Origin: Herbiconiux moechotypicola
GTDB taxonomy: Bacteria; Actinomycetota; Actinomycetes; Actinomycetales; Microbacteriaceae
Length of the DNA: 64,000 nucleotides
Direction: 5' to 3'
Assembly (NCBI RefSeq): GCF_024979255.1
Contig: NZ_JANLCN010000013.1
Coordinates: forward strand, 62,001 to 126,000
Shown: positions 1 through 64,000 of the stretch, piece after piece
Position numbering within the stretch: the first letter of the stretch is position 1
Layout of the letters: every line of letters begins with the position of its first letter
Made by a program: the position numbers and the translations under genes
Notes under the pieces: generated by a model
What the model saw: only the letters and a program-made list of their open reading frames with translations
What the model was told of the DNA's origin: nothing
Databases searched by the model: none

Positions 1-50
1 CCTAGCAGGGCTTCGAAGGAGGGCGCACCGGAGGAGCGGGGCGAGGTCAT
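1..50 (-). CDS. Start of an unidentified gene running off the left edge
   Basis: An ATG at the complement of positions 48-50 opens a frame that stays open to the window edge (about 16 codons, beginning MTSPRSSGAPSFEALL). It starts 42 bases downstream of the M29-like gene on the same strand and could be the next gene of that operon. The visible part is too short to identify, and the preceding ribosome-binding site (ACAGGA) is only fair. Confidence 0.35.
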   Translation of the reverse strand, partial: MTSPRSSGAPSFEALL

Positions 51-92
51 GGGGATCCTGTCTGTGGGGTCGGGATGCGCGGCGAGGGCGGC

Positions 93-1073
93 TTACGCGG
101 CGACGAGCTCGCCGCCGACGATGCGCGGCACCCCGTCGAGGTAGACGGTCGCGTCGCGCATGACGCAGTCGAGGTGGGCGGGGGCGGCGACCGTGCCGCC
201 GTAGGCGATCGAGTTGCCGAAGGCGATGTGGGCGCTGCCCTTGGTGGACTCGGTCTCCATCGGCACGCCGCACACCGAGCCCTGCGGGTTGAGACCGACC
301 GCCACCTCGGCGAGGTTGGCCATGCGCGGGTCGCCGACGCGGGCGATCATCTCGGTGAGCCGCTCGCCCTCCACCCCGTCGAGCCCGATGAGCTGTCCGT
401 CGCGGATCTCGAGCTCGACCGGAGAGGAGACCGGGCCGCGGCCCATGAAGAGGAAGTCGCCGTCGATCACCACGACGCCGTTCGACGAGCCCTCCACCGG
501 AGCGGTGCCCGACTCGACGTCGGGCGGCGCCATGTAGTCGCCCGGGTTGCGGGCCACGCCGGTGAGTGCGCGCCCTTTTCGGCCGGCGACCGAGCCGCGC
601 AGGTCGGTGCCGCCGGGGGTCGTGATGCGGTACTCCTCCGCCTCCTCCCAGGCGCGGGCGAGGGCGAGGGTGGTGGCGACGAGGCCGTCGAAGTCGACGT
701 CGAGCGGTCCGCCGAGGCGGAAGGTGCCGGCCTCGACCGCGGGCATGGCGAGGTAGCGGCGGCCCGCGGCGGTCGCCGCCTGGCGCGCCCGGCTGGAGCC
801 GATGAAGGCGCTCGTGAGCTCGATGCCCGCGTCGGCCGCGAGCAGGGCCTCGGCCACCGCGGCCGGCGGCTCGGTGCCGGGCACCGCGAAGGCCGGCACC
901 TCGACGAGCACGGGCACGGCCCGGCGCGCCTCGAGACCGGCGGCGAGCGCGGTGAGCACGGCCGCATCCGTTCCCGGGTCGCGCAGCAGCGCCACCCTCT
1001 CCCCCGCGCGCACGCCGAGGCAGGTGTCGAGCACCCGCGCGACGGTGGCCTCGGGTATGGCGCACACGGTCAC
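93..1073 (-). CDS. M29 aminopeptidase / NicX-type metalloenzyme
   Basis: A 326-residue protein of the M29 fold, which includes aminopeptidase T and the Fe(II) ring-cleaving 2,5-dihydroxypyridine dioxygenase NicX. The C-terminal metal region is visible: METE near residue 272, GSAHIAFGN near 280 and the HxD motif (HLDCVM) near 300. At about 326 residues it is closer in length to NicX than to the roughly 400-residue peptidases. Its start overlaps the stop of the upstream flavin monooxygenase gene (ATGA), so the two are translationally coupled. In this catabolic operon a ring- or amide-cleaving role is more likely than peptide turnover; that is inference. Confidence 0.7.
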   Translation of the reverse strand: MTVCAIPEATVARVLDTCLGVRAGERVALLRDPGTDAAVLTALAAGLEARRAVPVLVEVPAFAVPGTEPPAAVAEALLAADAGIELTSAFIGSSRARQAATAAGRRYLAMPAVEAGTFRLGGPLDVDFDGLVATTLALARAWEEAEEYRITTPGGTDLRGSVAGRKGRALTGVARNPGDYMAPPDVESGTAPVEGSSNGVVVIDGDFLFMGRGPVSSPVELEIRDGQLIGLDGVEGERLTEMIARVGDPRMANLAEVAVGLNPQGSVCGVPMETESTKGSAHIAFGNSIAYGGTVAAPAHLDCVMRDATVYLDGVPRIVGGELVAA

Positions 1074-2065
1074 GCCCCGCTCACGATGCGCGCGTAGGCC
1101 TCGACCGTGGCGAACCGGCTCTCCACGGTGCCGCCGATGGGGAAGACGGTCATCGAGTCGATGCCGAGCGACTCCAGCGTGGCGATGTGCTCGCGCACCG
1201 TCGCGTCTCCGCCGGCCAGAGCCATGCGGTAGACGAAGTCGTCGGGGAGCAGCTTCGCGGCCTCCTCGGCCTCCTGGAACTCACCGCCCGCGTAGAGCGC
1301 ACGCACCCGCTCGATGAGCTCGGGCGAGAGCCCGGCGAGCTCGCAGTACATGGGTGCCGTCTGGGGGAACCACGCGGCGATGGTGCGCGCCGAGGCGAGC
1401 GCCGCCTCCTCATCGTCGGAGATCTGCCCGTAGGCGAACACCGTGATCTGCGGGCGCTCGGAGCGGCCGGCCATGTCGACCCCGCGGTCGATGTGGTCGA
1501 GCGCGTACTGCAGGCCGTCGGGGTGCAGGCCCGCGAGCAGGATGACTCCGTCGGCCACGCGGCCGGCCAGCTCGAGCGTCTTCGGCCCCGACGCGGAGAT
1601 GTAGACGGGGATGTCGGGGCGCTGCGGAGGGAAGCGCATGTGGGCGTCGTCGAGCTCGAAGCCGCGGGCCTGCCAGGTGACGCTCGCGCCCGTCCAGAGT
1701 CGCCGGGCGGCCTCGATGGAGTCCTCCAGCAGCGCCAGGCGGGCCGGCTTGTAGCCGAGCGCCTCGAGCGGTCGGTCTCCCGCGCCGATGCCGTAGATCG
1801 CGCGCCCGCCCGAGATCTCGTCGATGGTCGAGATGGCCACGGCACCGAGCGCCGGGTGGCGGGTGACCGGGTTCGTCACCGCGGTGCCGAGGGTCATGCG
1901 CGAGGTGCGCAGGGCCGCGATCGTGAGATAGGAGTAGGAGTAGCGCGAGTGCAGCGACGAGTCGGTGAGCCAGAGCTCGTCGAGCCCCCACTCCTCGCTC
2001 TTCTGCACGATGTCGCCGAAGGTGTCGGGGTCGTAGGCCGGCTGGAGGGCGACGCCTGATCTCAT
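1070..2065 (-). CDS. Luciferase-like flavin/F420 oxidoreductase (Mer-type)
   Basis: A 331-residue luciferase-like (LLM) TIM-barrel protein that most resembles the methylenetetrahydromethanopterin reductase / F420-type branch. Typical pieces are GGRAIYGIGAGDRPLEALGY (about 75-95) and PVYISASGPKTLELAGR (about 130). The ATG at 2065 lies 5 nt after the stop of the upstream M20 gene. It is the middle gene of the operon M20 deacylase, LLM enzyme, M29 enzyme. Substrate and cofactor (FMN or F420) cannot be read from the sequence. The context suggests oxidation or reduction of a heterocycle or its ring-opened product. Confidence 0.75.
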   Translation of the reverse strand: MRSGVALQPAYDPDTFGDIVQKSEEWGLDELWLTDSSLHSRYSYSYLTIAALRTSRMTLGTAVTNPVTRHPALGAVAISTIDEISGGRAIYGIGAGDRPLEALGYKPARLALLEDSIEAARRLWTGASVTWQARGFELDDAHMRFPPQRPDIPVYISASGPKTLELAGRVADGVILLAGLHPDGLQYALDHIDRGVDMAGRSERPQITVFAYGQISDDEEAALASARTIAAWFPQTAPMYCELAGLSPELIERVRALYAGGEFQEAEEAAKLLPDDFVYRMALAGGDATVREHIATLESLGIDSMTVFPIGGTVESRFATVEAYARIVSGA

Positions 2066-2070
2066 GCCGC

Positions 2071-3300
2071 TCAGTCTTCCAGCAGCGCGTAGGCGGCGAA
2101 CGCGGCGTAGACCTTGGTGGCCTCGACGATGTCGTCGATGGACAGGTGCTCGTCGGGGCAGTACACCGGCTCGCCGCCCGGCCCGAAGATGATGGTCGGG
2201 ATGCGGTCGCCGAAGCTCGCGGTGTCGCCCAGCCAGCCCGCCACCTGCAGCTCGGGCTCCGCGTCGCGCACCGAGCGCACGGCGCGGATCATGAGCTGCG
2301 TCACCTCGGCCTCGGGGGCGGCGAGGTAGCCGGGCTTCACGTCGGCCAGCACGACCTCGGCCTCGAAGCGCGGCTCGCGCTCCTTCGCCTTGGCCAGGCA
2401 CCGCTCGACCTCGGCGCGCACCTCCTCGAGCGTGACACCGGGCTGCGGACGGCAGTCCACGCGGATGACGCACTCGTCGGGGATCATCGAGGGGCCTCCC
2501 GGCGGCAGTCCACCGTAGACGCGCCCGGGCGACATGAAGGTCTCGGGGCCGAACAGGCTCGTCACCCACTCCTCGAGCTGCGGCTCGAGCTTCGAGGCGT
2601 CGAGCTCGATGATGGCGTGCGCGGCGAGCATGTTGGCGTTCACCGCGAGCGGCTTATGGCAGGTGTGGGCTGAGATGCCTCGCACGTGCACGTCGTAGTA
2701 GTAGCGGCCGCGGTGGCCGAGGAAGATCTCGTTGTCGCTGAGCTCGCCGAGCACGGCGAGGTCGGCGGTGTACTCCTCGAAATACTTGATGGAGCCGAGC
2801 TGGTCGCCCATGTGGTCGGAGACGGCGGCCATGGCGAGCCGGCCCTTGAGCGGCAGGCCCGAAGCGCGCAGCGCCTCCATGGCGATGATCTGGCACACCA
2901 GCGCGGCCTTCATGTCCATGATGCCGTGGCCGTAGACGGCGCCGTCGATGATCTCGCCCGAGAACGGCTCGGTGAGCTTCCAGCCGTGCGAGACCGGCTT
3001 GGTATCCATGTGCCCCGTGAACACGACGGTCTTGCCGGCCTCGGGGCCGCCGCCGAAGTCGAGCAGGCCGATCGCGTTGGGGCGGCCCGGCAGCACGTCC
3101 TGGGTGCGGGCGTCGTCGAAGCCCGATCCCGCCATCACGCCGGCGAGGAACTCGGCGAGGGGCCCCTCCTCGCCGAGGATGCTCGGGATGCGGCAGACGT
3201 CCTGCACGAGCGTGACGAGCCGGTCGACGTCGATGTGCGCCGCGACGACCTCGGCGATGTCGACATCGCTCGTGACACCGCTCTCGGTGAGGTCAGGCAT
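2071..3300 (-). CDS. M20-family deacylase (ArgE/DapE/YlmB-like)
   Basis: A 409-residue M20 metallohydrolase, first gene of its operon. Seen: GHMDTKPV (about 96), GIMDMKA (about 127), GELSDNEIFLGHRG (about 188) and the late PDEHLSIDD histidine (about 386). The usual Glu-Glu pair carrying the general base and a metal ligand is absent: the position reads SDHMGDQLGS. Bacillus YlmB, the deformylase of N-formyl-aminopyrimidine derived from degraded thiamine, belongs to this family, and thiXYZ- and tenA-like genes are in the same island. A role in removing a formyl or acetyl group from a pyrimidine breakdown product is therefore plausible. Its ATG follows an AGAGAGGGG ribosome-binding site. Confidence 0.75.
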   Translation of the reverse strand: MPDLTESGVTSDVDIAEVVAAHIDVDRLVTLVQDVCRIPSILGEEGPLAEFLAGVMAGSGFDDARTQDVLPGRPNAIGLLDFGGGPEAGKTVVFTGHMDTKPVSHGWKLTEPFSGEIIDGAVYGHGIMDMKAALVCQIIAMEALRASGLPLKGRLAMAAVSDHMGDQLGSIKYFEEYTADLAVLGELSDNEIFLGHRGRYYYDVHVRGISAHTCHKPLAVNANMLAAHAIIELDASKLEPQLEEWVTSLFGPETFMSPGRVYGGLPPGGPSMIPDECVIRVDCRPQPGVTLEEVRAEVERCLAKAKEREPRFEAEVVLADVKPGYLAAPEAEVTQLMIRAVRSVRDAEPELQVAGWLGDTASFGDRIPTIIFGPGGEPVYCPDEHLSIDDIVEATKVYAAFAAYALLED

Positions 3301-3319
3301 CCGGTGCCCCTCTCTCTGA

Positions 3320-3365
3320 TTAGATCTGATGTATTAGATCTTATCTTTGACGAGAGGGCGCACAA
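3320..3365 (-). promoter_or_regulatory. Promoter and AGATCT operator of the M20-LLM-M29 operon
   Basis: Read on the minus strand: -35 TTGTGC (3360-3365), 16-nt spacer, -10 TAAGAT (3338-3343). TTAGATCT occurs twice on the plus strand (3320-3327 and 3334-3341), over and just after the -10. This placement suits a repressor, and the same core recurs at the other promoters of the island. Confidence 0.6.
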
Positions 3366-3384
3366 GGCCGAACGGGGCCCGCCA

Positions 3385-3402
3385 CGTAAACACCTTGTTA
3401 CG
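3385..3402. promoter_or_regulatory. 18-bp inverted-repeat element, copy 1
   Basis: CGTAAACACCTTGTTACG: CGTAA and TTACG arms around 8 nt. It is 15/18 identical to the element at 4174-4191. Its centre is about 31 nt upstream of the -35 of the M20 operon, a position typical of an activator. It overlaps the stop codon of the GntR gene. Confidence 0.45.
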
Positions 3403-4066
3403 GCTCGAGCGCGAGCCGCTCGATCTGACGGTCGCGCACGGAGGCGATGTGCGCCCGCATGGCCCGGGCGGCCTCGGCACCGTCGTGGTCGCGGATCGCC
3501 TCGACGATCGCGCGGTGGAACTCCAGCGACTCGGCGAAGCGCTCGGCCGTCGCTCCGAGCGAACCGATGAGCCTGAGGTGCAGGCTCAGGCGCTCGAACA
3601 CCCCTGCCAGCAGTTTGTTGTCGAGCATCGCGAAGAGGATGTCGTCGAAGGCATCCAGGCCCGCGGCTGCGGCCGCCAAGTCGTCGGCCTCGAGCGCCAC
3701 GGCCGTCTCGGCGAGATTGCGCTCGAGCGAGGCGATCACGTCAGGGTCGCCCGTGAGCGCGGCGCGGCGCACGCACTCGGTCTCGAGGATGCCGCGGGCG
3801 TCGAAGAGCTCGCGCACGTCGTCGGCGGTGTGCACCCGCACCCGGGCGCCGCGATACGGGGCGATCTCGACCAGCCCGTCCTGCTCGAGCCGCACCAGCG
3901 CCTCGCGGATGGGGGTCTTGCTCACCCCGAAGAGCTCGGAGAGGGCGACCTCCCGCAGTGACTCCCCCGGGGTGAAGGTGTGGTCGACGATGCGGTCGCG
4001 CAGACGCAGGTAGACGACGTCCTTCACCTGCAGCGGCTCGAGCGAATCCCTGATCGCAGTCGACAC
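3398..4066 (-). CDS. GntR-family (FCD) transcriptional regulator 1
   Basis: A 222-residue regulator: N-terminal GntR winged helix (about 10-70, with ELFGVSKTPIREALVRLEQD) and a C-terminal all-helical FCD ligand domain whose metal-site histidines lie in SLHLRLI, EFHRAIV and MRAHIAS. The GTG at 4066 was chosen because GGAAG lies 7 nt upstream and because it aligns with the paralogue at 5826-6488. An in-frame ATG at 4114 would add 16 residues. It is divergent from the aldehyde dehydrogenase gene, and its own promoter carries the shared AGATCT element, so autoregulation and control of the island are likely. Confidence 0.88.
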   Translation of the reverse strand: MSTAIRDSLEPLQVKDVVYLRLRDRIVDHTFTPGESLREVALSELFGVSKTPIREALVRLEQDGLVEIAPYRGARVRVHTADDVRELFDARGILETECVRRAALTGDPDVIASLERNLAETAVALEADDLAAAAAGLDAFDDILFAMLDNKLLAGVFERLSLHLRLIGSLGATAERFAESLEFHRAIVEAIRDHDGAEAARAMRAHIASVRDRQIERLALEP

Positions 4067-4117
4067 GTGCACTCTTCCATCCCCGGCGTCTCCGACTGGG
4101 GCGCCCTGAGGCAATAT

Positions 4118-4140
4118 GGTATCTCAGATCTTTTCCTGAA
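4118..4140 (-). promoter_or_regulatory. Operator at the GntR 1 promoter
   Basis: On the plus strand the site reads GGTATCTCAGATCTTTTCC. ATCTCAGATCTTTTCCTGAA matches 18 of 20 positions of the element upstream of the aldehyde dehydrogenase gene. On the minus strand a -10-like TACCAT overlaps it, which fits autorepression. Confidence 0.55.
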
Positions 4141-4173
4141 CAGCGATGAGCGGTCCCCAGGTGGACGCCCGCT

Positions 4174-4191
4174 CGTAAATTCCTTGTAACG
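4174..4191. promoter_or_regulatory. 18-bp inverted-repeat element, copy 2
   Basis: CGTAAATTCCTTGTAACG is centred about 26 nt upstream of the aldehyde dehydrogenase -35. It is the second copy of the element at 3385-3402, with a similar promoter geometry. Confidence 0.45.
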
Positions 4192-4205
4192 GAGCGGGTG
4201 CAGAA

Positions 4206-4262
4206 TTGCCGCCCGAAGACCTCTCCTTTAGCCTCAGATGAGATATCAGATCTTTTCTTGAA
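4206..4262 (+). promoter_or_regulatory. Promoter and operator of the aldehyde dehydrogenase operon
   Basis: -35 TTGCCG (4206-4211), 17-nt spacer, -10 TAGCCT (4229-4234), then the operator-like GAGATATCAGATCTTTTC (4240-4257) over the transcription start region. The -10 is identical to that of the amidohydrolase operon at 17.2 kb. Confidence 0.6.
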
Positions 4263-4274
4263 CCAGGAGACGCC

Positions 4275-5771
4275 ATGGCGACGCCCAGCGACAGCATCCT
4301 TCCCGAGGTCCGGCGCTTCCTCGACCGCGAGCACGGCCTCATCATCGGGGGCGTGCAGCGGCCGGCGAGCGACGGGGGCACGATCACCGTGCTCGACCCC
4401 GCGACAGGCGCGGTGCTCACGTCGGTGGCCGCGGGCACGGCCGCCGACGTCGACGACGCCGTGGCCGCCGCGCGCGCCGCGCTCCCGGTGTGGAACGCCC
4501 TCTCCCCCTCCCGCCGCGGCGAGCTGCTGTGGCGCCTGGGCGAGGAGATCGAGCGTCGCGCCGACGAGTTCGGCCAGCTCGAGACCCTCGACAACGGCAA
4601 GCCCACCGGGGAGTCGACCGTGCTCGACGTGCCCTTGGCCGGCTCGCTGTTCAAGTACTACGCGGGCTGGACCACGAAGATCGAGGGCGAGACCATGGCG
4701 CCGGCCTCGGGCATGCCGTTCCACGTCTACACGCTGCGCGAACCCGTCGGCGTGGTGGGCGCCATCATCCCGTGGAACTTCCCGCTGCTCATGTGCGGTT
4801 ACAAGCTCGGCCCCGCGCTCGCGGCCGGCAACACGCTGGTGCTGAAGCCCGCCGAGCAGACCCCGCTGTCGGCCCTCCGCCTGGTCGAGCTCATGCTCGA
4901 GGTCGGCTTCCCGCCCGGAGTGGTCAACGTCGTCACCGGCGACGGCCCGGGCGCGGGCGCCCCGCTGTCGCGGCACCTCGACGTGGACAAGATCACCTTC
5001 ACCGGCGAGAACGCCACCGGCCGCAAGATCCTCGAGGCCTCGGGCGGCAACATGAAGCGGCTCTCGCTCGAGCTCGGCGGCAAGTCGCCCTCGCTGGTGT
5101 TCCAGGACGCCGACCTCGAGAAGGCGATCGAGGGCACCTTCGGCGCGGTCTACTTCAACCAGGGTCAGTGCTGCATCGCCGGCGCCCGGGTGTTCGTGCA
5201 CGACTCGATCTACGACGCGTTCGTCGACGGCCTCGCCGCGAAGGTGGCGGCCGTGCAGCTGGGCAACGGCCTTGCCGCCGGCACGACCATGGGGCCGCTC
5301 GTGAGCGCGGAGCAGCGCGACCGGGTCGACTCGCTCATCGCCTCCGGGGTCGCCCAGGGCGCCACGGCCGTGGTCGGCGGCTCACCGGTCGACGACCCGT
5401 CCCTGGCGGGCGGGTACTTCGTGCGGCCCACGCTCTTCACCGACGTCTCCCCCGAGATGGACATCATGCGCAAGGAGATCTTCGGGCCCGTGGGCATGGT
5501 CGGCCGATTCAGCACCGAGGAGGAGGCGCTGGCAAAGGGCAACGACACCGCGTTCGGCCTCGCCTCAGGCGTGTGGACGCGCGACGTGGGCCGTGCGCAC
5601 CGGGTCTCGGCGGGCCTGCACGCCGGCGTCGTGTGGGTGAACACCTACGGCATGTTCGACGTGGCGATCCCCTACGGCGGGTTCAAGGCCTCCGGCTACG
5701 GCAAGGAGCTGGGCCGCGAGGCTCTGGAGCCGTACCTGCAGACGAAGACGGTGTGGATCGACCTCTCCTGA
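4275..5771 (+). CDS. NAD(P)-dependent aldehyde dehydrogenase
   Basis: A 498-residue ALDH superfamily enzyme that oxidises an aldehyde to a carboxylate with NAD(P)+. Seen: IIPWNFPLLM (about 165), the catalytic glutamate in LELGGKSPS (about 266), the catalytic cysteine in FNQGQCCIAG (about 298) and EIFGPVGMV (about 400). The cofactor-loop motif is FTGEN instead of the usual FTGS. AGGAG precedes the ATG. It is probably co-transcribed with GntR 2 54 nt downstream. In the inferred pathway it would act after the GMC oxidoreductase, for example on an aldehyde made from a hydroxymethyl pyrimidine. Confidence 0.92.
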   Translation: MATPSDSILPEVRRFLDREHGLIIGGVQRPASDGGTITVLDPATGAVLTSVAAGTAADVDDAVAAARAALPVWNALSPSRRGELLWRLGEEIERRADEFGQLETLDNGKPTGESTVLDVPLAGSLFKYYAGWTTKIEGETMAPASGMPFHVYTLREPVGVVGAIIPWNFPLLMCGYKLGPALAAGNTLVLKPAEQTPLSALRLVELMLEVGFPPGVVNVVTGDGPGAGAPLSRHLDVDKITFTGENATGRKILEASGGNMKRLSLELGGKSPSLVFQDADLEKAIEGTFGAVYFNQGQCCIAGARVFVHDSIYDAFVDGLAAKVAAVQLGNGLAAGTTMGPLVSAEQRDRVDSLIASGVAQGATAVVGGSPVDDPSLAGGYFVRPTLFTDVSPEMDIMRKEIFGPVGMVGRFSTEEEALAKGNDTAFGLASGVWTRDVGRAHRVSAGLHAGVVWVNTYGMFDVAIPYGGFKASGYGKELGREALEPYLQTKTVWIDLS

Positions 5772-5825
5772 GTCGCGGGCGTGTCAGGATGGTGCCCACA
5801 CCTTCTTGACCTCACGGGAGCAGCC

Positions 5826-6488
5826 ATGTCTCTGAGCGGCGACGAGCGCGTCTCGCCCCTGCAGGTGAAGGACCGCGTCTACGAGCGACTGCGCGAGGCC
5901 CTCATCGATCAGGTCTTCGCGCCGGGCGAGCCCCTGCGCGAAGCCACCCTCACCGAGCTCTACGGCGTGAGCAAGACCCCCATCCGCGAGGCGCTCGTGC
6001 GACTGCAGCAGGACGGGCTGGTCGAGATCGCCGCCTACCGTGGTGCACGCGCGAGCTCGTACACCGAGGCCGACCTCGCCGAGATCTTCGAGGCCCGCGA
6101 GATCCTCGAGTGCGAGTGCGTGCGGCGCGCGGCGGCAGCTCCCGGTCCTGAGATCGGCGAGCGGCTGGCAGCCACGGTCGACTCCGCCGAGCGCGCGATC
6201 GCTGCGGGCGATCTCGCAGCGGGGGCGGCGAGCCTCGACGAGTTCGACGAGGTGCTGTTCGAGCAGCTCAAGAACGCTCTGCTCGACGAGATCCGTCAGC
6301 GGCTCAGCATGCACCTGCGGCGGGTCGGCCGGGTGAACCTCACGCCCGAATCGGTGGCACGGTCGTTGGCCGAGCACCGCACCATCATCGCCGCGGTGGT
6401 CGCCCACGATCCCGACGGCGCGGAGGAGGCGCTCCGCGCGCACCTGCGCTCGGTGCAGCGCCAGCAGATCGAGGCCCTCGGCATCTGA
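5826..6488 (+). CDS. GntR-family (FCD) transcriptional regulator 2
   Basis: A 220-residue paralogue of the regulator at 3398-4066. The winged helix is nearly identical in the recognition region (YGVSKTPIREALVRLQQDG). The FCD histidines are in SMHLRRVG, EHRTIIAAV and LRAHLRSV. The ATG at 5826 follows GGGAGCAGCC; an upstream in-frame start at 5781 has no good site. No AGATCT element lies in the 54 nt before it, so it is probably expressed from the aldehyde dehydrogenase promoter. Two close paralogues in one cluster suggest two related inducers, or an activator/repressor pair. Confidence 0.88.
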   Translation: MSLSGDERVSPLQVKDRVYERLREALIDQVFAPGEPLREATLTELYGVSKTPIREALVRLQQDGLVEIAAYRGARASSYTEADLAEIFEAREILECECVRRAAAAPGPEIGERLAATVDSAERAIAAGDLAAGAASLDEFDEVLFEQLKNALLDEIRQRLSMHLRRVGRVNLTPESVARSLAEHRTIIAAVVAHDPDGAEEALRAHLRSVQRQQIEALGI

Positions 6489-6509
6489 TCGGTGCCACCG
6501 GCCCGCCCC

Positions 6510-8069
6510 TCACCGCGGCCAGCGAAAGGCCGTGAGCGGGGCGCCCGGGCCGGTACCCCTCGCCTCGTGGCGCCCCACGAGCGCGCCCTCGAGACCGAAT
6601 CGGTAGCCGAGCACCCGCCAGCCTTCGCTCGTGCCGGTGACCGAAACGCCGTCGACGGTCGCGCGCGTCTCCAGATCCAGCGGGCCCTCGAAATACCAGA
6701 ACTCGGCGGCCGCGAGCTGCTCGGGGGTCTCCAGCAGCACGCCGTCGGTGGTGAGGTATTGGAAGGCGTCGGCCGGATGCTCGTCGAAGATTGCGAGCTT
6801 GTCGGCGCCGAGCACTGCCCGGTAGGCGGCGAGCGCCTCGTTCTGCGTCCGTTCGGCCCCGTGCAGCACGGCCGCCGCACCGGCGAACAGGCGTTCCACC
6901 CGTGCGTGCACGACACCGAGCTCGACGCCCACACCGAGCAGCTGCACCGGAGTGGAGTCGGCCGCGCGCGCGAGTGCTGCCCGGCGGTCGAGATAGCCCT
7001 CCCGCTCCCGCTCCAGCGCCTCCGCCGCGAGCCGAAGGCCGCTGTCGAGGGCGTGGGCGCCGCCGCCTGCAGGTGGACCACCGAAGTCGGACTCCCACGT
7101 GGCCAGCAGGCGCTCGGCCCGATCGGTGTAGGCCTGGAGCGCCTCCGCATCGATCGGCGACGAGCCGGAGGCCGTCGCCTCCTCGCGCCCTCGGCGATCT
7201 CTGTACAGGGCCTCCATGTCTGCCGGCGCGGTGCCCGGTTCGCCCAGCACCAGAATGTGGCCGAGCCACCGATCGGGCTCGACCCCACCGGGCGCCACGA
7301 GCCGACCGTTCTCGATCGAGAACGCGACGACGGCCGCGACCTCGGACCGGCACAGCACCCGCACCTCGTACGACCCGTCCCGCCGGTCGAGCAGGAACCA
7401 GTCCCCACCCCAACCCGTGGCCGCGAGCTTGTTCCACCCCCGCACGGCATCGAAGGCGAACAGGAGCTCGTAAGAGATCACCTCGCCGACCGTGTCGGTA
7501 TCCACCGAGCGCGCCACCGCCGTGGCCGGCCCCGGCACGCGCTCACCCTCGCAGAAGAGATGGGCCTCGTATTCGAAGGGGTCGCCCTCGGCCCGGAGCT
7601 CCAGCAGCACCGTGAGCCGGGGCGCGTCGGGCTCGTCGAGCGCATCGAGCGCCAGCGCCGCCCGGCCCGTTCTCGCGGCCGGGGCGAATCGGCCCTCCTC
7701 GCCGGAGGACTCCACCTCCACCGCCCCCTCCAGCAGAAGTTCGTCGGCCCCCTCCAGGGCCGAGACCACGCGCACCGTGTAGTCGGCCACCCCTGCGATG
7801 GTCCACTCCTCGACCGCCGCCCCCTCGGCCGTCACGGCGGGCGGACGCACCTCGCACTCCACCAGCCCGGCCTCCCCGGTCTCAGGAACCGGGGTGCGCA
7901 CCTCGAACCACAGCTCACCGTCGGGCCGCCGCACCGTGACCACCACCAGCGCGCCCGCCGGCACCGGTCCGCCCACCGTGAATCGCACCACAGGCAGCCA
8001 CCCTCGTGGACGGTAGCCGCCCGCGGCGACCAGAGCGTGGCGGATGGTGTGGTCGACGACGAAGCTCAT
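6510..8069 (-). CDS. Large protein of unknown function
   Basis: A 519-residue protein with no signal peptide or membrane segment that I can see and no family I recognise. The N-terminal half looks beta-rich (RFTVGGPVPAGALVVVTVRR) and the C-terminal half is helical and Ala/Glu-rich (about 300-450). The ATG at 8069 was chosen because GAGGA lies 7 nt upstream; a longer in-frame start at 8105 is possible. It is convergent with GntR 2 and divergent from the lipoprotein gene, so it forms its own transcription unit inside the catabolic island. No AGATCT operator is visible upstream, which argues against membership of the regulon. Confidence 0.8.
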   Translation of the reverse strand: MSFVVDHTIRHALVAAGGYRPRGWLPVVRFTVGGPVPAGALVVVTVRRPDGELWFEVRTPVPETGEAGLVECEVRPPAVTAEGAAVEEWTIAGVADYTVRVVSALEGADELLLEGAVEVESSGEEGRFAPAARTGRAALALDALDEPDAPRLTVLLELRAEGDPFEYEAHLFCEGERVPGPATAVARSVDTDTVGEVISYELLFAFDAVRGWNKLAATGWGGDWFLLDRRDGSYEVRVLCRSEVAAVVAFSIENGRLVAPGGVEPDRWLGHILVLGEPGTAPADMEALYRDRRGREEATASGSSPIDAEALQAYTDRAERLLATWESDFGGPPAGGGAHALDSGLRLAAEALEREREGYLDRRAALARAADSTPVQLLGVGVELGVVHARVERLFAGAAAVLHGAERTQNEALAAYRAVLGADKLAIFDEHPADAFQYLTTDGVLLETPEQLAAAEFWYFEGPLDLETRATVDGVSVTGTSEGWRVLGYRFGLEGALVGRHEARGTGPGAPLTAFRWPR

Positions 8070-8138
8070 TGAGCCATCCTCACCCGAGCAAACCTCATCG
8101 CGCAAGAGCGGGGGTGAGGCCTGTGGAAGACTTCTAGC

Positions 8139-9902
8139 GTGAACTCGAGACGCCTCTGGTCCCTGTCCGCCCTCGGTGTCTTCGTCTCGATCGCTCTGGC
8201 CGCGTGCGTGCTCGAGCCGTCACCGACCGCCACGCAGACCGAGGCGGCGGGCCCGACGGCGACCCCGCGGCCCTCGGCCACCGCCACACCGCGAGCGACG
8301 GCGACCCCCTCTCCCACCGCATCCGCCGCCCCCTCGTCACCCGACGCCGACGCCGGCGGCGGATCGGGCACAGGCTCGGGTGGTGGCTCGGCGTCGGGAG
8401 GCTCCGCGTCGGGCGGCTCGGGAGGGGGCGCCTCCGGCGGGTCCGGCTCCGTCACCCCGACGCCCGCTCCGGCCCCCGAGCCGACGCCCACGCCGACCCC
8501 GGCCCCCACGCCCGAGCCGCCCCAGCCCGCCGTGCCCGCCGCGTGCCCCACCAGCGACACCGACCCGGGCATCCCGGCGGAGGCCTTCGGCGCCATCGCC
8601 GAGTACTCCACCGCCGCCCTCCCGCAGGGTGAGGACTGCACCGGCTTCCGCGCCTTCCTCTCGACCGGGCTGCCCCAGTACGACTCCCAGTCGTACGAAT
8701 TCTTCGGGCGCCTGGTCGACGACGCCGGCGACGTGAACTCCGTCGCCCTCATGTCCCAGGGCAACACGCTCATCCCCGGCCTCGAGCTGCCCCTGCTCAC
8801 CATGGAGGAGGCCGGGCTCATCTTCAACCGGCTCGAGCAGGGCGACGGCCCGATCATCGGCGGCATCGACGGCCTCGCCGATCTCGGCGTGCCGGTGTCG
8901 ATCGACTACCAGCCGTGGAGCATCGACGTGCAGCACGAGGTGACCGGTCAGCCCACCCAGAACATCACGATGCGCGTCGTCTCGGGCAGCATCGGCGCCG
9001 TGGGGGCCGTGTACGAGCTCGAGGTCTCCGTACCCACCACGGCCTCGGGCGCGAGCGACGCCGTGCCCACCACCTTGTTCGTGCGCGCGAAGGACACCAC
9101 GGGCATGATCCAGTGGGGCTACGGGCCGAACGGCTTCTTCCCGCTCTGGATGTTCGACGGCTCACCGCTCGAGACGCCGGACGGCAGCATCGCGACCACC
9201 GACCAGCGCGGCCCGATCACCGACGCGTTCGGCGGTGACATCGGCGCCTACCTCGCCGCCACCGGCGATCCGATGACCGGGCAGGGTTCGCAGTACTACT
9301 CCATGCCGCTCGTGCAGGTCGAGGAGTGGTCGATGCAGCGCGGCACGGAGACCCTGGCGCATGGATCCGACGGCCTGCTGTTCTTCGACAACCTCACCGA
9401 GACCTACAACGACTCCGCCGTCTACCTGCTGAAGAACGGCTACAGCTGGACGGAGTTCTCGGTGATGCTGCCCGACACCCTCCAGGGCATGCTCATCGCC
9501 GTGACCGAGCAGCCCGAGGTGGGCCGCCTCTACTACGCGATGCGCGGCGGCGCGGGCTCCACCCAGTCGGCGAACGGCACGCTCGCACCCACCGACAACT
9601 GGCCCCAGGGTGCCATCACGGTCACCCCCGACAAGTCGAAGTCGTGGACCTCCCCGACCAGCTGCTACGTCTACGACCTCCAGTACCACGTGCAGCTCGA
9701 GGCCTCGGCCACCCGCCCCGCCGCCGACCTCGTCTTCACCGCCACGGCGCAGAATCAGGAGCTCGACGTGCTCCACCGCTCGGCCTACGAGGGACTCTTC
9801 GACTACTCGGGGACCATCGACGGCGAGGCGGTGAGCGGATACGCGTGGGGCGAGATCCAGGGCGTCGCGCCCAAGGGCGATGTGAAGCCGCCGAGCTGCT
9901 GA
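8139..9902 (+). CDS. Secreted lipoprotein with Thr/Pro- and Gly/Ser-rich linker
   Basis: A 587-residue exported protein starting at GTG. The signal peptide ends in a lipobox (LAAC, Cys 23). Residues 25-70 are Thr/Pro/Ala repeats, 70-105 are Gly/Ser-rich and 105-135 are Pro/Thr repeats: a long flexible wall-spanning linker. The globular part (about 140-587) contains NPQ-like WGYGPNGFFPLW and ends with SGYAWGEIQG, reminiscent of lipocalin-like AttH/CrtC secreted domains; that assignment is weak. It is divergent from the unknown 519-residue gene and stands 90 nt before an NtaA-like monooxygenase gene, with a promoter-operator between them. Confidence 0.8.
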   Translation: MNSRRLWSLSALGVFVSIALAACVLEPSPTATQTEAAGPTATPRPSATATPRATATPSPTASAAPSSPDADAGGGSGTGSGGGSASGGSASGGSGGGASGGSGSVTPTPAPAPEPTPTPTPAPTPEPPQPAVPAACPTSDTDPGIPAEAFGAIAEYSTAALPQGEDCTGFRAFLSTGLPQYDSQSYEFFGRLVDDAGDVNSVALMSQGNTLIPGLELPLLTMEEAGLIFNRLEQGDGPIIGGIDGLADLGVPVSIDYQPWSIDVQHEVTGQPTQNITMRVVSGSIGAVGAVYELEVSVPTTASGASDAVPTTLFVRAKDTTGMIQWGYGPNGFFPLWMFDGSPLETPDGSIATTDQRGPITDAFGGDIGAYLAATGDPMTGQGSQYYSMPLVQVEEWSMQRGTETLAHGSDGLLFFDNLTETYNDSAVYLLKNGYSWTEFSVMLPDTLQGMLIAVTEQPEVGRLYYAMRGGAGSTQSANGTLAPTDNWPQGAITVTPDKSKSWTSPTSCYVYDLQYHVQLEASATRPAADLVFTATAQNQELDVLHRSAYEGLFDYSGTIDGEAVSGYAWGEIQGVAPKGDVKPPSC

Positions 9903-9906
9903 CGGG

Positions 9907-9925
9907 CGTTTCCCGCACCGAAACG
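9907..9925. repeat. Inverted repeat upstream of the first NtaA-like gene
   Basis: CGTTTC and GAAACG arms around 7 nt, in the short gap after the lipoprotein stop. It may be a regulatory site or part of the lipoprotein gene's 3' end; there is no T-tract. Confidence 0.3.
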
Positions 9926-9945
9926 CGGGCGAAACACGCGTGCCC

Positions 9946-9978
9946 TAGCGTTTGAGATATCAGATCAGGTATCCGAAA
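9946..9978 (+). promoter_or_regulatory. -10 box and operator of the NtaA-like gene
   Basis: A -10-like TAGCGT (9946-9951) is followed directly by TTGAGATATCAGATCAGG. The 13 bases GAGATATCAGATC are identical to the aldehyde dehydrogenase operator. No good -35 is seen. Confidence 0.5.
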
Positions 9979-9992
9979 CTAGGGAGCGCGCC

Positions 9993-11309
9993 ATGGCGGC
10001 CTCGGCTTCACCGTTCCACCTCGGCTTCTTCACCGCGTTCGCCCCCGACGAGTGGAACGGCCCACTCGCCTCGGGCGGCGGCGACTTCTGGACGGGCGAC
10101 TTCTACGTCGACATCGCCCGCGACCTGGAGCGCGCGAAGTTCGACTTCATCCTGTTCGAAGACGCCATCGCGGTGCCCGACAGCTTCGGCGGCTCGCGTG
10201 ACGTCTACCTCGAGAACGCCTTCGTGGCCCCCAAGCACGACCCCGTGCCGCTCACCGCCGTCATCGGCTCGCACACCAGGCACCTCGGCGTCGCGGCCAC
10301 CATGTCGACCACCTGGAACCGCCCCTACTCCGTAGCCCGCCTGGCCTCCACCATCGACTCCATGACGGGCGGGCGCTTCGGCTGGAACCTCGTCACCACC
10401 GCCGGCGCGGGCATCGCCGAGAACTTCGGGGTGGAGAGCTACCCCGGCCACGACGAGCGCTACGCCATCGCGCACGAGACCGTCACGATCGCGAAAGGGC
10501 TCTGGGACTCCTGGTCACCCACCGCCGTCGTGCGCGACCACGCCACCGGCGTCTACGCCGACCCTGCGCAGGTGCACGAGATCAACTACCGCGGCGAGCA
10601 CTTCGCCTCCCGCGGCCCGCTCAACACCGTGCGCTCGCCCCAGGGCCGGCCGGTGCTCATCCAGGCCGGCTCCTCCGAGGCCGGGCGCGACTTCGCCGCC
10701 GCGCACGCGGAGTGCATCGTGGCCACCGAGCGCGGACCCGAGGCCATGAGGGCCTTCCGCGACGACATGCGCCGCCGGCTCGAGCTCGCGGGCCGCCACC
10801 CCGACAGCTGCAAGGTGATGTACCTGGTCACCCCGATCGTGGGCCGCACCGACTCGGAGGCCGAGGCGCTCTACCGCGACATCCTGGCCACCAAGCGCTC
10901 GCAGCTCGACATCCTGGCGCGCATGTCGGGCTGGACGGGCCACGACCTCTCGGTCTACGACCTCGACCAGCCCCTCCCGCGCATCCACACCGAGGGCAGC
11001 CAGGGCATCCTGGAGCGCCTCGCCCAGTGGGGCAGCGGCAAGACCCTGCGCGAGTGCATCGTGGAGATGGGCTTCTCGAGCGACAGCGTCGACCTCATCG
11101 GCTCGGCCGAGACCGTGGCCGAGGAGATGTGTGCGGTGATGGACGAGGTGGGAGGCGACGGCTACCTCATCGAGGCGCCCGGCTTCCAGCCCAGCCGATG
11201 GTTCGTCACCACCATCACGGATGCGCTGGTGCCGGCCCTGCAGCGCCGCGGCCGGGTGCGCACCGAGTACACGGGCACCACCCTGCGCGAGAACCTGCTC
11301 GCCTTCTGA
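9993..11309 (+). CDS. NtaA/SnaA/DszA-family flavin-dependent monooxygenase 1
   Basis: A 438-residue FMNH2-using two-component monooxygenase subunit. Family marks: FHLGFFTAF at the N-terminus, YSVARLASTIDSMTGGRFGW (about 110), GRPVLIQAGSSEAGRDFAA (about 213) and the C-terminal ALQRRGRVRTEYTGTTLREN. Relatives oxidise nitrilotriacetate, dibenzothiophene sulfone or alkanesulfonates with reduced flavin supplied by a separate reductase, and none is encoded nearby. It is a single-gene unit under the shared operator, convergent with the RutA-like operon. Its substrate is unknown; a sulfur heterocycle such as thiazole is one possibility. Confidence 0.85.
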   Translation: MAASASPFHLGFFTAFAPDEWNGPLASGGGDFWTGDFYVDIARDLERAKFDFILFEDAIAVPDSFGGSRDVYLENAFVAPKHDPVPLTAVIGSHTRHLGVAATMSTTWNRPYSVARLASTIDSMTGGRFGWNLVTTAGAGIAENFGVESYPGHDERYAIAHETVTIAKGLWDSWSPTAVVRDHATGVYADPAQVHEINYRGEHFASRGPLNTVRSPQGRPVLIQAGSSEAGRDFAAAHAECIVATERGPEAMRAFRDDMRRRLELAGRHPDSCKVMYLVTPIVGRTDSEAEALYRDILATKRSQLDILARMSGWTGHDLSVYDLDQPLPRIHTEGSQGILERLAQWGSGKTLRECIVEMGFSSDSVDLIGSAETVAEEMCAVMDEVGGDGYLIEAPGFQPSRWFVTTITDALVPALQRRGRVRTEYTGTTLRENLLAF

Positions 11310-11314
11310 CTCCG

Positions 11315-11346
11315 GTCCCGCCGCGACGGCGTCGCCGCGGCGGGAC
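11315..11346. terminator. Bidirectional hairpin between convergent operons
   Basis: Perfect 11-bp stem (GTCCCGCCGCG / CGCGGCGGGAC) with a 10-nt loop between the convergent monooxygenase genes. There is no T-tract, as is common in actinobacteria. Confidence 0.6.
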
Positions 11347-11351
11347 GCGTC

Positions 11352-12431
11352 TCAGGCCGCGGCGACGCGGCCGAAGCCGTCCTTCACCAGCAGCGGCACG
11401 ATCTGCTCGCCGAGCACCGTGAGGTCGTCGACGAAGTCGGGCATGATGAACACCGCCCCGTCGATGTCTCCGGTGTCGATCATGTCGGCCAGCTGCTCGG
11501 CGATGGTCTCGGGCGAGCCCGCCACGGTGCCCGTGGAGATGGCCGTCGCATCCGCCCACCCCTCGTTGTCGGGGTTCAGGGCGGTGGCGTCGTGCGACAC
11601 GGCGCCCCACTCGCGCGCCATGTTGCCGAGCGCGATGAGGTCGCGGCCCTCGTTGTAGTAGTCGATGCGCTTCTGGGCGTCGGCGTCGGTCTCGCCCGGG
11701 ATGATCATGAACACGCAGTAGGTCTTGAGGTTGTCGCCGTTCTCCTGCGAGATGCGGCGCGCGCGCAGCGCGGTGCTCACCACCGAGTCGCGCGAGGTGC
11801 CCTCGAACAGCACGCCGTCGAGGTGCTTGGCCACGAAGGCCATGCCGGTGTCGCTGGTGGCCGCGCAGATCATCTGGGGGATGCCGCCGACCGGCTTCGG
11901 GTCGGACTGGCAGTCCTCGAGCTGGAAGAACTCGCCGTCGTAGTCGACCGTCTTCTCGGTCCACAGCGCCTTCACCACCTCGACCCACTCGGTGGCGCGG
12001 CGGTACTTGACCGAGCTGTCGAGGTCGCGGCCGAGGCCCATCTGCGTCTCGGAGACCCGGTTGCCGCCGGCCACGATGTTGAGGCCGGTGCGCCCGTTGG
12101 AGATCTGGCTCTGCGTGGCCACCATCTTCGCCACGATCGCCGGGTGCATCATCGCGGTGTTCACCGTCGACCACACCCCGATGTCCTGCGTGGCCTGGGC
12201 GAGGCCCGCGCCCGTGACGAGCGACTCGAGGTTCACGTCGAAGTGCTTCGAGGGGCCGCCGTAGCCGCGCCACACCGCCTGCGAGAGCGTGAAGTCGAAG
12301 CCGAAGCGCTCCGACAGCCGCGCCACCTCGAGGTTGTACTCGTAGCTGCCGTCGAGCTCGGGGATGTTCGCCGACGGGATCCAGCCGCCGCTGCCCACCG
12401 GCATGAAGATGCCGTACTCGATGTCCTTCAT
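11352..12431 (-). CDS. RutA-like pyrimidine ring-opening flavin monooxygenase
   Basis: A 359-residue LLM protein aligning along its length with RutA, which opens uracil between N3 and C4 using FMN and O2. Shared blocks: YGIFMPVGSGGWI (RutA IGVFVPIGNNGWL), FDFTLSQAVWRGYGGPSKHF, NLESLVTGAGLAQAT, DCQSDPKP and ICAATSDTGMAFVAKH. Its ATG overlaps the stop of the ABC ATPase gene (ATGA). It is the last gene of the importer operon, which ties uptake to ring cleavage. The likely substrate is a 2-methyl-4-oxopyrimidine derived from thiamine rather than uracil; that is inference. No rutB-F genes are present. Confidence 0.85.
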   Translation of the reverse strand: MKDIEYGIFMPVGSGGWIPSANIPELDGSYEYNLEVARLSERFGFDFTLSQAVWRGYGGPSKHFDVNLESLVTGAGLAQATQDIGVWSTVNTAMMHPAIVAKMVATQSQISNGRTGLNIVAGGNRVSETQMGLGRDLDSSVKYRRATEWVEVVKALWTEKTVDYDGEFFQLEDCQSDPKPVGGIPQMICAATSDTGMAFVAKHLDGVLFEGTSRDSVVSTALRARRISQENGDNLKTYCVFMIIPGETDADAQKRIDYYNEGRDLIALGNMAREWGAVSHDATALNPDNEGWADATAISTGTVAGSPETIAEQLADMIDTGDIDGAVFIMPDFVDDLTVLGEQIVPLLVKDGFGRVAAA

Positions 12432-13243
12432 CGCTTCTCTGCTCCGTTCTGCTGGGCGAATGCCTTGCGCGACTCCTCGTGCAGCACCTCGATGAGCTGC
12501 TCCTCGTACGCCGCGAACTCCGGCGAGGTCACGATCCCCAGCTCGCGCGGCCGGGGGAGGTCGATCTCGAGCTCGAGACGCACGGATGCGGGACGCGCGG
12601 TGAGCACGATCACGCGGTCCGAGAGGTACACGGCCTCGCGGATGTCGTGGGTGATGAGCACCGCCGTCCACGAGTACTCCGACCACACGCCCTGCAGCCA
12701 GTTCTGCATCTCGATCCTGGTGAGCGAGTCGAGCGCGCCGAACGGCTCGTCGAGCAGCAGGATCTCGCGGCCCTGCACGACCGTGCGCAGCAGGGCGGCG
12801 CGCTGGCGCATCCCGCCCGAGAGCTCGTACGGGTGGGCGTTCTCGTAGCCCGCGAGCCCGAAGGTGGAGAAGAACGACTTCGCGCGCTCGACCGCCTTCT
12901 TCTTGGGCACGCCCTGCACCTCGAGGCCCAGGGCCCCGTTCTCGGCGATGGTGCGCCACGGGAAGAGCAGGTCCTTCTGCGGCATGTAGGCGAAGTGCTC
13001 GCGCTGCCCGTTCACCACGGCGCCGTCGACCTTCACCTCGCCCTCGGTGGGGAGTTCGAGCCCGGCGATGATGTTGAACATCGTGCTCTTGCCGCATCCG
13101 GAGGGCCCGATGACCGAGACGAACTCGCCCGGCTTCACCGAGAACGACACGTCGCGCACGACCTCGCGCGTCTCGCCGCCGCCGAGGGCGAACTGCTTGT
13201 CGAGGCCGACCAGCTCGATCTTGGGAGTCATCTCAGCGTGCAC
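12428..13243 (-). CDS. ABC transporter ATPase (ThiZ/TauB/SsuB type)
   Basis: A 271-residue ABC ATPase powering import with the neighbouring permease and binding protein. Walker A is GPSGCGKST (about 47), the signature [12 protein letters not shown] (about 140), Walker [13 protein letters not shown] (about 162) and the switch histidine LITHD (about 195). The GTG at 13243 was chosen because AGGAAGG lies 6 nt upstream; it overlaps the permease stop by 11 nt. An ATG four codons later lacks a site. It belongs to the nitrate/sulfonate/thiamine-pyrimidine subfamily and, given the ThiY-like binding protein, is best read as ThiZ-like. Confidence 0.9.
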
Positions 13244-14030
13244 CGCGCGCCTTCCTCTCTTTGAAGCTCCAGGGGATGACCACTCGCTCGATGAGGAAGG
13301 TCAGAAGGTAGAGGCTGATGCTCAGCACCGCCGTCACCGCGACGGCCGCGAGCACCAGGTCGGTGCGGAAGGCGTTCTTCTGGGTGCTCATGAAGATGCC
13401 GAGGCCCTGCTGGGCGCCCACGTACTCCGCGAAGATGGCGCCGACCACCGCGTAGGTGATGGAGATGCGGAGTGCGGTGAAGAACGAGGGCATGGCCGAA
13501 GGGAGCCGTACGTAGACGAACTCCTTCCAGCGCCCCGCCCCCATGCTGCGCAGCAGGTTGCTGGTCTCGCGGTCGGCCTTGTTGAAGCCCTCGATGAGCC
13601 CCACCACGATCGGGAAGAAGGTGACGAGGGCCACCACCAGGATCTTCGGCAGCAGCCCGAAGCCGAACCAGATGATCATGAGCGGGGCGATGGCGATGAT
13701 CGGGATGGTCTGCGAGGCCACCAGCAGCGGCATGAGGCCGCGGCGCAGCACCCCGGAGAAGTCGATCGCGATGGCGATCGCCCACGCCACGATCAGCGAG
13801 AAGGCGAAACCGATGAGCGTCACCTGCAGGGTGGCCAGCGTGTGGCCCCAGATGATGTCCGCGCGCTCGAAGCCCTCCACGAACACCCGCGAGGGCGCCG
13901 GCAGCACCTGCGGCCGCATGCCGGTGAGGGTCACCGCGAGCTCCCAGCCCACGAGCAGCACCAGCACGATCGCGACCGGGGGGATCACCGTCCCCCAGAA
14001 TCCGCCTCGCGTCATGCGCTTGGTCTTCAC
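13233..14030 (-). CDS. ABC transporter permease (ThiX type)
   Basis: A 265-residue inner-membrane permease of the BPD_transp_1 family with about six membrane segments, from VIPPVAIVLVLLVGWEL to ISLYLLTFLIERVV. The ATPase-contacting EAA loop lies in EFVYVRLPSAMPSFFTALR (about 180). The GTG start overlaps the TenA stop (GTGA) and has GGAGG 7 nt upstream, so it is translationally coupled. Together with the ATPase and the ThiY-like protein it forms a complete importer for a thiamine-derived pyrimidine. Confidence 0.9.
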   Translation of the reverse strand: MKTKRMTRGGFWGTVIPPVAIVLVLLVGWELAVTLTGMRPQVLPAPSRVFVEGFERADIIWGHTLATLQVTLIGFAFSLIVAWAIAIAIDFSGVLRRGLMPLLVASQTIPIIAIAPLMIIWFGFGLLPKILVVALVTFFPIVVGLIEGFNKADRETSNLLRSMGAGRWKEFVYVRLPSAMPSFFTALRISITYAVVGAIFAEYVGAQQGLGIFMSTQKNAFRTDLVLAAVAVTAVLSISLYLLTFLIERVVIPWSFKERKARGAR

Positions 14031-14671
14031 GTCGATGCCTCCACGGTCTCGGGGTGTTGGTTCCAGAATCGTCGTTCGAGTTCGAGGGCGTCGCCCACGA
14101 TCGAGTGCGCGCGCTCCACGGTGAGCGGCGCGGTGTCGATCATGGCGAGGTGGCGGTCGACCAGGGCGGCGTAGTCGGCGCCGGTGTAGATGTCGATCCA
14201 GTCGCGGTAGGGGCCGGATGCGGCCTCCCGCAGCGAGTCGAGGGCGAGCCCGTAGCCCTGGATGCACGGCAGCATCGCCACGAGCATCCCGGCCGCGTCG
14301 GCGTGGAAGGAGTCGTAGAACGCGAGGTAGTCGAGGGTCTCGCGGGAGGGCCGCACCGACGCGAAGTCGCAGCCGAAGGGCTCGGCGGCCCGTTTGTGGT
14401 GGTCGAGCTCCACCGTCACCACGCCGTGGGCGAGGGCGACGAAGTACTCCAGGGTCTCGTCGTCGGTGGAGTTCGCGGCCAGCCGGCTGTAGTGCCGGGC
14501 GTAGGCTTTGAGGTAGAGGTAGTCCTGCTCGAGGTAGTGGCGGAACACCGCGGTGTCGAGCGTGCCGGAGCGGATGCCGGCGAGGATCGGCAGATCGGCC
14601 CAGCCCGCCACGCCCTCCGCGATGGTCGCGGAGAGGCCGGCAGAGAGCGTGGGGGCTGGGCTGTCTGTCAT
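14027..14671 (-). CDS. TenA-family thiaminase II / aminopyrimidine aminohydrolase 1
   Basis: A 214-residue all-helical TenA protein. TenA hydrolyses 4-amino-5-aminomethyl-2-methylpyrimidine to the hydroxymethyl pyrimidine HMP, and slowly thiamine itself. The nucleophilic cysteine is in AMLPCIQGYG (about 135), the conserved tyrosines in EQDYLYLKAYARHY (about 46-60) and the late glutamate in LELERRFWNQ (about 203), so it is the cysteine-type TenA. It sits between the ThiY-like gene (5-nt gap) and the permease gene, the same gene company as the Bacillus thiXYZ-tenA salvage cluster. Confidence 0.92.
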   Translation of the reverse strand: MTDSPAPTLSAGLSATIAEGVAGWADLPILAGIRSGTLDTAVFRHYLEQDYLYLKAYARHYSRLAANSTDDETLEYFVALAHGVVTVELDHHKRAAEPFGCDFASVRPSRETLDYLAFYDSFHADAAGMLVAMLPCIQGYGLALDSLREAASGPYRDWIDIYTGADYAALVDRHLAMIDTAPLTVERAHSIVGDALELERRFWNQHPETVEAST

Positions 14672-14676
14672 GGTGA

Positions 14677-15720
14677 TCAGTCGGTGAGGTACTCGTTGGT
14701 GTAGAACGACGACCAGTCCGGCGCCTCGGTGAGGGTGTTGCCGTCGACGTCGGCGAGCAGGCCCGACTCGAGGTAGAACTCGCCGAGGCCGGCCCACTGC
14801 TCGTCGGTCATGAGGCCGAACTCGCCGTTCTCGTCGAGCATGAAGTCGCTCGAGAGCAGCTCCTGGCTCTTGGTCACGAGCTCCTCCTCGGTGAGCACGT
14901 CGGGGTTGGCCTCCATGAGGATGGCGGCCGAGCCGTCGGGGTCGGCGATGGCGTCCTCGTAGCCCTTGGCGAGCGCCTGGGTGAAGGCCTTGGTGGTCTC
15001 GGGGTTCTCGCCCATCCAGGTCTTGTTGCCGAGCACGAGCAGGCCGTAGTTGTCGGGGAAGCCGTAGTCGGTGAACTGGAAGTACTTCATCGGGGTGCCG
15101 TTGAGCTCCGCCTCGATGCCCTCCCAGGTCTCGAACGGGATGGTGAAGTCGACGTCTCCGGAGTAGAGCGCCTCGTAGGCGCTCGTGCCGAGGGTGACGT
15201 TCTCGAACTCGCCGGTGCCGCCGTCGGCCTTGATGACCGCCTGGAGCGTCGGCACCTCGGAGGGGCTGCCGAAGCCGGCGTAGGTGAGGCCGTCGAGGTC
15301 TTTCGGCGACTGGATGCTGTCGTCGTCGGCGCGCATGCCGATGGCGGTGACCCAGGTCTGGATGGGGGCCATGATCGCCTGCACGTCGGCGCCGGCGGCC
15401 ATCGAGAAGGTGGTGACGTCTTGGAAGCCGATGCCGAAGTCGGCGGCGCCCGCGTCGATCAGCGTCTCGGGGTAGGAGCCGTTGTAGGGCAGGATCTCCA
15501 CGTCCAGCCCGGCCTCCTCGAAGTAGCCCTTCTCGAGGGCGACGTAGAGGCCGGTGTGGTTGGTGTTGGGCGTCCAGTCGAGGGCGAAGGTCACGTGGGT
15601 GAGCTCGCCGTCGGCCGAGGCCGTCGACTCGGTGGCGGAGCCGCCGCTGGAGCAGGCGGCGAGCAGGCCGGCGGTGGCGACGAGCGCCACTCCGGTCGCG
15701 AGGTGTCGCGTCTTCATCAT
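14677..15720 (-). CDS. ThiY-like (NMT1/THI5) substrate-binding lipoprotein
   Basis: A 347-residue extracytoplasmic binding protein. The signal peptide ends in LAAC (Cys about 23) followed by SSGGSATEST, so it is a lipoprotein. The mature N-terminus FALDWTPNTNHTGLYVALEK is the hallmark of ThiY, which binds N-formyl-4-amino-5-aminomethyl-2-methylpyrimidine from degraded thiamine. GAADFGIGFQDVTTF (about 88) is the usual pocket segment. GAGGA lies 7 nt before the ATG at 15720. The ligand is inferred from family and from the two TenA genes. Confidence 0.9.
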   Translation of the reverse strand: MMKTRHLATGVALVATAGLLAACSSGGSATESTASADGELTHVTFALDWTPNTNHTGLYVALEKGYFEEAGLDVEILPYNGSYPETLIDAGAADFGIGFQDVTTFSMAAGADVQAIMAPIQTWVTAIGMRADDDSIQSPKDLDGLTYAGFGSPSEVPTLQAVIKADGGTGEFENVTLGTSAYEALYSGDVDFTIPFETWEGIEAELNGTPMKYFQFTDYGFPDNYGLLVLGNKTWMGENPETTKAFTQALAKGYEDAIADPDGSAAILMEANPDVLTEEELVTKSQELLSSDFMLDENGEFGLMTDEQWAGLGEFYLESGLLADVDGNTLTEAPDWSSFYTNEYLTD

Positions 15721-15824
15721 TGCTGGGTCCTCTTTCGTGGTCGGGCGGTGCAGGGGGCCGTGCGGTGGGAAGGGGATCGGGATTCGGAACGGGTTCGGGA
15801 TGCGGGGAGGGTGATGCGGATGCG

Positions 15825-17150
15825 TCACGCCGGGCGGGTGACGACCTCCATGCGGGCGACGGTGCGGCGGAAGGCCTCGTTGGCCTTCCGCACGATCTCC
15901 GACTCGTCGACGGTGGTGAGCTCGCGGCCGCGCATGAGCACCTTGCCGTCGACGATGGTGGTGTCGACCATGCCGCCGTTGGCCGCGAAGACGAGGTGGC
16001 TGGTCATGTGCACCGGGGTGTCGCGCAGCATCGGGGTGAACTCGACCGAGTTCGTCTCCACCAGGATGACGTCGGCCTTCGCCCCCGCCTCCAGCCGGCC
16101 GGTGTCGTGGCCCAGAGCGCGGGCGCCGTTGTTCGTGGCCATGCGCAGCACGTTCGCCGCCGGCATGAGCGAGGCGTCCTGCCGCTGGGCGCGGTGCACC
16201 AGCGAGGAGTACTTCATGACCTCGAACATGTCGGCGGAGTTGTTGCACTCCACGGCGTCGTGCCCGAGGCCCACGTTGATTCCGGCGGCGAGCATCTCGG
16301 GCACCCGGGCGATGCCGTTGCCGAGCTTGGCGTTCGACGAGGGGTTGTGCGAGATGTGGGTGCCGGTCTCGGCCATCATGCGGATCTCGTCGTCGTTGAG
16401 GTGCACGCAGTGCGCGGCGACCACGTCGGGGCCGAGGAAGCCGGTCTCGTAAGCGAGCTCGGTGGGCCGCTTGCCGAAGCGCTCCAGGCTGTTCTCCACC
16501 TCCGACATCGACTCGTTGAGGTGGATGTGGATGCCGATGCCGAGCTCGTCGGCGAGCGCCCGGGTGTCGCGCAGCAGCTCGGGCGAGGCCAGCGGCAGCC
16601 ACTCGATGCCGAAGCGCACCTGGATGAGTCCGTTGTTCGCGCCGTGGCTGCGGTGGAAGGCGTCGACGTTGTCCTGCAGCGTGTCGAGGTTGTACTCGTC
16701 GAGCGCGATGTCGTTGGAGAGCACCGCGCGGATGCCCACGACCTCGGCGGCGTCGGCGAGCGCGTCGAGCTTGCGGTACATGTCGTTGACCGTGGTGCAG
16801 CCCGACTTGATCGACTCGGTGTAGCTCGCCATCGCCGCCCAGTAGGCGGCGTCGTAGTCGAGGGCCCGGATGAGCGGGTACCAGCATTCGTCGAGGTACT
16901 CCCAGAGCGGGAGGTGGTCGTTGTAGCCTTTGCCGAGCGCGGTGTGGAAGTGCAGGTCGACGAGGCCGGGCATCACGATCTTGTCGGTCGCGTCGATCAC
17001 TTCGTCCCCCTCGCCGGCCGCCGGGGCCTCGGCGTCGGGGCCGATCCAGGCGATCCGGTCGCCGTCGATGACGAGCGCGCCCTCCTCGAGGTAGGTCCCG
17101 GCCTCGTCGAGAGTGAGGACCATGCCGTGGCGGATGATGATGCGGGACAT
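15825..17150 (-). CDS. ATZ/TRZ-type amidohydrolase (probable aminopyrimidine deaminase)
   Basis: A 441-residue metal-dependent hydrolase of the chlorohydrolase / S-adenosylhomocysteine deaminase / cytosine deaminase group. Metal ligands: HFH in VDLHFHTALG (about 66), H in IGIHIHLNES (about 203), H in AAHCVHL (about 243) and the aspartate in LGHDAVECNN (about 293). These enzymes replace an exocyclic ring amino group with oxygen. It is first in the importer operon, 104 nt before the binding-protein gene. The attractive role is deamination of the 4-amino group of the imported pyrimidine, which would give a RutA-type 4-oxo substrate; that is inference. GAAAGG precedes the ATG. Confidence 0.88.
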   Translation of the reverse strand: MSRIIIRHGMVLTLDEAGTYLEEGALVIDGDRIAWIGPDAEAPAAGEGDEVIDATDKIVMPGLVDLHFHTALGKGYNDHLPLWEYLDECWYPLIRALDYDAAYWAAMASYTESIKSGCTTVNDMYRKLDALADAAEVVGIRAVLSNDIALDEYNLDTLQDNVDAFHRSHGANNGLIQVRFGIEWLPLASPELLRDTRALADELGIGIHIHLNESMSEVENSLERFGKRPTELAYETGFLGPDVVAAHCVHLNDDEIRMMAETGTHISHNPSSNAKLGNGIARVPEMLAAGINVGLGHDAVECNNSADMFEVMKYSSLVHRAQRQDASLMPAANVLRMATNNGARALGHDTGRLEAGAKADVILVETNSVEFTPMLRDTPVHMTSHLVFAANGGMVDTTIVDGKVLMRGRELTTVDESEIVRKANEAFRRTVARMEVVTRPA

Positions 17151-17201
17151 CGCGCGGCCTTTCGGGTGGTGGATGGCGGTGGAGACCGAGTGGTTCGGGT
17201 T

Positions 17202-17252
17202 TCAGATCTAAGATCTTATTTAGAGGCTAAGGCCCGCGCAAGGCCCTTTCAA
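17202..17252 (-). promoter_or_regulatory. Promoter and operator of the importer operon
   Basis: On the minus strand: -35 TTGAAA (17247-17252), 17-nt spacer, -10 TAGCCT (17224-17229), then the operator on the plus strand TTCAGATCTAAGATCTTATT (17201-17220) over the start region. No THI-box motifs are visible between here and the ATG. Confidence 0.65.
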
Positions 17253-17265
17253 GCCGATTCGATCA

Positions 17266-17285
17266 GTGTTCACACGCGGTAACAC
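17266..17285. promoter_or_regulatory. Possible upstream activator site of the importer operon
   Basis: GTGTT and AACAC arms around 10 nt, centred about 27 nt upstream of the -35. This is the same place as the 18-bp element at the aldehyde dehydrogenase and M20 promoters, though the sequence is only loosely similar. Confidence 0.25.
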
Positions 17286-17302
17286 GCTCGAAACACGACC
17301 GG

Positions 17303-18679
17303 TCAGAGACGCTCGTCGTCGATCACGATGCCGCCGCCGAGCCAGCCCACCGCCATCGTCACGAGGTTGGGGCCCGCGTCGTGGATGCGCGGGAACACCG
17401 ACGCGTCGATGATCTTGAGCCCTCGGGTGCCGAGCACGTTCAGCCTCCGGTCGACCACGCGGTCGATGCCGCACGACGCTACGGGGTGGTTGTAGGTCTC
17501 GACCCGCTCGCGCAGGCGTGGCACCAGGTCGGAGGTCTTCCACCAGGCGTCGGCGGGCACCGTCACGATGCCCTCGTCGGCCATCGCGTCGATCACCTCG
17601 GCGGTCTTCCGCACCGCCACGGCCATGCGCTCGGCGTCGCTGTCGGTGGAGAGGTGGCCGAGCCGGATGCGGCCGCGGTCGTCGTCGCCGCGGGTGATGC
17701 TGCCCCGCGCATCCGGCTGCATGAGCGCCACCGAGACGCTGTAGCTCGCCCGCGGCGCGGTGCGGTCGTAGAGCCAGGTGGAGAAGGGGAACACCTGGAA
17801 CTCGTCGGCGGGGTCGTCGGCGACGCCGGCGCGCAGCAGCGAGCCGCTCACCGGGCGGGCGAACACGTCGGCCTCGTCGCGCGCCAGCACGTTCATCATG
17901 AGCCAGGGGTGGTCTTGCAGGCCCTGACCGATGCCCGGGAGGTCGAAGCCCGAGCGCCAGAGCAGCTCGGGGGTGCTGTAGGCGCCGCCGGCCACGATGA
18001 CGAGGTCGGCCGCGAGGGTCTCCACCCCGCCCGGACCCTCGATCTCGACGCCCACGGCGCGGTCGCCCTCCATGAGCACACGCCGCACCAAGGTACGGTC
18101 TCGGAGCGTCACGCGGGAGCGCACGAGCGGGGCGACGGCGGCGAGCGCGCCCCAGCGACCCTCGTCGACGCGGTTGGTCGGCCACGGGCCGACGCCCTGG
18201 GTGCCCGGCGCGTTGTGGTCGGCGCAGTCGGGGTGCCCCGCCGCGCGGGAGGCCGCGGCGAACGCCTCGTCGAGCGGGCCCTGGCTCAGACGGGTGACCC
18301 GGATGGGCCCCGAGTCACCGTGGTAGGGCCGGTGGCCGAACTGCTCGTCGGTCTCGATGGCGCGGAGGCCGGGCAGCAGGTCGTCCCACTGCCAGCCCTC
18401 GCCCCAGGCTTCGAAGCCACTCGGCTGTCCGCGCGAGCCGGCGGCCGCGTTCACGCTCGACCCGCCGCCGAGCACCTTGCCGCGCACGAGGTGGTTGCCC
18501 GAGTCGAGGTCGGTGTAGTCCCAGTCGGCCTCGGGGAAGTGGTGCTCGTACAAGAAGTTGTGCGGAACCGGGTCTCCGGGGTCGGCACCTGCCTCGATCA
18601 GCGTCACCTCGGCGAGGTCGGCCAGCCGGTGCGCGGCGAGCAGGCCGCCGTTGCCGCCGCCCGCGATCACGATCTTCAT
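17303..18679 (-). CDS. GMC-family FAD oxidoreductase
   Basis: A 458-residue glucose-methanol-choline oxidoreductase: N-terminal FAD motif VIAGGGNGGLLAAHRLA (about 4), GKVLGGGSSVNAAAG (about 68), AGGAYSTPELLWRSG (about 228), a catalytic-region histidine in ETYNHPVASCG (about 398) and GPNLVTMAVG near the C-terminus. It is shorter than many GMC enzymes (500-600). Such enzymes oxidise primary alcohols to aldehydes. Its start overlaps the amidohydrolase stop (ATGA). It is the last gene of its operon. A hydroxymethyl-pyrimidine or thiazole-ethanol dehydrogenase role is plausible, feeding the aldehyde dehydrogenase. Confidence 0.88.
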   Translation of the reverse strand: MKIVIAGGGNGGLLAAHRLADLAEVTLIEAGADPGDPVPHNFLYEHHFPEADWDYTDLDSGNHLVRGKVLGGGSSVNAAAGSRGQPSGFEAWGEGWQWDDLLPGLRAIETDEQFGHRPYHGDSGPIRVTRLSQGPLDEAFAAASRAAGHPDCADHNAPGTQGVGPWPTNRVDEGRWGALAAVAPLVRSRVTLRDRTLVRRVLMEGDRAVGVEIEGPGGVETLAADLVIVAGGAYSTPELLWRSGFDLPGIGQGLQDHPWLMMNVLARDEADVFARPVSGSLLRAGVADDPADEFQVFPFSTWLYDRTAPRASYSVSVALMQPDARGSITRGDDDRGRIRLGHLSTDSDAERMAVAVRKTAEVIDAMADEGIVTVPADAWWKTSDLVPRLRERVETYNHPVASCGIDRVVDRRLNVLGTRGLKIIDASVFPRIHDAGPNLVTMAVGWLGGGIVIDDERL

Positions 18680-19728
18680 GCCGCGGCCTTCGCATTCGTC
18701 AAGCCGTCTTCGGGGTCGAGCCCGATCAGCTTCGCGAAGTTGCCGCCCATCACCCCGTCGAGCTTGGACTGCGGGAGGGGGTCGAGCCCTAGCGCGGCCG
18801 CCTCCTCGTTCACCGTGAGCAGCTTCTCACGCAGCGCGATCGGGTCGTAGAGGAAGCCGGGGAAGTCGGTGCCGAACATGATCTTCTCCAGCGGCACGAA
18901 GAAGGGCTCCGCACGGTGCAGGTAGAGGAAGAGATCGCGCCGCGTGACGGTGGCGATGTGGTAGCTGATCTCGGTGTAGAAGTTCGGGTGCTTGGTGAGC
19001 ATGAACATCGCCTCGTCGATCCACGGGATGCCGCAGTGCGCGATGATGACCTTGAGGTCGCGGAAGTTGCGGCCGATGTCGTCGAGCAGCGCCGGGCGGC
19101 CGTACTCCATCTTCGCGTCGATGCGGGTGGATCCCGCCTGGTGGATCATGACCGGGATGCCGAGGTCGCGCGCCGCGGCGAGCACCGGAAAGGCGAGGTC
19201 ACGGTCGACCGGCGACCAGTGCTGGTACATCGGGTAGAGCTTCACGCCCTTCAGCCCGTCCTCCTGCACGGCGCGGGCCAGCTCGTCGACGGCGGCCTTC
19301 ACACCCCGGTAGGCGGGGTTCACCGAGGCGAAGCCGATGATCTTCTCGGGTTCGGCCCGCACGCATCCGGCGATGTACTCGTTGCAGCGCTCGGGGTGCT
19401 GCTCGCCCGCCACGTCGGTCTGACCGAGCACGTCGACCGTGCCCATGAGGCGGCCCTCGAGGTACTGCGGGCTCACGGCCAGCGCCACGATCTTGTCGAA
19501 ACCCGGATGCGCGGCGACGCTCTCGTGCGGGCCCACCACGCCGAAGCCGTCCTTGCCCTCGGCGGCCTCGATCTCCTCCCACTCGTGGTCGACCGGGCAG
19601 CGGTGGCTCGGGAGCTTGCCCTCGGCGCGGTAGATGGTGAGCGAGCCCTCGCGGCCGTAGCGCTTGGTGAAGGCCGCGTCGGTGCCCATCGAGAGGATGT
19701 GGGTGTGGGCGTCGATCTGCAGGGTCAT
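18676..19728 (-). CDS. Amidohydrolase-related (ACMSD-like) hydrolase or decarboxylase
   Basis: A 350-residue PF04909-type metal enzyme. The HxH motif is at the N-terminus (QIDAHTHILSMG, about 4-10), followed by PVMIHQAGS (about 192), VIIAHCGIPW (about 222) and the aspartate in MFGTDFPGF (about 290). The family contains hydrolases and non-oxidative decarboxylases of aromatic or pyrimidine carboxylates (ACMSD, isoorotate decarboxylase). If the dehydrogenases make a pyrimidine-5-carboxylate, this protein could remove it; that is inference. The ATG at 19728 follows the TenA 2 stop by 16 nt; longer frames upstream overlap TenA 2. Confidence 0.85.
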   Translation of the reverse strand: MTLQIDAHTHILSMGTDAAFTKRYGREGSLTIYRAEGKLPSHRCPVDHEWEEIEAAEGKDGFGVVGPHESVAAHPGFDKIVALAVSPQYLEGRLMGTVDVLGQTDVAGEQHPERCNEYIAGCVRAEPEKIIGFASVNPAYRGVKAAVDELARAVQEDGLKGVKLYPMYQHWSPVDRDLAFPVLAAARDLGIPVMIHQAGSTRIDAKMEYGRPALLDDIGRNFRDLKVIIAHCGIPWIDEAMFMLTKHPNFYTEISYHIATVTRRDLFLYLHRAEPFFVPLEKIMFGTDFPGFLYDPIALREKLLTVNEEAAALGLDPLPQSKLDGVMGGNFAKLIGLDPEDGLTNAKAAA

Positions 19729-19744
19729 GGGTGGTGCTCTTTCT

Positions 19745-20455
19745 CTAGCTGAGGTCTGACCAGGTGGCGCCGGAGAAGCCCTGATCCCAGAACTGCCGCT
19801 CCAGGCGGCACCCGGTGAGGAAGATCTCGGCGGCGCGGCGGCGCGCGGCCTCCGGCATGCCGGCGAGCTCACGGTCGAACGACTCGCGGAGGGTGGTCAC
19901 GACGGCGGCGTAGTCGCCGCTGGCGAAGAAGGCGAGCCAGCCGCTGTAGACCGGATGCGCGACCGCGCCGTCGACGAGGCCGCGGGCGATCTCGCCGTAG
20001 CTCCACGCGCAGGGCAGCAGGGCGGCCGCGATGTCGTTCGCGTCGCCGTTCGCCGCGATCGAGAGCAGCCACGAGGTGTAGGCCACGGTGGCGGGGGCGC
20101 GCACGCCGTCTCGGGCCGGAACCGCGCCCGCGAGCTCCACGACGCCCGCGAGCATCCGCTCGTTCTGCGGGATCTCGACCTTCACGATGTTGACGAGCGC
20201 GTCGGTGTACTCCTCCAGCACGACGCCGTTCTGGGACCGGGAGGCGCCCACTGCGAGCATGCGCGCGTAGTCGGGCAGGTAGAGCAGGTTCTGGGTGACG
20301 TAGTAGCGGAAGCGCTCGAGCGGGAGGGAGGCGTCGGCGAGGCCCGCGGGGAAGGGGTGCTCGAGGAGGGCCTGCCAGAGGGGGCCGACGGATGCGCGGA
20401 GCTCGGCGGTGGTCGCGGGGGCGGCGGCCGTGGGGGCGGCGGTGGGTGTGGTCAT
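19745..20455 (-). CDS. TenA-family protein 2
   Basis: A 236-residue TenA paralogue with an Ala/Thr/Pro-rich N-terminal extension of about 18 residues. The cysteine is in ALLPCAWSYGEI (about 146), the glutamate in CRLERQFWDQG (about 222), and RYYVTQNLLYLPDYARM (about 50) keeps the active-site tyrosines. Its ATG overlaps the stop of the NtaA-like gene (ATGA). It differs clearly from TenA 1, so a different substrate is likely, such as intact thiamine, an oxidised thiamine or another C-N bond. Confidence 0.9.
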   Translation of the reverse strand: MTTPTAAPTAAAPATTAELRASVGPLWQALLEHPFPAGLADASLPLERFRYYVTQNLLYLPDYARMLAVGASRSQNGVVLEEYTDALVNIVKVEIPQNERMLAGVVELAGAVPARDGVRAPATVAYTSWLLSIAANGDANDIAAALLPCAWSYGEIARGLVDGAVAHPVYSGWLAFFASGDYAAVVTTLRESFDRELAGMPEAARRRAAEIFLTGCRLERQFWDQGFSGATWSDLS

Positions 20456-21864
20456 GCGGCGGCCTCGGTCGGTGCGGCGGGAGAGTGGCGGCGCTGGCCG
20501 AAGTGGCCGCGCAGGGTGGAGCCCTCGTAGGCGGTGCGGAAGATGCCGCGCTCCTGCAGCTCGGGCACCACGAGGTCGACGAACTCGTCGATGCCCTCGG
20601 GCAGGGTGCTGGCGTTCACGTTGAAGCCGTCGGCCGCCCGGCCGTGGAACCAGGTCGCCAGCTCGTCGGCGATCATCGACGGCGTGCCGACGCTCGTGAA
20701 GTGGCCGCCGCCGGCCGAGATGCGCTCGAGCATGGTACCCACCGCCACCCGGCCGCCGTCGTCGGCGGTGGAGAGGGTCTGCATCATCACGTAGCGTCCC
20801 TTCGGGCCCGGGAAGTCGTCGAGCGGGGGCAGCTCGGGCATCGGGTCGTTCCGGTCGAGAGCCGAGCAGTCCATGCCGATGTAGCCGCCGAGCACCTCGA
20901 GCTGACGGTCGAGCGACTTGAGCGAGTCGAGGTGGCGCTTCTTGTCCTGCGCCTCGGCGAGCGTCTCGCCGATCACCGTCACGACACCGGGCAGCACCAC
21001 GATCTCGCTCTCGTCGCGGCCGTGGGCGCGGGTGCGGCGCTTGATGTCCTCGTAGTAGTCGCGGGCGTCGGCGAGGGTCGAGCCGATGCCGTAGATGGCC
21101 TCGGCGTAGCGCGCCGCGAGGTCGCGGCCCTGCGGCGAGGCGCCCGCCTGCACCAGCACCGGGCGGCCCTGCGGGCTCGCGGGGATGTTGAGCACCCCGT
21201 CCACGTCGAAGCTGTCGCCGTGGTGGCTCACCGGCCGGAACTCCCCGGGCGCGATGAAGTCGCCGCCCACCTTGTCCATGGCGAGCGCGGTGTGTGGGTA
21301 GCTCTGCCAGAGCTCGAGCATCACCTCGGCGAACTCCTGCGCGCGGGCGTAGCGGCCGGCCGGGGGCAGAAGGGCGGGCATCCCGTGCAGCGGCGCCTCG
21401 GCGTCGCTCTGCGAGGTGACGAGGTTCACCCCGGCGCGGCCTCGGCTGATGAGGTCGAGCGAGGCGAGCGAGCGCGCGGCGTTGAAGGGGTCGTGGAAGG
21501 AGGCGGAGAGGGTGCCGATGAGGCCGATGCGCTCGGTCTTGGCGGCGATGTAGGAGAGCAGGGTGAGCGGCTCGAACAGGGCGGCGGCGCTGTTGTGCAG
21601 GGCGCCGAAGGTGGCGAGGTGGGCGTCGGCGAGGAAGACGGCGTCGAACAGGCCGCGCTCGCAGCTCTGCGCGAAGCCCACGAAGGTGTCGGGGTCGAAG
21701 GCGCTCTCGCGGGTGGCCGACTCGCGCTGCCAGGCGGCGGGATGGTGACCGTAGAGGCGCATGAAGAGGTTGAGGTGCAGCATCCGCTCGCCGCTCGGCT
21801 GCTCGCCGCCTGCAGCCCGCGCGTCACGGGCGCCCCGCGCGTCGCGTGTGTCTCGCTCGACCAT
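20452..21864 (-). CDS. NtaA/SnaA/DszA-family flavin-dependent monooxygenase 2
   Basis: A 470-residue two-component monooxygenase subunit: LHLNLFMRLYGHHPAAWQ (about 29), RSLASLDLISRGRAGVNLV (about 131), GRPVLVQAGASPQGRDLAA (about 235) and the C-terminal GIFRTAYEGSTLRGHF. The first 27 residues are charged and poorly conserved; the true start may be the ATG at 21783, which gives 443 residues. It is first in the operon with TenA 2, the ACMSD-like enzyme and the GMC oxidoreductase, behind the AGATCT operator. It is only distantly similar to the enzyme at 9993-11309, so the two probably catalyse different steps. Confidence 0.85.
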   Translation of the reverse strand: MVERDTRDARGARDARAAGGEQPSGERMLHLNLFMRLYGHHPAAWQRESATRESAFDPDTFVGFAQSCERGLFDAVFLADAHLATFGALHNSAAALFEPLTLLSYIAAKTERIGLIGTLSASFHDPFNAARSLASLDLISRGRAGVNLVTSQSDAEAPLHGMPALLPPAGRYARAQEFAEVMLELWQSYPHTALAMDKVGGDFIAPGEFRPVSHHGDSFDVDGVLNIPASPQGRPVLVQAGASPQGRDLAARYAEAIYGIGSTLADARDYYEDIKRRTRAHGRDESEIVVLPGVVTVIGETLAEAQDKKRHLDSLKSLDRQLEVLGGYIGMDCSALDRNDPMPELPPLDDFPGPKGRYVMMQTLSTADDGGRVAVGTMLERISAGGGHFTSVGTPSMIADELATWFHGRAADGFNVNASTLPEGIDEFVDLVVPELQERGIFRTAYEGSTLRGHFGQRRHSPAAPTEAAA

Positions 21865-21894
21865 CTCGCACCGCCGTCCGTCTCGAGTGACCCT

Positions 21895-21921
21895 CTTGAG
21901 ATCTAGGATCTAATATCTCGA
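21895..21921 (-). promoter_or_regulatory. Operator of the monooxygenase 2 operon
   Basis: The plus strand reads CTTGAGATCTAGGATCTAAT and then ATCTCG. It aligns with the importer-operon site (TTTCAGATCTAAGATCTTAT). A minus-strand TGACAT with 17-nt spacing to TAGATC could be the promoter, but this is weak. Confidence 0.5.
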
Positions 21922-21938
21922 TTACGACGATGTCACGG

Positions 21939-22502
21939 TCATGTTTCCGGCGTGTGTACCCGCGGGTCGTGGCCGGCGTCGTGCGCGACGCCGAACTCGG
22001 GGTGGTACGCGGGATCGTGCAGTTCGTGCCACGAGACCGTCGCGCAGTCCTCGCCGAAGGTGAAGTCGCCGAGCACGCGCTCCCCGGCGAGCACGGCCGG
22101 CAGCCAGTACTTCGCGTCGTCCCACATGTCGCCGAGCGGCAGAGCGTCGATGCGGTACCAGGCGGGGTTCACCTCGTCGGACTCCTGCGGTTCGCCCCGC
22201 CAGCGGGTTCCCACGAAGACCGTGGAGTCCTGGCTCCAGTTCTCGCGATAGGGGAAGGCGAACTTCACCAGACCCATCTCGGTGAGGTCAGCCGCCTCCA
22301 CGACGAGGCTCGACTCCTCGAACACCTCCCGCACGGCGGCTTCGACCGCGGTCTCCCCCGCCTCGATCTTGCCGCCGAGGCCGACCACGTTGCCCGAGCC
22401 GAGGCCCGTCTTCTTGCGCCCCAGCAGCACCTCGGGCTCACCGTCGTCTCCCACGCGTGTGAGGAACACCACGCACACCTGATAGGGGGAGACCGGGGAC
22501 AC
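21939..22502 (-). CDS. Nudix hydrolase (MutT/MTH1 type)
   Basis: A 187-residue Nudix pyrophosphohydrolase. The Nudix box is GGKIEAGETAVEAAVREVFE followed by ESS (about 43-65), matching Gx5Ex7REUxEE. The downstream part (WSQDSTVFVGTRWRGEP) resembles oxidised-purine triphosphatases of the MTH1 group, which sanitise the nucleotide pool. The GTG at 22502 was chosen because upstream ATGs would overlap the divergent small gene at 22558; no clear ribosome-binding site precedes it, so it may be leaderless. Confidence 0.85.
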   Translation of the reverse strand: MSPVSPYQVCVVFLTRVGDDGEPEVLLGRKKTGLGSGNVVGLGGKIEAGETAVEAAVREVFEESSLVVEAADLTEMGLVKFAFPYRENWSQDSTVFVGTRWRGEPQESDEVNPAWYRIDALPLGDMWDDAKYWLPAVLAGERVLGDFTFGEDCATVSWHELHDPAYHPEFGVAHDAGHDPRVHTPET

Positions 22503-22557
22503 GTGTGGATGATAGCCGCCGGATGTGTTCGGGATGTTTCGGGCGTACCCTCGAGCC

Positions 22558-22728
22558 ATGAGCACCTTCATCGATCCCCCGACCCCCGAGTCGTTCGAGC
22601 ACAACGGTCAGCACCCCGAGGTCGACGAAGACGAGCAGCAGGACTCCTTCGACCACCAGGTCGAAGAGGAGATCCGCGAGCTCATCGGCGACGCCGAGCC
22701 CACCGACGGGCCCGCGCCCGCGGGCTGA
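22558..22728 (+). CDS. Small acidic protein of unknown function
   Basis: A 56-residue, strongly acidic protein (MSTFIDPPTPESFEHNGQ, then runs such as EVDEDEQQD and QVEEEIRELIGD). There is no signal peptide or membrane segment. It is divergent from the Nudix gene and convergent with the 71-residue gene. I do not recognise the family. Coding likelihood is moderate, based on strong third-position GC and a plausible ATG. Confidence 0.55.
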   Translation: MSTFIDPPTPESFEHNGQHPEVDEDEQQDSFDHQVEEEIRELIGDAEPTDGPAPAG

Positions 22729-22749
22729 GCCGCACGCCCGGCCCGGGGG

Positions 22750-22965
22750 CTAGCGCGTTCTCGGGTCCTCGGGGGCGTCCGGGTCGGCGGCGAGCTCCCA
22801 GGGCAGCGGCCCCTCGAGCTCGACCGGCTCGGCCGGGGGCTCGTCGAAGCCGCCGGGGCGCTCGACGCGACCGAAGAACCCCATCTGATTGCCCTTGGGC
22901 AGCACCGACGCATCCGTGGTCTTCTCGCCGAAGAAGCGGCGGCGCAGGCGCTCGTTGAAGCTCAT
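22750..22965 (-). CDS. Small hypothetical protein downstream of argA
   Basis: A 71-residue protein with a basic N-terminus (MSFNERLRRRFFGEK) and an acidic, Pro-rich C-terminus (PPAEPVELEGPLPWELAADP). Its ATG overlaps the stop of the N-acetylglutamate synthase gene (ATGA), so it is translationally coupled to it. No family recognised. Confidence 0.65.
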   Translation of the reverse strand: MSFNERLRRRFFGEKTTDASVLPKGNQMGFFGRVERPGGFDEPPAEPVELEGPLPWELAADPDAPEDPRTR

Positions 22966-23483
22966 CGCAGGTGCTTCAGCATGCGCGTGTTGCCGAGGGT
23001 GTTGGGCTTGACGCGCGCCAGGTCGAGGAACTCGGCGACACCCTCGTCGGGCGAGCGCACGAGCTCGGCATAGACCTCGGGGTCGACCAGCGAGAGGGGC
23101 GACGCGGTGTAGCCGTTGCGCTCGAAGAACGGCACCTCGAAGGTGAGGCAGAACAACCTGCTCAGGCCGAGCTCGAGCGCATCGGCCTCGAGCGCCTGCA
23201 GCAGGGCATGGCCCACGCCCTGGCCGAGCCAGTCGTCGTGCACGGCGAGAGTGCGCACCTCGCCGAGGTCCTCCCAGAACACGTGCAGGGCGCCGCAGCC
23301 GATGGGCGTGCCCTCGGAGTCTTCGGCGATGCGGAACTCCTGCACCGCCTCGTAGAACACCACGGCGTCCTTGCCGAGCAGGATTCGTCGCTGCACCAGG
23401 GGCTCCACGAGGCTCTGGATCCACGGGACGTCACTGGTGCGCGCCCGCCGCACGGTCACGGCGGTCGTCTTGCTCGAACTCAT
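22962..23483 (-). CDS. argA: N-acetylglutamate synthase (short ArgA, GNAT fold)
   Basis: A 173-residue GNAT acetyltransferase that closely matches the short mycobacterial ArgA (Rv2747 type), which makes N-acetylglutamate from acetyl-CoA and glutamate at the start of arginine synthesis. Shared segments: VRRARTSDVPWIQSLVEP, ALHVFWEDLGEVRTLAV, GVAEFLDLARVKPNTLGNTR. The acetyl-CoA loop is GQGVGHALLQALE (about 94). The ATG at 23483 matches the family start; the upstream in-frame codons are not conserved. It lies downstream of clpC, separated by a hairpin. Confidence 0.88.
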   Translation of the reverse strand: MSSSKTTAVTVRRARTSDVPWIQSLVEPLVQRRILLGKDAVVFYEAVQEFRIAEDSEGTPIGCGALHVFWEDLGEVRTLAVHDDWLGQGVGHALLQALEADALELGLSRLFCLTFEVPFFERNGYTASPLSLVDPEVYAELVRSPDEGVAEFLDLARVKPNTLGNTRMLKHLR

Positions 23484-23526
23484 CGCACAATCGTAATGCC
23501 CGGGCGCACCCCACCCCGCGCACGCA

Positions 23527-23561
23527 GAGGGGCCGGACACCTGTGCGGTGCCCGGCCCCTC
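23527..23561 (-). terminator. Hairpin terminator after clpC
   Basis: 10-bp perfect stem (GAGGGGCCGG / CCGGCCCCTC) extended by an inner CACC/GGTG pairing, 19 nt after the clpC stop and before argA. No T-tract. Confidence 0.65.
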
Positions 23562-23579
23562 AATCGGATGCTGCTGGTG

Positions 23580-26099
<2,520 letters not shown>

Positions 26100-26181
26100 G
26101 TCTGTCTCCCTGGTCGCCAGGGCCGGTGGATGGCGACCGTTACGTCGAGACTAGCCAGCCCGGAGGGGGCGGACAGCCCCT

Positions 26182-26195
26182 GTTCGCCGTGGGCG
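26182..26195. promoter_or_regulatory. ClgR-type binding site upstream of clpC
   Basis: GTTCGC-N5-GCG (GTTCGCCGTGGGCG), the motif described for the actinobacterial Clp regulator ClgR, located 83 nt upstream of the clpC start. ClgR itself is not encoded in the window. Confidence 0.5.
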
Positions 26196-26315
26196 TGACC
26201 CGATCCGACTCCTCCTGCACACGCCACCACGCTCACGCAGCTCTCCACCGATCGCGCCGCAGGGCGGTACCCGGCCGACGGATGCGGTGAGATCCCTCAT
26301 GACCATTGCTCAACA

Positions 26316-26327
26316 CAAGTTAACTTG
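26316..26327. promoter_or_regulatory. Palindromic operator of the toxin-antitoxin-like pair
   Basis: A perfect 12-bp palindrome, CAAGTTAACTTG, ending 10 nt before the GTG of the upstream small gene. It is well placed for autoregulation. Confidence 0.45.
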
Positions 26328-26337
26328 CTAGCGTGCC

Positions 26338-26568
26338 GTGGAGATCCGCATCTCGCGAAGCGCCTTCAAGCACGGTATCCCCAGAGAGGACCTCATGCAC
26401 GCACTACGACATCCCCTGCGCCGGATCGACCTCGACGATGGGTTGACCATGTCCATCGGTCCCTCGCGCAGCGGAAGCCTCCTCGAGGTGTGCATCGTGA
26501 CGGACGACGACGGACCTCGCGTGATTCACGCGATGCGTGCGCGCCGCAAGTTTCTGTGGAGGCCATGA
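26338..26568 (+). CDS. BrnT-like small toxin candidate
   Basis: A 76-residue basic protein starting at GTG. FKHGIPREDLMHALRHP near the N-terminus and GPRVIHAMRARRKFL at the C-terminus recall BrnT/RelE-fold toxins, which cleave RNA. The match is by motif only. The stop overlaps the start of the next gene (ATGA), the usual toxin-antitoxin arrangement, and a perfect palindrome lies at the promoter. No strong ribosome-binding site precedes the GTG. Confidence 0.6.
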   Translation: MEIRISRSAFKHGIPREDLMHALRHPLRRIDLDDGLTMSIGPSRSGSLLEVCIVTDDDGPRVIHAMRARRKFLWRP

Positions 26569-26882
26569 TGCCCCGATCACTCGAAGAGATCGCCGCACTG
26601 GATGAGTACTACTCCGCTCGCTGCGAAGCGTACGAGCCCGATCCCGCCGACGAGATCGACATTCGCGCGCACGACGAGCTCGTTGCGGCCGCGGCAGCGC
26701 GGGCTGCTGCCGAAATGCGGCTGGCCGCCGCAGTCGTCGCCGCGCGGAACGGCAACATGACCTGGGGCACGATCGGGGCGATCGTGGGCACGTCGGGAGA
26801 GGCGGCGCGGCAGCGGTACGGCAGGCCCGGCGAGGGGCCGGGACGAGCGAAGCGCCCGGCCGGCCGACGGGAGGTCGGGTAG
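26565..26882 (+). CDS. Antitoxin-like helix-turn-helix protein
   Basis: A 105-residue protein coupled to the toxin-like gene. The N-terminal third is acidic, the centre is an Ala-rich helix and MTWGTIGAIVGTSGEAARQR (about 65-85) looks like a helix-turn-helix. The C-terminus is basic and disordered. Two adjacent ATGs exist (26565 and 26568); the GGAGG spacing (5 nt) favours the second. A DNA-binding antitoxin that represses its own operon is the likely role. Confidence 0.6.
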   Translation: MMPRSLEEIAALDEYYSARCEAYEPDPADEIDIRAHDELVAAAAARAAAEMRLAAAVVAARNGNMTWGTIGAIVGTSGEAARQRYGRPGEGPGRAKRPAGRREVG

Positions 26883-26894
26883 CCGGGCGCTTCG
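26848..26894 (+). terminator. Hairpin at the 3' end of the antitoxin-like gene
   Basis: 12-bp perfect stem (CGAAGCGCCCGG / CCGGGCGCTTCG) whose left arm is inside the coding sequence and whose right arm follows the stop. Confidence 0.5.
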
Positions 26895-26948
26895 GGTGAG
26901 GCGCTGAGACCGCTGACCGCGGTCGAGCGGCCGGTCAGGAAGGGAGCG

Positions 26949-27356
26949 TCAGACGCGCACCTCGGGGGCGGTGCCGCCCTGGTACTGCGAGCTGCCGAAG
27001 GCGAGGATCGGGTAGCCGATGAAGGGCAGCGGCCAGAACAGCAGGAAGAAGCCGAACGCTCCGCCGCGGCCGAACTTGCGGGCCACCTCGACGGCGACGA
27101 TGATGCCGATCACGATGTTGACGATCGGGATGATGTACCAGATGAACCACCATCCCGGGCGGCCGGCCACCTTGCACAGGGTCCAGATGTTGTAGAACGG
27201 GATGATCGCGGCCCAGCCGTGCAGGCCGGCCTTCTTGAACGTGCCCCAGTGCCCGATGATGACGAGCACAGCGACGATGAAGCCGAAGAGCCCGGAGACC
27301 GGGTCGAACTGGTAGCTGTACGAGTAGCTGGTCTCGCTGATGGTGGACAGTGACAT
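26949..27356 (-). CDS. DUF5684-type small membrane protein
   Basis: A 135-residue membrane protein with about four hydrophobic segments. The family block GHWGTFKKAGLHGWAAIIPF is followed by YNIWTLCKVAGRPGWW and IIPIVNIVIGIIVAVEVARK. The N-terminus is Ser/Tyr-rich (TSYSYSYQF). Function unknown. AGGGGG lies upstream of the ATG at 27356. It is divergent from the pirin gene. Confidence 0.82.
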   Translation of the reverse strand: MSLSTISETSYSYSYQFDPVSGLFGFIVAVLVIIGHWGTFKKAGLHGWAAIIPFYNIWTLCKVAGRPGWWFIWYIIPIVNIVIGIIVAVEVARKFGRGGAFGFFLLFWPLPFIGYPILAFGSSQYQGGTAPEVRV

Positions 27357-27435
27357 GATGGAGCCCCCTAGGCGTGTGATGGGACGTCGCGAATCGCGCG
27401 CCGGTCCTGAGCCTATTGCAGAATAGGATGCGCCC

Positions 27436-28386
27436 ATGAGCATCCACGTCATCGAAGCCCGCGAGGTGCCGCTCGGCGGCCCGCGCGCGATGACCGTGCA
27501 CCGCACCCTGCCGAGCCGCGAGCGCACCACCATCGGCGCCTGGTGCTTCATCGACCACTATGGCCCGGCCGACGTCTCCGAGACCGGCGGGATGCACGTG
27601 CCACCCCACCCGCACACCGGCCTGCAGACCGTGAGCTGGCTCTTCGACGGCGAGATCGAGCACCGCGATTCCGTGGGCAGCCACGCCTTCGTGCACCCCG
27701 GCACCCTCAACCTCATGACGGCCGGGCACGGCATCTCGCACTCCGAGGTCTCGACCGCAGCCACCCGCATCCTGCACGGCGTGCAGCTCTGGGTCGCCCT
27801 GCCCGACGCTGCCCGCGACACCGCGCCGCACTTCGAGAGCCACGACGCCGCGCGCACCACGGTCGACGACGCGACGGCGGCCGTCTTCGTCGGCTCGTTC
27901 GCGGGCGCCGAGGTCGCGGCCGGTGCCTACTCGCCCCTCGTCGCCGCCGAGCTCGCGCTGCCCGCGGGCGGCGTGGCCGACCTCCCACTGAACCCCGACT
28001 TCGAGTACGGCGTGCTGGTCGACACGGGCCGGGTGCTGCTCGACGGCGACCCGGTGGCGCGCACGGAACTCGCCTATCTCGACACCGGCCGCGCGAGCGT
28101 CCGCGTCACCGCCGGTGTCGAGCCGGTGCGGCTCGTGCTGATCGGCGGCACGCCGTTCGGCGAGAAGCTGCTCATGTGGTGGAACTTCGCGGGCCGCGAC
28201 CACGACGAGATCGTGGCCTTCCGCGAGGAGTGGCGGAAGGAGTCGGGCGCCGAGCCTGGCCTGGCGGATGCGCGGGAGGGCGAACCCGCGAGCCCCCGCT
28301 TCGGCGCGACCGACCACCACTACACGGGCCGCCCGCTCCCCGCACCCGAGCTCCCCGGCGTCAGGCTGCAGCCGCGCTCACGTTGA
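27436..28386 (+). CDS. Pirin family protein
   Basis: A 316-residue bicupin of the pirin family. The N-terminal cupin carries the metal ligands HPHTG (about 57) and GHGISHSEVS (about 98-104, His and Glu). The C-terminal cupin ends with GEKLLMWWNFAGRDHDEIVA (about 240), a strong family signature. Pirins have been linked to quercetin dioxygenase activity or to redox-sensitive regulation; the role here is unknown. It stands alone, divergent from the DUF5684 gene. Confidence 0.93.
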   Translation: MSIHVIEAREVPLGGPRAMTVHRTLPSRERTTIGAWCFIDHYGPADVSETGGMHVPPHPHTGLQTVSWLFDGEIEHRDSVGSHAFVHPGTLNLMTAGHGISHSEVSTAATRILHGVQLWVALPDAARDTAPHFESHDAARTTVDDATAAVFVGSFAGAEVAAGAYSPLVAAELALPAGGVADLPLNPDFEYGVLVDTGRVLLDGDPVARTELAYLDTGRASVRVTAGVEPVRLVLIGGTPFGEKLLMWWNFAGRDHDEIVAFREEWRKESGAEPGLADAREGEPASPRFGATDHHYTGRPLPAPELPGVRLQPRSR

Positions 28387-28392
28387 CGCCAC

Positions 28393-28959
28393 TCAGGCGA
28401 ACACGCCGAGGTGATCGAGCAGGATCTTCGTGCCGATGCCGAGGAGGATCAACCCGCCCACGACCTCGGCCGGCCCGCGGAACCGCAGCCCGGCGCGGTG
28501 CCCCACTAGCATGCCGACAAAGGTCAGCACCAGCGTGGTGAGCCCGATGGTCGCGATCGCGAACACGATCGACACCTCGACGAACGCGAGCGACACGCCC
28601 ACGGCCAGCGCATCGATGCTCGTCGCCACCGCCAGCACGAGCAGCTCCCGCACGTCGAGCCGCGCGTCGATCTCCTTCTCCTCCTGGCGGGAGAAGGCGT
28701 CCCAGAGCATCTTGCCGCCGATGAGCACGAGCAGCCCGAACGCGATCCAGTGGTCGACCGGTTCGATGAAGGCGTAGAGCTGGGTGCCGAGCAGCCAGCC
28801 GATGAGCGGCATCACCGCCTGGAAGGCCCCGAAGGTGACGGCCACGACCAGCGCGCGACGCCAGTCGAAGCGGCGCATCTGCAGCCCCTTGCCGAGCGCC
28901 ACCGCGAAGGCGTCGGCGGAGACGCCGAGCGCGAGCACGAAGACAGACCAGACAGCCAC
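28393..28959 (-). CDS. mntP: Manganese efflux pump MntP
   Basis: A 188-residue, six-helix membrane protein of the MntP (DUF204) family exporting Mn2+. The paired aspartate motifs are visible: ALGVSADAFAVALGKGL (about 10-25) and AVATSIDALAVGVSLAF (about 105-120). It lies 126 nt downstream of the cardiolipin synthase gene on the same strand. I looked for the manganese riboswitch (yybP-ykoY) in that gap and could not support one. Confidence 0.92.
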   Translation of the reverse strand: MAVWSVFVLALGVSADAFAVALGKGLQMRRFDWRRALVVAVTFGAFQAVMPLIGWLLGTQLYAFIEPVDHWIAFGLLVLIGGKMLWDAFSRQEEKEIDARLDVRELLVLAVATSIDALAVGVSLAFVEVSIVFAIATIGLTTLVLTFVGMLVGHRAGLRFRGPAEVVGGLILLGIGTKILLDHLGVFA

Positions 28960-29085
28960 GAGAGAACAGTCTGCCGACCGCTCGGTCGCCCGACCGCCGA
29001 AAAGCCCCGATTGACAGCATTTCGGGCTGCCGAACCCCCAGCTTTCAGGCGACCCGAAACACGGCCCGAACCCCCGGCGCGGCGG

Positions 29086-30558
29086 CTACTGGATGGCCGA
29101 GGTAAGCCGCGCCAGGTTGTCGAGGATCGTCGACCGCAGCGGCTGCTTGTGCCACTCGTCGAGCGTGAGCTCGCGGCTCACCGCGCGGTAGCCGTCTTCG
29201 ATGGCCCGCATCTCCCGCACGAACGAGCGCCCGCGCACCATGAGCGACACCTCCATGTTGAGGCTGAACGAACGCATGTCCATGTTGCTCGACCCGATCA
29301 CCGCCACCTCGTCGTCGATGGTGAAGTGCTTGGAGTGCAGGATGTACGGCGCCTCGTACATGTAGATGCGCACGCCGGCCTGCAGCAGCACCTCGTAGTA
29401 GGAGCGCTGCGCGTGGTACACCAGCGCCTGGTCGCCGATCTCCGACACGAACAGCTGCACCTCCACCCCTCGCTGCGTGGCGGTGGTGATGGCGTACATC
29501 ATCGCGTCGTCGGGCACGAAGTAGGGGCTCGTGATGATGATGCGCTCCTGGGCGCTGTAGAGCAGCGCCAGGAACAGCCGGAGGTTGTTCTCACCCTCGA
29601 ACCCGGGGCCGGAGGGCACCACCTGCATGTCGAGCGCATCCGGCTCGTCGTCGATGATGTCGTCGGTGATGGGCCTGGTCTCGCGCAGCAGCAGCTCGTT
29701 CGACTCGCTGTACCAGTCGGTGATGAAGATCGCGTTGATGCCGGCCACGATCGGGCCCTCGAGCCGCGTCATGAGGTCTTGCCACTTGAGCCCGCGGCGG
29801 ATGTTGCCCTTCTTGTTGTAGCTGCGGTCGACCACGTTCTGCGACCCCATGAAGGCGACCTCGCCGTCGACCACGAGGATCTTGCGGTGGTTGCGCAGGT
29901 CGGGCCGCTGCCACTTGCCCTTGAGGGGCTGCACGGGCAGCATGAAATGCCACTTCACGCCCATCTTCGTAAGCAGCTTCACCGTCTTCTTGAAGCCGGG
30001 GGCCCGCACCGAGGCGATGTGGTCGAGCAGCACCCGCACCGTCACCCCGCGCTTCACGGCGGCTCCGAGGGCGTCGAAGAAGGGGGCGGTGGTCGTGTCG
30101 TACGACAGGATGTAGAACTCGGCGTGCACGTAGCGGTGCGCGTTCTCGATCTCGGCCGTCATCATCCGGATGCTCGCGTCGTAGTCGCCCACCAGGCTGG
30201 CACTATTGCCGCCGACAAGCGGCATGGCGCCGAGCGTGCGGTTGAGCTCCACCACGTTCTTGAACCACGGCGGCCACGGGTGATCGTCGCTGACCTGGTC
30301 GATGCCCTCGGTGGTCTCGATGATGAACTCGTTGATGGCGTGCTGCTTGTCGCGCCGCGACTTGGGGAGCTTGTAGCTGCCGATGAGCAGGAAGAGCAGA
30401 AAGCCCACGTAGGGCAGCACGAAGATGGCCATGAGCCACGCGATGCCGGTGGAGGGGCGGCGGTTGCGCGGCACGACGATCACGGCGGTGATGCGGATGG
30501 CGAGATCGACGAGCACCAGGATGAGCGCCACGAATGCCGCGATGTCCACGCTCGACAC
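29086..30558 (-). CDS. cls: Cardiolipin synthase
   Basis: A 490-residue phospholipase-D superfamily enzyme that makes cardiolipin from two phosphatidylglycerols at the membrane. Two N-terminal membrane helices (ALILVLVDLAIRITAVIV, FVLPYVGFLLFLLIGSYKL) are followed by two HKD motifs, HRKILVVDGEVAFMGSQN (about 225) and HSKHFTIDDEVAVIGSSN (about 410). Full length for the family. Confidence 0.95.
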   Translation of the reverse strand: MSSVDIAAFVALILVLVDLAIRITAVIVVPRNRRPSTGIAWLMAIFVLPYVGFLLFLLIGSYKLPKSRRDKQHAINEFIIETTEGIDQVSDDHPWPPWFKNVVELNRTLGAMPLVGGNSASLVGDYDASIRMMTAEIENAHRYVHAEFYILSYDTTTAPFFDALGAAVKRGVTVRVLLDHIASVRAPGFKKTVKLLTKMGVKWHFMLPVQPLKGKWQRPDLRNHRKILVVDGEVAFMGSQNVVDRSYNKKGNIRRGLKWQDLMTRLEGPIVAGINAIFITDWYSESNELLLRETRPITDDIIDDEPDALDMQVVPSGPGFEGENNLRLFLALLYSAQERIIITSPYFVPDDAMMYAITTATQRGVEVQLFVSEIGDQALVYHAQRSYYEVLLQAGVRIYMYEAPYILHSKHFTIDDEVAVIGSSNMDMRSFSLNMEVSLMVRGRSFVREMRAIEDGYRAVSRELTLDEWHKQPLRSTILDNLARLTSAIQ

Positions 30559-30607
30559 GGTGCCTCCCCCCGGATTCCCCGTGGAACCCTCAGGGATACC
30601 GTATCGG

Positions 30608-30790
30608 TTACTCGGCGGTGCCCTTCGCGGGCGGCAGGCCGAGTCGGGCCCGCTCCTCGCGCTCGATCTTCGCGTGGGCGCGGCGCTCGGTGCGGTCGGC
30701 CCGGATGAGGGCGCGCATGATGAACCAGAACACCAGCCCCACCAGCACGGTCGGGGCCAGTGCGTACACCGCGGGCCAGAAGTCGTCCAT
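30608..30790 (-). CDS. Small single-span membrane protein
   Basis: A 60-residue protein with one membrane helix (YALAPTVLVGLVFWFIMRAL) and a basic cytoplasmic tail rich in Arg/Glu (RADRTERRAHAKIEREERAR). It resembles small actinobacterial membrane proteins near cls. GGAGG precedes the ATG closely; the adjacent GTG at 30793 is an alternative. Confidence 0.72.
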   Translation of the reverse strand: MDDFWPAVYALAPTVLVGLVFWFIMRALIRADRTERRAHAKIEREERARLGLPPAKGTAE

Positions 30791-30806
30791 CACCCTCCAC
30801 GATACG

Positions 30807-31520
30807 TCATCCGACGCGGGCGATCAGCACGCTCACGAGCAGCGCCACGATGACGGTGTTGAACGTGAAGGCGATGATGCTGTAGCTCATCACGACCCTG
30901 CGCATCGGCCGCGAGGTGAGATCGACATCGGAACCACCGAAGGTCGTGCCGATCTGGGCGGCCAAGTAGAGGTAGTCGCCGAACAGCGGCCGGGTCTCGC
31001 CCGGGAACTCCGCTCCCCCGTGCAACTCGTCGTGCCGCGCGATGTGCACGGCGAACGACACCATGGTGACCGCCCAGGAGCCGGCGACCGCCGCGACCGC
31101 GCTCCAGGTGACCAGGGGCGAGGAGGAGACCTGGGGGTTGAGGGCGAGGTAGATCACGGCCAGGATCGCGAAGCTCGATCCCGTGACCGCCCACGAGATC
31201 GCGCCCGCACCGAACGACGCCGCGAGCACCCGCTGCCACCGCTTCGCGGGAGGAGCCGTGCGCCGCAATCGCCTGGCCAGTTCGGTCGAGCCCACGCGAC
31301 CGAACACGACGAGGGTGATCACGATGACGCTCACGCAGTAAGCGCCCCAGAACAGCAGCACCCCGGCCGCGCTGAGCTCGCTCACCCCCACGTCGAAGAG
31401 CCCCAGGGCCACCAGCTGGAGCCCGAAGCCCACCACCACGGCGGGCACCATCGCGACCAGGCTCCGCGGGATGTCATGAGCGAACACGGGCACGCGGCGG
31501 CCCGCTCGAGCGGCGGTCAT
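30807..31520 (-). CDS. DUF1345 membrane protein
   Basis: A 237-residue DUF1345 (PF07077) protein with about six membrane segments. The family motif is GGAEFPGETRPLFGDYLYLA (about 165) with AAQIGTTFGGSDVDLTSRPM following. Function unknown. The ATG at 31520 was preferred over an in-frame start at 31550. It is followed after 16 nt by the small membrane protein gene. Confidence 0.88.
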   Translation of the reverse strand: MTAARAGRRVPVFAHDIPRSLVAMVPAVVVGFGLQLVALGLFDVGVSELSAAGVLLFWGAYCVSVIVITLVVFGRVGSTELARRLRRTAPPAKRWQRVLAASFGAGAISWAVTGSSFAILAVIYLALNPQVSSSPLVTWSAVAAVAGSWAVTMVSFAVHIARHDELHGGAEFPGETRPLFGDYLYLAAQIGTTFGGSDVDLTSRPMRRVVMSYSIIAFTFNTVIVALLVSVLIARVG

Positions 31521-31559
31521 GCGCACGACCGTACCCGGATGCAACGGCACCCGCCGCCA

Positions 31560-31766
31560 CTAGTGGGTGATGATGCCCCAGATCCCCGAACCGAGCAGGT
31601 AGAGCCCGATGGCTCCCACCACCACCCAGATCACCACGCGCGCGGTCGACGGCTTGGTGGAGGGGTCGCCGTCGCCGCGCTCCTCGGCTTTCTTCTGCTG
31701 GTTCTCGCGCTCGGTCTTGCCGGGCTCGAACGGGTCGTCTTTGCGACCGCCACCGAAGAGACTCAT
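31560..31766 (-). CDS. Small tail-anchored membrane protein
   Basis: A 68-residue protein with a polar, charged N-terminal half (GGGRKDDPFEPGKTEREN) and a single C-terminal membrane helix (VVIWVVVGAIGLYLLGSGIW). It lies 15 nt downstream of lysS and is probably co-transcribed. No known function. Confidence 0.72.
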   Translation of the reverse strand: MSLFGGGRKDDPFEPGKTERENQQKKAEERGDGDPSTKPSTARVVIWVVVGAIGLYLLGSGIWGIITH

Positions 31767-31781
31767 CAGTTCACCATCCCG

Positions 31782-33293
<1,512 letters not shown>

Positions 33294-33376
33294 GGTGGGG
33301 TGTCTCTCCTAGAAGTCCCGACAAGCCTAGCCGGGTGGGCCGCTTCTCGGCCCGGATGCCGTCAGCCCGAGCTCGC

Positions 33377-34291
33377 TCAGCCCAGGTAGATGGCGGTGGT
33401 GTCGATGAGCCGGGTGTCGCCCACCTTCGCGGCGATGACGACCCGGGCGCGGCCGCGGTAGTCGTCGTCGACCGGGAGGAAGGTGTCGGGATGCACGACC
33501 GCCAGGTAGTCGAGATCGACGAGCTGCTCGCCCATCGCCGCCGACTGGGCCGCGGCGAGCACCGCGTCGATGCCCCGGTCGGCGGCCGACTCGGCGGCCT
33601 CGAGCACGTGCGGGAGGGTCACCGCGGCACGGCGCTCCCGGGCGTCGAGGAAGCGGTTGCGGCTCGAGAGCGCCAGCTCGTCGCTGTCGCGCACGGTCTC
33701 CACCACCTCCACCCGCACGGGCATGTTCAGCTCGGCCACCATGCGGGTGACCAGGAAGACCTGCTGCGCATCCTTCTCGCCGAACAGCACCACCTGCGGC
33801 CCCACCGCGTTCAGCAGCTTGGCCACCACGGTGAGCACGCCGTCGAAGTGCCCCGGCCGGCTGCGGCCCTCGAACATGCCGCCCACCCGGCCCGCGGTGA
33901 TGCGGGTGGCGATGTCGCCGTGCGGGTAGAGCTCACCCACCTCGGGCGCGAACACGATGTCGGCCCCGCGGCCGGTGAGGATGCGCACATCGGCGTCGAG
34001 GTCGCGCGGGTAGCGCTCGAGGTCGGCGGGGTCGGTGAACTGCAGGGGGTTGACGAAGATCGACACGACCACGACCTCGGCGAGCTCGGCAGCACGCTCC
34101 ACGAGCGCGAGATGGCCGGCGTGCAGAGCCCCCATGGTCGGCACGAGGGCCACACCGGAACGGTCGCCCGCGGCGTCACCGCCTGCTCGCCCGACCCGGG
34201 CCGTGGCGGACTCGATCTCGCGACGCAGCTCGGCCACCGTCGTCACGACGACGGGAGCGTGCGGGGCGAGGGCGTCGGAAGCTTCTGCCAC
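33377..34291 (-). CDS. panC: Pantothenate synthetase
   Basis: A 304-residue PanC joining pantoate and beta-alanine with ATP. Motifs: LVPTMGALHAGHLALV (about 50, HIGH-like), VNPLQFTDPADLERYPRDLD (about 82), FGEKDAQQVFLV (about 170) and SSRNRFLD (about 210, KMSKS equivalent). The GTG start has AAGGAG 5 nt upstream. panD and coaX, usually next to it in actinobacteria, are not here; lysS follows directly. Confidence 0.96.
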   Translation of the reverse strand: MAEASDALAPHAPVVVTTVAELRREIESATARVGRAGGDAAGDRSGVALVPTMGALHAGHLALVERAAELAEVVVVSIFVNPLQFTDPADLERYPRDLDADVRILTGRGADIVFAPEVGELYPHGDIATRITAGRVGGMFEGRSRPGHFDGVLTVVAKLLNAVGPQVVLFGEKDAQQVFLVTRMVAELNMPVRVEVVETVRDSDELALSSRNRFLDARERRAAVTLPHVLEAAESAADRGIDAVLAAAQSAAMGEQLVDLDYLAVVHPDTFLPVDDDYRGRARVVIAAKVGDTRLIDTTAIYLG

Positions 34292-34353
34292 CGGTACTCC
34301 TTAGCTGTGCTCGCGGCCCGCCGAGACGGAACCGCCGCAACGATGCTACCCCG

Positions 34354-35058
34354 TCAGAGCGCGGGGCCGTCGTCGGCGCGAGCCAGCGCGTTCTCCACGG
34401 CGGAGCGCACCAGCGGTGCCAGCAGGCGGCCCGCACCCTCCACGCCCACGGCGCGCAGCATCCCGACCGCCTGATCGACGATCGCGGCCGAGAACCCGCT
34501 CGCGGTCTCGATTGCCTCGGCGTAGGCCGCGCGGTCGGCCTCGGCCACGACGACGGGCTCGCCGCCCATCTCCACCACCAGCGCCTGCGCGATGGGCAGC
34601 ACGGGTGCGGGGGCGGTGACCGCGAAATGCGTGCCGGCCAGCCGCCCCACGTCGACGCTCGTGCCGGTGAACGACATGGCGGGATGCACGGCCAACGGGA
34701 TGACGCCGGCCCGCCGGGCGGGCTCGAACACCTCCACCCCGAACCCGGCCGCGGTGTGGAGGGCGAGCTGCCCCATCTGCCAGGTGCCGGTGTCGGCGAG
34801 TCCGGAGATCAGCGCGGGCAGCTGATCCGAGGGCACGGCGAGCACCACGAGCTCGCTGCGCTCCACGACCTCGGGCACGGTGAGCAGCGGCACCCCGGGC
34901 AGCAGGGCGTCGGCCCGCTCACGGCTCGACTCGGAGATGGCGGCGACACCCACGAGTGCGTGGCCGGCTCCGGCGAGTGCGGCGCCGAGCACGGGGCCCA
35001 CCCGGCCGGCGCCCACGATGCCCACGCCCAGTCGCCCCGATCGCTGGTCAGGTCTCAT
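34354..35058 (-). CDS. DUF2520 Rossmann-fold protein upstream of panC
   Basis: A 234-residue protein with an N-terminal NAD(P)-binding Rossmann fold (VGIVGAGRVGPVLGAALAGA, about 12) and a C-terminal helical DUF2520 domain, the layout of ketopantoate/6-phosphogluconate-type reductases. The usual C-terminal part is complete. It keeps its conserved place next to panC (as Rv3603c in Mycobacterium). A reductase role in pantothenate synthesis is attractive but is inference. It overlaps the PH-domain gene by 11 nt. Confidence 0.85.
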   Translation of the reverse strand: MRPDQRSGRLGVGIVGAGRVGPVLGAALAGAGHALVGVAAISESSRERADALLPGVPLLTVPEVVERSELVVLAVPSDQLPALISGLADTGTWQMGQLALHTAAGFGVEVFEPARRAGVIPLAVHPAMSFTGTSVDVGRLAGTHFAVTAPAPVLPIAQALVVEMGGEPVVVAEADRAAYAEAIETASGFSAAIVDQAVGMLRAVGVEGAGRLLAPLVRSAVENALARADDGPAL

Positions 35059-36583
35059 CCGATCTCCCCCTTTCGTCGTCGGGCCGCTCCGCCCAGCGAT
35101 GGCTGCGGTCGGAGTCGATGGCGATCACCACGGCGGCCGACCACTCCTCGAACTGCTCGCGGGCCACCTCTCTGTCGACGACGGCGAGCTCGGGCCGCAC
35201 CGGCCCCGCCACCGTGTGCACGGTGAGCTCCGCGAGACCCAGCCCGCGACGCACCGGCCCCTGCGATACCCGGATGCTCTGCACCCGCGCCAGCGGAACC
35301 ACCACGAGCCGCCGCCACACGAAGCCGCCCCGCAGCAGCAACGCCGCCTCGCCGCGGGCGAACCCGGTGCGGCGCCACGAGAACGGGCGCAGCAGTCGGG
35401 CGCGACGCGGCGCATCCGTGAACCCCTCCCCGCGCCGAGCGGTGAGGCCGGCGTCGACGAGCCGCCCCGTCTCGGAGCCGGCCATCCCGGGCACGAGCAG
35501 TTCGAGCACCCTGCGAGCATCGTCGATCGTGCCCACCGGCAGCATGGTGGTGCTCGCCTGAGCGGTCGCCTCGCCCGCCGCGCCCGCGCGGTTGATGCGG
35601 ATCATCCACCAGCCCGCCGGCCGCCAGAGGAGCGGCTGACTCACCTCGATGGCGTGGACGCGGCCGGGCGGGAGCGTGTCGTTGTTGGTGGAGAGGAGGC
35701 CCGAGCCCACGCGGATGCCGTCGGGCGTGCCGGCGATGCTGTAGCGCAGGGTCTTCGTGAAGCGGTTGACGTAGTAGCCGATCGCGGCCACCAGCCCCGG
35801 CAGCACGATGAAGGCGAGGAACTCGCGGCGCCCGAGCATCGAGGTGGTGAGCAGCAGCGCCACGGCGAGCACCACCATCACGGTGAAGCCGCTCAGCACG
35901 AGCGAGCCGATCAACCGGCCCGGGGGGATCTTCACGACCGATTCCGGCGCCGCCAGCGAGGGGTCGAGCTCGGGCGCCAGGAGTTCGCGCACACGCTGGT
36001 TGACGATACCCTCGCGCTCACCCGGGGGCGACGGATGTGCGGTGTCGACCTGCGCTTCCGCCGCCCGCGCGCCCGAGGCGAGTCGCAGCACCTCGCCGCG
36101 GAGGGCGTCGGCATCGGCGCCGCCCAGGTAGGCCAGCTGGACCTTCGCATCCTGACCCGCGACGCTGATGTCGACTCGGGCGGTGCCGAACAGGCGCGCG
36201 AAGAACGGCCGGTCGATCGCCACGCCCTGGATGCGGTCGATGCGAGCCCGACGGTGCGTGCGGAACAGCACGCCGCTGCGCACCTCCACCACGTCGTCGC
36301 CGATGCGGAAGGTGTGCAGACGCCAGGAGAGGAAGAACGAGGCGATGCCGAGCAGCAGGAGACCGGCGACGACGAGGGCCGCCCAGCCGAGCTGGCCCCG
36401 CTCATAGGCGGTCTGAAGGGGGTCGCCGGGGAGCTCCGGGGCGCCGAACAGCCAGTCGATGAGGCGTTCGCGGAAGTTCGCCACCACGAAGCCGAGGATG
36501 GCGATGAGCACGATCCCCCCGCGCAGCAGGGGCGTGGCGGGGTGGAGCCGGTGCCAGCCGCCGTCGGCGAGGTCGTGTGTCAC
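35048..36583 (-). CDS. Bacterial PH-domain (bPH2) membrane protein, YdbT type
   Basis: A 511-residue membrane protein with three bPH2 (PF03703) domains between membrane-helix pairs: LIAILGFVVANFRERLIDW and WAALVVAGLLLLGIASFFL at the start, LIGSLVLSGFTVMVVLAVALL in the middle (about 228). PH signatures such as RARIDRIQGVAIDRPFFARL (about 113) and RLLRPFSWRRTGFARGEAAL (about 390) are seen. It pairs with the smaller bPH2 protein next door, like YdbT/YdbS of Bacillus. Starts at GTG. Confidence 0.88.
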   Translation of the reverse strand: MTHDLADGGWHRLHPATPLLRGGIVLIAILGFVVANFRERLIDWLFGAPELPGDPLQTAYERGQLGWAALVVAGLLLLGIASFFLSWRLHTFRIGDDVVEVRSGVLFRTHRRARIDRIQGVAIDRPFFARLFGTARVDISVAGQDAKVQLAYLGGADADALRGEVLRLASGARAAEAQVDTAHPSPPGEREGIVNQRVRELLAPELDPSLAAPESVVKIPPGRLIGSLVLSGFTVMVVLAVALLLTTSMLGRREFLAFIVLPGLVAAIGYYVNRFTKTLRYSIAGTPDGIRVGSGLLSTNNDTLPPGRVHAIEVSQPLLWRPAGWWMIRINRAGAAGEATAQASTTMLPVGTIDDARRVLELLVPGMAGSETGRLVDAGLTARRGEGFTDAPRRARLLRPFSWRRTGFARGEAALLLRGGFVWRRLVVVPLARVQSIRVSQGPVRRGLGLAELTVHTVAGPVRPELAVVDREVAREQFEEWSAAVVIAIDSDRSHRWAERPDDERGRSDET

Positions 36584-36639
36584 CCTCGCGCCCCCGTCAT
36601 TGCAACTCCCCCGTCACCGCATCCGGGGCCGTGGCCGGG

Positions 36640-37128
36640 TCAGAGGCCTGCACGGCGCGACTCCGCGAGGGCGACCAGCCGGTCGCGCAGCTCGGCCGCC
36701 TCGGCCTCGGGCAGCCCGGGGATGGTTACCCCGGTCGAGGCGGCCGCCGTGACGAACTTCAGCTCGGCGAGCCCGAGGGCGCGCGCCACCGGCCCGCGGT
36801 TCACGTCGATGAGCTGCATGCGGCCGTACGGCACGGCCACGACGCGCTGGAACATGATGCCGCGGGTGAACAGCAGGTCGTCGTCGCGCATCCGGTACCC
36901 GATCGCCCGCACGCGGCGCGGCGCAAGTGCCAGCAGCAGCACCGCCACCACGATCGCCACCGCGAGCGCCGGCCAGCCGAACCAGGTGCCGAGCACGATG
37001 AACGGCACTGTGGCCCCACAGAGCACGAGCCCGGTGATGAGGCTGGAGACGAGCTCCACGCCCACGTAGCGTGGGCTCACCCGGCTCCACTCCTGCCCCG
37101 AGATCAACGCCGCCGCCATCGCCGCCAC
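36640..37128 (-). CDS. Bacterial PH-domain (bPH2) membrane protein, YdbS type
   Basis: A 162-residue protein: two membrane helices (SSLITGLVLCGATVPFIVLG, ALAVAIVVAVLLLALA) followed by one bPH2 domain (LLFTRGIMFQRVVAVPYGRM, then DVNRGPVARALGLAELKFVT). It sits 4 nt after the DUF3180 stop and upstream of the larger bPH2 gene. Confidence 0.9.
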   Translation of the reverse strand: MAAMAAALISGQEWSRVSPRYVGVELVSSLITGLVLCGATVPFIVLGTWFGWPALAVAIVVAVLLLALAPRRVRAIGYRMRDDDLLFTRGIMFQRVVAVPYGRMQLIDVNRGPVARALGLAELKFVTAAASTGVTIPGLPEAEAAELRDRLVALAESRRAGL

Positions 37129-37132
37129 CGCC

Positions 37133-37585
37133 TCACTTCGCCTCGGGCTCGTCGGGCGGGAGCGTGCAGAGCCGCTCGGCCACGAGACCGGCCACGAGCA
37201 GCACCGCTCCCGCCACGGCGGTGGCGATGCCCGGCCAGAGCGACCCGGCGTCGGCGATCACCGGGCGGGTGAGCAGGAACGCCAGCACCCCGACCCCGAA
37301 ACCGGCCATCAGCGCACCCACGAGGCTCGACGCCTTCGCGAGCACGACCACCCGCATGGCCCGGAACGGGTCGATGCGCCGGGTCGACGTGCCACGGATG
37401 GCCCGCCGGATGGGGATGGCCAGTGCCAGCACGATGGCGCCGGCCGCCACGAGCGTGATCGCGATGGTGAGCGGCGGGTTCACCACGGCCAGCCCCGCCG
37501 AGGCGAGCGACACCTCCAGCACGAACCCGATGACGACACCGAGCAGCGCGAACAGCACGACCGTCACCGGCCGGGTGTGCCTCAC
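37133..37585 (-). CDS. DUF3180 membrane protein
   Basis: A 150-residue, four-helix membrane protein typical of actinobacteria and always found after folK. The internal cytoplasmic loop FRAMRVVVLAKASSLVGAL is the family mark. The GTG start overlaps the folK stop (GTGA). Function unknown. Confidence 0.9.
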   Translation of the reverse strand: MRHTRPVTVVLFALLGVVIGFVLEVSLASAGLAVVNPPLTIAITLVAAGAIVLALAIPIRRAIRGTSTRRIDPFRAMRVVVLAKASSLVGALMAGFGVGVLAFLLTRPVIADAGSLWPGIATAVAGAVLLVAGLVAERLCTLPPDEPEAK

Positions 37586-38115
37586 CGGCGCTCTCCGACG
37601 TAGGGGCGCAGGGTGGTCTCCGGGATGCGCGTGACGAGGTCGGCCGCGCGGCCGGCGCCCGGGAGCTCGGCATCGGGGTCGATCTCGAGCCACGGCACCA
37701 GCACGAAGTCGCGCTCGGCGGCGCGGGGGTGGGGCAGGATGAGCCGCGCCGTGTCGAGCTGCAGGTCGCCATAGGCGATGATGTCCACGTCGAGGGTGCG
37801 GTCGCCCCACCGCTCGAGCCGCACCCGGCCGTGGCGGGCCTCGATGTCGTTCACGAGCGCGAGCAGGGCCTCGGGATCGAGGGTGGTGCGCACGGTCGCG
37901 ACGGCGTTGAGGTAGCCGGGCGCCTCGTAGTCGATGCCCTCCGGCTTCACCGCCACCGTCTCGTAGAGCCGCGAGAGCCGCACCACCTCGAGACCCTCAG
38001 CGGCGTTCAGTTCGTCGACCGCGGCGAGGATGGTCGCTTCGCGGTCGCCCAGGTTGCCGCCGAAGGCGAGGACGGCCGGAACAGGGGGCAGGGCTGAGGC
38101 GGTCGGCGTGATCAT
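37582..38115 (-). CDS. folK: 6-hydroxymethyl-dihydropterin pyrophosphokinase
   Basis: A 177-residue HPPK, transferring pyrophosphate from ATP to the pterin in folate synthesis. Motifs: LAFGGNLGDREATILAAVD (about 16), ERWGDRTLDVDIIAYGD (about 100) and LILPHPRAAERDFVLVPW (about 124). Start and stop overlap the neighbouring genes (ATGA and GTGA), so folP, folB, folK and DUF3180 are translationally coupled. Confidence 0.96.
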   Translation of the reverse strand: MITPTASALPPVPAVLAFGGNLGDREATILAAVDELNAAEGLEVVRLSRLYETVAVKPEGIDYEAPGYLNAVATVRTTLDPEALLALVNDIEARHGRVRLERWGDRTLDVDIIAYGDLQLDTARLILPHPRAAERDFVLVPWLEIDPDAELPGAGRAADLVTRIPETTLRPYVGERR

Positions 38116-38522
38116 GAGGCGGGGCCCTCCGGTGGGCTGGCGGGTCGGGATCGCGTGATGGTGACGGAGACGTCGGTGAAGGGCACCGGGATGGGGGCCC
38201 CGGGCTTGTGCACGACCACGCGCACCCGCTGCACCGGGCGGTGGGCGAGCACGAGGGTCGCCACGCGCTCGGCGAGGGTCTCGATGAGGTCGACGGGGTC
38301 GGCCGCGACCGACTCCGAGATCTCGACGGCGAGCTCGCCGTAGTGCACCGTCTCGGCGAGCGCGTCGCCGGCCGCCGCGGCCGTGGTGTCGAGCCAGAGC
38401 GCGACGTCGATCACGAAGCGCTGGCCGTTCTCACGCTCGAAGTCGAACACGCCGTGATGGGCGAACACCTCCAACCCGGTGAGGGTGAGGATGTCGAGTT
38501 CTTCGGTGCCGGGCGCGCTCAT
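38112..38522 (-). CDS. folB: Dihydroneopterin aldolase
   Basis: A 136-residue FolB, cleaving dihydroneopterin to hydroxymethyl-dihydropterin and glycolaldehyde. Seen: LTGLEVFAHHGVFDFERENG (about 15) with the conserved glutamate, and VDLIETLAERVATLVL (about 80). The ATG at 38522 overlaps the folP stop (ATGA). A longer frame extends upstream but lies inside folP. Confidence 0.95.
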   Translation of the reverse strand: MSAPGTEELDILTLTGLEVFAHHGVFDFERENGQRFVIDVALWLDTTAAAAGDALAETVHYGELAVEISESVAADPVDLIETLAERVATLVLAHRPVQRVRVVVHKPGAPIPVPFTDVSVTITRSRPASPPEGPAS

Positions 38523-39322
38523 GACTGTGCCCCACTCTGCCATGCCCGGGCGACACCGAGCGCCTGACGGGTGGAATCGATGTCGTGCACCCGCACCCCC
38601 CACGCACCCTCACGGGCTGCGAAGGCGGCCACCACCGCCGAGGCGAGATCGCGGTCGCCCGGCCGGGTGCTGCCCGGTTCGAGCTCGCCGAGGAAGCGTT
38701 TGCGCGAGGCGCCCACGAGCAGCGGCAGGCCCAGGGCCGTCAGCCGGCCGAGGTGGCCCAGCAGGCTCCAGTTGTGCTCAGCGGTCTTCGCGAATCCGAT
38801 GCCGGGGTCGAGCACGAGGCGGTCGGGCGAGACGCCCTTGACGATGAGCTGAGCCGCGCGCAGCTCCAGCTCGCCCGCCACCTCGGAGACGACGTCGTCG
38901 TACCGGGCGGCCTGCTGCATCCACTCGCTGTGGCCCCGCCAGTGCATCACGACGAAGCGCACCCCCGACGCCACGACCAGTTCGTCCATCTCGGGGTCGG
39001 CCAGGCCACCCGAGACGTCGTTGATGATCGCCGCCCCCGCTTCGATCGCGGCGGCGGCGGTGGAGGCGTTCATGGTGTCGACGCTCACCGTGATGCCGCG
39101 CGCCACCAGTTCGCGCACCACCGGGAGCACCCGGCGCTGCTCCTCGGAGATCGCCACCCGGGCGGCGCCGGGCCGGGTCGACTCGCCGCCGACGTCGATG
39201 ATGGTCGCTCCCCTGGCCACCATGCCCTCGGCATGGCGGACGGCGCTGGCCCGGTCGGTGTAGTGCCCCCCGTCACTGAACGAGTCAGGAGTGACGTTCA
39301 GGATGCCCATGATCTCGGTCAT
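38519..39322 (-). CDS. folP: Dihydropteroate synthase
   Basis: A 267-residue DHPS, the sulfonamide target, joining the pterin to p-aminobenzoate. MGILNVTPDSFSDGGHY (about 5), GESTRPGA (about 45), INDVSGG (about 98), DPGIGFAKTAEHNW (about 166) and the C-terminal RVHD (about 250) are all present. It begins only 18 nt after the ftsH stop; the folE gene that usually separates them is absent. Confidence 0.97.
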   Translation of the reverse strand: MTEIMGILNVTPDSFSDGGHYTDRASAVRHAEGMVARGATIIDVGGESTRPGAARVAISEEQRRVLPVVRELVARGITVSVDTMNASTAAAAIEAGAAIINDVSGGLADPEMDELVVASGVRFVVMHWRGHSEWMQQAARYDDVVSEVAGELELRAAQLIVKGVSPDRLVLDPGIGFAKTAEHNWSLLGHLGRLTALGLPLLVGASRKRFLGELEPGSTRPGDRDLASAVVAAFAAREGAWGVRVHDIDSTRQALGVARAWQSGAQS

Positions 39323-39340
39323 GCGGCTGCTCCCCGCCCG

Positions 39341-41353
<2,013 letters not shown>

Positions 41354-41486
41354 GTCTCTTCATCGCTTCGGTGCCGCCTGCGGCGGTGGCACGGTGCTTG
41401 TGTCGGTGAAGAAAGGCTACCCGTCGCCGACTGGACGCCGCCTCCATGTTCCCCGTAGGCGAAACCCGAGCTCGCCAAGAACGTCC

Positions 41487-42038
41487 CTACGAGTAGACGT
41501 GGGGGGCGAGGATGCCGATCGACTTGAGGTTGCGGTAGCGCTCGGCGTAATCGAGGCCGTAGCCCACCACGAACTGGTTCGGGATGTCGTGACCGATGTA
41601 CTTCACGTCGATCTCCACCTTGACCGCGTCGGGCTTGCGCAGCAGCGCGCAGATCTCCACCGACTCCGCCCCGCGCGAGCGCAGGTTGGCGAGCAGCCAC
41701 GACAGCGTGAGTCCCGAGTCGATGATGTCCTCGACGATCAGCACCGTGCGCCCCGCGATGTCGGTGTCGAGGTCTTTCAGGATGCGAACCACGCCGCTGG
41801 ACTGGGTGCCCGAGCCGTAGGAGGAGACGGCCATCCAGTCCATCTCGATGTGCATCCGCAGTTCGCGCGCGAGGTCGGCCATCACCATCACGGCGCCGCG
41901 CAGCACGCCCACGATGAGCAGGTTCTGCCCGGCGTAGTCGGCCTCGATGCGGCGGGCCAGCTCGGCGATCTTCTCGGCGATCTGCTGCTCGGTGAGGAGC
42001 ACCTCGGTGATGTCGCCCTCGATGTCGCTGACGTCCAT
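41487..42038 (-). CDS. hpt: Hypoxanthine phosphoribosyltransferase
   Basis: A 183-residue purine salvage enzyme, converting hypoxanthine or guanine and PRPP to IMP or GMP. The PRPP-binding loop is [14 protein letters not shown] (about 103), [20 protein letters not shown] (about 40) precedes it, and [18 protein letters not shown] (about 145) contacts the base. It lies 12 nt after tilS, the standard actinobacterial order tilS-hpt-ftsH. Confidence 0.97.
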
Positions 42039-42050
42039 GCGCGTTCCTCC

Positions 42051-43220
42051 CTAGCCTTCGGCGCGATGCGGGGCCGCTCCGGTGAACTCCAGTCGCGAGC
42101 CCTGCCGCACCACTCTAATCCCCGGCAGGTCGACGCCCTTCTGGCCGTGCCAATCGGTCACCAGGGCGGCCACGGCGAGGGTCTGGGCGCGGCTGAGCGA
42201 GACGCCGAACTCGCTGGCCGCGACATAGCGGATGATGCGGTGACGCAGCGCCGGCGGGTTCGCCTCGAGCGCGCCCACCGAGACCGCGATCCCCGCCTCG
42301 GCGTGCTCGACGAGGTCTTCGATGGTCTCGATCGCCATGGCGTGCAGCGTCTCGTCGTCTTCGCGCAGCTGGTCGGCCGTGCGGGCGAGCGCCTCGGCGA
42401 TGCCGGGGCCGAGCTCGGCCTCGAGCACGGGCAGCACGGTGCCGCGCACGCGCACCCGGGCGAAGTCGTCGCTGAGGTTGTGCGGGTCGTGCCACGGGTC
42501 GAGTCCGGAGTCGGCGCAGAACTGCAGGGTGGTGGTGCGGCGGATGCGGAGGAGGGGACGGATGCGCGAGCCGGCTGCCAGCGCGCCCGGGTCGCGGGCC
42601 TCGTGGGGGTCGTCGGCGCCGGGCGGGGGCGTGACCGCGGCCATGCCCGAGAGGCTGGTGGCGCCGGCGCCGCGGGCGAGGCCGAGCAGCACGGTCTCGG
42701 CCTGGTCGTCGAGGGTGTGGCCGAGCAGCACGGCGAGGGCGCCCGTGTCGGCGAGGGCGCGGTCGATGGCGGCGTAGCGGCCCGCGCGAGCGCGCGCCTC
42801 GGGGCCGCCGGCACCCGCGGCGGTGGGAACGCCCGAGTCGGGGGCGACCTCCGCCGCGAGGGCGAGACGGGTGACGAGCACGGGAGCAAGGCCGAGGGCG
42901 CGCGCCTGGTCGGCGGCGCGAGCCGCCACCTCGGCGGAACCGGATTGGAGAGCGTGGTCGACCACGATCGCACCGGCCCGGAGGCCGGCCGCGGGGGCTT
43001 CGAAGGCCACGGCGGCGGCGAGGGCCAGCGAGTCGGGGCCGCCGCTCAGCGCGACGAGCACGTGGGCCGCCGGCCGCGCATCCGGAGTCGTGGTGTCAGT
43101 GGGGGCCGGCGCCTCCACCGGCAGGGCACTCGCGGCCACGACGGCGAGGCTCTCGCGCACCGCGCGCCGCACGTCGGCGATCGCCGGGGTGAGACGGGGT
43201 CGGCGGTCGGTCGTGGGCAT
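42051..43220 (-). CDS. tilS: tRNA(Ile)-lysidine synthase
   Basis: A 389-residue TilS that converts C34 of the AUA-reading tRNA-Ile to lysidine with ATP. The PP-loop is [12 protein letters not shown] (about 57), [21 protein letters not shown]-type residues lie at about 163 ([12 protein letters not shown]), and the RPLLRIRR region is at about 222. There is an Ala/Pro-rich N-terminal insert (about 25-50). The ATG at 43220 follows a TTG that could also serve. It is divergent from ppa. Confidence 0.94.
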
Positions 43221-43268
43221 CAAGTAACGTTAGTGCAGTTTCCAGCCCAACCATCGAGGAGCAGTGTC

Positions 43269-43760
43269 ATGGCCGAGTACGACGTCGTCGTCGAGATCCC
43301 CAAGGGAAGCCGCAACAAGTACGAGGTCGACCACGAGACCGGGCGGGTGTACCTCGACCGCGTGCTGTTCACGAGCTTCGTGTACCCCACCGACTACGGC
43401 TACTTCGAGAACACGCTCGGCCTCGACGGCGACCCCGTCGACGCGCTGGTGCTGCTGGAGTACCCGGTGTTCCCGGGCGTCGGCGTGAAGGTGCGGCCCG
43501 TGGGCGTGCTCAACATGAGCGACGAGGCGGGCTCCGACGCCAAGGTCGTCGTGGTGCCCTTCAAAGACCCGCGCTGGGCGCACATCCAGGACATCTCCGA
43601 TGTTCCGGAGCAGACCCGCAAGGAGATCGAGCACTTCTTCGCCCGCTACAAAGACCTCGAGCCGGGCAAGTTCGTGAAGATCGAGGGCTGGGGCGACGCG
43701 GCCGAGGCCGACGCCATCGTGCAGGCGGGCTTCGCGAAGCTCGCGGCCGAGGGGCACTGA
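43269..43760 (+). CDS. ppa: Inorganic pyrophosphatase
   Basis: A 163-residue family I pyrophosphatase, hydrolysing PPi to drive biosynthesis. Active-site segments: [16 protein letters not shown] (about 9), [20 protein letters not shown] (about 38-57) with the aspartate triad completed at [10 protein letters not shown] (about 86), and FKDLEPGK-type [15 protein letters not shown] (about 131). GAGGAG lies 7 nt before the ATG. Confidence 0.97.
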
Positions 43761-43783
43761 CTCGGGTCGCGACCGACCGACCG

Positions 43784-43807
43784 CGTTCGTTCGTTCGTTC
43801 GTTCGTT
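43784..43807. repeat. Tetranucleotide repeat (CGTT)6
   Basis: Six perfect copies of CGTT, preceded by a short run of CGAC units, in the gap after ppa and touching the left arm of the large hairpin. Confidence 0.9.
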
Positions 43808-43866
43808 CACGCAAGAATCGCCGCATCCGGCCCTGTGAGGGGCTCGGATGCGGCGATTCTTGCGTG
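43808..43866. terminator. Large bidirectional hairpin between ppa and the M23 gene
   Basis: 22-bp perfect inverted repeat (arms 43808-43829 and 43845-43866, sharing CGCAAGAATCGCCGCATCCG) with an inner GCCC/GGGC pairing in the 15-nt loop. It lies between convergent genes. No T-tract. Confidence 0.75.
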
Positions 43867-43917
43867 TGCGGACCCTGCGGCCCGGGGCGGCCGGGTGGCC
43901 GGGTGGCCGGCCGCGGG

Positions 43918-45264
43918 TTAGAAGTTGACCCAGTTGCGGGGGTTCTGCGCGGTGCCGTTGACCCGGGTCTCGAAGTGCACGTGGCAGCCGGTGGAGAGGC
44001 CGGTGGTGCCGGCGAGCGCGATGAGCTGACCCTCGGCGACGTCTTGACCGCGGCTGACGTTGAGCGAGCTGTTGTGCCCGTAGACCGTGGTGACGCCGCC
44101 GCCGTGCGCGATGGTGACCGAGTAGCCGAGTCCGCCGTTGTAGCCGGACTGGGTGACCGTGCCCGCCGCCGCGGCCATCACCGGGGCCCCGCAGGTGCCA
44201 CCCGGACGGCCGAGGTCGATCCCGGCGTGGAGCCGGTTGATCTTGAGGATGGGGTGGAAGCGCATGCCGAACTCGCCGTTCACGCGCACCGGGGAGAGCG
44301 GGCTCGACCAGCCGCTGGCCGACGGACCGCGGGGCACGTAGCCACCCGACTCCGCCGCCGCGGCTGCCGCGGCCGCCGCCGCTGCGGCAGCGGCCGCCCG
44401 CGCCGCCTCCTCGGCGCGACGTCGCTCCTCAACACCCTTCTGGTACTCGGCCTCGGTCGACGCGGTGGCCGCGGTGAGCGCCTTGAGCTGTTCTTCGAGC
44501 ACCACGCCCTGGGCCTGCTGCTCGGCCAGCGCGGCCTCCGCGGCCGCCTGCGCCTCCTCGGCCGCGGCGAACGCGGCCTCGGCGGCGGCACGCAGCTCCT
44601 CGCGCTCGGCCCGGGCCACCTCGGCCTGGGCCGTGAGGGCCGACGCGGTGTTACGGTCTTGCTCGGCGAGCTCGGAGAGGCGGGCGGCCTTCTGCGAGAG
44701 CTGGCTCATCGCACCGAGCTGGTAGAGCAGGTCGTCACTGTCGTCACCCGAGACGAACAGGTTGATCGAGAGGTCGCCCCCGCCGGTTCGGGTGAACTGG
44801 GTGATGAGGCGGCCCGCGCGCTGGTTGGTGAGCTCGGCCTCCTCGGTGGCCTCGGCGGCCTGCACCTCGAGCTCGCCGGCGCGGAAGGCGGCGGTGTCGT
44901 ACGCATCCTGGGCTTCGATGAAGGCGTCGCTCATCTGGAGGGCGTAGGCCTCGGCCTCCTCGGCCTCGGTGGCCAGCTGGGCGATGAGGCCCTGGATGCG
45001 GTCGACCTCGGCCTGCTTGGCGCTCTCGCTGCTGCGGGCGGCGAGCACGTCTTCCCAGGTGGGGTACTCGGCGGCCGCCGCCGCCTCGCCCGTACCGCGC
45101 AGCACGTCGACGGCCACGAGCCCGACGGCGAGCGCCGCCGCCGCGAGCAGCCGCGTGGGCGAGATGCGCCTCAGGCGGGCCTGGCGGGCGTGAGCGGTGG
45201 CGCCCGCGCGCCGGGTGTCGGGGCGTCTGGTGTCGGGGCGGGTGGTCGTCAGCTCGCGGAGCAT
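43918..45264 (-). CDS. Secreted coiled-coil M23 peptidase 1
   Basis: A 448-residue exported murein hydrolase or its activator. A long basic N-terminus precedes the signal helix (LLAAAALAVGLVAVDVLRG, about 39). A long Ala/Glu coiled coil (about 65-310) follows, then a poly-Ala stretch and the LytM/M23 domain (about 330-448). Zinc ligands are in RLHAGIDLG (about 345) and GCHVHFE (about 428), so it looks catalytically competent. RipA/EnvC-like coiled coils of this kind tether M23 domains to the division machinery. It lies 52 nt downstream of its paralogue. Confidence 0.9.
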   Translation of the reverse strand: MLRELTTTRPDTRRPDTRRAGATAHARQARLRRISPTRLLAAAALAVGLVAVDVLRGTGEAAAAAEYPTWEDVLAARSSESAKQAEVDRIQGLIAQLATEAEEAEAYALQMSDAFIEAQDAYDTAAFRAGELEVQAAEATEEAELTNQRAGRLITQFTRTGGGDLSINLFVSGDDSDDLLYQLGAMSQLSQKAARLSELAEQDRNTASALTAQAEVARAEREELRAAAEAAFAAAEEAQAAAEAALAEQQAQGVVLEEQLKALTAATASTEAEYQKGVEERRRAEEAARAAAAAAAAAAAAAAAESGGYVPRGPSASGWSSPLSPVRVNGEFGMRFHPILKINRLHAGIDLGRPGGTCGAPVMAAAAGTVTQSGYNGGLGYSVTIAHGGGVTTVYGHNSSLNVSRGQDVAEGQLIALAGTTGLSTGCHVHFETRVNGTAQNPRNWVNF

Positions 45265-45316
45265 GTCGCTGTGCCTTCCGAGTGGGTGCGCCGCGATGCT
45301 CTGCGGCGGTGCGGGG

Positions 45317-46669
45317 TCAGCCGAAGTCGATTCCGACGTTGGCCATGAAGGGGCGCGGGTTCACGGCCGTGCCGTTGACCCGCACCTCGTAGTGGAGGTG
45401 GCAGCCCGTGGAGTTGCCGGTGGTGCCGGCCAGCGCGATGGGCTGCCCGACCTGCACGTAGTCGCCGTTGCCGACGAGCAGCTGCGTGTTGTGACCGTAA
45501 GCGGTGGCGATGCCCCCGCCGTGGTCGATGCGGATGAAGTTGCCGTAGCCGCCGTTGTAGCCGGCGTAGTTCACGAGACCCTCGGCGGCAGCGTAGACAT
45601 AGGCACCGCAGGTGCCCCCGTTGTAGACGAGGTCGATGCCGGAGTGGAGCAGGTAGGCGCCCGAGACGGGGTTCACACGCATGCCGTACTCGTCGGAGGA
45701 GTGCGACCCCGGGAACGGGCTCGCCCAGCCGCTCGCCGCGATGAAGGGGAGAGTGGGCAGGCCTGCTGCCGCCGCCTGGCGTGCCGCCTCGGCGCGGGCG
45801 TCGACGCCCTTCTGGTAGTCGGCCTCGGTGGCCGCGCGGTTCTCCCTCAGCACCTGCAGCTGGGCGGCGAGCTCGACCTGGTGGTCTTCCTGCTCCTGCA
45901 AGGCGACCTCGGCCGCGAGCTGGGCGGCCACCGCTTCGTCGAGCAGCCGCGCCGCCTCGTCGGAGAGTGCGCCGAGGGCATCGCGAGCCACCGCCGCCTG
46001 CGCGGTGAGCGCATCCGCGGTGTTGCGGTCTTGCTCGGCCTGCGCGTAGATCTGCGCCGTTCTCTCGGTGAGCTTCGACATGGCGCCGAGCTGGTAGAGC
46101 AGATCGTCGGTGACGGTCTCCGCCCCCACGAACAGGTTGAGCGTGAGGTCGTTGCCCCCGGCCCTGGCCAGCTGGGCGGCGAGCCGCCCAGCCTGGCGGT
46201 TCGACTCGTCTGCGGCCTCCGCGGCGGCGGCGGCCTGGGTCTCGAGCTCGCCGGCGACGTAGGCCGCGGTGTCGTACTTCTCTTGTGCCGCCTGATATTC
46301 GGTGCCCCGTTGCTCCGAGAGCGCCTGCGCCTCGGCCACGGCGGAGTTCATGGCGTCGATGAGGCCCTCGATGCGGGTGACCTCGGCCTGCTTCGACTCC
46401 TCGTTCGCCTGGGCGTTCTTCACGTCGTCCCACGTGGGGTACTCGTCGGCGAAGGCCGGGCCGGCGCCGAGCGAGAAGGAGAGCACGACCGCTACGACGC
46501 TCAGCAGAGCGGTGAGCAGCGATGCAGGCTTGCGCCCGGTCGCCCCTGGGCGTGGACGTCGGCGTGCGCGCCCTGCGCCGCGGTTCGTCGTGCTGATGAT
46601 GGACCCCTGCCGTGCTCGTGGACGCCGGATCTGTGTGCCGGCGGAACGCGCGCATGCCAGGATGCGCAT
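45317..46669 (-). CDS. Secreted coiled-coil M23 peptidase 2
   Basis: A 450-residue paralogue of the downstream gene with the same layout: basic leader, signal helix (LLTALLSVVAVVLSFSLG, about 50) with cleavage near AFA-DEYP, coiled coil (about 75-305) and C-terminal M23 domain. Zinc ligands are intact (LLHSGIDLV, GCHLHYE). Both mature proteins begin with EYPTW-D-V, showing tandem duplication. The start is uncertain: the ATG at 46669 has no convincing ribosome-binding site. Confidence 0.88.
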   Translation of the reverse strand: MRILACARSAGTQIRRPRARQGSIISTTNRGAGRARRRPRPGATGRKPASLLTALLSVVAVVLSFSLGAGPAFADEYPTWDDVKNAQANEESKQAEVTRIEGLIDAMNSAVAEAQALSEQRGTEYQAAQEKYDTAAYVAGELETQAAAAAEAADESNRQAGRLAAQLARAGGNDLTLNLFVGAETVTDDLLYQLGAMSKLTERTAQIYAQAEQDRNTADALTAQAAVARDALGALSDEAARLLDEAVAAQLAAEVALQEQEDHQVELAAQLQVLRENRAATEADYQKGVDARAEAARQAAAAGLPTLPFIAASGWASPFPGSHSSDEYGMRVNPVSGAYLLHSGIDLVYNGGTCGAYVYAAAEGLVNYAGYNGGYGNFIRIDHGGGIATAYGHNTQLLVGNGDYVQVGQPIALAGTTGNSTGCHLHYEVRVNGTAVNPRPFMANVGIDFG

Positions 46670-46809
46670 CCGTCACATCTGTCACAGCGCCTGCCGAGAA
46701 TCTAACAAGGGCCCCGGCCAGATGCGCGGACATTCCCTCGCATGTGAGTAACTCGCTCTCGATTGGCGGCTGTGCAGGGGATGTGGCATACTCGTGGAGT
46801 TGTCGCAAC

Positions 46810-46882
46810 GGCCCCATCGTTTAGCGGCCTAGGACGCCGCCCTTTCACGGCGGTAGCACGGGTTCGAATCCCGTTGGGGTCA
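46810..46882 (+). tRNA. tRNA-Glu (anticodon TTC)
   Basis: 73 nt; acceptor GGCCCCA pairs with TGGGGTC. Anticodon stem CCGCC/GGCGG holds the loop CTTTCAC. The T-loop GGTTCGAATCC is present. CCA is not encoded. Confidence 0.97.
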
Positions 46883-46937
46883 CGGCCTCCGGTCGCGAAC
46901 CAGGGGTCGGCAACAGATACAATAGGAACACCAGTAA

Positions 46938-47014
46938 GGCCCTGTAGCGCAGTTGGTTAGCGTGCCGCCCTGTCACGGCGGAGGTCGCGGGTTCAAGTCC
47001 CGTCAGGGTCGCCA
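46938..47014 (+). tRNA. tRNA-Asp (anticodon GTC)
   Basis: 77 nt including an encoded CCA. Acceptor GGCCCTG/CAGGGTC, anticodon loop CTGTCAC in the stem CCGCC/GGCGG, T-loop GGTTCAAGTCC. Confidence 0.97.
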
Positions 47015-47020
47015 GGCGCG

Positions 47021-47048
47021 AAGCCCTTCCACTCGGAAGGGCTTTTCG
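47021..47048 (+). terminator. Intrinsic terminator after tRNA-Asp
   Basis: 10-bp stem AAGCCCTTCC / GGAAGGGCTT with a 4-nt loop, followed by TTCGCT. Confidence 0.75.
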
Positions 47049-47085
47049 CTAGAGCGGCGAGTGCAGTCAGATGTCCACGCCACTC

Positions 47086-47161
47086 GGCTCTGTAGCTCAG
47101 TTGGTAGAGCGTTCGACTGAAAATCGAAAGGTCACCGGATCGATGCCGGTCGGAGCCACCA
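47086..47161 (+). tRNA. tRNA-Phe (anticodon GAA), attachment-site tRNA
   Basis: 76 nt with an encoded CCA. Acceptor GGCTCTG pairs with CGGAGCC (one mismatch); anticodon loop CTGAAAA in TTCGA/TCGAA. Its 3' half from the anticodon stem onward is the left copy of a 52-bp direct repeat. Confidence 0.96.
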
Positions 47162-47163
47162 CC
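47112..47163 (+). repeat. Left attachment repeat (52 bp, tRNA-Phe 3' half)
   Basis: Identical over 52 bp to 48371-48422. It spans the anticodon arm to the CCA end plus CC. Confidence 0.93.
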
Positions 47164-47446
47164 GCCCTCCCCAGCAATTACGCGGGGAGGGCTTCTTCAT
47201 TTCCGGAGCTCGGTAACCTCGCCGGCCGGCTCTGCCCACATTCGCAGCGGCAGCACCGTCATTGAGCGCCGTCGCAACGGCGTCTAGGTCGTCGTCAAAC
47301 AGGTCGGCGTAGACGTCGAGCGTCATCGCCGCAGAGGCGTGGCCGAGCATCCGCTGCACGGCCTTCACGTTCGCGCCGGCCGACACCGCCAGGCTGGCCG
47401 CGGTGTGCTGCAGGTCGTGCGGGGTGAACTTCGGGAAGGACGTGCT
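47132..47446 (-). pseudogene. Tyrosine recombinase (phage integrase) C-terminal fragment
   Basis: Only the catalytic C-terminus remains: FTPHDLQHTAASLAVSAGA, AVQRMLGHASAAMTLDVYAD. The GHAS histidine and the nucleophilic tyrosine of DVYAD are present, but the HxLRH arginine is Gln (HDLQH) and an in-frame TGA at 47447-47449 closes the frame upstream. About 70 % of a normal integrase is missing. The tail runs into the terminator and tRNA-Phe on the opposite strand. Confidence 0.85.
47164..47196 (+). terminator. Intrinsic terminator after tRNA-Phe
   Basis: Stem GCCCTCCC/GGGAGGGC followed by TTCTT, immediately after the attachment repeat. Confidence 0.65.
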
Positions 47447-47485
47447 TCACATCCGGCCTCTGGCACTCTCAGTAGGCTCAACCAT

Positions 47486-48244
47486 GTGAGCCACGATGAC
47501 CCTCTTGACACCTTCACGCTCAAGAAGCGAACGACAGAGCAGCGTCTCTTCAATGCCGACGACACGCTCGCGGCGGCCACCCATGGACTAGAGCTGCTGC
47601 AACCCGAGCCCTTCATCATCGACGAGCGACTGTGGATAGACGAATTCCGAGCCGGCAGGTTCACGGACGTTCCCCCGATGACCAGACAAACCATCGGCCG
47701 TCGGCTGTATATGGGGCTACGAATCGCATCAGTGTTCGCAGTTTCAACGACTCTCGCACTCCAATCACTGCGTTCCACGGAGCCCAGTTTCGACGAATGG
47801 TGGGCACCTCGTAGCGCGGAACTCGCCGCGGATCCACTAGCCAAGTTTTACTGGGATATGCGCGTCGATCTAGCTCACCGCGGCGCATCCGTGCTCTACA
47901 ACATCGTGAGCAAGCATGAGCTGACCGATCGTTCTGACCCTGACGCGATTGTGTATGGCAGCATCTACATGGCGTTCTACAAAGCGCCCCTGCCTGATGG
48001 CCGCGTGGACGCCTACGACCTGACGGCCGAGTACCTTGAGAAGCTCGGTGCCCTCGTGAGCGAGGCGTGGGCGGAATTCAGCCCTGAGACGCAGAGCACT
48101 GGGATTCGCTCGCCGCTCAAGGAGGGCGTGCCCGAGCTCACCATCACGCCCGACGGCGGAGAGCCCGAAGTGATCCAGTTGGTCCGCCCCGCCGAGGGCG
48201 AAATGAGTGGGGGTTCTGCGCAGGAAGCTCCTGGGCCAGCCTGA
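47486..48244 (+). CDS. Unknown gene carried by the tRNA-Phe element
   Basis: A 252-residue protein starting at GTG (VSHDDPLDTFTLKKRT). It is rich in charged and aromatic residues, with FDEWWAPRSAELAADPLAKF (about 115) and an alpha-helical centre (WDMRVDLAHRGASVLYNIV). There are no membrane segments. The RxxxxH-like spacing in the central helix (RVDLAH) could suggest a HEPN-type RNase, but this is speculative. GC is lower and the codon use less biased than in the core genes, consistent with transfer. Confidence 0.7.
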   Translation: MSHDDPLDTFTLKKRTTEQRLFNADDTLAAATHGLELLQPEPFIIDERLWIDEFRAGRFTDVPPMTRQTIGRRLYMGLRIASVFAVSTTLALQSLRSTEPSFDEWWAPRSAELAADPLAKFYWDMRVDLAHRGASVLYNIVSKHELTDRSDPDAIVYGSIYMAFYKAPLPDGRVDAYDLTAEYLEKLGALVSEAWAEFSPETQSTGIRSPLKEGVPELTITPDGGEPEVIQLVRPAEGEMSGGSAQEAPGPA

Positions 48245-48248
48245 CGTG

Positions 48249-48266
48249 TGCCCACATTTTGCCCAC
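48249..48266. repeat. Tandem GCCCACA repeats, possible integrase arm sites
   Basis: GCCCACA at 48249-48255 and 48260-48266, and a third copy (TGCCCACATT) at 47233-47242 near the other end of the element. Confidence 0.4.
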
Positions 48267-48370
48267 AAACCCCCGCAATACGGTGCAATCCGAGGGCATC
48301 GGTCGAGAAGTGGCATCGTGGAGATCCCGCCGTTCCACGGCGATCGCCGCGTGCTGGCGCGGCGCCCGTC

Positions 48371-48422
48371 TTCGACTGAAAATCGAAAGGTCACCGGATC
48401 GATGCCGGTCGGAGCCACCACC
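48371..48422 (+). repeat. Right attachment repeat (52 bp)
   Basis: Perfect copy of the tRNA-Phe 3' half. It lacks the 5' half and so is not a tRNA gene. It lies in the 375-nt stretch 48245-48619, which otherwise holds only terminator hairpins and no credible gene. Confidence 0.93.
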
Positions 48423-48423
48423 A

Positions 48424-48452
48424 GACCCCCGGCCCACCGCCGGGGGTCTTCT
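48424..48452 (+). terminator. Terminator beside the right attachment repeat
   Basis: Stem AGACCCCCGGC / GCCGGGGGTCT with a short loop, followed by TCTCGTTT. Confidence 0.7.
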
Positions 48453-48619
48453 CGTTTCCCGGTGGTCACCGCCACCGACCGCTCTTGCCTAAAGCGAGCA
48501 ACTCTCGATAAAGTCATAATCGTCGACACCCGCCCTGCGGAAAGACGAAACCCCGGCGATGTGGCTGGGCCAGTGATCGTTCCGGGGTCTTCGCCGCCAC
48601 AATAACTGATGAGGGCTCG

Positions 48620-49306
48620 ATGTCAATGCCGCAGCACCGAGCACACGCCGATCTCCATCGACACCTCGTGCGTGTGATCACATCACAACGTCTCAGCTCA
48701 TACCTTCGCGCCTGTCGCGATGACGTGGTCGCGACGTTCGACCTCTACGAGTGGAACATGCGCGCGGCATCGAGCATCCTGGAACTCTCCTCGATGGTCG
48801 AAGTACTCGTCCGGAACGCGCTCGACCGCGAGTTGGGCGCGTGGGCACGGCGGCGGCATCCGGGGTCGTCGTGGCTCGATGTGATTCCACTCGATCATCA
48901 AGGCACAGCCGACCTGCGAAAAGCGCGCGACAGGGCGACGAGGCGGGACAAGCGCGCCGAACTGCGCGGCCGTGTGATCGCAGAGCTCCCACTCGGATTC
49001 TGGCGCTACCTGGTGGAGACCCGCTATCTGACGGCGCTCTGGGTTCCCGCACTCCACGCGGCATTCCCAGGCGGAGCGCCCGACCTCCGCACCCGCCGAC
49101 AGGATGTCGCCTTCCGGATGCAGTAGCTCACGTTCATCCGCAACCGCGCCGCCCACCATGAGCCGATACACGAACGGGATCTCGCTCGCGATCTCAGCCT
49201 CGCACTCGATCTGGCGCGGTGGATCTCGGACGCCGCAGGACGCTGGGTCGAGGCGAACGAGTCGCTCTCCGCGAGCATCGATTCGCGACCGCCGCGAATC
49301 CAGTGA
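48620..49306 (+). pseudogene. Abi/HEPN-type gene interrupted by an amber codon
   Basis: The frame reads 168 residues, stops at TAG (49124-49126), then continues in the same frame to TGA at 49304-49306. The part after the stop (LTFIRNRAAHHEPIHERDLA) carries the RNxxxH motif of HEPN/Abi-family abortive-infection RNases. The part before it has their conserved middle (AASSILELSSMVEVLVRNAL; RVIAELPLGFWRYLVE). Joined, it is about 228 residues, normal for the family. GAGGG precedes the ATG. A single substitution would restore the gene. Confidence 0.8.
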
Positions 49307-49386
49307 GCGGCGGCCAGCGAAACCTGCGGCCCGGTTGCATGGGCGGCAGACAAGTCGCCCCACGCAGCCGGGCCAGACCGCAGCGC

Positions 49387-49425
49387 GGCGCGCGTTCTTA
49401 CCGAAGAGCGAGCCGAAGCCGATCG
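49387..49425 (-). repeat. Alcohol dehydrogenase gene fragment (left copy)
   Basis: 39 nt identical but for one base to 51458-51496 inside the alcohol dehydrogenase gene, encoding IGFGSLFGKNAR on the minus strand. It lies in the 251-nt gap before the XRE gene. Confidence 0.85.
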
Positions 49426-49517
49426 CGGTGTCTTCGTCGTGGATCTCGCTGAGCTTCATCACCAGCCGCCGCAGCGTTTTTCGGACTGTGTGTGTGCACT
49501 TTTCTGAACACACCCAC

Positions 49518-49536
49518 TATGATGTGCAGTTAACTG
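49518..49536 (+). promoter_or_regulatory. Promoter -10 and palindrome of the XRE-Fic pair
   Basis: -10 TATGAT (49518-49523) followed by the palindrome CAGTTAACTG (49527-49536) over the expected start. An inverted GTGTG/CACAC pair lies just upstream (49487-49512). GGGGAGGA precedes the GTG. Confidence 0.55.
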
Positions 49537-49557
49537 ATCATTCATCGGGGAGGAATC

Positions 49558-50313
49558 GTGGGTCGCAGCATCTTCGGCGACGTCATCGCCCGATCATCCG
49601 CGACCAAGTCGGAGCTGGCGCGCCGCGCCGACGTCTCCCGCACGACGGTGCTCTCTGTCACGGTCGATCAATCGCGCGCTCGCGTGGACACCCTCCGAGA
49701 ACTCGCCCTCGCGCTGGGCTACGACCTGGTGATCGAACTCGAACACGCGAGCGATCCCCTCGCAGCAGCCGCGGCTCGCGTCATGCTCGGAGAATCCGAT
49801 CTCCGAGCCACCGTCGATGACCGCGATCTCGACGCGTGGATCGCACGCCTCACACGCTATGTCGATGCGGATGCCGACGGCCGCCTCGACACCCTCGACC
49901 TCCTCACCGAAGCGGCGGGCGTCTCAGCCCCTCACCACCGCGCGGGCGCCGTGCTCCTGAGCGGGCGCAACGACACCGATCGCCTCGTTTCCGCCGGGCG
50001 CGCATCCGGAGTGGAGTGGGCGCTGTCGGGATCGGCATCGCTCGAAGCGCTCGGAGCCGACCCAGGGAAGACGGTCGTGTTCTGGGCTCAGGACGCGAAA
50101 CTCGTCGCCGAACTGCTGGCCGGCACACACAGGCGGGTCAAGACCCCGACGGCTGCCGATGTCATCGTCGCGCCGGCGCACCCCACCGTGTTCGCGGGTT
50201 CCACCACGATCGAGGACGTGAATCTCGTGACGCCGGTCCAGGGCGTCATCGACGCCATCGCCACGGGCGGCGTCGACCGGGAGATCGCCATGACACTCGC
50301 GGGAAGCTGGTGA
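49558..50313 (+). CDS. XRE-type regulator with AbiEi-like C-terminal domain
   Basis: A 251-residue protein. The N-terminal helix-turn-helix (about 8-55) contains SELARRADVSRTTVLSVTVD. A C-terminal alpha/beta domain (about 115-251) has VEWALSGSASLEALGA and VTPVQGVIDAIATGGVDRE, recalling AbiEi-type antitoxin C-domains by pattern. The stop is 3 nt before the Fic gene. It is most simply the antitoxin/autorepressor of the Fic protein, with its own palindrome at the promoter. Not a recognised named system. Confidence 0.75.
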   Translation: MGRSIFGDVIARSSATKSELARRADVSRTTVLSVTVDQSRARVDTLRELALALGYDLVIELEHASDPLAAAAARVMLGESDLRATVDDRDLDAWIARLTRYVDADADGRLDTLDLLTEAAGVSAPHHRAGAVLLSGRNDTDRLVSAGRASGVEWALSGSASLEALGADPGKTVVFWAQDAKLVAELLAGTHRRVKTPTAADVIVAPAHPTVFAGSTTIEDVNLVTPVQGVIDAIATGGVDREIAMTLAGSW

Positions 50314-50316
50314 CCG

Positions 50317-51228
50317 ATGAGTACCACAACGGATGGTCCCGTCGACGACTTCGAGCCAGAGCGAGCAGCCGCCCAGCCCACCGGCCCCGCCTACGTTCGA
50401 CGCCCCGTCGGCGGTACGGGTGCGGGCCGGCTGGACTCGCAGCGAACCGCAACGCCGGGCGATGACCTCAGCGGGCGGCAGAGACTCGACCTGCTCGGCA
50501 TCGACTGGGACTGGTCAGGAGTCGACATCACCGTCATGGGCGAAAGCGATGGCGAGCTCGCCGTCGAGCGGGCCCTGACCCGCTTCCGAGCCGGCCTCGC
50601 TGTCATCATCTGGGACGCTGCACGACTGGAGGGGAACACGTTCACGCTGCCTGAGGTGCAGACGCTCCTCGACGGCGTCACCGTGGAGGGGAAGAAGATC
50701 GAAGAGCAGCAGCAGGTGCTCGCACTGAACGATGCCTACAACGAGCTCGACCGCCTGGTGCAGACGGGCGAGTTCAGGCTGAACAAGTCTGTCTCGGACA
50801 GCTTGCACGGCCTTGTCGCCCGCTACGAGGCGATCGAGTCCGGTCGCTTCCGGGGCGAGGGGTCGGTACGCGGCGGCGGGTCGGTACGACTGTCGTCGGG
50901 GGGAGTGGTGGAAGGACGAGCGCACGGCGACGAGGGTTCGCTCCTCGTCGAGGCGTTCCATGACTTGGTCGACTACCTCAACAGCGTCGACGACCCCCGG
51001 CGTCGAGCCCTCGTCTATGCCGCGTCGGCGACACGGCATCAGTTCTACTTCGACGGCAACAAGCGCACGGCGAAGCTCATGGCGTCGGGCATTCTTATGT
51101 CGGCGGGCTACGACGCGATCTCGGTGCCCTACAGCCGCCTGTACGAGCAGAACGTCGCCCTCGATCGGCTCTTCTCCACCAACGACGCCACGAGCTACAT
51201 GAACCTGCTCGCCGACTGCGCCCGCTGA
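50317..51228 (+). CDS. Fic-domain protein (class II-like)
   Basis: A 303-residue Fic protein, likely an AMP- or UMP-transferring enzyme. The Fic loop is HQFYFDGNKRTAKLM (about 243), close to HxFx(D/E)GNxRxxR with K for the last Arg. DAARLEGNTFTLPEV (about 104) looks like the N-terminal inhibitory (S/T)xxxE(G/N) helix, with Ala in place of Ser/Thr. A disordered N-terminus (about 1-45) precedes it. It is co-transcribed with the XRE gene. Substrate unknown. Confidence 0.88.
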   Translation: MSTTTDGPVDDFEPERAAAQPTGPAYVRRPVGGTGAGRLDSQRTATPGDDLSGRQRLDLLGIDWDWSGVDITVMGESDGELAVERALTRFRAGLAVIIWDAARLEGNTFTLPEVQTLLDGVTVEGKKIEEQQQVLALNDAYNELDRLVQTGEFRLNKSVSDSLHGLVARYEAIESGRFRGEGSVRGGGSVRLSSGGVVEGRAHGDEGSLLVEAFHDLVDYLNSVDDPRRRALVYAASATRHQFYFDGNKRTAKLMASGILMSAGYDAISVPYSRLYEQNVALDRLFSTNDATSYMNLLADCAR

Positions 51229-51281
51229 CCATGCCTCCTGCGGCGTCAGCGGGCGCAGCGGCGGGGAAAGTGCCAGCAGCA

Positions 51282-52331
51282 CTACGGGGTGAGCATCACC
51301 TTGAGCGCGGAGCGCTCGTCCATGGCGGCGTAGCCGAGCGCCACGTCGTCGAAGGAGACCGTGCGGTCGAACACGCGTCCGGGGTCGATGACGCCGTCGA
51401 GCACCTGCTGCACCGCGGCCTCGAGGTAGGCGCGCACGGGCGCCGGGCCTCCGGCGAGGCGCGCGTTCTTGCCGAAGAGCGAGCCGAAGCCGATCGGCGC
51501 CGACTCGTACTGGGGCACGCCGACGCGCGAGATGATGCCTCCGGGGCGCACGATGCCGAACGACTGCTCGTAGGCGGGCATATGCCCGACGGCCTCGATC
51601 ACGACGTGCGAGCCCTCCCCGTTCGTGAGGTCCATCACCTCGGCGACACCCTCCTCGCCGCGGGCGGCGACCACGTCGGTGGCGCCGAACTCCACACCGA
51701 GGTCGGTGCGGGCCTTGTGGCGGCCCATGAGGATGATGCGCTCGGCGCCCAGCTGGCGCGAGGCGAGCACGGCACCGAGACCGACCGCGCCGTCGCCGAC
51801 CACGGTGACGGTCTTGCCGGGTGCGACCTCGCCCATGTGGGCGCCGTGGTAGCCGGTGAGGTAGACGTCGGAGAGGGTGAGCAGCGAGGCCAGCAGCGAC
51901 TCGTCGGCCGTCGCGGGGTCGACACCCGGCACCACGACGAGGCTGCCGTCGGCGAGCGGCACGCGCCCGTACTCGGCCTGGAGCCCCGCCGCGGCGGCGG
52001 TGCCGTACCAGCCGCCGTGCACGCACGCGGTGTGGAAGCCCTCGCGGCAGAACACGCAGATGTTGTCGCTGAAGGCGAACGGCACGATGACGAAGTCGCC
52101 CTTCTTCACGGTGCGCACCTCGGCGCCGATCTCCTCGACCACGCCGATGAGCTCATGGCCCATCGAGATGCCGTCGGGGGTGCCGGGAAGGGAGTGATAG
52201 GGATGCAGGTCGGACCCGCAGATGCAGCTGCGGGTGGTGCGCACGATGGCGTCGGTGGGAAAGAAGATCTCGGGGTCGGGAACGGACTCGACGCGGACGT
52301 CTCCCGCCGCGTACATGAAGGTCGCTTTCAT
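51282..52331 (-). CDS. Zinc-dependent alcohol dehydrogenase
   Basis: A 349-residue medium-chain dehydrogenase. GroES-like domain with CICGSDLHPYHS (about 38, catalytic Zn), GHELIGVVEEIG (about 58) and the structural-zinc loop NICVFCREGFHTAC (about 92), which shows three cysteines rather than four. Rossmann motif VVGDGAVGLGAVLA (about 180). NAD(P)-linked alcohol or formaldehyde-type oxidation; substrate unknown. A 39-nt piece of this gene is duplicated 2 kb away. Confidence 0.93.
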   Translation of the reverse strand: MKATFMYAAGDVRVESVPDPEIFFPTDAIVRTTRSCICGSDLHPYHSLPGTPDGISMGHELIGVVEEIGAEVRTVKKGDFVIVPFAFSDNICVFCREGFHTACVHGGWYGTAAAAGLQAEYGRVPLADGSLVVVPGVDPATADESLLASLLTLSDVYLTGYHGAHMGEVAPGKTVTVVGDGAVGLGAVLASRQLGAERIILMGRHKARTDLGVEFGATDVVAARGEEGVAEVMDLTNGEGSHVVIEAVGHMPAYEQSFGIVRPGGIISRVGVPQYESAPIGFGSLFGKNARLAGGPAPVRAYLEAAVQQVLDGVIDPGRVFDRTVSFDDVALGYAAMDERSALKVMLTP

Positions 52332-52399
52332 GACTCCGAGTCAAGCGCCGGTCGCGCGCTCCCGGCAGTGTCTGCCGGGAGGGGTACCACGAGACCCCC

Positions 52400-52765
52400 T
52401 CAGCGCGGCTCCACCCGCAGCGTGGTCTCCTTGGCGAGGTCGCTCGTGATGGCCCGCACCGCAGAGCCTGTGCCGTACTTCGCCGCGTAGGCGGCGTCGA
52501 TCGCGTCGTCAGGCGAGGGGTCGAGGATGAACGACACCGGCCGCGACGGGCCGCTCCAGTCGAGGAACCCCTCGAAGGTGTGCGCCACCCCTCGGTACCA
52601 CTGGCCGGCCGGCCCTTTCACCGACCGCAGATAGACCGCATCGCCCACGACCACGTGCCACACGATGACCAGCGTGCGCGACGACCCGTCCGCCCGGCGC
52701 CCCGCCACCCTCACCTCGCCCACGTCGCTCAGCTGCCGCAGCTCCGCGGCCGTCCAGTCGCTCAT
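52400..52765 (-). CDS. DUF2255 protein
   Basis: A 121-residue DUF2255 family protein: WTAAELRQLSDVGEVRVAGR at the N-terminus, VYLRSVKGPAGQWYRGVAHT (about 50) and DDAIDAAYAAKYG (about 88). Small soluble beta-barrel-type protein of unknown function. GAGGAAGG lies 4 nt before the ATG. Confidence 0.9.
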   Translation of the reverse strand: MSDWTAAELRQLSDVGEVRVAGRRADGSSRTLVIVWHVVVGDAVYLRSVKGPAGQWYRGVAHTFEGFLDWSGPSRPVSFILDPSPDDAIDAAYAAKYGTGSAVRAITSDLAKETTLRVEPR

Positions 52766-52869
52766 GTCGCCTTCCTCTCCTCGCCGTGGTCCGTTCCGGC
52801 GACGCTGACGGCAGCATCCCACCGACGCCGGACCCGTGGGAGGGCGTGCCACACCCCCTCGCCGGCCAC

Positions 52870-53106
52870 CGCGAGGGCCTCCCATCTGGGGTTTTCCGCA
52901 CCGGAACCGGGTTCAGAGAAGACACCCAGCGGCGTCATATCTCGTCATCTGTCGAAGATGCCTGGTCATGGCTTGGGTTTCGGCAGGTAATCGTGCAAGA
53001 TGGTGGGACACGTCGTAAGCGGAATCGGGACCGCGAACGGCGTCTCGCTCATCGAGCGGGGGGAGTGATGCGGGGTTCGGCTGAGCCGGGCCCCGCATCT
53101 TTTTTG
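52870..53106 (+). ncRNA. Candidate small RNA ending in a strong terminator
   Basis: The 384-nt stretch 52766-53149 has no credible gene, but on the plus strand it holds a hairpin (CGCTC-ATC-GAGCG, about 53047-53059) followed by a textbook terminator. No plus-strand gene precedes it, so a small RNA or a leader of the downstream gene is likely. The 5' end is a guess; I see no clear promoter. Confidence 0.35.
53068..53106 (+). terminator. Strong intrinsic terminator without an upstream gene
   Basis: Stem GATGCGGGG / CCCCGCATC with an inner CGGCT/AGCCG pairing, followed by TTTTTT. Confidence 0.8.
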
Positions 53107-53149
53107 CTCTCGCGCGTGACGCGCGGGCTGAGTGTGGTCGACTGGTGGC

Positions 53150-53968
53150 GTGAGCACCGGATTCGACCCCGAGTTCCTGCCGGTCGGCTGTCCCCTTCCC
53201 CGGGCGGCCGACCCCGCTCGGCGCCTCCGCATACTCCACTACACGCACTTCACAGTCGTGCTCGACCCCGGCCGGATGCTCGCCGCCGCGACCGCGGTGA
53301 TGATCGACGGTCGGCTCCTGCGCGATCTTCCGCGAGACGACGGCTGGCACCTCGACCCCCGCGTCCTCGCCGACGAGCAGACCGGCCCCGAGCCGTACGC
53401 CCTCCACGACCTCGAGCCCGGCGAGCTCGTGCGGCGGCGTGATGCGGCATGGGGAACGGATGCGGTGGCCGCCTCCGCCGCGCACGACACCGCCGCCTTC
53501 ACGAACGCGGTGCCCGTGGCGGCCGCGGCAGACCCCTCGAAACACCTCTGGAACACGCTCGAAGACCACCTCATCGGTCACGCCGTGGCCTACCAGCTGA
53601 AGTTCGCGGTGTTCACGGGCGCGGTGTTCGGCACCGCAGATCGCCTCTACCGGGGAGTCCGCCTGCCCGACCGGTTGTGGAAGGTCGCCGCCTGGTTCGA
53701 TCCCGCACGGGAGGCGCCGGCGTCCGCAGGCTTCCTGCTCGACCAGTCCGCCGGACTCGGCCGGCTCGACCTCGGCGACGGCGGGAGACCCGACCCGAGC
53801 CCGCGGCGCGGCGACGTCCGGGTGTTCCAGGTGCCGGTCGCCGACATCGCGCGCGACACCGGGCTCGACCTCGGCTCGCTCGTCGCTGCGGATCGGTTCG
53901 TCGCCCCACTGAGGGTCGCGGGCCGGCGCTGGACCGAGTTGCACTCCCCCGGCGCCGTGCGACTCTGA
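53150..53968 (+). CDS. NUC-family (DNA/RNA non-specific endonuclease) protein lacking DRGH
   Basis: A 272-residue protein with the frame of endonuclease-G/NUC proteins: ELVRRRDAAWGTDAVAAS (about 82), then AAFTNAVPVAAA and LWNTLEDHLIGHA (about 125). In active members the segment before VRRxDxxWG reads DRGH, with the catalytic histidine; here it is EPGE. It is therefore probably not a nuclease by the known mechanism. The GTG at 53150 was chosen; an in-frame GTG at 53132 is possible. Confidence 0.72.
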   Translation: MSTGFDPEFLPVGCPLPRAADPARRLRILHYTHFTVVLDPGRMLAAATAVMIDGRLLRDLPRDDGWHLDPRVLADEQTGPEPYALHDLEPGELVRRRDAAWGTDAVAASAAHDTAAFTNAVPVAAAADPSKHLWNTLEDHLIGHAVAYQLKFAVFTGAVFGTADRLYRGVRLPDRLWKVAAWFDPAREAPASAGFLLDQSAGLGRLDLGDGGRPDPSPRRGDVRVFQVPVADIARDTGLDLGSLVAADRFVAPLRVAGRRWTELHSPGAVRL

Positions 53969-54021
53969 GTCGCAGCCCGGCCCCGCTCGGCGGTGTCGGT
54001 GGCCGGGGGCATACTGGGCGC

Positions 54022-55263
54022 ATGCCGGGTTCACGGGCGGCGGCCGAGCGCGAACTCCTGGGCCGTCGTCTCGCGGCACAGGGCATCGAACCTGCGTTCA
54101 TCCGCAGCGAGGGCGAGCAGACGCCGGCGGCGACCCCAAATGCGCGGGGGCGCGCGGGTGGGCAGGCTCCGGATGCGCGGGCGCGCGCCGCGGCGATCAC
54201 CGCCGTGGTGGAACGACTGCTGGCCGTGCAGGCCCAAGACTTCGGGCAGGCACTGTGGGCCCTCGGGGTGCGCGCACCCGGAACGACCACCGCCGACGTC
54301 GATGCCGCGCTGGAGTCGCGGTCGGTGGTGCGGTCGTGGCCGATGCGCGGAACACTGCACTTCACCGGGCCCGACGACCTCCGCGGGCTGCTCGCGCTCA
54401 CCTCGGCGCGCACCGTGCGGGGCATGGCCGCCCGTCACCGCGACCTCGCACTGCACGACGACGACTTCTCCCGCGCCTCCGACGTGGCCCGTACCGAGCT
54501 CGCCGGCGGCGGAAGAGCCGGTCGCCAAGAGTTCCTCGACCTGCTGGAGGGCGCGGGCGTCGACACCTCGGGCCAGCGCGGCATGCACCTCATCTGGCGG
54601 CTCGCCCACGACGCACTGGTGTGCTGGGGCCCTCGATCCGGCACCCAGCAGGCGCTCGTGCTGCTCGACGAGTGGGCACCGGCTCTCCGCGCTCCGGCGG
54701 AGCTCTCCGAGGCGGCGGCATCGGGCGAACTGGCCGGCGGCTTTCTCACCCGCTACCTGAGAGGTCGTGGCCCGGCGACGCTGCGCGACTTCTGCTGGTG
54801 GTCGAAGCTCACCGTGGCCGAGGCCACCGCCGGCCTCGTGCACGCGGGCGAAGCGATCTCGCGCATCGACGTGGGTGGAGCCGAGTACCTGGTGGCGGAG
54901 TCCACGCGACCCGCGCATCCCGAACCCGTGCCGCCCGCCCCGCCGAGAAGCGCCACCGGCCACCACGCCCTTCCCGGCTTCGACGAATACCTCCTCGGGT
55001 ACCAGAGCCGCTCCCCCGCGCTGGCGCCCGAGTTCGCCGAGCGCATCGTGCCCGGCGGCAACGGCGTCTTTCTGCCGATGCTCGTCTCGCGCGGCCGCAT
55101 CGTGGGCACCTGGAAGCGCCGCACCGGCGCCACCGCCGTCACCGTCACTCTCGAGCCGTTCGAGTCGCTCAGCGGCACCGCACGCGCCGGTTTCGAACGG
55201 TCGCTCCGGCGATACGCCCGCTTCCTCGGCCTCGAGCTGCGCCTCGACGAGGTGCCGGCATGA
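54022..55263 (+). CDS. AlkZ/YcaQ-like winged-helix (HTH_42) protein
   Basis: A 413-residue protein of the HTH_42 (DUF1006) family, which includes the DNA glycosylases AlkZ and AlkX that unhook interstrand crosslinks. The QxQ catalytic signature is visible in LLAVQAQDFGQALWALG (about 69). RSWPMRGTLHFTGPDDLRGL (about 108) and the late LPGFDEYLLGYQSR (about 317) are family segments. It has an insertion of about 20 Ala/Arg residues near 35-60. Its stop overlaps the next start (ATGA). Confidence 0.85.
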   Translation: MPGSRAAAERELLGRRLAAQGIEPAFIRSEGEQTPAATPNARGRAGGQAPDARARAAAITAVVERLLAVQAQDFGQALWALGVRAPGTTTADVDAALESRSVVRSWPMRGTLHFTGPDDLRGLLALTSARTVRGMAARHRDLALHDDDFSRASDVARTELAGGGRAGRQEFLDLLEGAGVDTSGQRGMHLIWRLAHDALVCWGPRSGTQQALVLLDEWAPALRAPAELSEAAASGELAGGFLTRYLRGRGPATLRDFCWWSKLTVAEATAGLVHAGEAISRIDVGGAEYLVAESTRPAHPEPVPPAPPRSATGHHALPGFDEYLLGYQSRSPALAPEFAERIVPGGNGVFLPMLVSRGRIVGTWKRRTGATAVTVTLEPFESLSGTARAGFERSLRRYARFLGLELRLDEVPA

Positions 55264-56039
55264 CGGTGCGAGAGGGCGGCCGCGCCCGCCTCGAGGCGGT
55301 GCTGCGGCCGAGCGGCTCACTCGCCGAGCTGCGGCCCGACCCGCTCGTGCCCGGCGCCTGGGAGCTCGCCATCGACGGTGTCGGGCAGTCGCACGTCGAC
55401 CTCGCCGACCCCACCTCGCTCCGGCACGACTACGTACGGCGCATCGGCACCGTCATCGACCTGCTGCGGGCCCCGCGCATCCCGCTCACCGTGCTGCACC
55501 TCGGGGGCGGCGCCCTGACCCTGGCGCGCTACGTGCAGGCCACCCGACCGGGCTCGGTGCAGCACGTCGTGGAACTCGAGGAGAACCTGCCCGAGTTCGT
55601 GATCGGCACCCTCCCCCTGCCCTCGGGCAGCTCCGTGACGGTGCACCTCGGAGACGCCGCGGCCGAGGCGACCCGCCTCGCACCGCGCCTGCTGGGGCTG
55701 GCCGACGTGGTGGTGTGCGACCTCTACGTGGGCATCAGCACGCCCGCACACGTGCGATCACGCGCGTTCTACGAGAGCGTCGGGGCCCTCCTCGCGCCGG
55801 AGGGCGTTCTCGTGGTGAACGTGGCCGACGACGACGGACTCCCGGCGCTCGGCAGCCAGCTCGAGGCCATCCGGCCCGTGTTCGGGCGGATCGCGATCAC
55901 CGGCCCCACCTCCGTCGTGCACGGGCGCACGGCGGGCAACGTGGTGGTGCTCGCGTCGCGCTCGCCCGAGGTACTGGAGGTCCTCCTGCCGGGGCTCCGC
56001 GCCGCAGGCCCGCATCCCGGCATGGCGGAACCCGCATGA
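55260..56039 (+). CDS. Spermidine synthase-like methyltransferase-fold protein
   Basis: A 259-residue protein with the SAM-binding/aminopropyltransferase fold: VLHLGGGALTLARYVQATRP (about 80), HVVELEENLPEFV (about 105), VHLGDAAAEATRL (about 127) and DVVVCDLYVG (about 147). The gatekeeping motifs of true spermidine synthases are not clear, so it is one of the many fused-free SpeE-like proteins of unknown substrate. It is coupled to the AlkZ-like gene. Confidence 0.8.
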   Translation: MTVREGGRARLEAVLRPSGSLAELRPDPLVPGAWELAIDGVGQSHVDLADPTSLRHDYVRRIGTVIDLLRAPRIPLTVLHLGGGALTLARYVQATRPGSVQHVVELEENLPEFVIGTLPLPSGSSVTVHLGDAAAEATRLAPRLLGLADVVVCDLYVGISTPAHVRSRAFYESVGALLAPEGVLVVNVADDDGLPALGSQLEAIRPVFGRIAITGPTSVVHGRTAGNVVVLASRSPEVLEVLLPGLRAAGPHPGMAEPA

Positions 56040-56082
56040 GCGCCCGCCCGCATCCCGCCCCACCCCGACCGAGAGGAACCCC

Positions 56083-56793
56083 ATGTGCGGTCGATTCACC
56101 ATGAGCGCCGAGACCGACGAGCTCATCACCGAGTTCGTCGCACGCGGTGGCCGCCTCGAAGACTGGCGCCCCTCGTACAACGTCGCCCCCACCGAGGTCT
56201 CCCCCATCGTGCGCGACCGCGTCGTGGAGGGCGAGGTGGTGCGTGAACTCGACGGAGCATCCTGGGGCCTCAAGCCCGCCTGGGCGAAACCCGGCGGCCC
56301 CGCCCCCATCAACGCCCGCCTGGAGAGCGTCGCCACGAACGGCCTGTTCCGGGGTGCCTTCGCCCAGCGCCGGTGCCTCGTGCCGATGAACGGCTACTTC
56401 GAGTGGGAGGCCACCCCGACCGGCAAGCAGCCGCACTACATCCACGCCCCCGAGAGCATCCTCGCGGCGGCCGGCCTGTTCGAGGTGCGCAAGGTCTCGG
56501 GCGAGTGGGAGCTCACCTTCACGATCATCACCCGCGAGGCGGCCGATGCCTCGGGCGAGGTGCACGACCGCATGCCCGTCTTCCTCACGCCCGACACCTG
56601 GGACAGCTGGATCGAGCCCGTCAAGCTCGAGAGCACCGGCGACAAAGACGCCCTGGTCGCGATGCTCGACCGCTCCTCGCTCGCCGTGGCGAGCACCATC
56701 ACCACCTATCCGGTGTCGAGACGGGTGAACAACGTGCGCGACACCTCTGTGGCCAAAGACGACCCCACCCTCATCGAGCCGATCGCCGTCTGA
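56083..56793 (+). CDS. SOS response-associated peptidase YedK/HMCES
   Basis: A 236-residue SRAP protein, which forms a covalent thiazolidine link between Cys2 and abasic sites in single-stranded DNA. The N-terminus MCGRFTMS gives Cys2 after Met removal; YNVAPTEVSPIV (about 31), INARLESV (about 72), GYFEWEATPTGKQPHYIH (about 105, catalytic Glu) and HDRMPVFLTPD (about 165, catalytic His) are all present. It is 43 nt after the AlkZ-like/SpeE-like pair on the same strand, making a possible DNA-damage operon. Confidence 0.95.
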   Translation: MCGRFTMSAETDELITEFVARGGRLEDWRPSYNVAPTEVSPIVRDRVVEGEVVRELDGASWGLKPAWAKPGGPAPINARLESVATNGLFRGAFAQRRCLVPMNGYFEWEATPTGKQPHYIHAPESILAAAGLFEVRKVSGEWELTFTIITREAADASGEVHDRMPVFLTPDTWDSWIEPVKLESTGDKDALVAMLDRSSLAVASTITTYPVSRRVNNVRDTSVAKDDPTLIEPIAV

Positions 56794-56795
56794 CG

Positions 56796-57884
56796 CTAGC
56801 CCGCGGCAGCGTCCCCGGCCGACTGCGGCGCAGCAGGCGCGGCGGGCACGGCAGGCACCTCCCGATCGAGCCGCCCCGGCCCGAACTTGATGCGCCGCAC
56901 CACCGCGAACGCCACCGTCGACGCCACCAGCCACGCCCCCAGCACGATGTAGGGCTCCGGATGCAGCGCCTCCGGAAAGTACGTGAGGTCGCGCAACGCG
57001 CTCACCGTCGCCCCGGTCGGCAGCCACCGCCCCATGAACTCGTAGAACGGCGGCAGCAGCTGCGGCGCCACCGCCCCGCCCGACGACGGATTGCTGATGA
57101 GGATGAACAGGATCCAGGTGGGCACGAGCGCCCAGCGACCCCCGATCGCCACCCGCCAGAAGCTGTACACCGCGCCCGCGATGAACACCGACATGGCCAG
57201 CACGCCCCACACCGGGAAGAACGGGAAGGTCTCGAACCCCAGCACCCCGGTGGTGAGCGCCACCACCAGCCCTACCAGGGCCGCGCGGCCCGCATCCCAC
57301 CCCAGCTCCCCCGCGAGGGTGAGCCCGCCCGCGTTCACGCGGGTCTGGATGGCGCCGACGAAACCGATGATCGTGGAGGCGAGCGCCACGTAGAACAGCA
57401 CGAGCCCGCTCGGGTCGGTCGGGTTCAGGGGGTTGAGGTCGGTGACGGTGAGGGTCACCCCGAGCGCCTGGCCCAGCTTCGTGGCGTCGGTCTCGATGAT
57501 GCGGGCGATCGACGCGCCCGATGCGCTGGAGACGTAGAGCTCGGCCGACGGGTCCGAACCCGAGCCGGTGCCGGATGCGGTCACCAGCGCCGCGTAGATC
57601 TGCTGCTGGTCGATGGCCGTCTTCGCCGCCTCGGCGGTGGCGTACTCCGTCACCACGAACGAGGTCGACGTGGCGCTCTCGAGCCCCGTGGTGAGCTGAG
57701 CCGGCGTGACCGTCTCGGAGACCACGCCGATCGGGATGTCGTGCGGCTGCGGGTTGCCCATCGCGAGGCTGTAGGAGGTGACGAAGAGGGCCGCGAACAG
57801 CGACACCAGGAGGGAGACGATGAGCGCGGGCTTGTTGGGGCCCGTCACCACCTTGCGCGCGACCGCGATGCTGTTCGAGACCAT
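56796..57884 (-). CDS. YhgE/Pip-like ABC-2-type membrane protein
   Basis: A 362-residue membrane protein: an N-terminal helix (ALIVSLLVSLFAALFVTSYS, about 20), an extracellular domain (about 45-160: IPIGVVSETVTPAQLTTGLE) and about five C-terminal helices (from VLFYVALASTIIGFVGAIQT). This is the layout of YhgE/Pip and DUF3533 proteins. The Ala/Pro tail is cytoplasmic. It lies 9 nt downstream... of the convergent YedK gene and 9 nt after the sensor kinase stop, so it is probably the third gene of the two-component operon. Confidence 0.8.
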   Translation of the reverse strand: MVSNSIAVARKVVTGPNKPALIVSLLVSLFAALFVTSYSLAMGNPQPHDIPIGVVSETVTPAQLTTGLESATSTSFVVTEYATAEAAKTAIDQQQIYAALVTASGTGSGSDPSAELYVSSASGASIARIIETDATKLGQALGVTLTVTDLNPLNPTDPSGLVLFYVALASTIIGFVGAIQTRVNAGGLTLAGELGWDAGRAALVGLVVALTTGVLGFETFPFFPVWGVLAMSVFIAGAVYSFWRVAIGGRWALVPTWILFILISNPSSGGAVAPQLLPPFYEFMGRWLPTGATVSALRDLTYFPEALHPEPYIVLGAWLVASTVAFAVVRRIKFGPGRLDREVPAVPAAPAAPQSAGDAAAG

Positions 57885-57893
57885 GCTGCAACG

Positions 57894-59441
57894 CTAGCGC
57901 GCCGCGCGCACCCCGCCCTGCTGCCGGCCGGACCGCGGACCGGGGACCGCACCCCGCACCCGGGCGACCGTGACGGTGAAGCGGGTTCCCGCATCCGTCG
58001 ACTCCACCTCGATCGTGCCGTCGTGCGCCTCCACGATCGACGCCACGATGGCGAGCCCGAGGCCCGAGCTGCCCGACCGCCGCGAGCGCGACGAATCGCC
58101 TCGCGCGAAACGCTCGAAGAGCTCGGGCTGGAACGCCTCGGGGATGCCGGGGCCGTCGTCGTCGACGGTGAGCACGACGGAGCGCTCGTCGGCCGAGAAC
58201 GCGACGCGCGCGGCCACGTGCGTGCCCTCCGGCGTGTGCACGGCCGCGTTGGAGAGGAGGTTGAGCACCACCTGGTGCAGACGCTCGCGGTCGCCCGAGA
58301 CGAGCGCGGGCGAGTCGGGCACCTCGACGGCCCACTCGTGCCCGGGGGCCGAGGCGCGGGCGTCGCTGACCGCGTTGAGCACGATCTCGCCGAGGTCGAC
58401 CTCGTCGAGGTGGAGGTCCTGGCCCTCGTCGAGCCGGGCCAGCAGCAGCAGGTCGCTCACGAGCGAGTTCATGCGCTTGGCCTCGGACTCGATCCGCGCC
58501 AGGGAGTACTCGGTGATGTCGGGCAGGTCGGCGTTCTCCTGCCGGGTGAGCTCGGCGTAGCCCTGGATGGCGGCCAGCGGGGTGCGCAGCTCGTGGCTGG
58601 CGTCGGTGACGAAGCGCCGCATCCGCCGGTCGGTGGCCGCGCGCACCGCGAGGGCGTCGTTCACATGGGCGAGCAGGTGGTTGAGGGCCTCACCCACCTT
58701 GCCCACCTCGGTGCGCGGGTCGGTGTCGGCGGCCTGCACGCGCGAGGTGATGGCCACCTCGCCGCGGTCGAGGGGCATCGCCGCCACGTCGACCGCCGTG
58801 GCCGCCACGCGCTCGAGCGGGCGGAGGGCCAGCCGCACCACGATGATGACGCCGACCACCACCACGAGCACCGCGAGCAGGGCGAGCACCGCCATCACGA
58901 TCGTCTGGCGCGTGGCCGCGGCATCGGCGGCGGCCATCGACACCCCGGCGACGAGCAGGTCGCCCTCGCTGTCGGACTGCACCGAGAGCCGGTAGCTGCC
59001 CAGCCCGTCGAGCGCCACCGTCTCCTGGGTTCCCGGCTGCAGATGGAGCGACTCGAGCTGCGCCACCACACCGGGGCGGAGGGCGGCGGCATCGGCGTCG
59101 GAGAAGTAGGCGGAGTCGACCACCACACCGTCGTCGAGCAGGGCGATGACCGACTCCGGTCCGTTGCCGGTGTACTCCGTGAACGGCTTCTCAGGGTGGG
59201 CCTCGATCTGCTTCACCCCCTCGGGGGTCTCGAAGTTGCCGTAGCGGTACTTCTCCACCGAGAAGCTGAATCCGGCCATCGAGCCGGAGAGCTGCGAGTC
59301 GACCACCCGGGTGACGGTCGCGTTGAGGGTGAGGATGCTCGCCACACCGATGAGACCGAGCACCACGGCCACCACGACGGCGGTGCCGACGACGAGTCTG
59401 CTGCGGAGGGTCCAGGGGCGGCGGCCGAGCGCGGTCTTCAC
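57894..59441 (-). CDS. Two-component sensor histidine kinase
   Basis: A 515-residue membrane kinase. Helix 1 (LVVGTAVVVAVVLGLIGVAS, about 18), extracellular sensor (about 40-165), helix 2 (VMAVLALLAVLVVVVGVIIV), HAMP, dimerisation domain with the phospho-histidine in VTDASHELRTPLAAIQGY (about 290), and the ATPase with NLLSNAAVH (N box), DDDGPGIP (G1) and GLGLAIV (G2). The GTG start overlaps the response regulator stop (GTGA). It resembles the actinobacterial TrcS/CssS group. Confidence 0.94.
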   Translation of the reverse strand: MKTALGRRPWTLRSRLVVGTAVVVAVVLGLIGVASILTLNATVTRVVDSQLSGSMAGFSFSVEKYRYGNFETPEGVKQIEAHPEKPFTEYTGNGPESVIALLDDGVVVDSAYFSDADAAALRPGVVAQLESLHLQPGTQETVALDGLGSYRLSVQSDSEGDLLVAGVSMAAADAAATRQTIVMAVLALLAVLVVVVGVIIVVRLALRPLERVAATAVDVAAMPLDRGEVAITSRVQAADTDPRTEVGKVGEALNHLLAHVNDALAVRAATDRRMRRFVTDASHELRTPLAAIQGYAELTRQENADLPDITEYSLARIESEAKRMNSLVSDLLLLARLDEGQDLHLDEVDLGEIVLNAVSDARASAPGHEWAVEVPDSPALVSGDRERLHQVVLNLLSNAAVHTPEGTHVAARVAFSADERSVVLTVDDDGPGIPEAFQPELFERFARGDSSRSRRSGSSGLGLAIVASIVEAHDGTIEVESTDAGTRFTVTVARVRGAVPGPRSGRQQGGVRAAR

Positions 59442-60217
59442 TCCGCCGGCCTCAGCACATAACCCACGCCACGCACGGTGTGGATCATCGACGGGCGGTT
59501 CGCATCGATCTTCTTGCGCAGGTACGACACGTAGAGGTCGACGATCGACGCCTTCCCGGCGAAGTCGTAGTTCCACACCCGGTCGAGGATCTGCGCGCGC
59601 GAGAGCACCCGGCGCGGGTTGCGCATGAAGTACCGCAGCAGCTCGAACTCGGTGGTCGTGAGCTGGATGGGGTCGCCGCCGCGATTCACCTCGTAGCTCG
59701 CTTCGTCGAGCAGCAGGTCGCCCACGATGATGCGGGAGTCCTCGTCGGAGGTGGTCATCATCGAACGGCGGAGGAGGCCCCGCAGCCGGGCGACGAGTTC
59801 TTCGAGGCTGAAGGGCTTGGTCATGTAGTCGTCGCCGCCGGCGGTGAGGCCGATGATGCGGTCGTCGACCGAGTCGCGCGCGGTGAGGAAGAGCGTGGGC
59901 GAGGAGTCCTCGAGCTCGCGCAACTGGCGCAGCAGCGAGACCCCGTCGGTGTCGGGCAGCATGATGTCGAGAACCACGACGTCGGGGCGCTCGGCGCGGT
60001 AGCTCTGCAGCGCGGAGGCACCGTCGTGGGCGACGTCGACGGTCCAGCCCTCGTAGGCCAGCGCGAGGCTCACGAGGCTGGTGAGCACCACCTCGTCGTC
60101 GACGAGGAGCACGCGGATGGCCGATCCGTCGGGGCGGTACATGCGGGGCAGCTTCGCCAGCACGGCCCTCCGCCGCCCGGTGGTGGCCAGCTCGTCGGAG
60201 ATCGGAGAAGTCGCCAT
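59438..60217 (-). CDS. OmpR-family response regulator
   Basis: A 259-residue regulator. The receiver domain (about 35-145) has the acidic pair LLVDDE, phospho-aspartate VVLDIMLPDTDG and lysine MTKPFSLEEL; the C-terminal winged helix (about 165-255) has LTTTEFELLRYFMRNPRRVL and YVSYLRKKID. The start is uncertain: the ATG at 60217 is annotated, but homologues begin near MYRPDGSAIRVLLVDDE, which would place the start at 60142. First gene of the two-component operon. Confidence 0.92.
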   Translation of the reverse strand: MATSPISDELATTGRRRAVLAKLPRMYRPDGSAIRVLLVDDEVVLTSLVSLALAYEGWTVDVAHDGASALQSYRAERPDVVVLDIMLPDTDGVSLLRQLRELEDSSPTLFLTARDSVDDRIIGLTAGGDDYMTKPFSLEELVARLRGLLRRSMMTTSDEDSRIIVGDLLLDEASYEVNRGGDPIQLTTTEFELLRYFMRNPRRVLSRAQILDRVWNYDFAGKASIVDLYVSYLRKKIDANRPSMIHTVRGVGYVLRPAE

Positions 60218-60327
60218 CCTGCCATTGTTCCGGGGCCCCCGCGCCGCCGCCAGGAGTTCATCCGGATTCATAGAAACCACAAATCTTCACACACGGCCGT
60301 CATGTGCCGATTGCGTACGGTCACGGG

Positions 60328-61056
60328 ATGACTCAGATCAGAGCCTCCCTCCCGGCCGACAGGTGGAACGCGGCATCCGCCGACCGCTCACCGGCCAACC
60401 CGCTGAGCGAGCGTCTGCGGAACACCGCGCGCAGCGCTCGCGACCTCGCCGCCTCGGCGGGGCTCCACCGGCCGCGGGCGATGCGAGGTGCGCGCACGGA
60501 GAAGCCCTTCGACGCGCCCGTGCTGCGCACCTCGCGCCTCCGTCTGCGCCCGCACCGGGTGAGCGAGGCCGACCTCGCCGGCTGGTTCGCCCTGCAGTCC
60601 GAGGCCTCCGTGCGCGAGTTCCTGCCTTGGCCCGAGCGCACCCGCCGTCAGTCCGAACGGCACCTGCGCGACCGCCTGCGGCACACCCGGCTCTGGCAGG
60701 CCGATGACTTCCTCGCCCTCGCGGTCGAGCTCGACGGCGCCCTCATCGGCGACGTCTCGCTGCACCTGCGCCGTGTCGCCGCCGAACACCGCTCCCTCGA
60801 GATCGGCTGGGTGCTGCACCCCGCCCACGGCGGCAGCGGATTCGCCACCGAGGCGGCGCAGGCCATGATCGACTTCGCCTTCGAGACCGTGGGTGCCCAG
60901 GAGGTGATCGCGGTGACGGATGCGCGCAACCGCCGCTCGGTTGCCCTCGCACGACGGCTCGGCTTCACCGAGCGATCGCAGGCGGCCACCGGCGACCGGG
61001 TCTTCGCGCTCTCGCACGAGCGCTGCCGCCTCCAGCGCGACCACCTCGCCGCCTGA
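60328..61056 (+). CDS. RimJ/RimL-type GNAT acetyltransferase
   Basis: A 242-residue GNAT protein. An unconserved basic N-terminus of about 65 residues precedes the RimJ-like domain: TSRLRLRPHRVSEADLAGWF (about 68), LEIGWVLHPAHGGSGFATEA (about 150, acetyl-CoA loop) and ARNRRSVALARRLGF (about 195). It acetylates a protein N-terminus or a small amine; substrate unknown. Divergent from the response regulator gene. Confidence 0.88.
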   Translation: MTQIRASLPADRWNAASADRSPANPLSERLRNTARSARDLAASAGLHRPRAMRGARTEKPFDAPVLRTSRLRLRPHRVSEADLAGWFALQSEASVREFLPWPERTRRQSERHLRDRLRHTRLWQADDFLALAVELDGALIGDVSLHLRRVAAEHRSLEIGWVLHPAHGGSGFATEAAQAMIDFAFETVGAQEVIAVTDARNRRSVALARRLGFTERSQAATGDRVFALSHERCRLQRDHLAA

Positions 61057-61119
61057 TATCCACCGCACCGCAGGCATCGGGATTCCCGGGTGTCTGCGGT
61101 TCGGTGTTTGATCGAGGGC

Positions 61120-61653
61120 ATGGCCAGATACATCGCGCTGCTGCGCGGAGTGAACGTGGGCGGGATCACGGTGAAGAGCGCACCGCTCGCCGAGCTCTTC
61201 GGTGAGCTCGGCTTCGAGGCGGTGAAGACGGTGCTCGCCTCGGGCAACGTGCTGTTCGAGACGGATTCGGGCGGCACGCCGGCGAAAGACGCCGCGTTGA
61301 AGACGCGCATCGAGAAGGCCCTCGGCGAGCGCTTCGGGTACGACGCGTGGATCGTGCTGGTCGAGCACGACCGGCTCGCCGGCATCGTGGCGGACTACCC
61401 TTTCGCCGAGCACGTCGACCGGCAGCCGTACGTGGTGTTCGCCTCCGACGCCGAGGCGCTGAAGGCGGTGTCGGCCGAGGCCGAGGGGCTCGACGCCGCC
61501 GTGGAGCGGGCCGCATCCGGAGCCGGTGTCGCGTACTGGGACTGCCCGAAGGGGTCGAGCACCGACACGGCGTTCTCGAAGTTCCTGGCGAAACCGCGGT
61601 TCAAGGCGGTGACCACCACGCGCAATCTGCGCACGCTGCGCAAGCTGCTCTGA
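61120..61653 (+). CDS. DUF1697 protein
   Basis: A 177-residue DUF1697 (PF08002) protein: ARYIALLRGVNVGGITVKSA at the N-terminus, VKTVLASGNVLFET (about 38) and the C-terminal TAFSKFLAKPRFKAVTTTRN. Full length; function unknown. The ATG at 61120 starts exactly at the family N-terminus. Confidence 0.93.
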   Translation: MARYIALLRGVNVGGITVKSAPLAELFGELGFEAVKTVLASGNVLFETDSGGTPAKDAALKTRIEKALGERFGYDAWIVLVEHDRLAGIVADYPFAEHVDRQPYVVFASDAEALKAVSAEAEGLDAAVERAASGAGVAYWDCPKGSSTDTAFSKFLAKPRFKAVTTTRNLRTLRKLL

Positions 61654-61662
61654 CCCCGGGCG

Positions 61663-62163
61663 TTACTGCGCGGGGCCGGAGACCCCGAACCGGATGCGCG
61701 GCAACGGCCACACGCTCGCGAGCCACCTCGGCACGAACTCGTCGACCGCCGCTTCGGCCTCCGATCCGAGCAGTTCGTCGACCACCCACCACGACACCAC
61801 GGCATCGATCTCGTGGGCCTCGCCCTCGTCGGCCGGATCGATGTAGACGCAGCCGAGCAGGGCGGTCTCGGCCTCGTCGAAGAGCGCGTAGTTGAACGAG
61901 CTGCCGGCCCGCATCTCGTCTTCGTGGTACTCGAGGTCTGCCCGGTCGTCGGCTTCGCTCAGCACGGCGGGAGGCCAGCCCCACGAGGCGCCGTAGACCT
62001 CGAACAAGCGCTCGCGCGAGCCGCTCACGGCGATGAGGTCGAGCTCGACGTCGTCGGCGCGGATGGGCCTCAGGTGCAGGTACAGCGGAACAGCCCCGGC
62101 GCGGGTGCCGACGGCGATCTCGGCACGCTCCGGATGCACGAAGCCCTCGGGCAGCCAGGCCAT
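61663..62163 (-). CDS. GNAT-like acetyltransferase
   Basis: A 166-residue protein with a degenerate GNAT pattern common in actinobacteria: YLHLRPIRADDVELDLIAV (about 28), RERLFEVYGASWGWPP (about 50), FNYALFDEAETALLGCVYID (about 88). The pyrophosphate-binding loop is poorly conserved. Its ATG overlaps the CGNR regulator stop by one base (TGATG). Confidence 0.75.
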   Translation of the reverse strand: MAWLPEGFVHPERAEIAVGTRAGAVPLYLHLRPIRADDVELDLIAVSGSRERLFEVYGASWGWPPAVLSEADDRADLEYHEDEMRAGSSFNYALFDEAETALLGCVYIDPADEGEAHEIDAVVSWWVVDELLGSEAEAAVDEFVPRWLASVWPLPRIRFGVSGPAQ

Positions 62164-62720
62164 CAGGCCCCCTCGGCCTGGCGGGCCCGGTAGGCGATCA
62201 CGTTCATGCGATTGCCGCAGTTGCCGGCGTCGCAGTAGCGCTTCGAGCGGTTGCGGGAGAGGTCGATGAGCACGCCGTCGCAGTCGTCGGCGGCGCAGTG
62301 CCGCAGACGCTCGCCCTCGTCGGCGCGGATCAGGTCGACGAACGCCATCGCGACCTCGACGCGCATGCGGGTGGCCAGCGGCGCGTCGGCGTCGGTGGCG
62401 TGCAGGTGCCAGTCCCAGTCGCCGTGCCGCTCGAGTCTCGGCAACGCGCGGGCCTCGCGCAGCATGCGGTTCACCAGGTCGACGGAGGTGTCGCGGTCGA
62501 CCTCCCAGAAGCGCCGGAACTCGGGACGCAGGGCCTGCACCTCGGCCAGTTCTGCCGCGTCGAGGTCGCGCCGGCCGGAGTAGTCATGCTCGTCGAGCAG
62601 ACGTTCCAGCGCGGCGACGTCGTCGAGGGCGTCGTCGTGCGAGCCGGCCACCCCCGCGGCGGTGTTGACCAGGGTGGCGGTGAACACGAGGGTCGCCTCG
62701 GTGTCATAGGCGAAAACCAT
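62163..62720 (-). CDS. CGNR zinc-finger transcriptional regulator
   Basis: A 185-residue regulator: N-terminal ABATE ligand-like domain (about 1-130) and the C-terminal CGNR zinc finger (HCAADDCDGVLIDLSRNRSK, then YCDAGNCGNRMNVIAY, about 138-178). AGGAG lies 5 nt before the ATG at 62720. It is divergent from the EamA transporter gene, with repeats in between, so it probably controls that transporter and itself. Confidence 0.92.
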   Translation of the reverse strand: MVFAYDTEATLVFTATLVNTAAGVAGSHDDALDDVAALERLLDEHDYSGRRDLDAAELAEVQALRPEFRRFWEVDRDTSVDLVNRMLREARALPRLERHGDWDWHLHATDADAPLATRMRVEVAMAFVDLIRADEGERLRHCAADDCDGVLIDLSRNRSKRYCDAGNCGNRMNVIAYRARQAEGA

Positions 62721-62722
62721 GT

Positions 62723-62781
62723 TGACTCCTGACACGAGCGGCGGATACTGTCATCAGTGTAACCACGCGTGACTCCTGACA
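62723..62781. promoter_or_regulatory. Operator region between the CGNR and EamA genes
   Basis: TGACTCCTGACA occurs twice as a direct repeat (62723-62734 and 62770-62781), 47 bp apart. Between them lies ACTG-TCAT-CAGT (62747-62758 approximately). Confidence 0.55.
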
Positions 62782-62818
62782 ACAGCTCACCGCCCGCCCG
62801 CAGCCGAGAGGTGGCCCC

Positions 62819-63838
62819 ATGGCAGCCGCGACCGCCCCCGCCGTGCCTGGCCGCGCATCCGGACTCGTCTTCGCGCTCGCCGCCTCGGCCGCCTTCGGCA
62901 CCAGCGGCGCCTTCGTGAAGCCCCTGCTCGACGCGGGCTGGACGCCCGCGGCCGCCGTCGCCGTGCGCGCCGCCGCCGGCGGGCTCGTACTGCTCGTGCC
63001 GGCGCTCATCGCGCTGCGGGGGCGCTTCGGCCTGTTGGCGCGGTCGTGGCTGTTCATCGTGCTGTACGGGCTCATCGCGGTGATCGGTGCGCAGGTGTTC
63101 TACTTCGCCGCCATCGAGCGCATGCCGATCGGGGTGGCGCTGCTCATCGAGTACACCGCTCCGGTGCTGCTGGTGCTGCTCGCCTGGGCCCGCACGCGCA
63201 TCCCGCCCGCACTCCTCACGGTCGCCGGCGCGGTGCTGAGCGTGGCGGGTCTCGCGCTCGTCATCAACCCGTCGGGTGCGGCCGGGCTGGATGCGCTCGG
63301 TCTCGTGTTCGCGCTGCTGGCCGCCGTGTGCCTCGCCGGGTACTACATCATCGCCGCCATGCCCACGGGCGAACTGCCCCCGGTGACGGTGGTGAGCGCG
63401 GGGCTCGTGGTCGGCGGCGTCTTTCTCGGTCTGCTCGGAGCCGTGGGGGTTGTGCCGTTCGCGATGAGCTTCGATGACGTGGTGCTGCCGATGGCGGGCG
63501 AGGTGCCGTGGTGGGTGCCGATGGGCGTGGTGGTGGTCGTGGCGACGGCCGCGGCCTACCTGCTGAGCCTGCTGGGCGCGGTGCGACTGGGGTCGCGCGT
63601 GGCGTCGTTCGTGGGGCTGGTCGAGGTGCTCTTCGCGGTGCTGTTCGCGTGGCTGCTGCTCGGGCAGGTGCCCACCTGGCTGCAGGGGTTGGGCGGAGTG
63701 CTGATCGTGGGCGGGGTGGTTCTCGTGAAGCTGCAGAAGGAGCCGGCCGCCGGCGGGACCGCGGCCGGTCTCGACGAGGTGGAGCTCGAGCCGCTGCCGG
63801 CGACCGGGGCGATCGCGGTGGAGCGGCGATCGCGGTAG
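62819..63838 (+). CDS. EamA (RhaT/DMT) family transporter
   Basis: A 339-residue drug/metabolite transporter with ten predicted membrane helices in two EamA repeats, the first beginning FALAASAAFGTSGAFVKPLL (about 16) and the second LGLVFALLAAVCLAGYYIIA (about 160). It ends with a polar tail. Substrate unknown. The divergent CGNR regulator and paired repeats suggest ligand-controlled efflux. Confidence 0.92.
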   Translation: MAAATAPAVPGRASGLVFALAASAAFGTSGAFVKPLLDAGWTPAAAVAVRAAAGGLVLLVPALIALRGRFGLLARSWLFIVLYGLIAVIGAQVFYFAAIERMPIGVALLIEYTAPVLLVLLAWARTRIPPALLTVAGAVLSVAGLALVINPSGAAGLDALGLVFALLAAVCLAGYYIIAAMPTGELPPVTVVSAGLVVGGVFLGLLGAVGVVPFAMSFDDVVLPMAGEVPWWVPMGVVVVVATAAAYLLSLLGAVRLGSRVASFVGLVEVLFAVLFAWLLLGQVPTWLQGLGGVLIVGGVVLVKLQKEPAAGGTAAGLDEVELEPLPATGAIAVERRSR

Positions 63839-63889
63839 GGCGCCGATCGCGGTAGGCAGGAGGGAGACATCCGCTTCGAAAGGACCCTC

Positions 63890-64000
63890 GTGAGCCAGCC
63901 CGCCTTCCCCGGACAGCCCTTCGTCACGCCCGCGGCGCCGGCCCCGCCCTCCGGCAAGGCCGCGGCCAACCCGCTGGGGTTCGTCTCGCTCGTGATGGGC
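63890..64000 (+). CDS. Start of a membrane-protein gene running off the right edge
   Basis: A GTG preceded by AAAGGA opens a frame (VSQPAFPGQPFVTPAAPA) that continues to the window end. The Pro/Ala-rich start followed by NPLGFVSLVMG resembles small DUF4190-type membrane proteins. Partial: 37 codons visible. Confidence 0.6.
   Translation, partial: MSQPAFPGQPFVTPAAPAPPSGKAAANPLGFVSLVMG

Follow-up and report, generated by a model that had tools for sequence, protein, structure and literature searches.

What does a bacterium do with thiamine (vitamin B1) when importer and TenA genes lie together with genes for an oxidase, a deaminase and a decarboxylase-type enzyme? We addressed this question in Herbiconiux moechotypicola, in a window of 64,000 nt (the whole stretch of DNA that was analyzed; NZ_JANLCN010000013.1, positions 62,001 to 126,000, forward strand). 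The window holds an island that looks like a co-regulated set of ∼19 genes, whose apparent purpose is the import, dismantling and consumption of thiamine. From homology and gene context, we estimate at roughly 0.7 the probability that it is an inducible regulon for degrading thiamine and the pyrimidine products of its breakdown.

Gene content and extent of the island

All the enzyme families listed in the initial annotation were recovered by Pfam and NCBIfam searches or, for the M29/NicX-like protein, by a structure match to NicX. The genes are as follows (window coordinates and strand).

1-50, minus: class I/II aminotransferase, start only, the rest being upstream of the window (Pfam; NCBIfam PRK06225, 347.6 bits, cut-off 351)
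93-1073, minus: M29/NicX-like metal protein, possible amide hydrolase (PDB 7cn3; invariant residues)
1070-2065, minus: Mer-like, F420-type luciferase-fold enzyme, candidate ring reductase (PDB 8qq8; start taken at ATG)
2071-3300, minus: M20 deacylase, ArgE/DapE type (Pfam; TIGR01910, 175 bits, cut-off 218)
3398-4114, minus: GntR/FCD regulator 1, start uncertain (Pfam)
4275-5771, plus: aldehyde dehydrogenase, ALDH (Pfam; 77-81% identity in six island relatives)
5781-6488, plus: GntR/FCD regulator 2 (Pfam)
9993-11309, plus: NtaA/DmoA-like FMN monooxygenase 1, possible thiazole branch (TIGR03860, 413.8 bits, cut-off 279.7)
11352-12431, minus: RutA-like FMN monooxygenase (TIGR03612; PDB 6sgg)
12428-13243, minus: importer ABC ATPase, ThiZ-like (Pfam)
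13233-14030, minus: importer ABC permease, ThiX-like (Pfam)
14027-14671, minus: TenA1 (Pfam; active-site columns)
14677-15717, minus: ThiY/NMT1-like binding lipoprotein (Pfam; PDB profile matches)
15825-17150, minus: ATZ/TRZ aminohydrolase, candidate 4-amino deaminase (Pfam; invariant residues)
17303-18679, minus: GMC oxidoreductase, candidate hydroxymethyl-pyrimidine oxidase (Pfam; best PDB match pyridoxine 4-oxidase 4ha6, 3.6e-33)
18676-19728, minus: ACMSD-superfamily (Amidohydro_2) enzyme, candidate 5-carboxylate decarboxylase (Pfam; conserved residues)
19745-20455, minus: TenA2, candidate hydrolase for the deaminated thiamine pyrimidine (Pfam; residue columns; tree)
20452-21864, minus: NtaA/DmoA-like FMN monooxygenase 2, possible thiazole branch (TIGR03860, 453 bits, cut-off 279.7)

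Curated NCBIfam cut-offs were missed by TenA1, TenA2, M20 and the RutA-like and Mer-like proteins. Three of the island genes encode FMN monooxygenases, which need reduced FMN, but none was recognized as a flavin reductase gene.

Searching other genomes for the same gene set showed that it is a real unit. Among 34 other loci that carry the ACMSD-family gene, 23 have the ATZ gene close by and 22 have a TenA2-type gene, and the linkage of island genes persists over the 34 loci despite altered gene order. The M20 operon continues past the window start into the aminotransferase (C5:60929-62050) and then an amidase (about C5:59505-60851), both of which are also near island genes in the relatives G167 and G107. 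Two inner genes (6510-8105 and 8139-9902) are missing between the same neighbors in G167, and probably do not belong to the unit. The initial annotation had missed the Asp/Asn split between the TenA proteins, the common operator, the core position of the Mer-like enzyme and the two further genes before the window start.

Operator-like sites shared by five operons

An AGATCT-type site, identified as a sequence motif, is common to five island operons.

3320-3343: two AGATCT palindromes, upstream of the M20 operon
4124-4133: distal copy upstream of ALDH, one mismatch
4239-4255: proximal copy upstream of ALDH, one mismatch
9953-9973: upstream of NtaA/DmoA-like monooxygenase 1
17202-17218: two overlapping AGATCT palindromes, upstream of the ATZ-ThiY-TenA1-ThiX-ThiZ-RutA operon
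21897-21917: upstream of the NtaA2-TenA2-ACMSD-GMC operon

The exact palindrome TNAGATCTNA occurs in five places genome-wide, four of which are in the island, and 13 of the 14 THAGATC matches in the 64-kb window are inside the island. AGATC motifs over the whole window are only mildly commoner than in shuffles. In relatives (36 stretches, 539 kb), there are 31 exact palindrome copies versus 1.0 predicted from base composition, and in 30 of the 31 an island-type gene follows within 250 bases; the exact palindrome was not found in 21 of the 36 stretches. The usual FCD/GntR operator consensus, TNGTNNNACNA, is not enriched (three matches versus 4.3 expected). The two GntR/FCD regulators identified by Pfam would act via TNAGATCTNA-type operators ahead of the five operons.

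A candidate route through the pyrimidine

Every catalytic step of the pathway is predicted from homology. TenA1 would cut the bond at the pyrimidine's C5-CH2 carbon while the 4-amino group remains, and TenA2 would cut the same bond after the ATZ/TRZ enzyme has swapped the 4-amino group for oxygen. Homology and context support this TenA hydrolysis, as they do 4-deamination by the ATZ/TRZ enzyme, in which H67, H69, H208, H210, E213, H247, and D298 are invariant in 21 sequences. The freed hydroxymethyl group may then be oxidized to a 5-carboxylate by the GMC oxidase and ALDH, a step consistent with pyridoxine 4-oxidase being the closest solved relative of GMC; its best NCBIfam match is the mycofactocin dehydrogenase MftG (214 of 387 bits). 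The ACMSD-family enzyme would probably decarboxylate the 5-carboxylate, which homology and context support as a possible step. In 28 sequences of this enzyme, H196, H231, and D288 are invariant and H8 and H10 nearly so, presumably forming a metal set (HxH, His, His, Asp), and its PDB matches, all weak, are to proteins of different kinds (BB4693, oxalomesaconate hydratase, and ACMSD).

Ring opening is the step at which our reading departs from the initial annotation, which proposed RutA-type oxidative opening of the same substrate as the main ring-cleaving step. The best solved relative of the RutA-like protein is RutA (6sgg, 2e-59), and its gene is the last in the ATZ-ThiXYZ operon, which is preceded by an operator-like site. 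However, it misses the TIGR03612 equivalog cut-off (238.2 versus 498.3 bits), and it was found in six of the 14 island genomes, with no match at E 1e-60 in the other eight, whereas the Mer-like enzyme is present in 14/14 (E 1e-80). Opening by RutA is therefore doubtful, and reduction followed by hydrolysis is favored; in some strains, the RutA-like monooxygenase may provide oxidative opening instead of, or beside, reduction. The nearest solved relatives of the Mer-like enzyme are F420 enzymes (best PDB match Mer 8qq8, 6.5e-44), although it misses the cut-off of NF002619 (Mer; 193.4 bits, cut-off 276), and cofD (F420) is above cut-off in all three island genomes tested. By reducing the ring, this F420-type enzyme would enable hydrolases (amidase, M29-like, and M20) to open it, with release of acetate, ammonia, and beta-alanine or a 3-aminoacrylate-type C3 unit that the aminotransferase would hand on.

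One of these candidate hydrolases, the M29/NicX-like protein, matches the solved 2,5-dihydroxypyridine dioxygenase NicX (7cn3) at 4e-11 but gives no match at 1e-3 in Pfam or NCBIfam. Its E256, E273, E275, H282, H300, and D302 are invariant in eight sequences. A Glu aligns with one putative iron-binding His of NicX, and the invariant E/E/H/H/D set resembles the M29 peptidase site.

The two NtaA/DmoA-like enzymes may cleave the thiazole, a role that is a weakly supported guess; neither lies within the 35 kb read around the G107 island genes.

The importer and the two TenA proteins

A three-sequence profile of the ThiY-like protein matched, in the PDB, the thiamine-containing structure 4nmy (2e-63), the FAMP-binding ThiY 3ix1 (3e-38), and THI5 (5e-18); in NCBIfam, it matches SsuA, a sulfonate family, and no other model (44 of 163 bits). 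Homology and context agree with the initial annotation in making a thiamine-type pyrimidine the candidate ligand, and the ThiXYZ-type importer would take up thiamine or its pyrimidine.

The island's two TenA proteins, the only ones found in the genome, pass PF03070 (TENA_THI-4; 80.5 bits for TenA1 and 119.3 for TenA2, cut-off 22) and miss the cut-off of 130 of the NCBIfam model salvage_TenA TIGR04306 (75 and 127.4 bits, respectively). Alignment columns (B. subtilis numbering) show that the catalytic Cys135 and Glu205, as well as Tyr112 and Tyr139, are intact in both. TenA1 retains Asp44 and Tyr163, which are replaced by Asn44 and Phe163 in TenA2. Of the 22 relatives having a TenA2-type gene, 19 encode a TenA with the same Asn44/Phe163 pair, and Asn44 occurs in none of 31 background TenAs. 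Counter to an Asn44 rule, the TenA2-type gene of the three Nocardioides loci L044-L046 encodes Asp44/Phe163, and in L048 and L049 both versions occur, once each. For six of the 20 distinct TenAs with Asn44, the stretch examined contains a more distant amidohydrolase but no close ortholog of ATZ.

According to PMC5623701, the Asp that corresponds to position 44 in P. furiosus TenA hydrogen-bonds ligand amino groups, and B. subtilis TenA is impaired by D44A. Thymidylate-synthase-type enzymes carry Asp at the equivalent position when the substrate is a cytosine, and Asn when it is a uracil (PMC5175136). According to PMC6400193, D179N in T4 dCMP hydroxymethylase lowers kcat as much as ∼3600-fold, and Asn44 could therefore reflect another chemistry instead of a simple change from amino to oxo recognition. 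TenA2 seems retuned to the form of thiamine without its amino group, and we predict that it acts on a 4-deaminated (oxythiamine-like) pyrimidine produced by the neighboring deaminase.

Two other substrates have to be weighed. The first is a different hydroxymethyl/aminomethyl heterocycle, whether vitamin B6, an HMP-type antibiotic, or a base resembling 5-hydroxymethylcytosine; TenA would then have been co-opted to act on a related bond. The likeness of GMC to pyridoxine 4-oxidase would fit, as would the wider clusters L027, L028, L032, and L038, which are without TenA in the stretch examined. Nevertheless, two TenAs with intact active-site residues point to the thiamine pyrimidine, the binding protein is closest to thiamine-pyrimidine binders, and the island's Pfam matches include no 3-hydroxypyridine ring-cleaving monooxygenase, which belongs to the B6 route, making such a substrate rather improbable. 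The second is a thiamine antivitamin such as oxythiamine, detoxified rather than eaten. Although Asn44 suggests a 4-oxo pyrimidine substrate, detoxification is highly improbable because it needs no deaminase generating the 4-oxo form, no dedicated importer, and no ring-degrading/hydrolase genes under the same operator type.

Thiamine biosynthesis genes in the host

The initial annotation had noted that thiC, thiE, and thiD are absent. This extends genome-wide for thiC and thiE, neither of which has a match. For thiD, TIGR00097 has one 45-bit match elsewhere in the genome (cut-off 205), in a protein that passes Pfam Phos_pyr_kin (59 bits); the genome thus encodes a kinase of this broader family. 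The absence of thiC is weak evidence, since it is missing from the majority of genomes sampled in the order (a match in 45 of 294). Being without thiC and thiE, the host is probably unable to make the vitamin that it would consume. No TPP riboswitch was found at gathering cut-off in the window or in the loci of seven relatives, and the genome's one match (52.8 bits, below the 54.3 gathering score) precedes a YkoE-type ECF transporter.

In cofactor salvage, the importer, M20, and TenA would rebuild HMP so that thiamine can be synthesized, as they do in Bacillus. This would suit the kinase and three parts of the Bacillus FAMP route (ThiY-like protein, M20, TenA), but is the least probable explanation, given the missing thiE and thiC, the 45-bit thiD match, the lack of a TPP riboswitch in the island, the one riboswitch match preceding a different importer, and a deaminase, GMC, ALDH, and ACMSD that would destroy HMP if acting as proposed. 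The amidohydrolase YLMB is named in PMC5635689. The product of the island would be carbon and nitrogen rather than cofactor, an inducible role on which our homology and context evidence concurs with the initial annotation. Taken together, these findings lead us to propose, tentatively and at somewhat less than even odds, a complete pathway in a host without thiC/thiE, in which thiamine or its aminopyrimidine is first deaminated by the ATZ/TRZ enzyme, a new class of TenA with Asn44/Phe163 and specificity for the 4-oxo form then cuts it, and the pyrimidine ring is opened by F420-dependent reduction and hydrolysis.

Comparison with known systems

Our literature search found no thiamine-catabolic gene cluster or genes for full vitamin B1 breakdown. 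In coastal water, one form of B1 degradation is ascribed to an unclear pathway in an excerpt of PMC10881298. The island is a gene set in named isolates, with which thiamine loss in soils and waters becomes testable by sequence. It offers a residue-level rule by which TenA proteins could be sorted into amino-reading and oxo-reading classes, and tenA with thiXYZ should not be taken automatically as salvage.

The island resembles Bacillus FAMP/TenA salvage (ThiXYZ, YlmB, TenA) in importer type, M20-type hydrolase, and TenA Cys135 and Glu205. It differs in having no TPP riboswitch, a host without thiE and thiC, additional oxidase, deaminase, and decarboxylase-type genes, and two TenAs, one of which is Asn44/Phe163. 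With the Rut pathway (RutA-G), it shares one RutA-like FMN monooxygenase, not found in 8/14 island genomes, but no RutB-G-type partners are among its Pfam matches. Bacterial catabolic clusters also exist for vitamins B6 and B2. The island shares their vitamin-eating logic, its GMC being nearest to pyridoxine 4-oxidase and riboflavin lyase (5w48) being among the luciferase-fold matches, but has a different ring, TenA with a ThiY-type importer, and the ACMSD and ATZ pair. Finally, soil bacteria have been known for decades to oxidize thiamine to thiamine acetic acid with thiamine dehydrogenase/oxidase (EC 1.1.3.23), which has a covalent flavin. This is likewise aerobic thiamine breakdown, but the island's GMC is of another family. 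An alditol-oxidase-type protein lies beside TenA in the Nocardioides loci L044-L046, L048, and L049, and may be a better thiamine oxidase candidate than GMC.

Content and layout of the island

The enzyme families listed by the initial annotation were confirmed with Pfam and NCBIfam over the first 21.9 kb of the window, which lies at C5:62001-126000 of a 4.28-Mb genome with a completeness of 99.89%. Among named isolates, Herbiconiux oxytropis matches best, at 96% for the ACMSD-type protein and 97% for ClpC; Demequina salsinemoris NBRC 105323 and Nocardioides mangrovi also bear the island. On the basis of gene position and strand, the genes were assigned to five operon-like groups, and GntR1 stands by itself outside them:

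M20 - Mer-like enzyme (F420-type luciferase fold) - M29-like protein - aminotransferase - amidase (the aminotransferase and amidase genes lie largely beyond the window)
ALDH - GntR2
NtaA/DmoA 1, alone
ATZ (candidate 4-amino deaminase) - ThiY - TenA1 - ThiX - ThiZ - RutA-like
NtaA/DmoA 2 - TenA2 - ACMSD (candidate 5-carboxylate decarboxylase) - GMC

A flavin reductase for FMN monooxygenases was not seen among the island genes and is a missing piece. Two unassigned proteins encoded inside the island, at 6510-8105 and 8139-9902, are not at the corresponding place in the genome of a relative (G167); the second has a weak Lipocalin_9 match. Elsewhere in the genome (C41:193108-194130), there is a second RutA-like gene, with 39% identity to the island copy. 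Outside the island, ARAGORN reports a tRNA-Thr at 57218-57312 on the minus strand, without Rfam support at the gathering score, which is enclosed by an ORF (56796-57884) that looks coding; this tRNA is probably false.

The gene set is conserved in relatives

TenA2 is rare. At E 1e-25 it has matches in seven of 297 genomes of the order, and the top four, including the window's own, adjoin other island genes, whereas the remaining three do not. A search of plasmids found no close TenA2, as all 115 matching records show <60% identity (≤35.4% among the 15 matches listed). Scanning named genomes for the ACMSD-type protein gave 32 loci, labelled actinobacterial (28), Dormiibacterota (one) or bacterium only (three), to which G167 and G107, both reached via TenA2, were added to give 34 loci or stretch pairs. 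ACMSD is present in the 32 loci by construction of the sample, and G167 and G107 hold it too. Using identity thresholds that we set ourselves, we found near ACMSD in these 34 an ATZ gene (23), a TenA2-type gene (22), a Mer-like gene (13), a permease (13), ALDH (12), GMC (10), and a zinc alcohol dehydrogenase (10), counts that are lower bounds because many loci end at contig edges. In L034 and L040, ACMSD is found without other island genes. Gene order varies but content persists, e.g. in G107, which argues for a shared function. Some clusters have GMC and others a zinc alcohol dehydrogenase, which suggests that the clusters share a step in which an alcohol group is oxidized. The existence of the island and the linkage of its genes are strongly supported.

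Island operons share an operator-like site

An AGATC element emerged when inverted repeats in the regions upstream of island genes were counted without bias and those regions were read. Among 76 upstream regions, some of which overlap (20 shuffles gave at most three), the commonest inverted repeat was the G+C-rich CGACC-N-GGTCG (eight regions), mostly before operon-internal genes. The second and third, TGAGATCTCA (six regions) and GATCT-N-AGATC (five regions), both contain the AGATC element. Window-wide totals are unremarkable when compared with shuffles: 14 matches to THAGATC versus 9.0 expected (9/100 shuffles as high), 12 to GATATYAGATC with ≤2 mismatches versus 7.65 (11/100), and 13 to TNAGATCTNA with one mismatch versus 6.6 (3/100). 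The evidence is therefore placement and conservation. Twelve of the 14 THAGATC matches are upstream of the five operons, the others being at 3422 (inside the end of GntR1) and 60333 (outside the island); all GATATYAGATC matches are within the island; and the one-mismatch TNAGATCTNA matches off island promoters are at 19750 (end of TenA2), 35048, and 60333. The exact palindrome TNAGATCTNA occurs at five places in the whole genome and its backward control pattern at none. Four of the five are before the M20 and ATZ operons, and the fifth, at C1:983, has no adjoining island-type gene as judged by eye.

In 36 stretches of relatives (L011-L014 and L020-L051, 539 kb), there are 31 exact copies of TNAGATCTNA versus 1.0 predicted from base composition. 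Thirty of these precede an island-type gene by ≤250 bases, with distances taken to where the protein match begins; one of the thirty lies before a 46% ATZ paralog (L011). Sites are found before ATZ, ALDH, M20, and NtaA/DmoA 2 and, in other genera, before ThiY, GMC, ACMSD or an ATPase. The palindrome is present in 15 stretches and absent from 21 (L026-L043 except L028, and L014, L047, L050, and L051). This putative operator thus characterizes the window's own group, some Nocardioides, and one Parafrankia locus rather than ACMSD clusters in general. The regulon is, like the linkage, a strong conclusion. The usual FCD operator, TNGTNNNACNA, was rejected as the island site, with three matches versus 4.3 expected.

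TenA2 has a distinct residue pattern

In B. subtilis numbering, TenA1 keeps Asp44, Tyr47, Tyr112, Cys135, Tyr139, Tyr163, and Glu205. TenA2 has Asn44 and Phe163, with Tyr47, Tyr112, Cys135, Tyr139, and Glu205 kept. This pattern is strongly supported, Phe163 accompanying Asn44 in 21/21 rows (20 distinct, as L015 and L026 are one contig). Besides the window's TenA2, the Asn44 rows represent 19 of the 22 relatives having a TenA2-type gene, with one TenA each; in the remaining three, Nocardioides L044-L046, Asp44 occurs with Phe163. L048 and L049 have one TenA of each kind. Background TenAs, the best-scoring in a TenA2 search of 396 genomes of the phylum, have Asp44 in 31/31 cases (29 new loci). 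The only one with Phe163 (L055, in G452) is also alone among the 29 background loci in having adjoining importer genes, ThiY- and ThiX-like (flanks of ∼1.5 kb), and is possibly an intermediate between the two classes. In a tree of 73 TenAs, in which several inner branches are weak, the Asn44 rows need two changes versus a shuffled mean of 17.8.

Excerpts of PMC5623701 indicate that the corresponding Asp in P. furiosus TenA hydrogen-bonds ligand amino groups and that the D44A variant of the B. subtilis enzyme is impaired. According to a portion of PMC5175136, thymidylate-synthase-type enzymes read the base with Asp when they act on cytosine substrates and with Asn when they act on uracil substrates. 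By analogy, the predicted substrate of TenA2 is the thiamine pyrimidine in its deaminated, 4-oxo form. A simple reading of Asn44 is opposed by T4 dCMP hydroxymethylase, for which part of PMC6400193 gives a kcat reduced up to about 3600-fold by D179N. An adjoining deaminase fits a 4-oxo substrate, a close ATZ ortholog being in the fetched stretch for 14/20 distinct Asn44 TenAs; for the other six (L035, L037, L039, L041, L048, and L049), the stretch holds merely a more distant amidohydrolase.

Probable catabolism rather than cofactor salvage

The initial annotation had seen no thiD, thiE or thiC. For two of these genes this extends genome-wide: there was no match for thiC (control matched in 13/14 genomes) or for thiE, searched in the window's own genome only (control, 11/14). 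For thiD, the best match to the model scores only 45 bits, but the same protein passes Pfam Phos_pyr_kin. The only TenA genes found in the genome are the two of the island. The genome has one TPP-riboswitch match (52.8 bits, under the 54.3 gathering score), directly before an ABC_cobalt/ABC/CbiQ (YkoE-type ECF) transporter, and no riboswitch was found in the island or in the loci of seven relatives. Cofactor salvage was therefore rejected, on the lack of thiE and thiC and of a riboswitch in the island. We dropped the absence of thiC by itself as a strong argument; since few genomes of the order have thiC in any case (matched in 45/294, without match in 249), thiE and regulation weigh more. We hold with moderate confidence that the substrate is the thiamine pyrimidine and that the purpose is catabolic.

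A proposed route

The genes, linkage, operator-like sites, and conserved residues are observed, and the chemistry below is inferred from them; our confidence in step order, ring-opening chemistry, and thiazole fate is weak. The closest solved relatives of GMC are pyridoxine 4-oxidase, a probable dehydrogenase, and alcohol oxidases (its nearest NCBIfam family, MftG, is under cut-off), which would suit oxidation of a hydroxymethyl group on a heteroaromatic ring. ATZ keeps in 21 sequences the metal and acid residues that we take to be the deaminase set. The ACMSD-type protein keeps its metal set but has weak and mixed solved relatives, so decarboxylation is only likely.

RutA had been proposed as the ring opener. 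In the 14 island genomes searched (the window's genome and 13 of the 34 relatives, i.e. 14/35), a RutA-like enzyme is found in six, whereas the Mer-like enzyme is found in all 14. The top solved matches of the latter are F420-dependent Mer enzymes, and cofD is present in 3/3 hosts tested. Together, these findings favor reduction of the ring by the Mer-like enzyme, after which hydrolases (amidase, M29-like, M20) would act; some strains may add RutA-type oxidation. Although the M29-like protein has homology to NicX, its invariant E/E/H/H/D set presumably resembles the M29 peptidase site more. That the NtaA/DmoA-like enzymes, not seen in 35 kb of G107, act on the thiazole is a guess.

Wider ACMSD clusters and comparison with known thiamine degradation

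In Frankia-type, Acidimicrobiia, and some other loci, ACMSD occurs with a family III CoA-transferase (10/34), a second M20 (9/34) and a B12-type mutase (6/34), and these extended clusters mostly also carry ATZ and the Mer-like enzyme. Six loci (L027, L028, L032, L038, L047, and L050) combine ACMSD, the CoA-transferase, and a B12-type acyl-CoA mutase, with ATZ in 5/6 and a Mer-like gene in 5/6. The L038 mutase aligns best with 2-hydroxyisobutyryl-CoA mutase; where that enzyme has Gln, it has Arg, as does human methylmalonyl-CoA mutase, for which we assume this residue to be significant. These clusters may represent another ending of the same route, of branched-dicarboxylate type. Mutase and CoA-transferase were not adopted as part of the window's route, being absent from the window-route stretches analysed. 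In L035, L037, L039, L041, and L042 (Acidimicrobiia among them), an Asn44 TenA and ACMSD are found with hydantoinase/oxoprolinase A and B subunits.

In five Nocardioides loci (L044, L045, L046, L048, and L049; e.g. L045:11776-13005, plus strand), an alditol-oxidase-like FAD protein adjoins TenA and ALDH. It has FAD_binding_4 and ALO domains, matches PDB 2vfr best (1e-38), and keeps a GSGHS stretch whose His we take to be the covalent-flavin carrier. To our knowledge, thiamine oxidase (EC 1.1.3.23) has no known gene, and the one encoding this protein could be it. A search of open-licence literature on thiamine breakdown yielded no gene cluster for thiamine catabolism, which is no proof of novelty; thiamine degradation as described there proceeds by thiaminases, food chemistry or unspecified routes.
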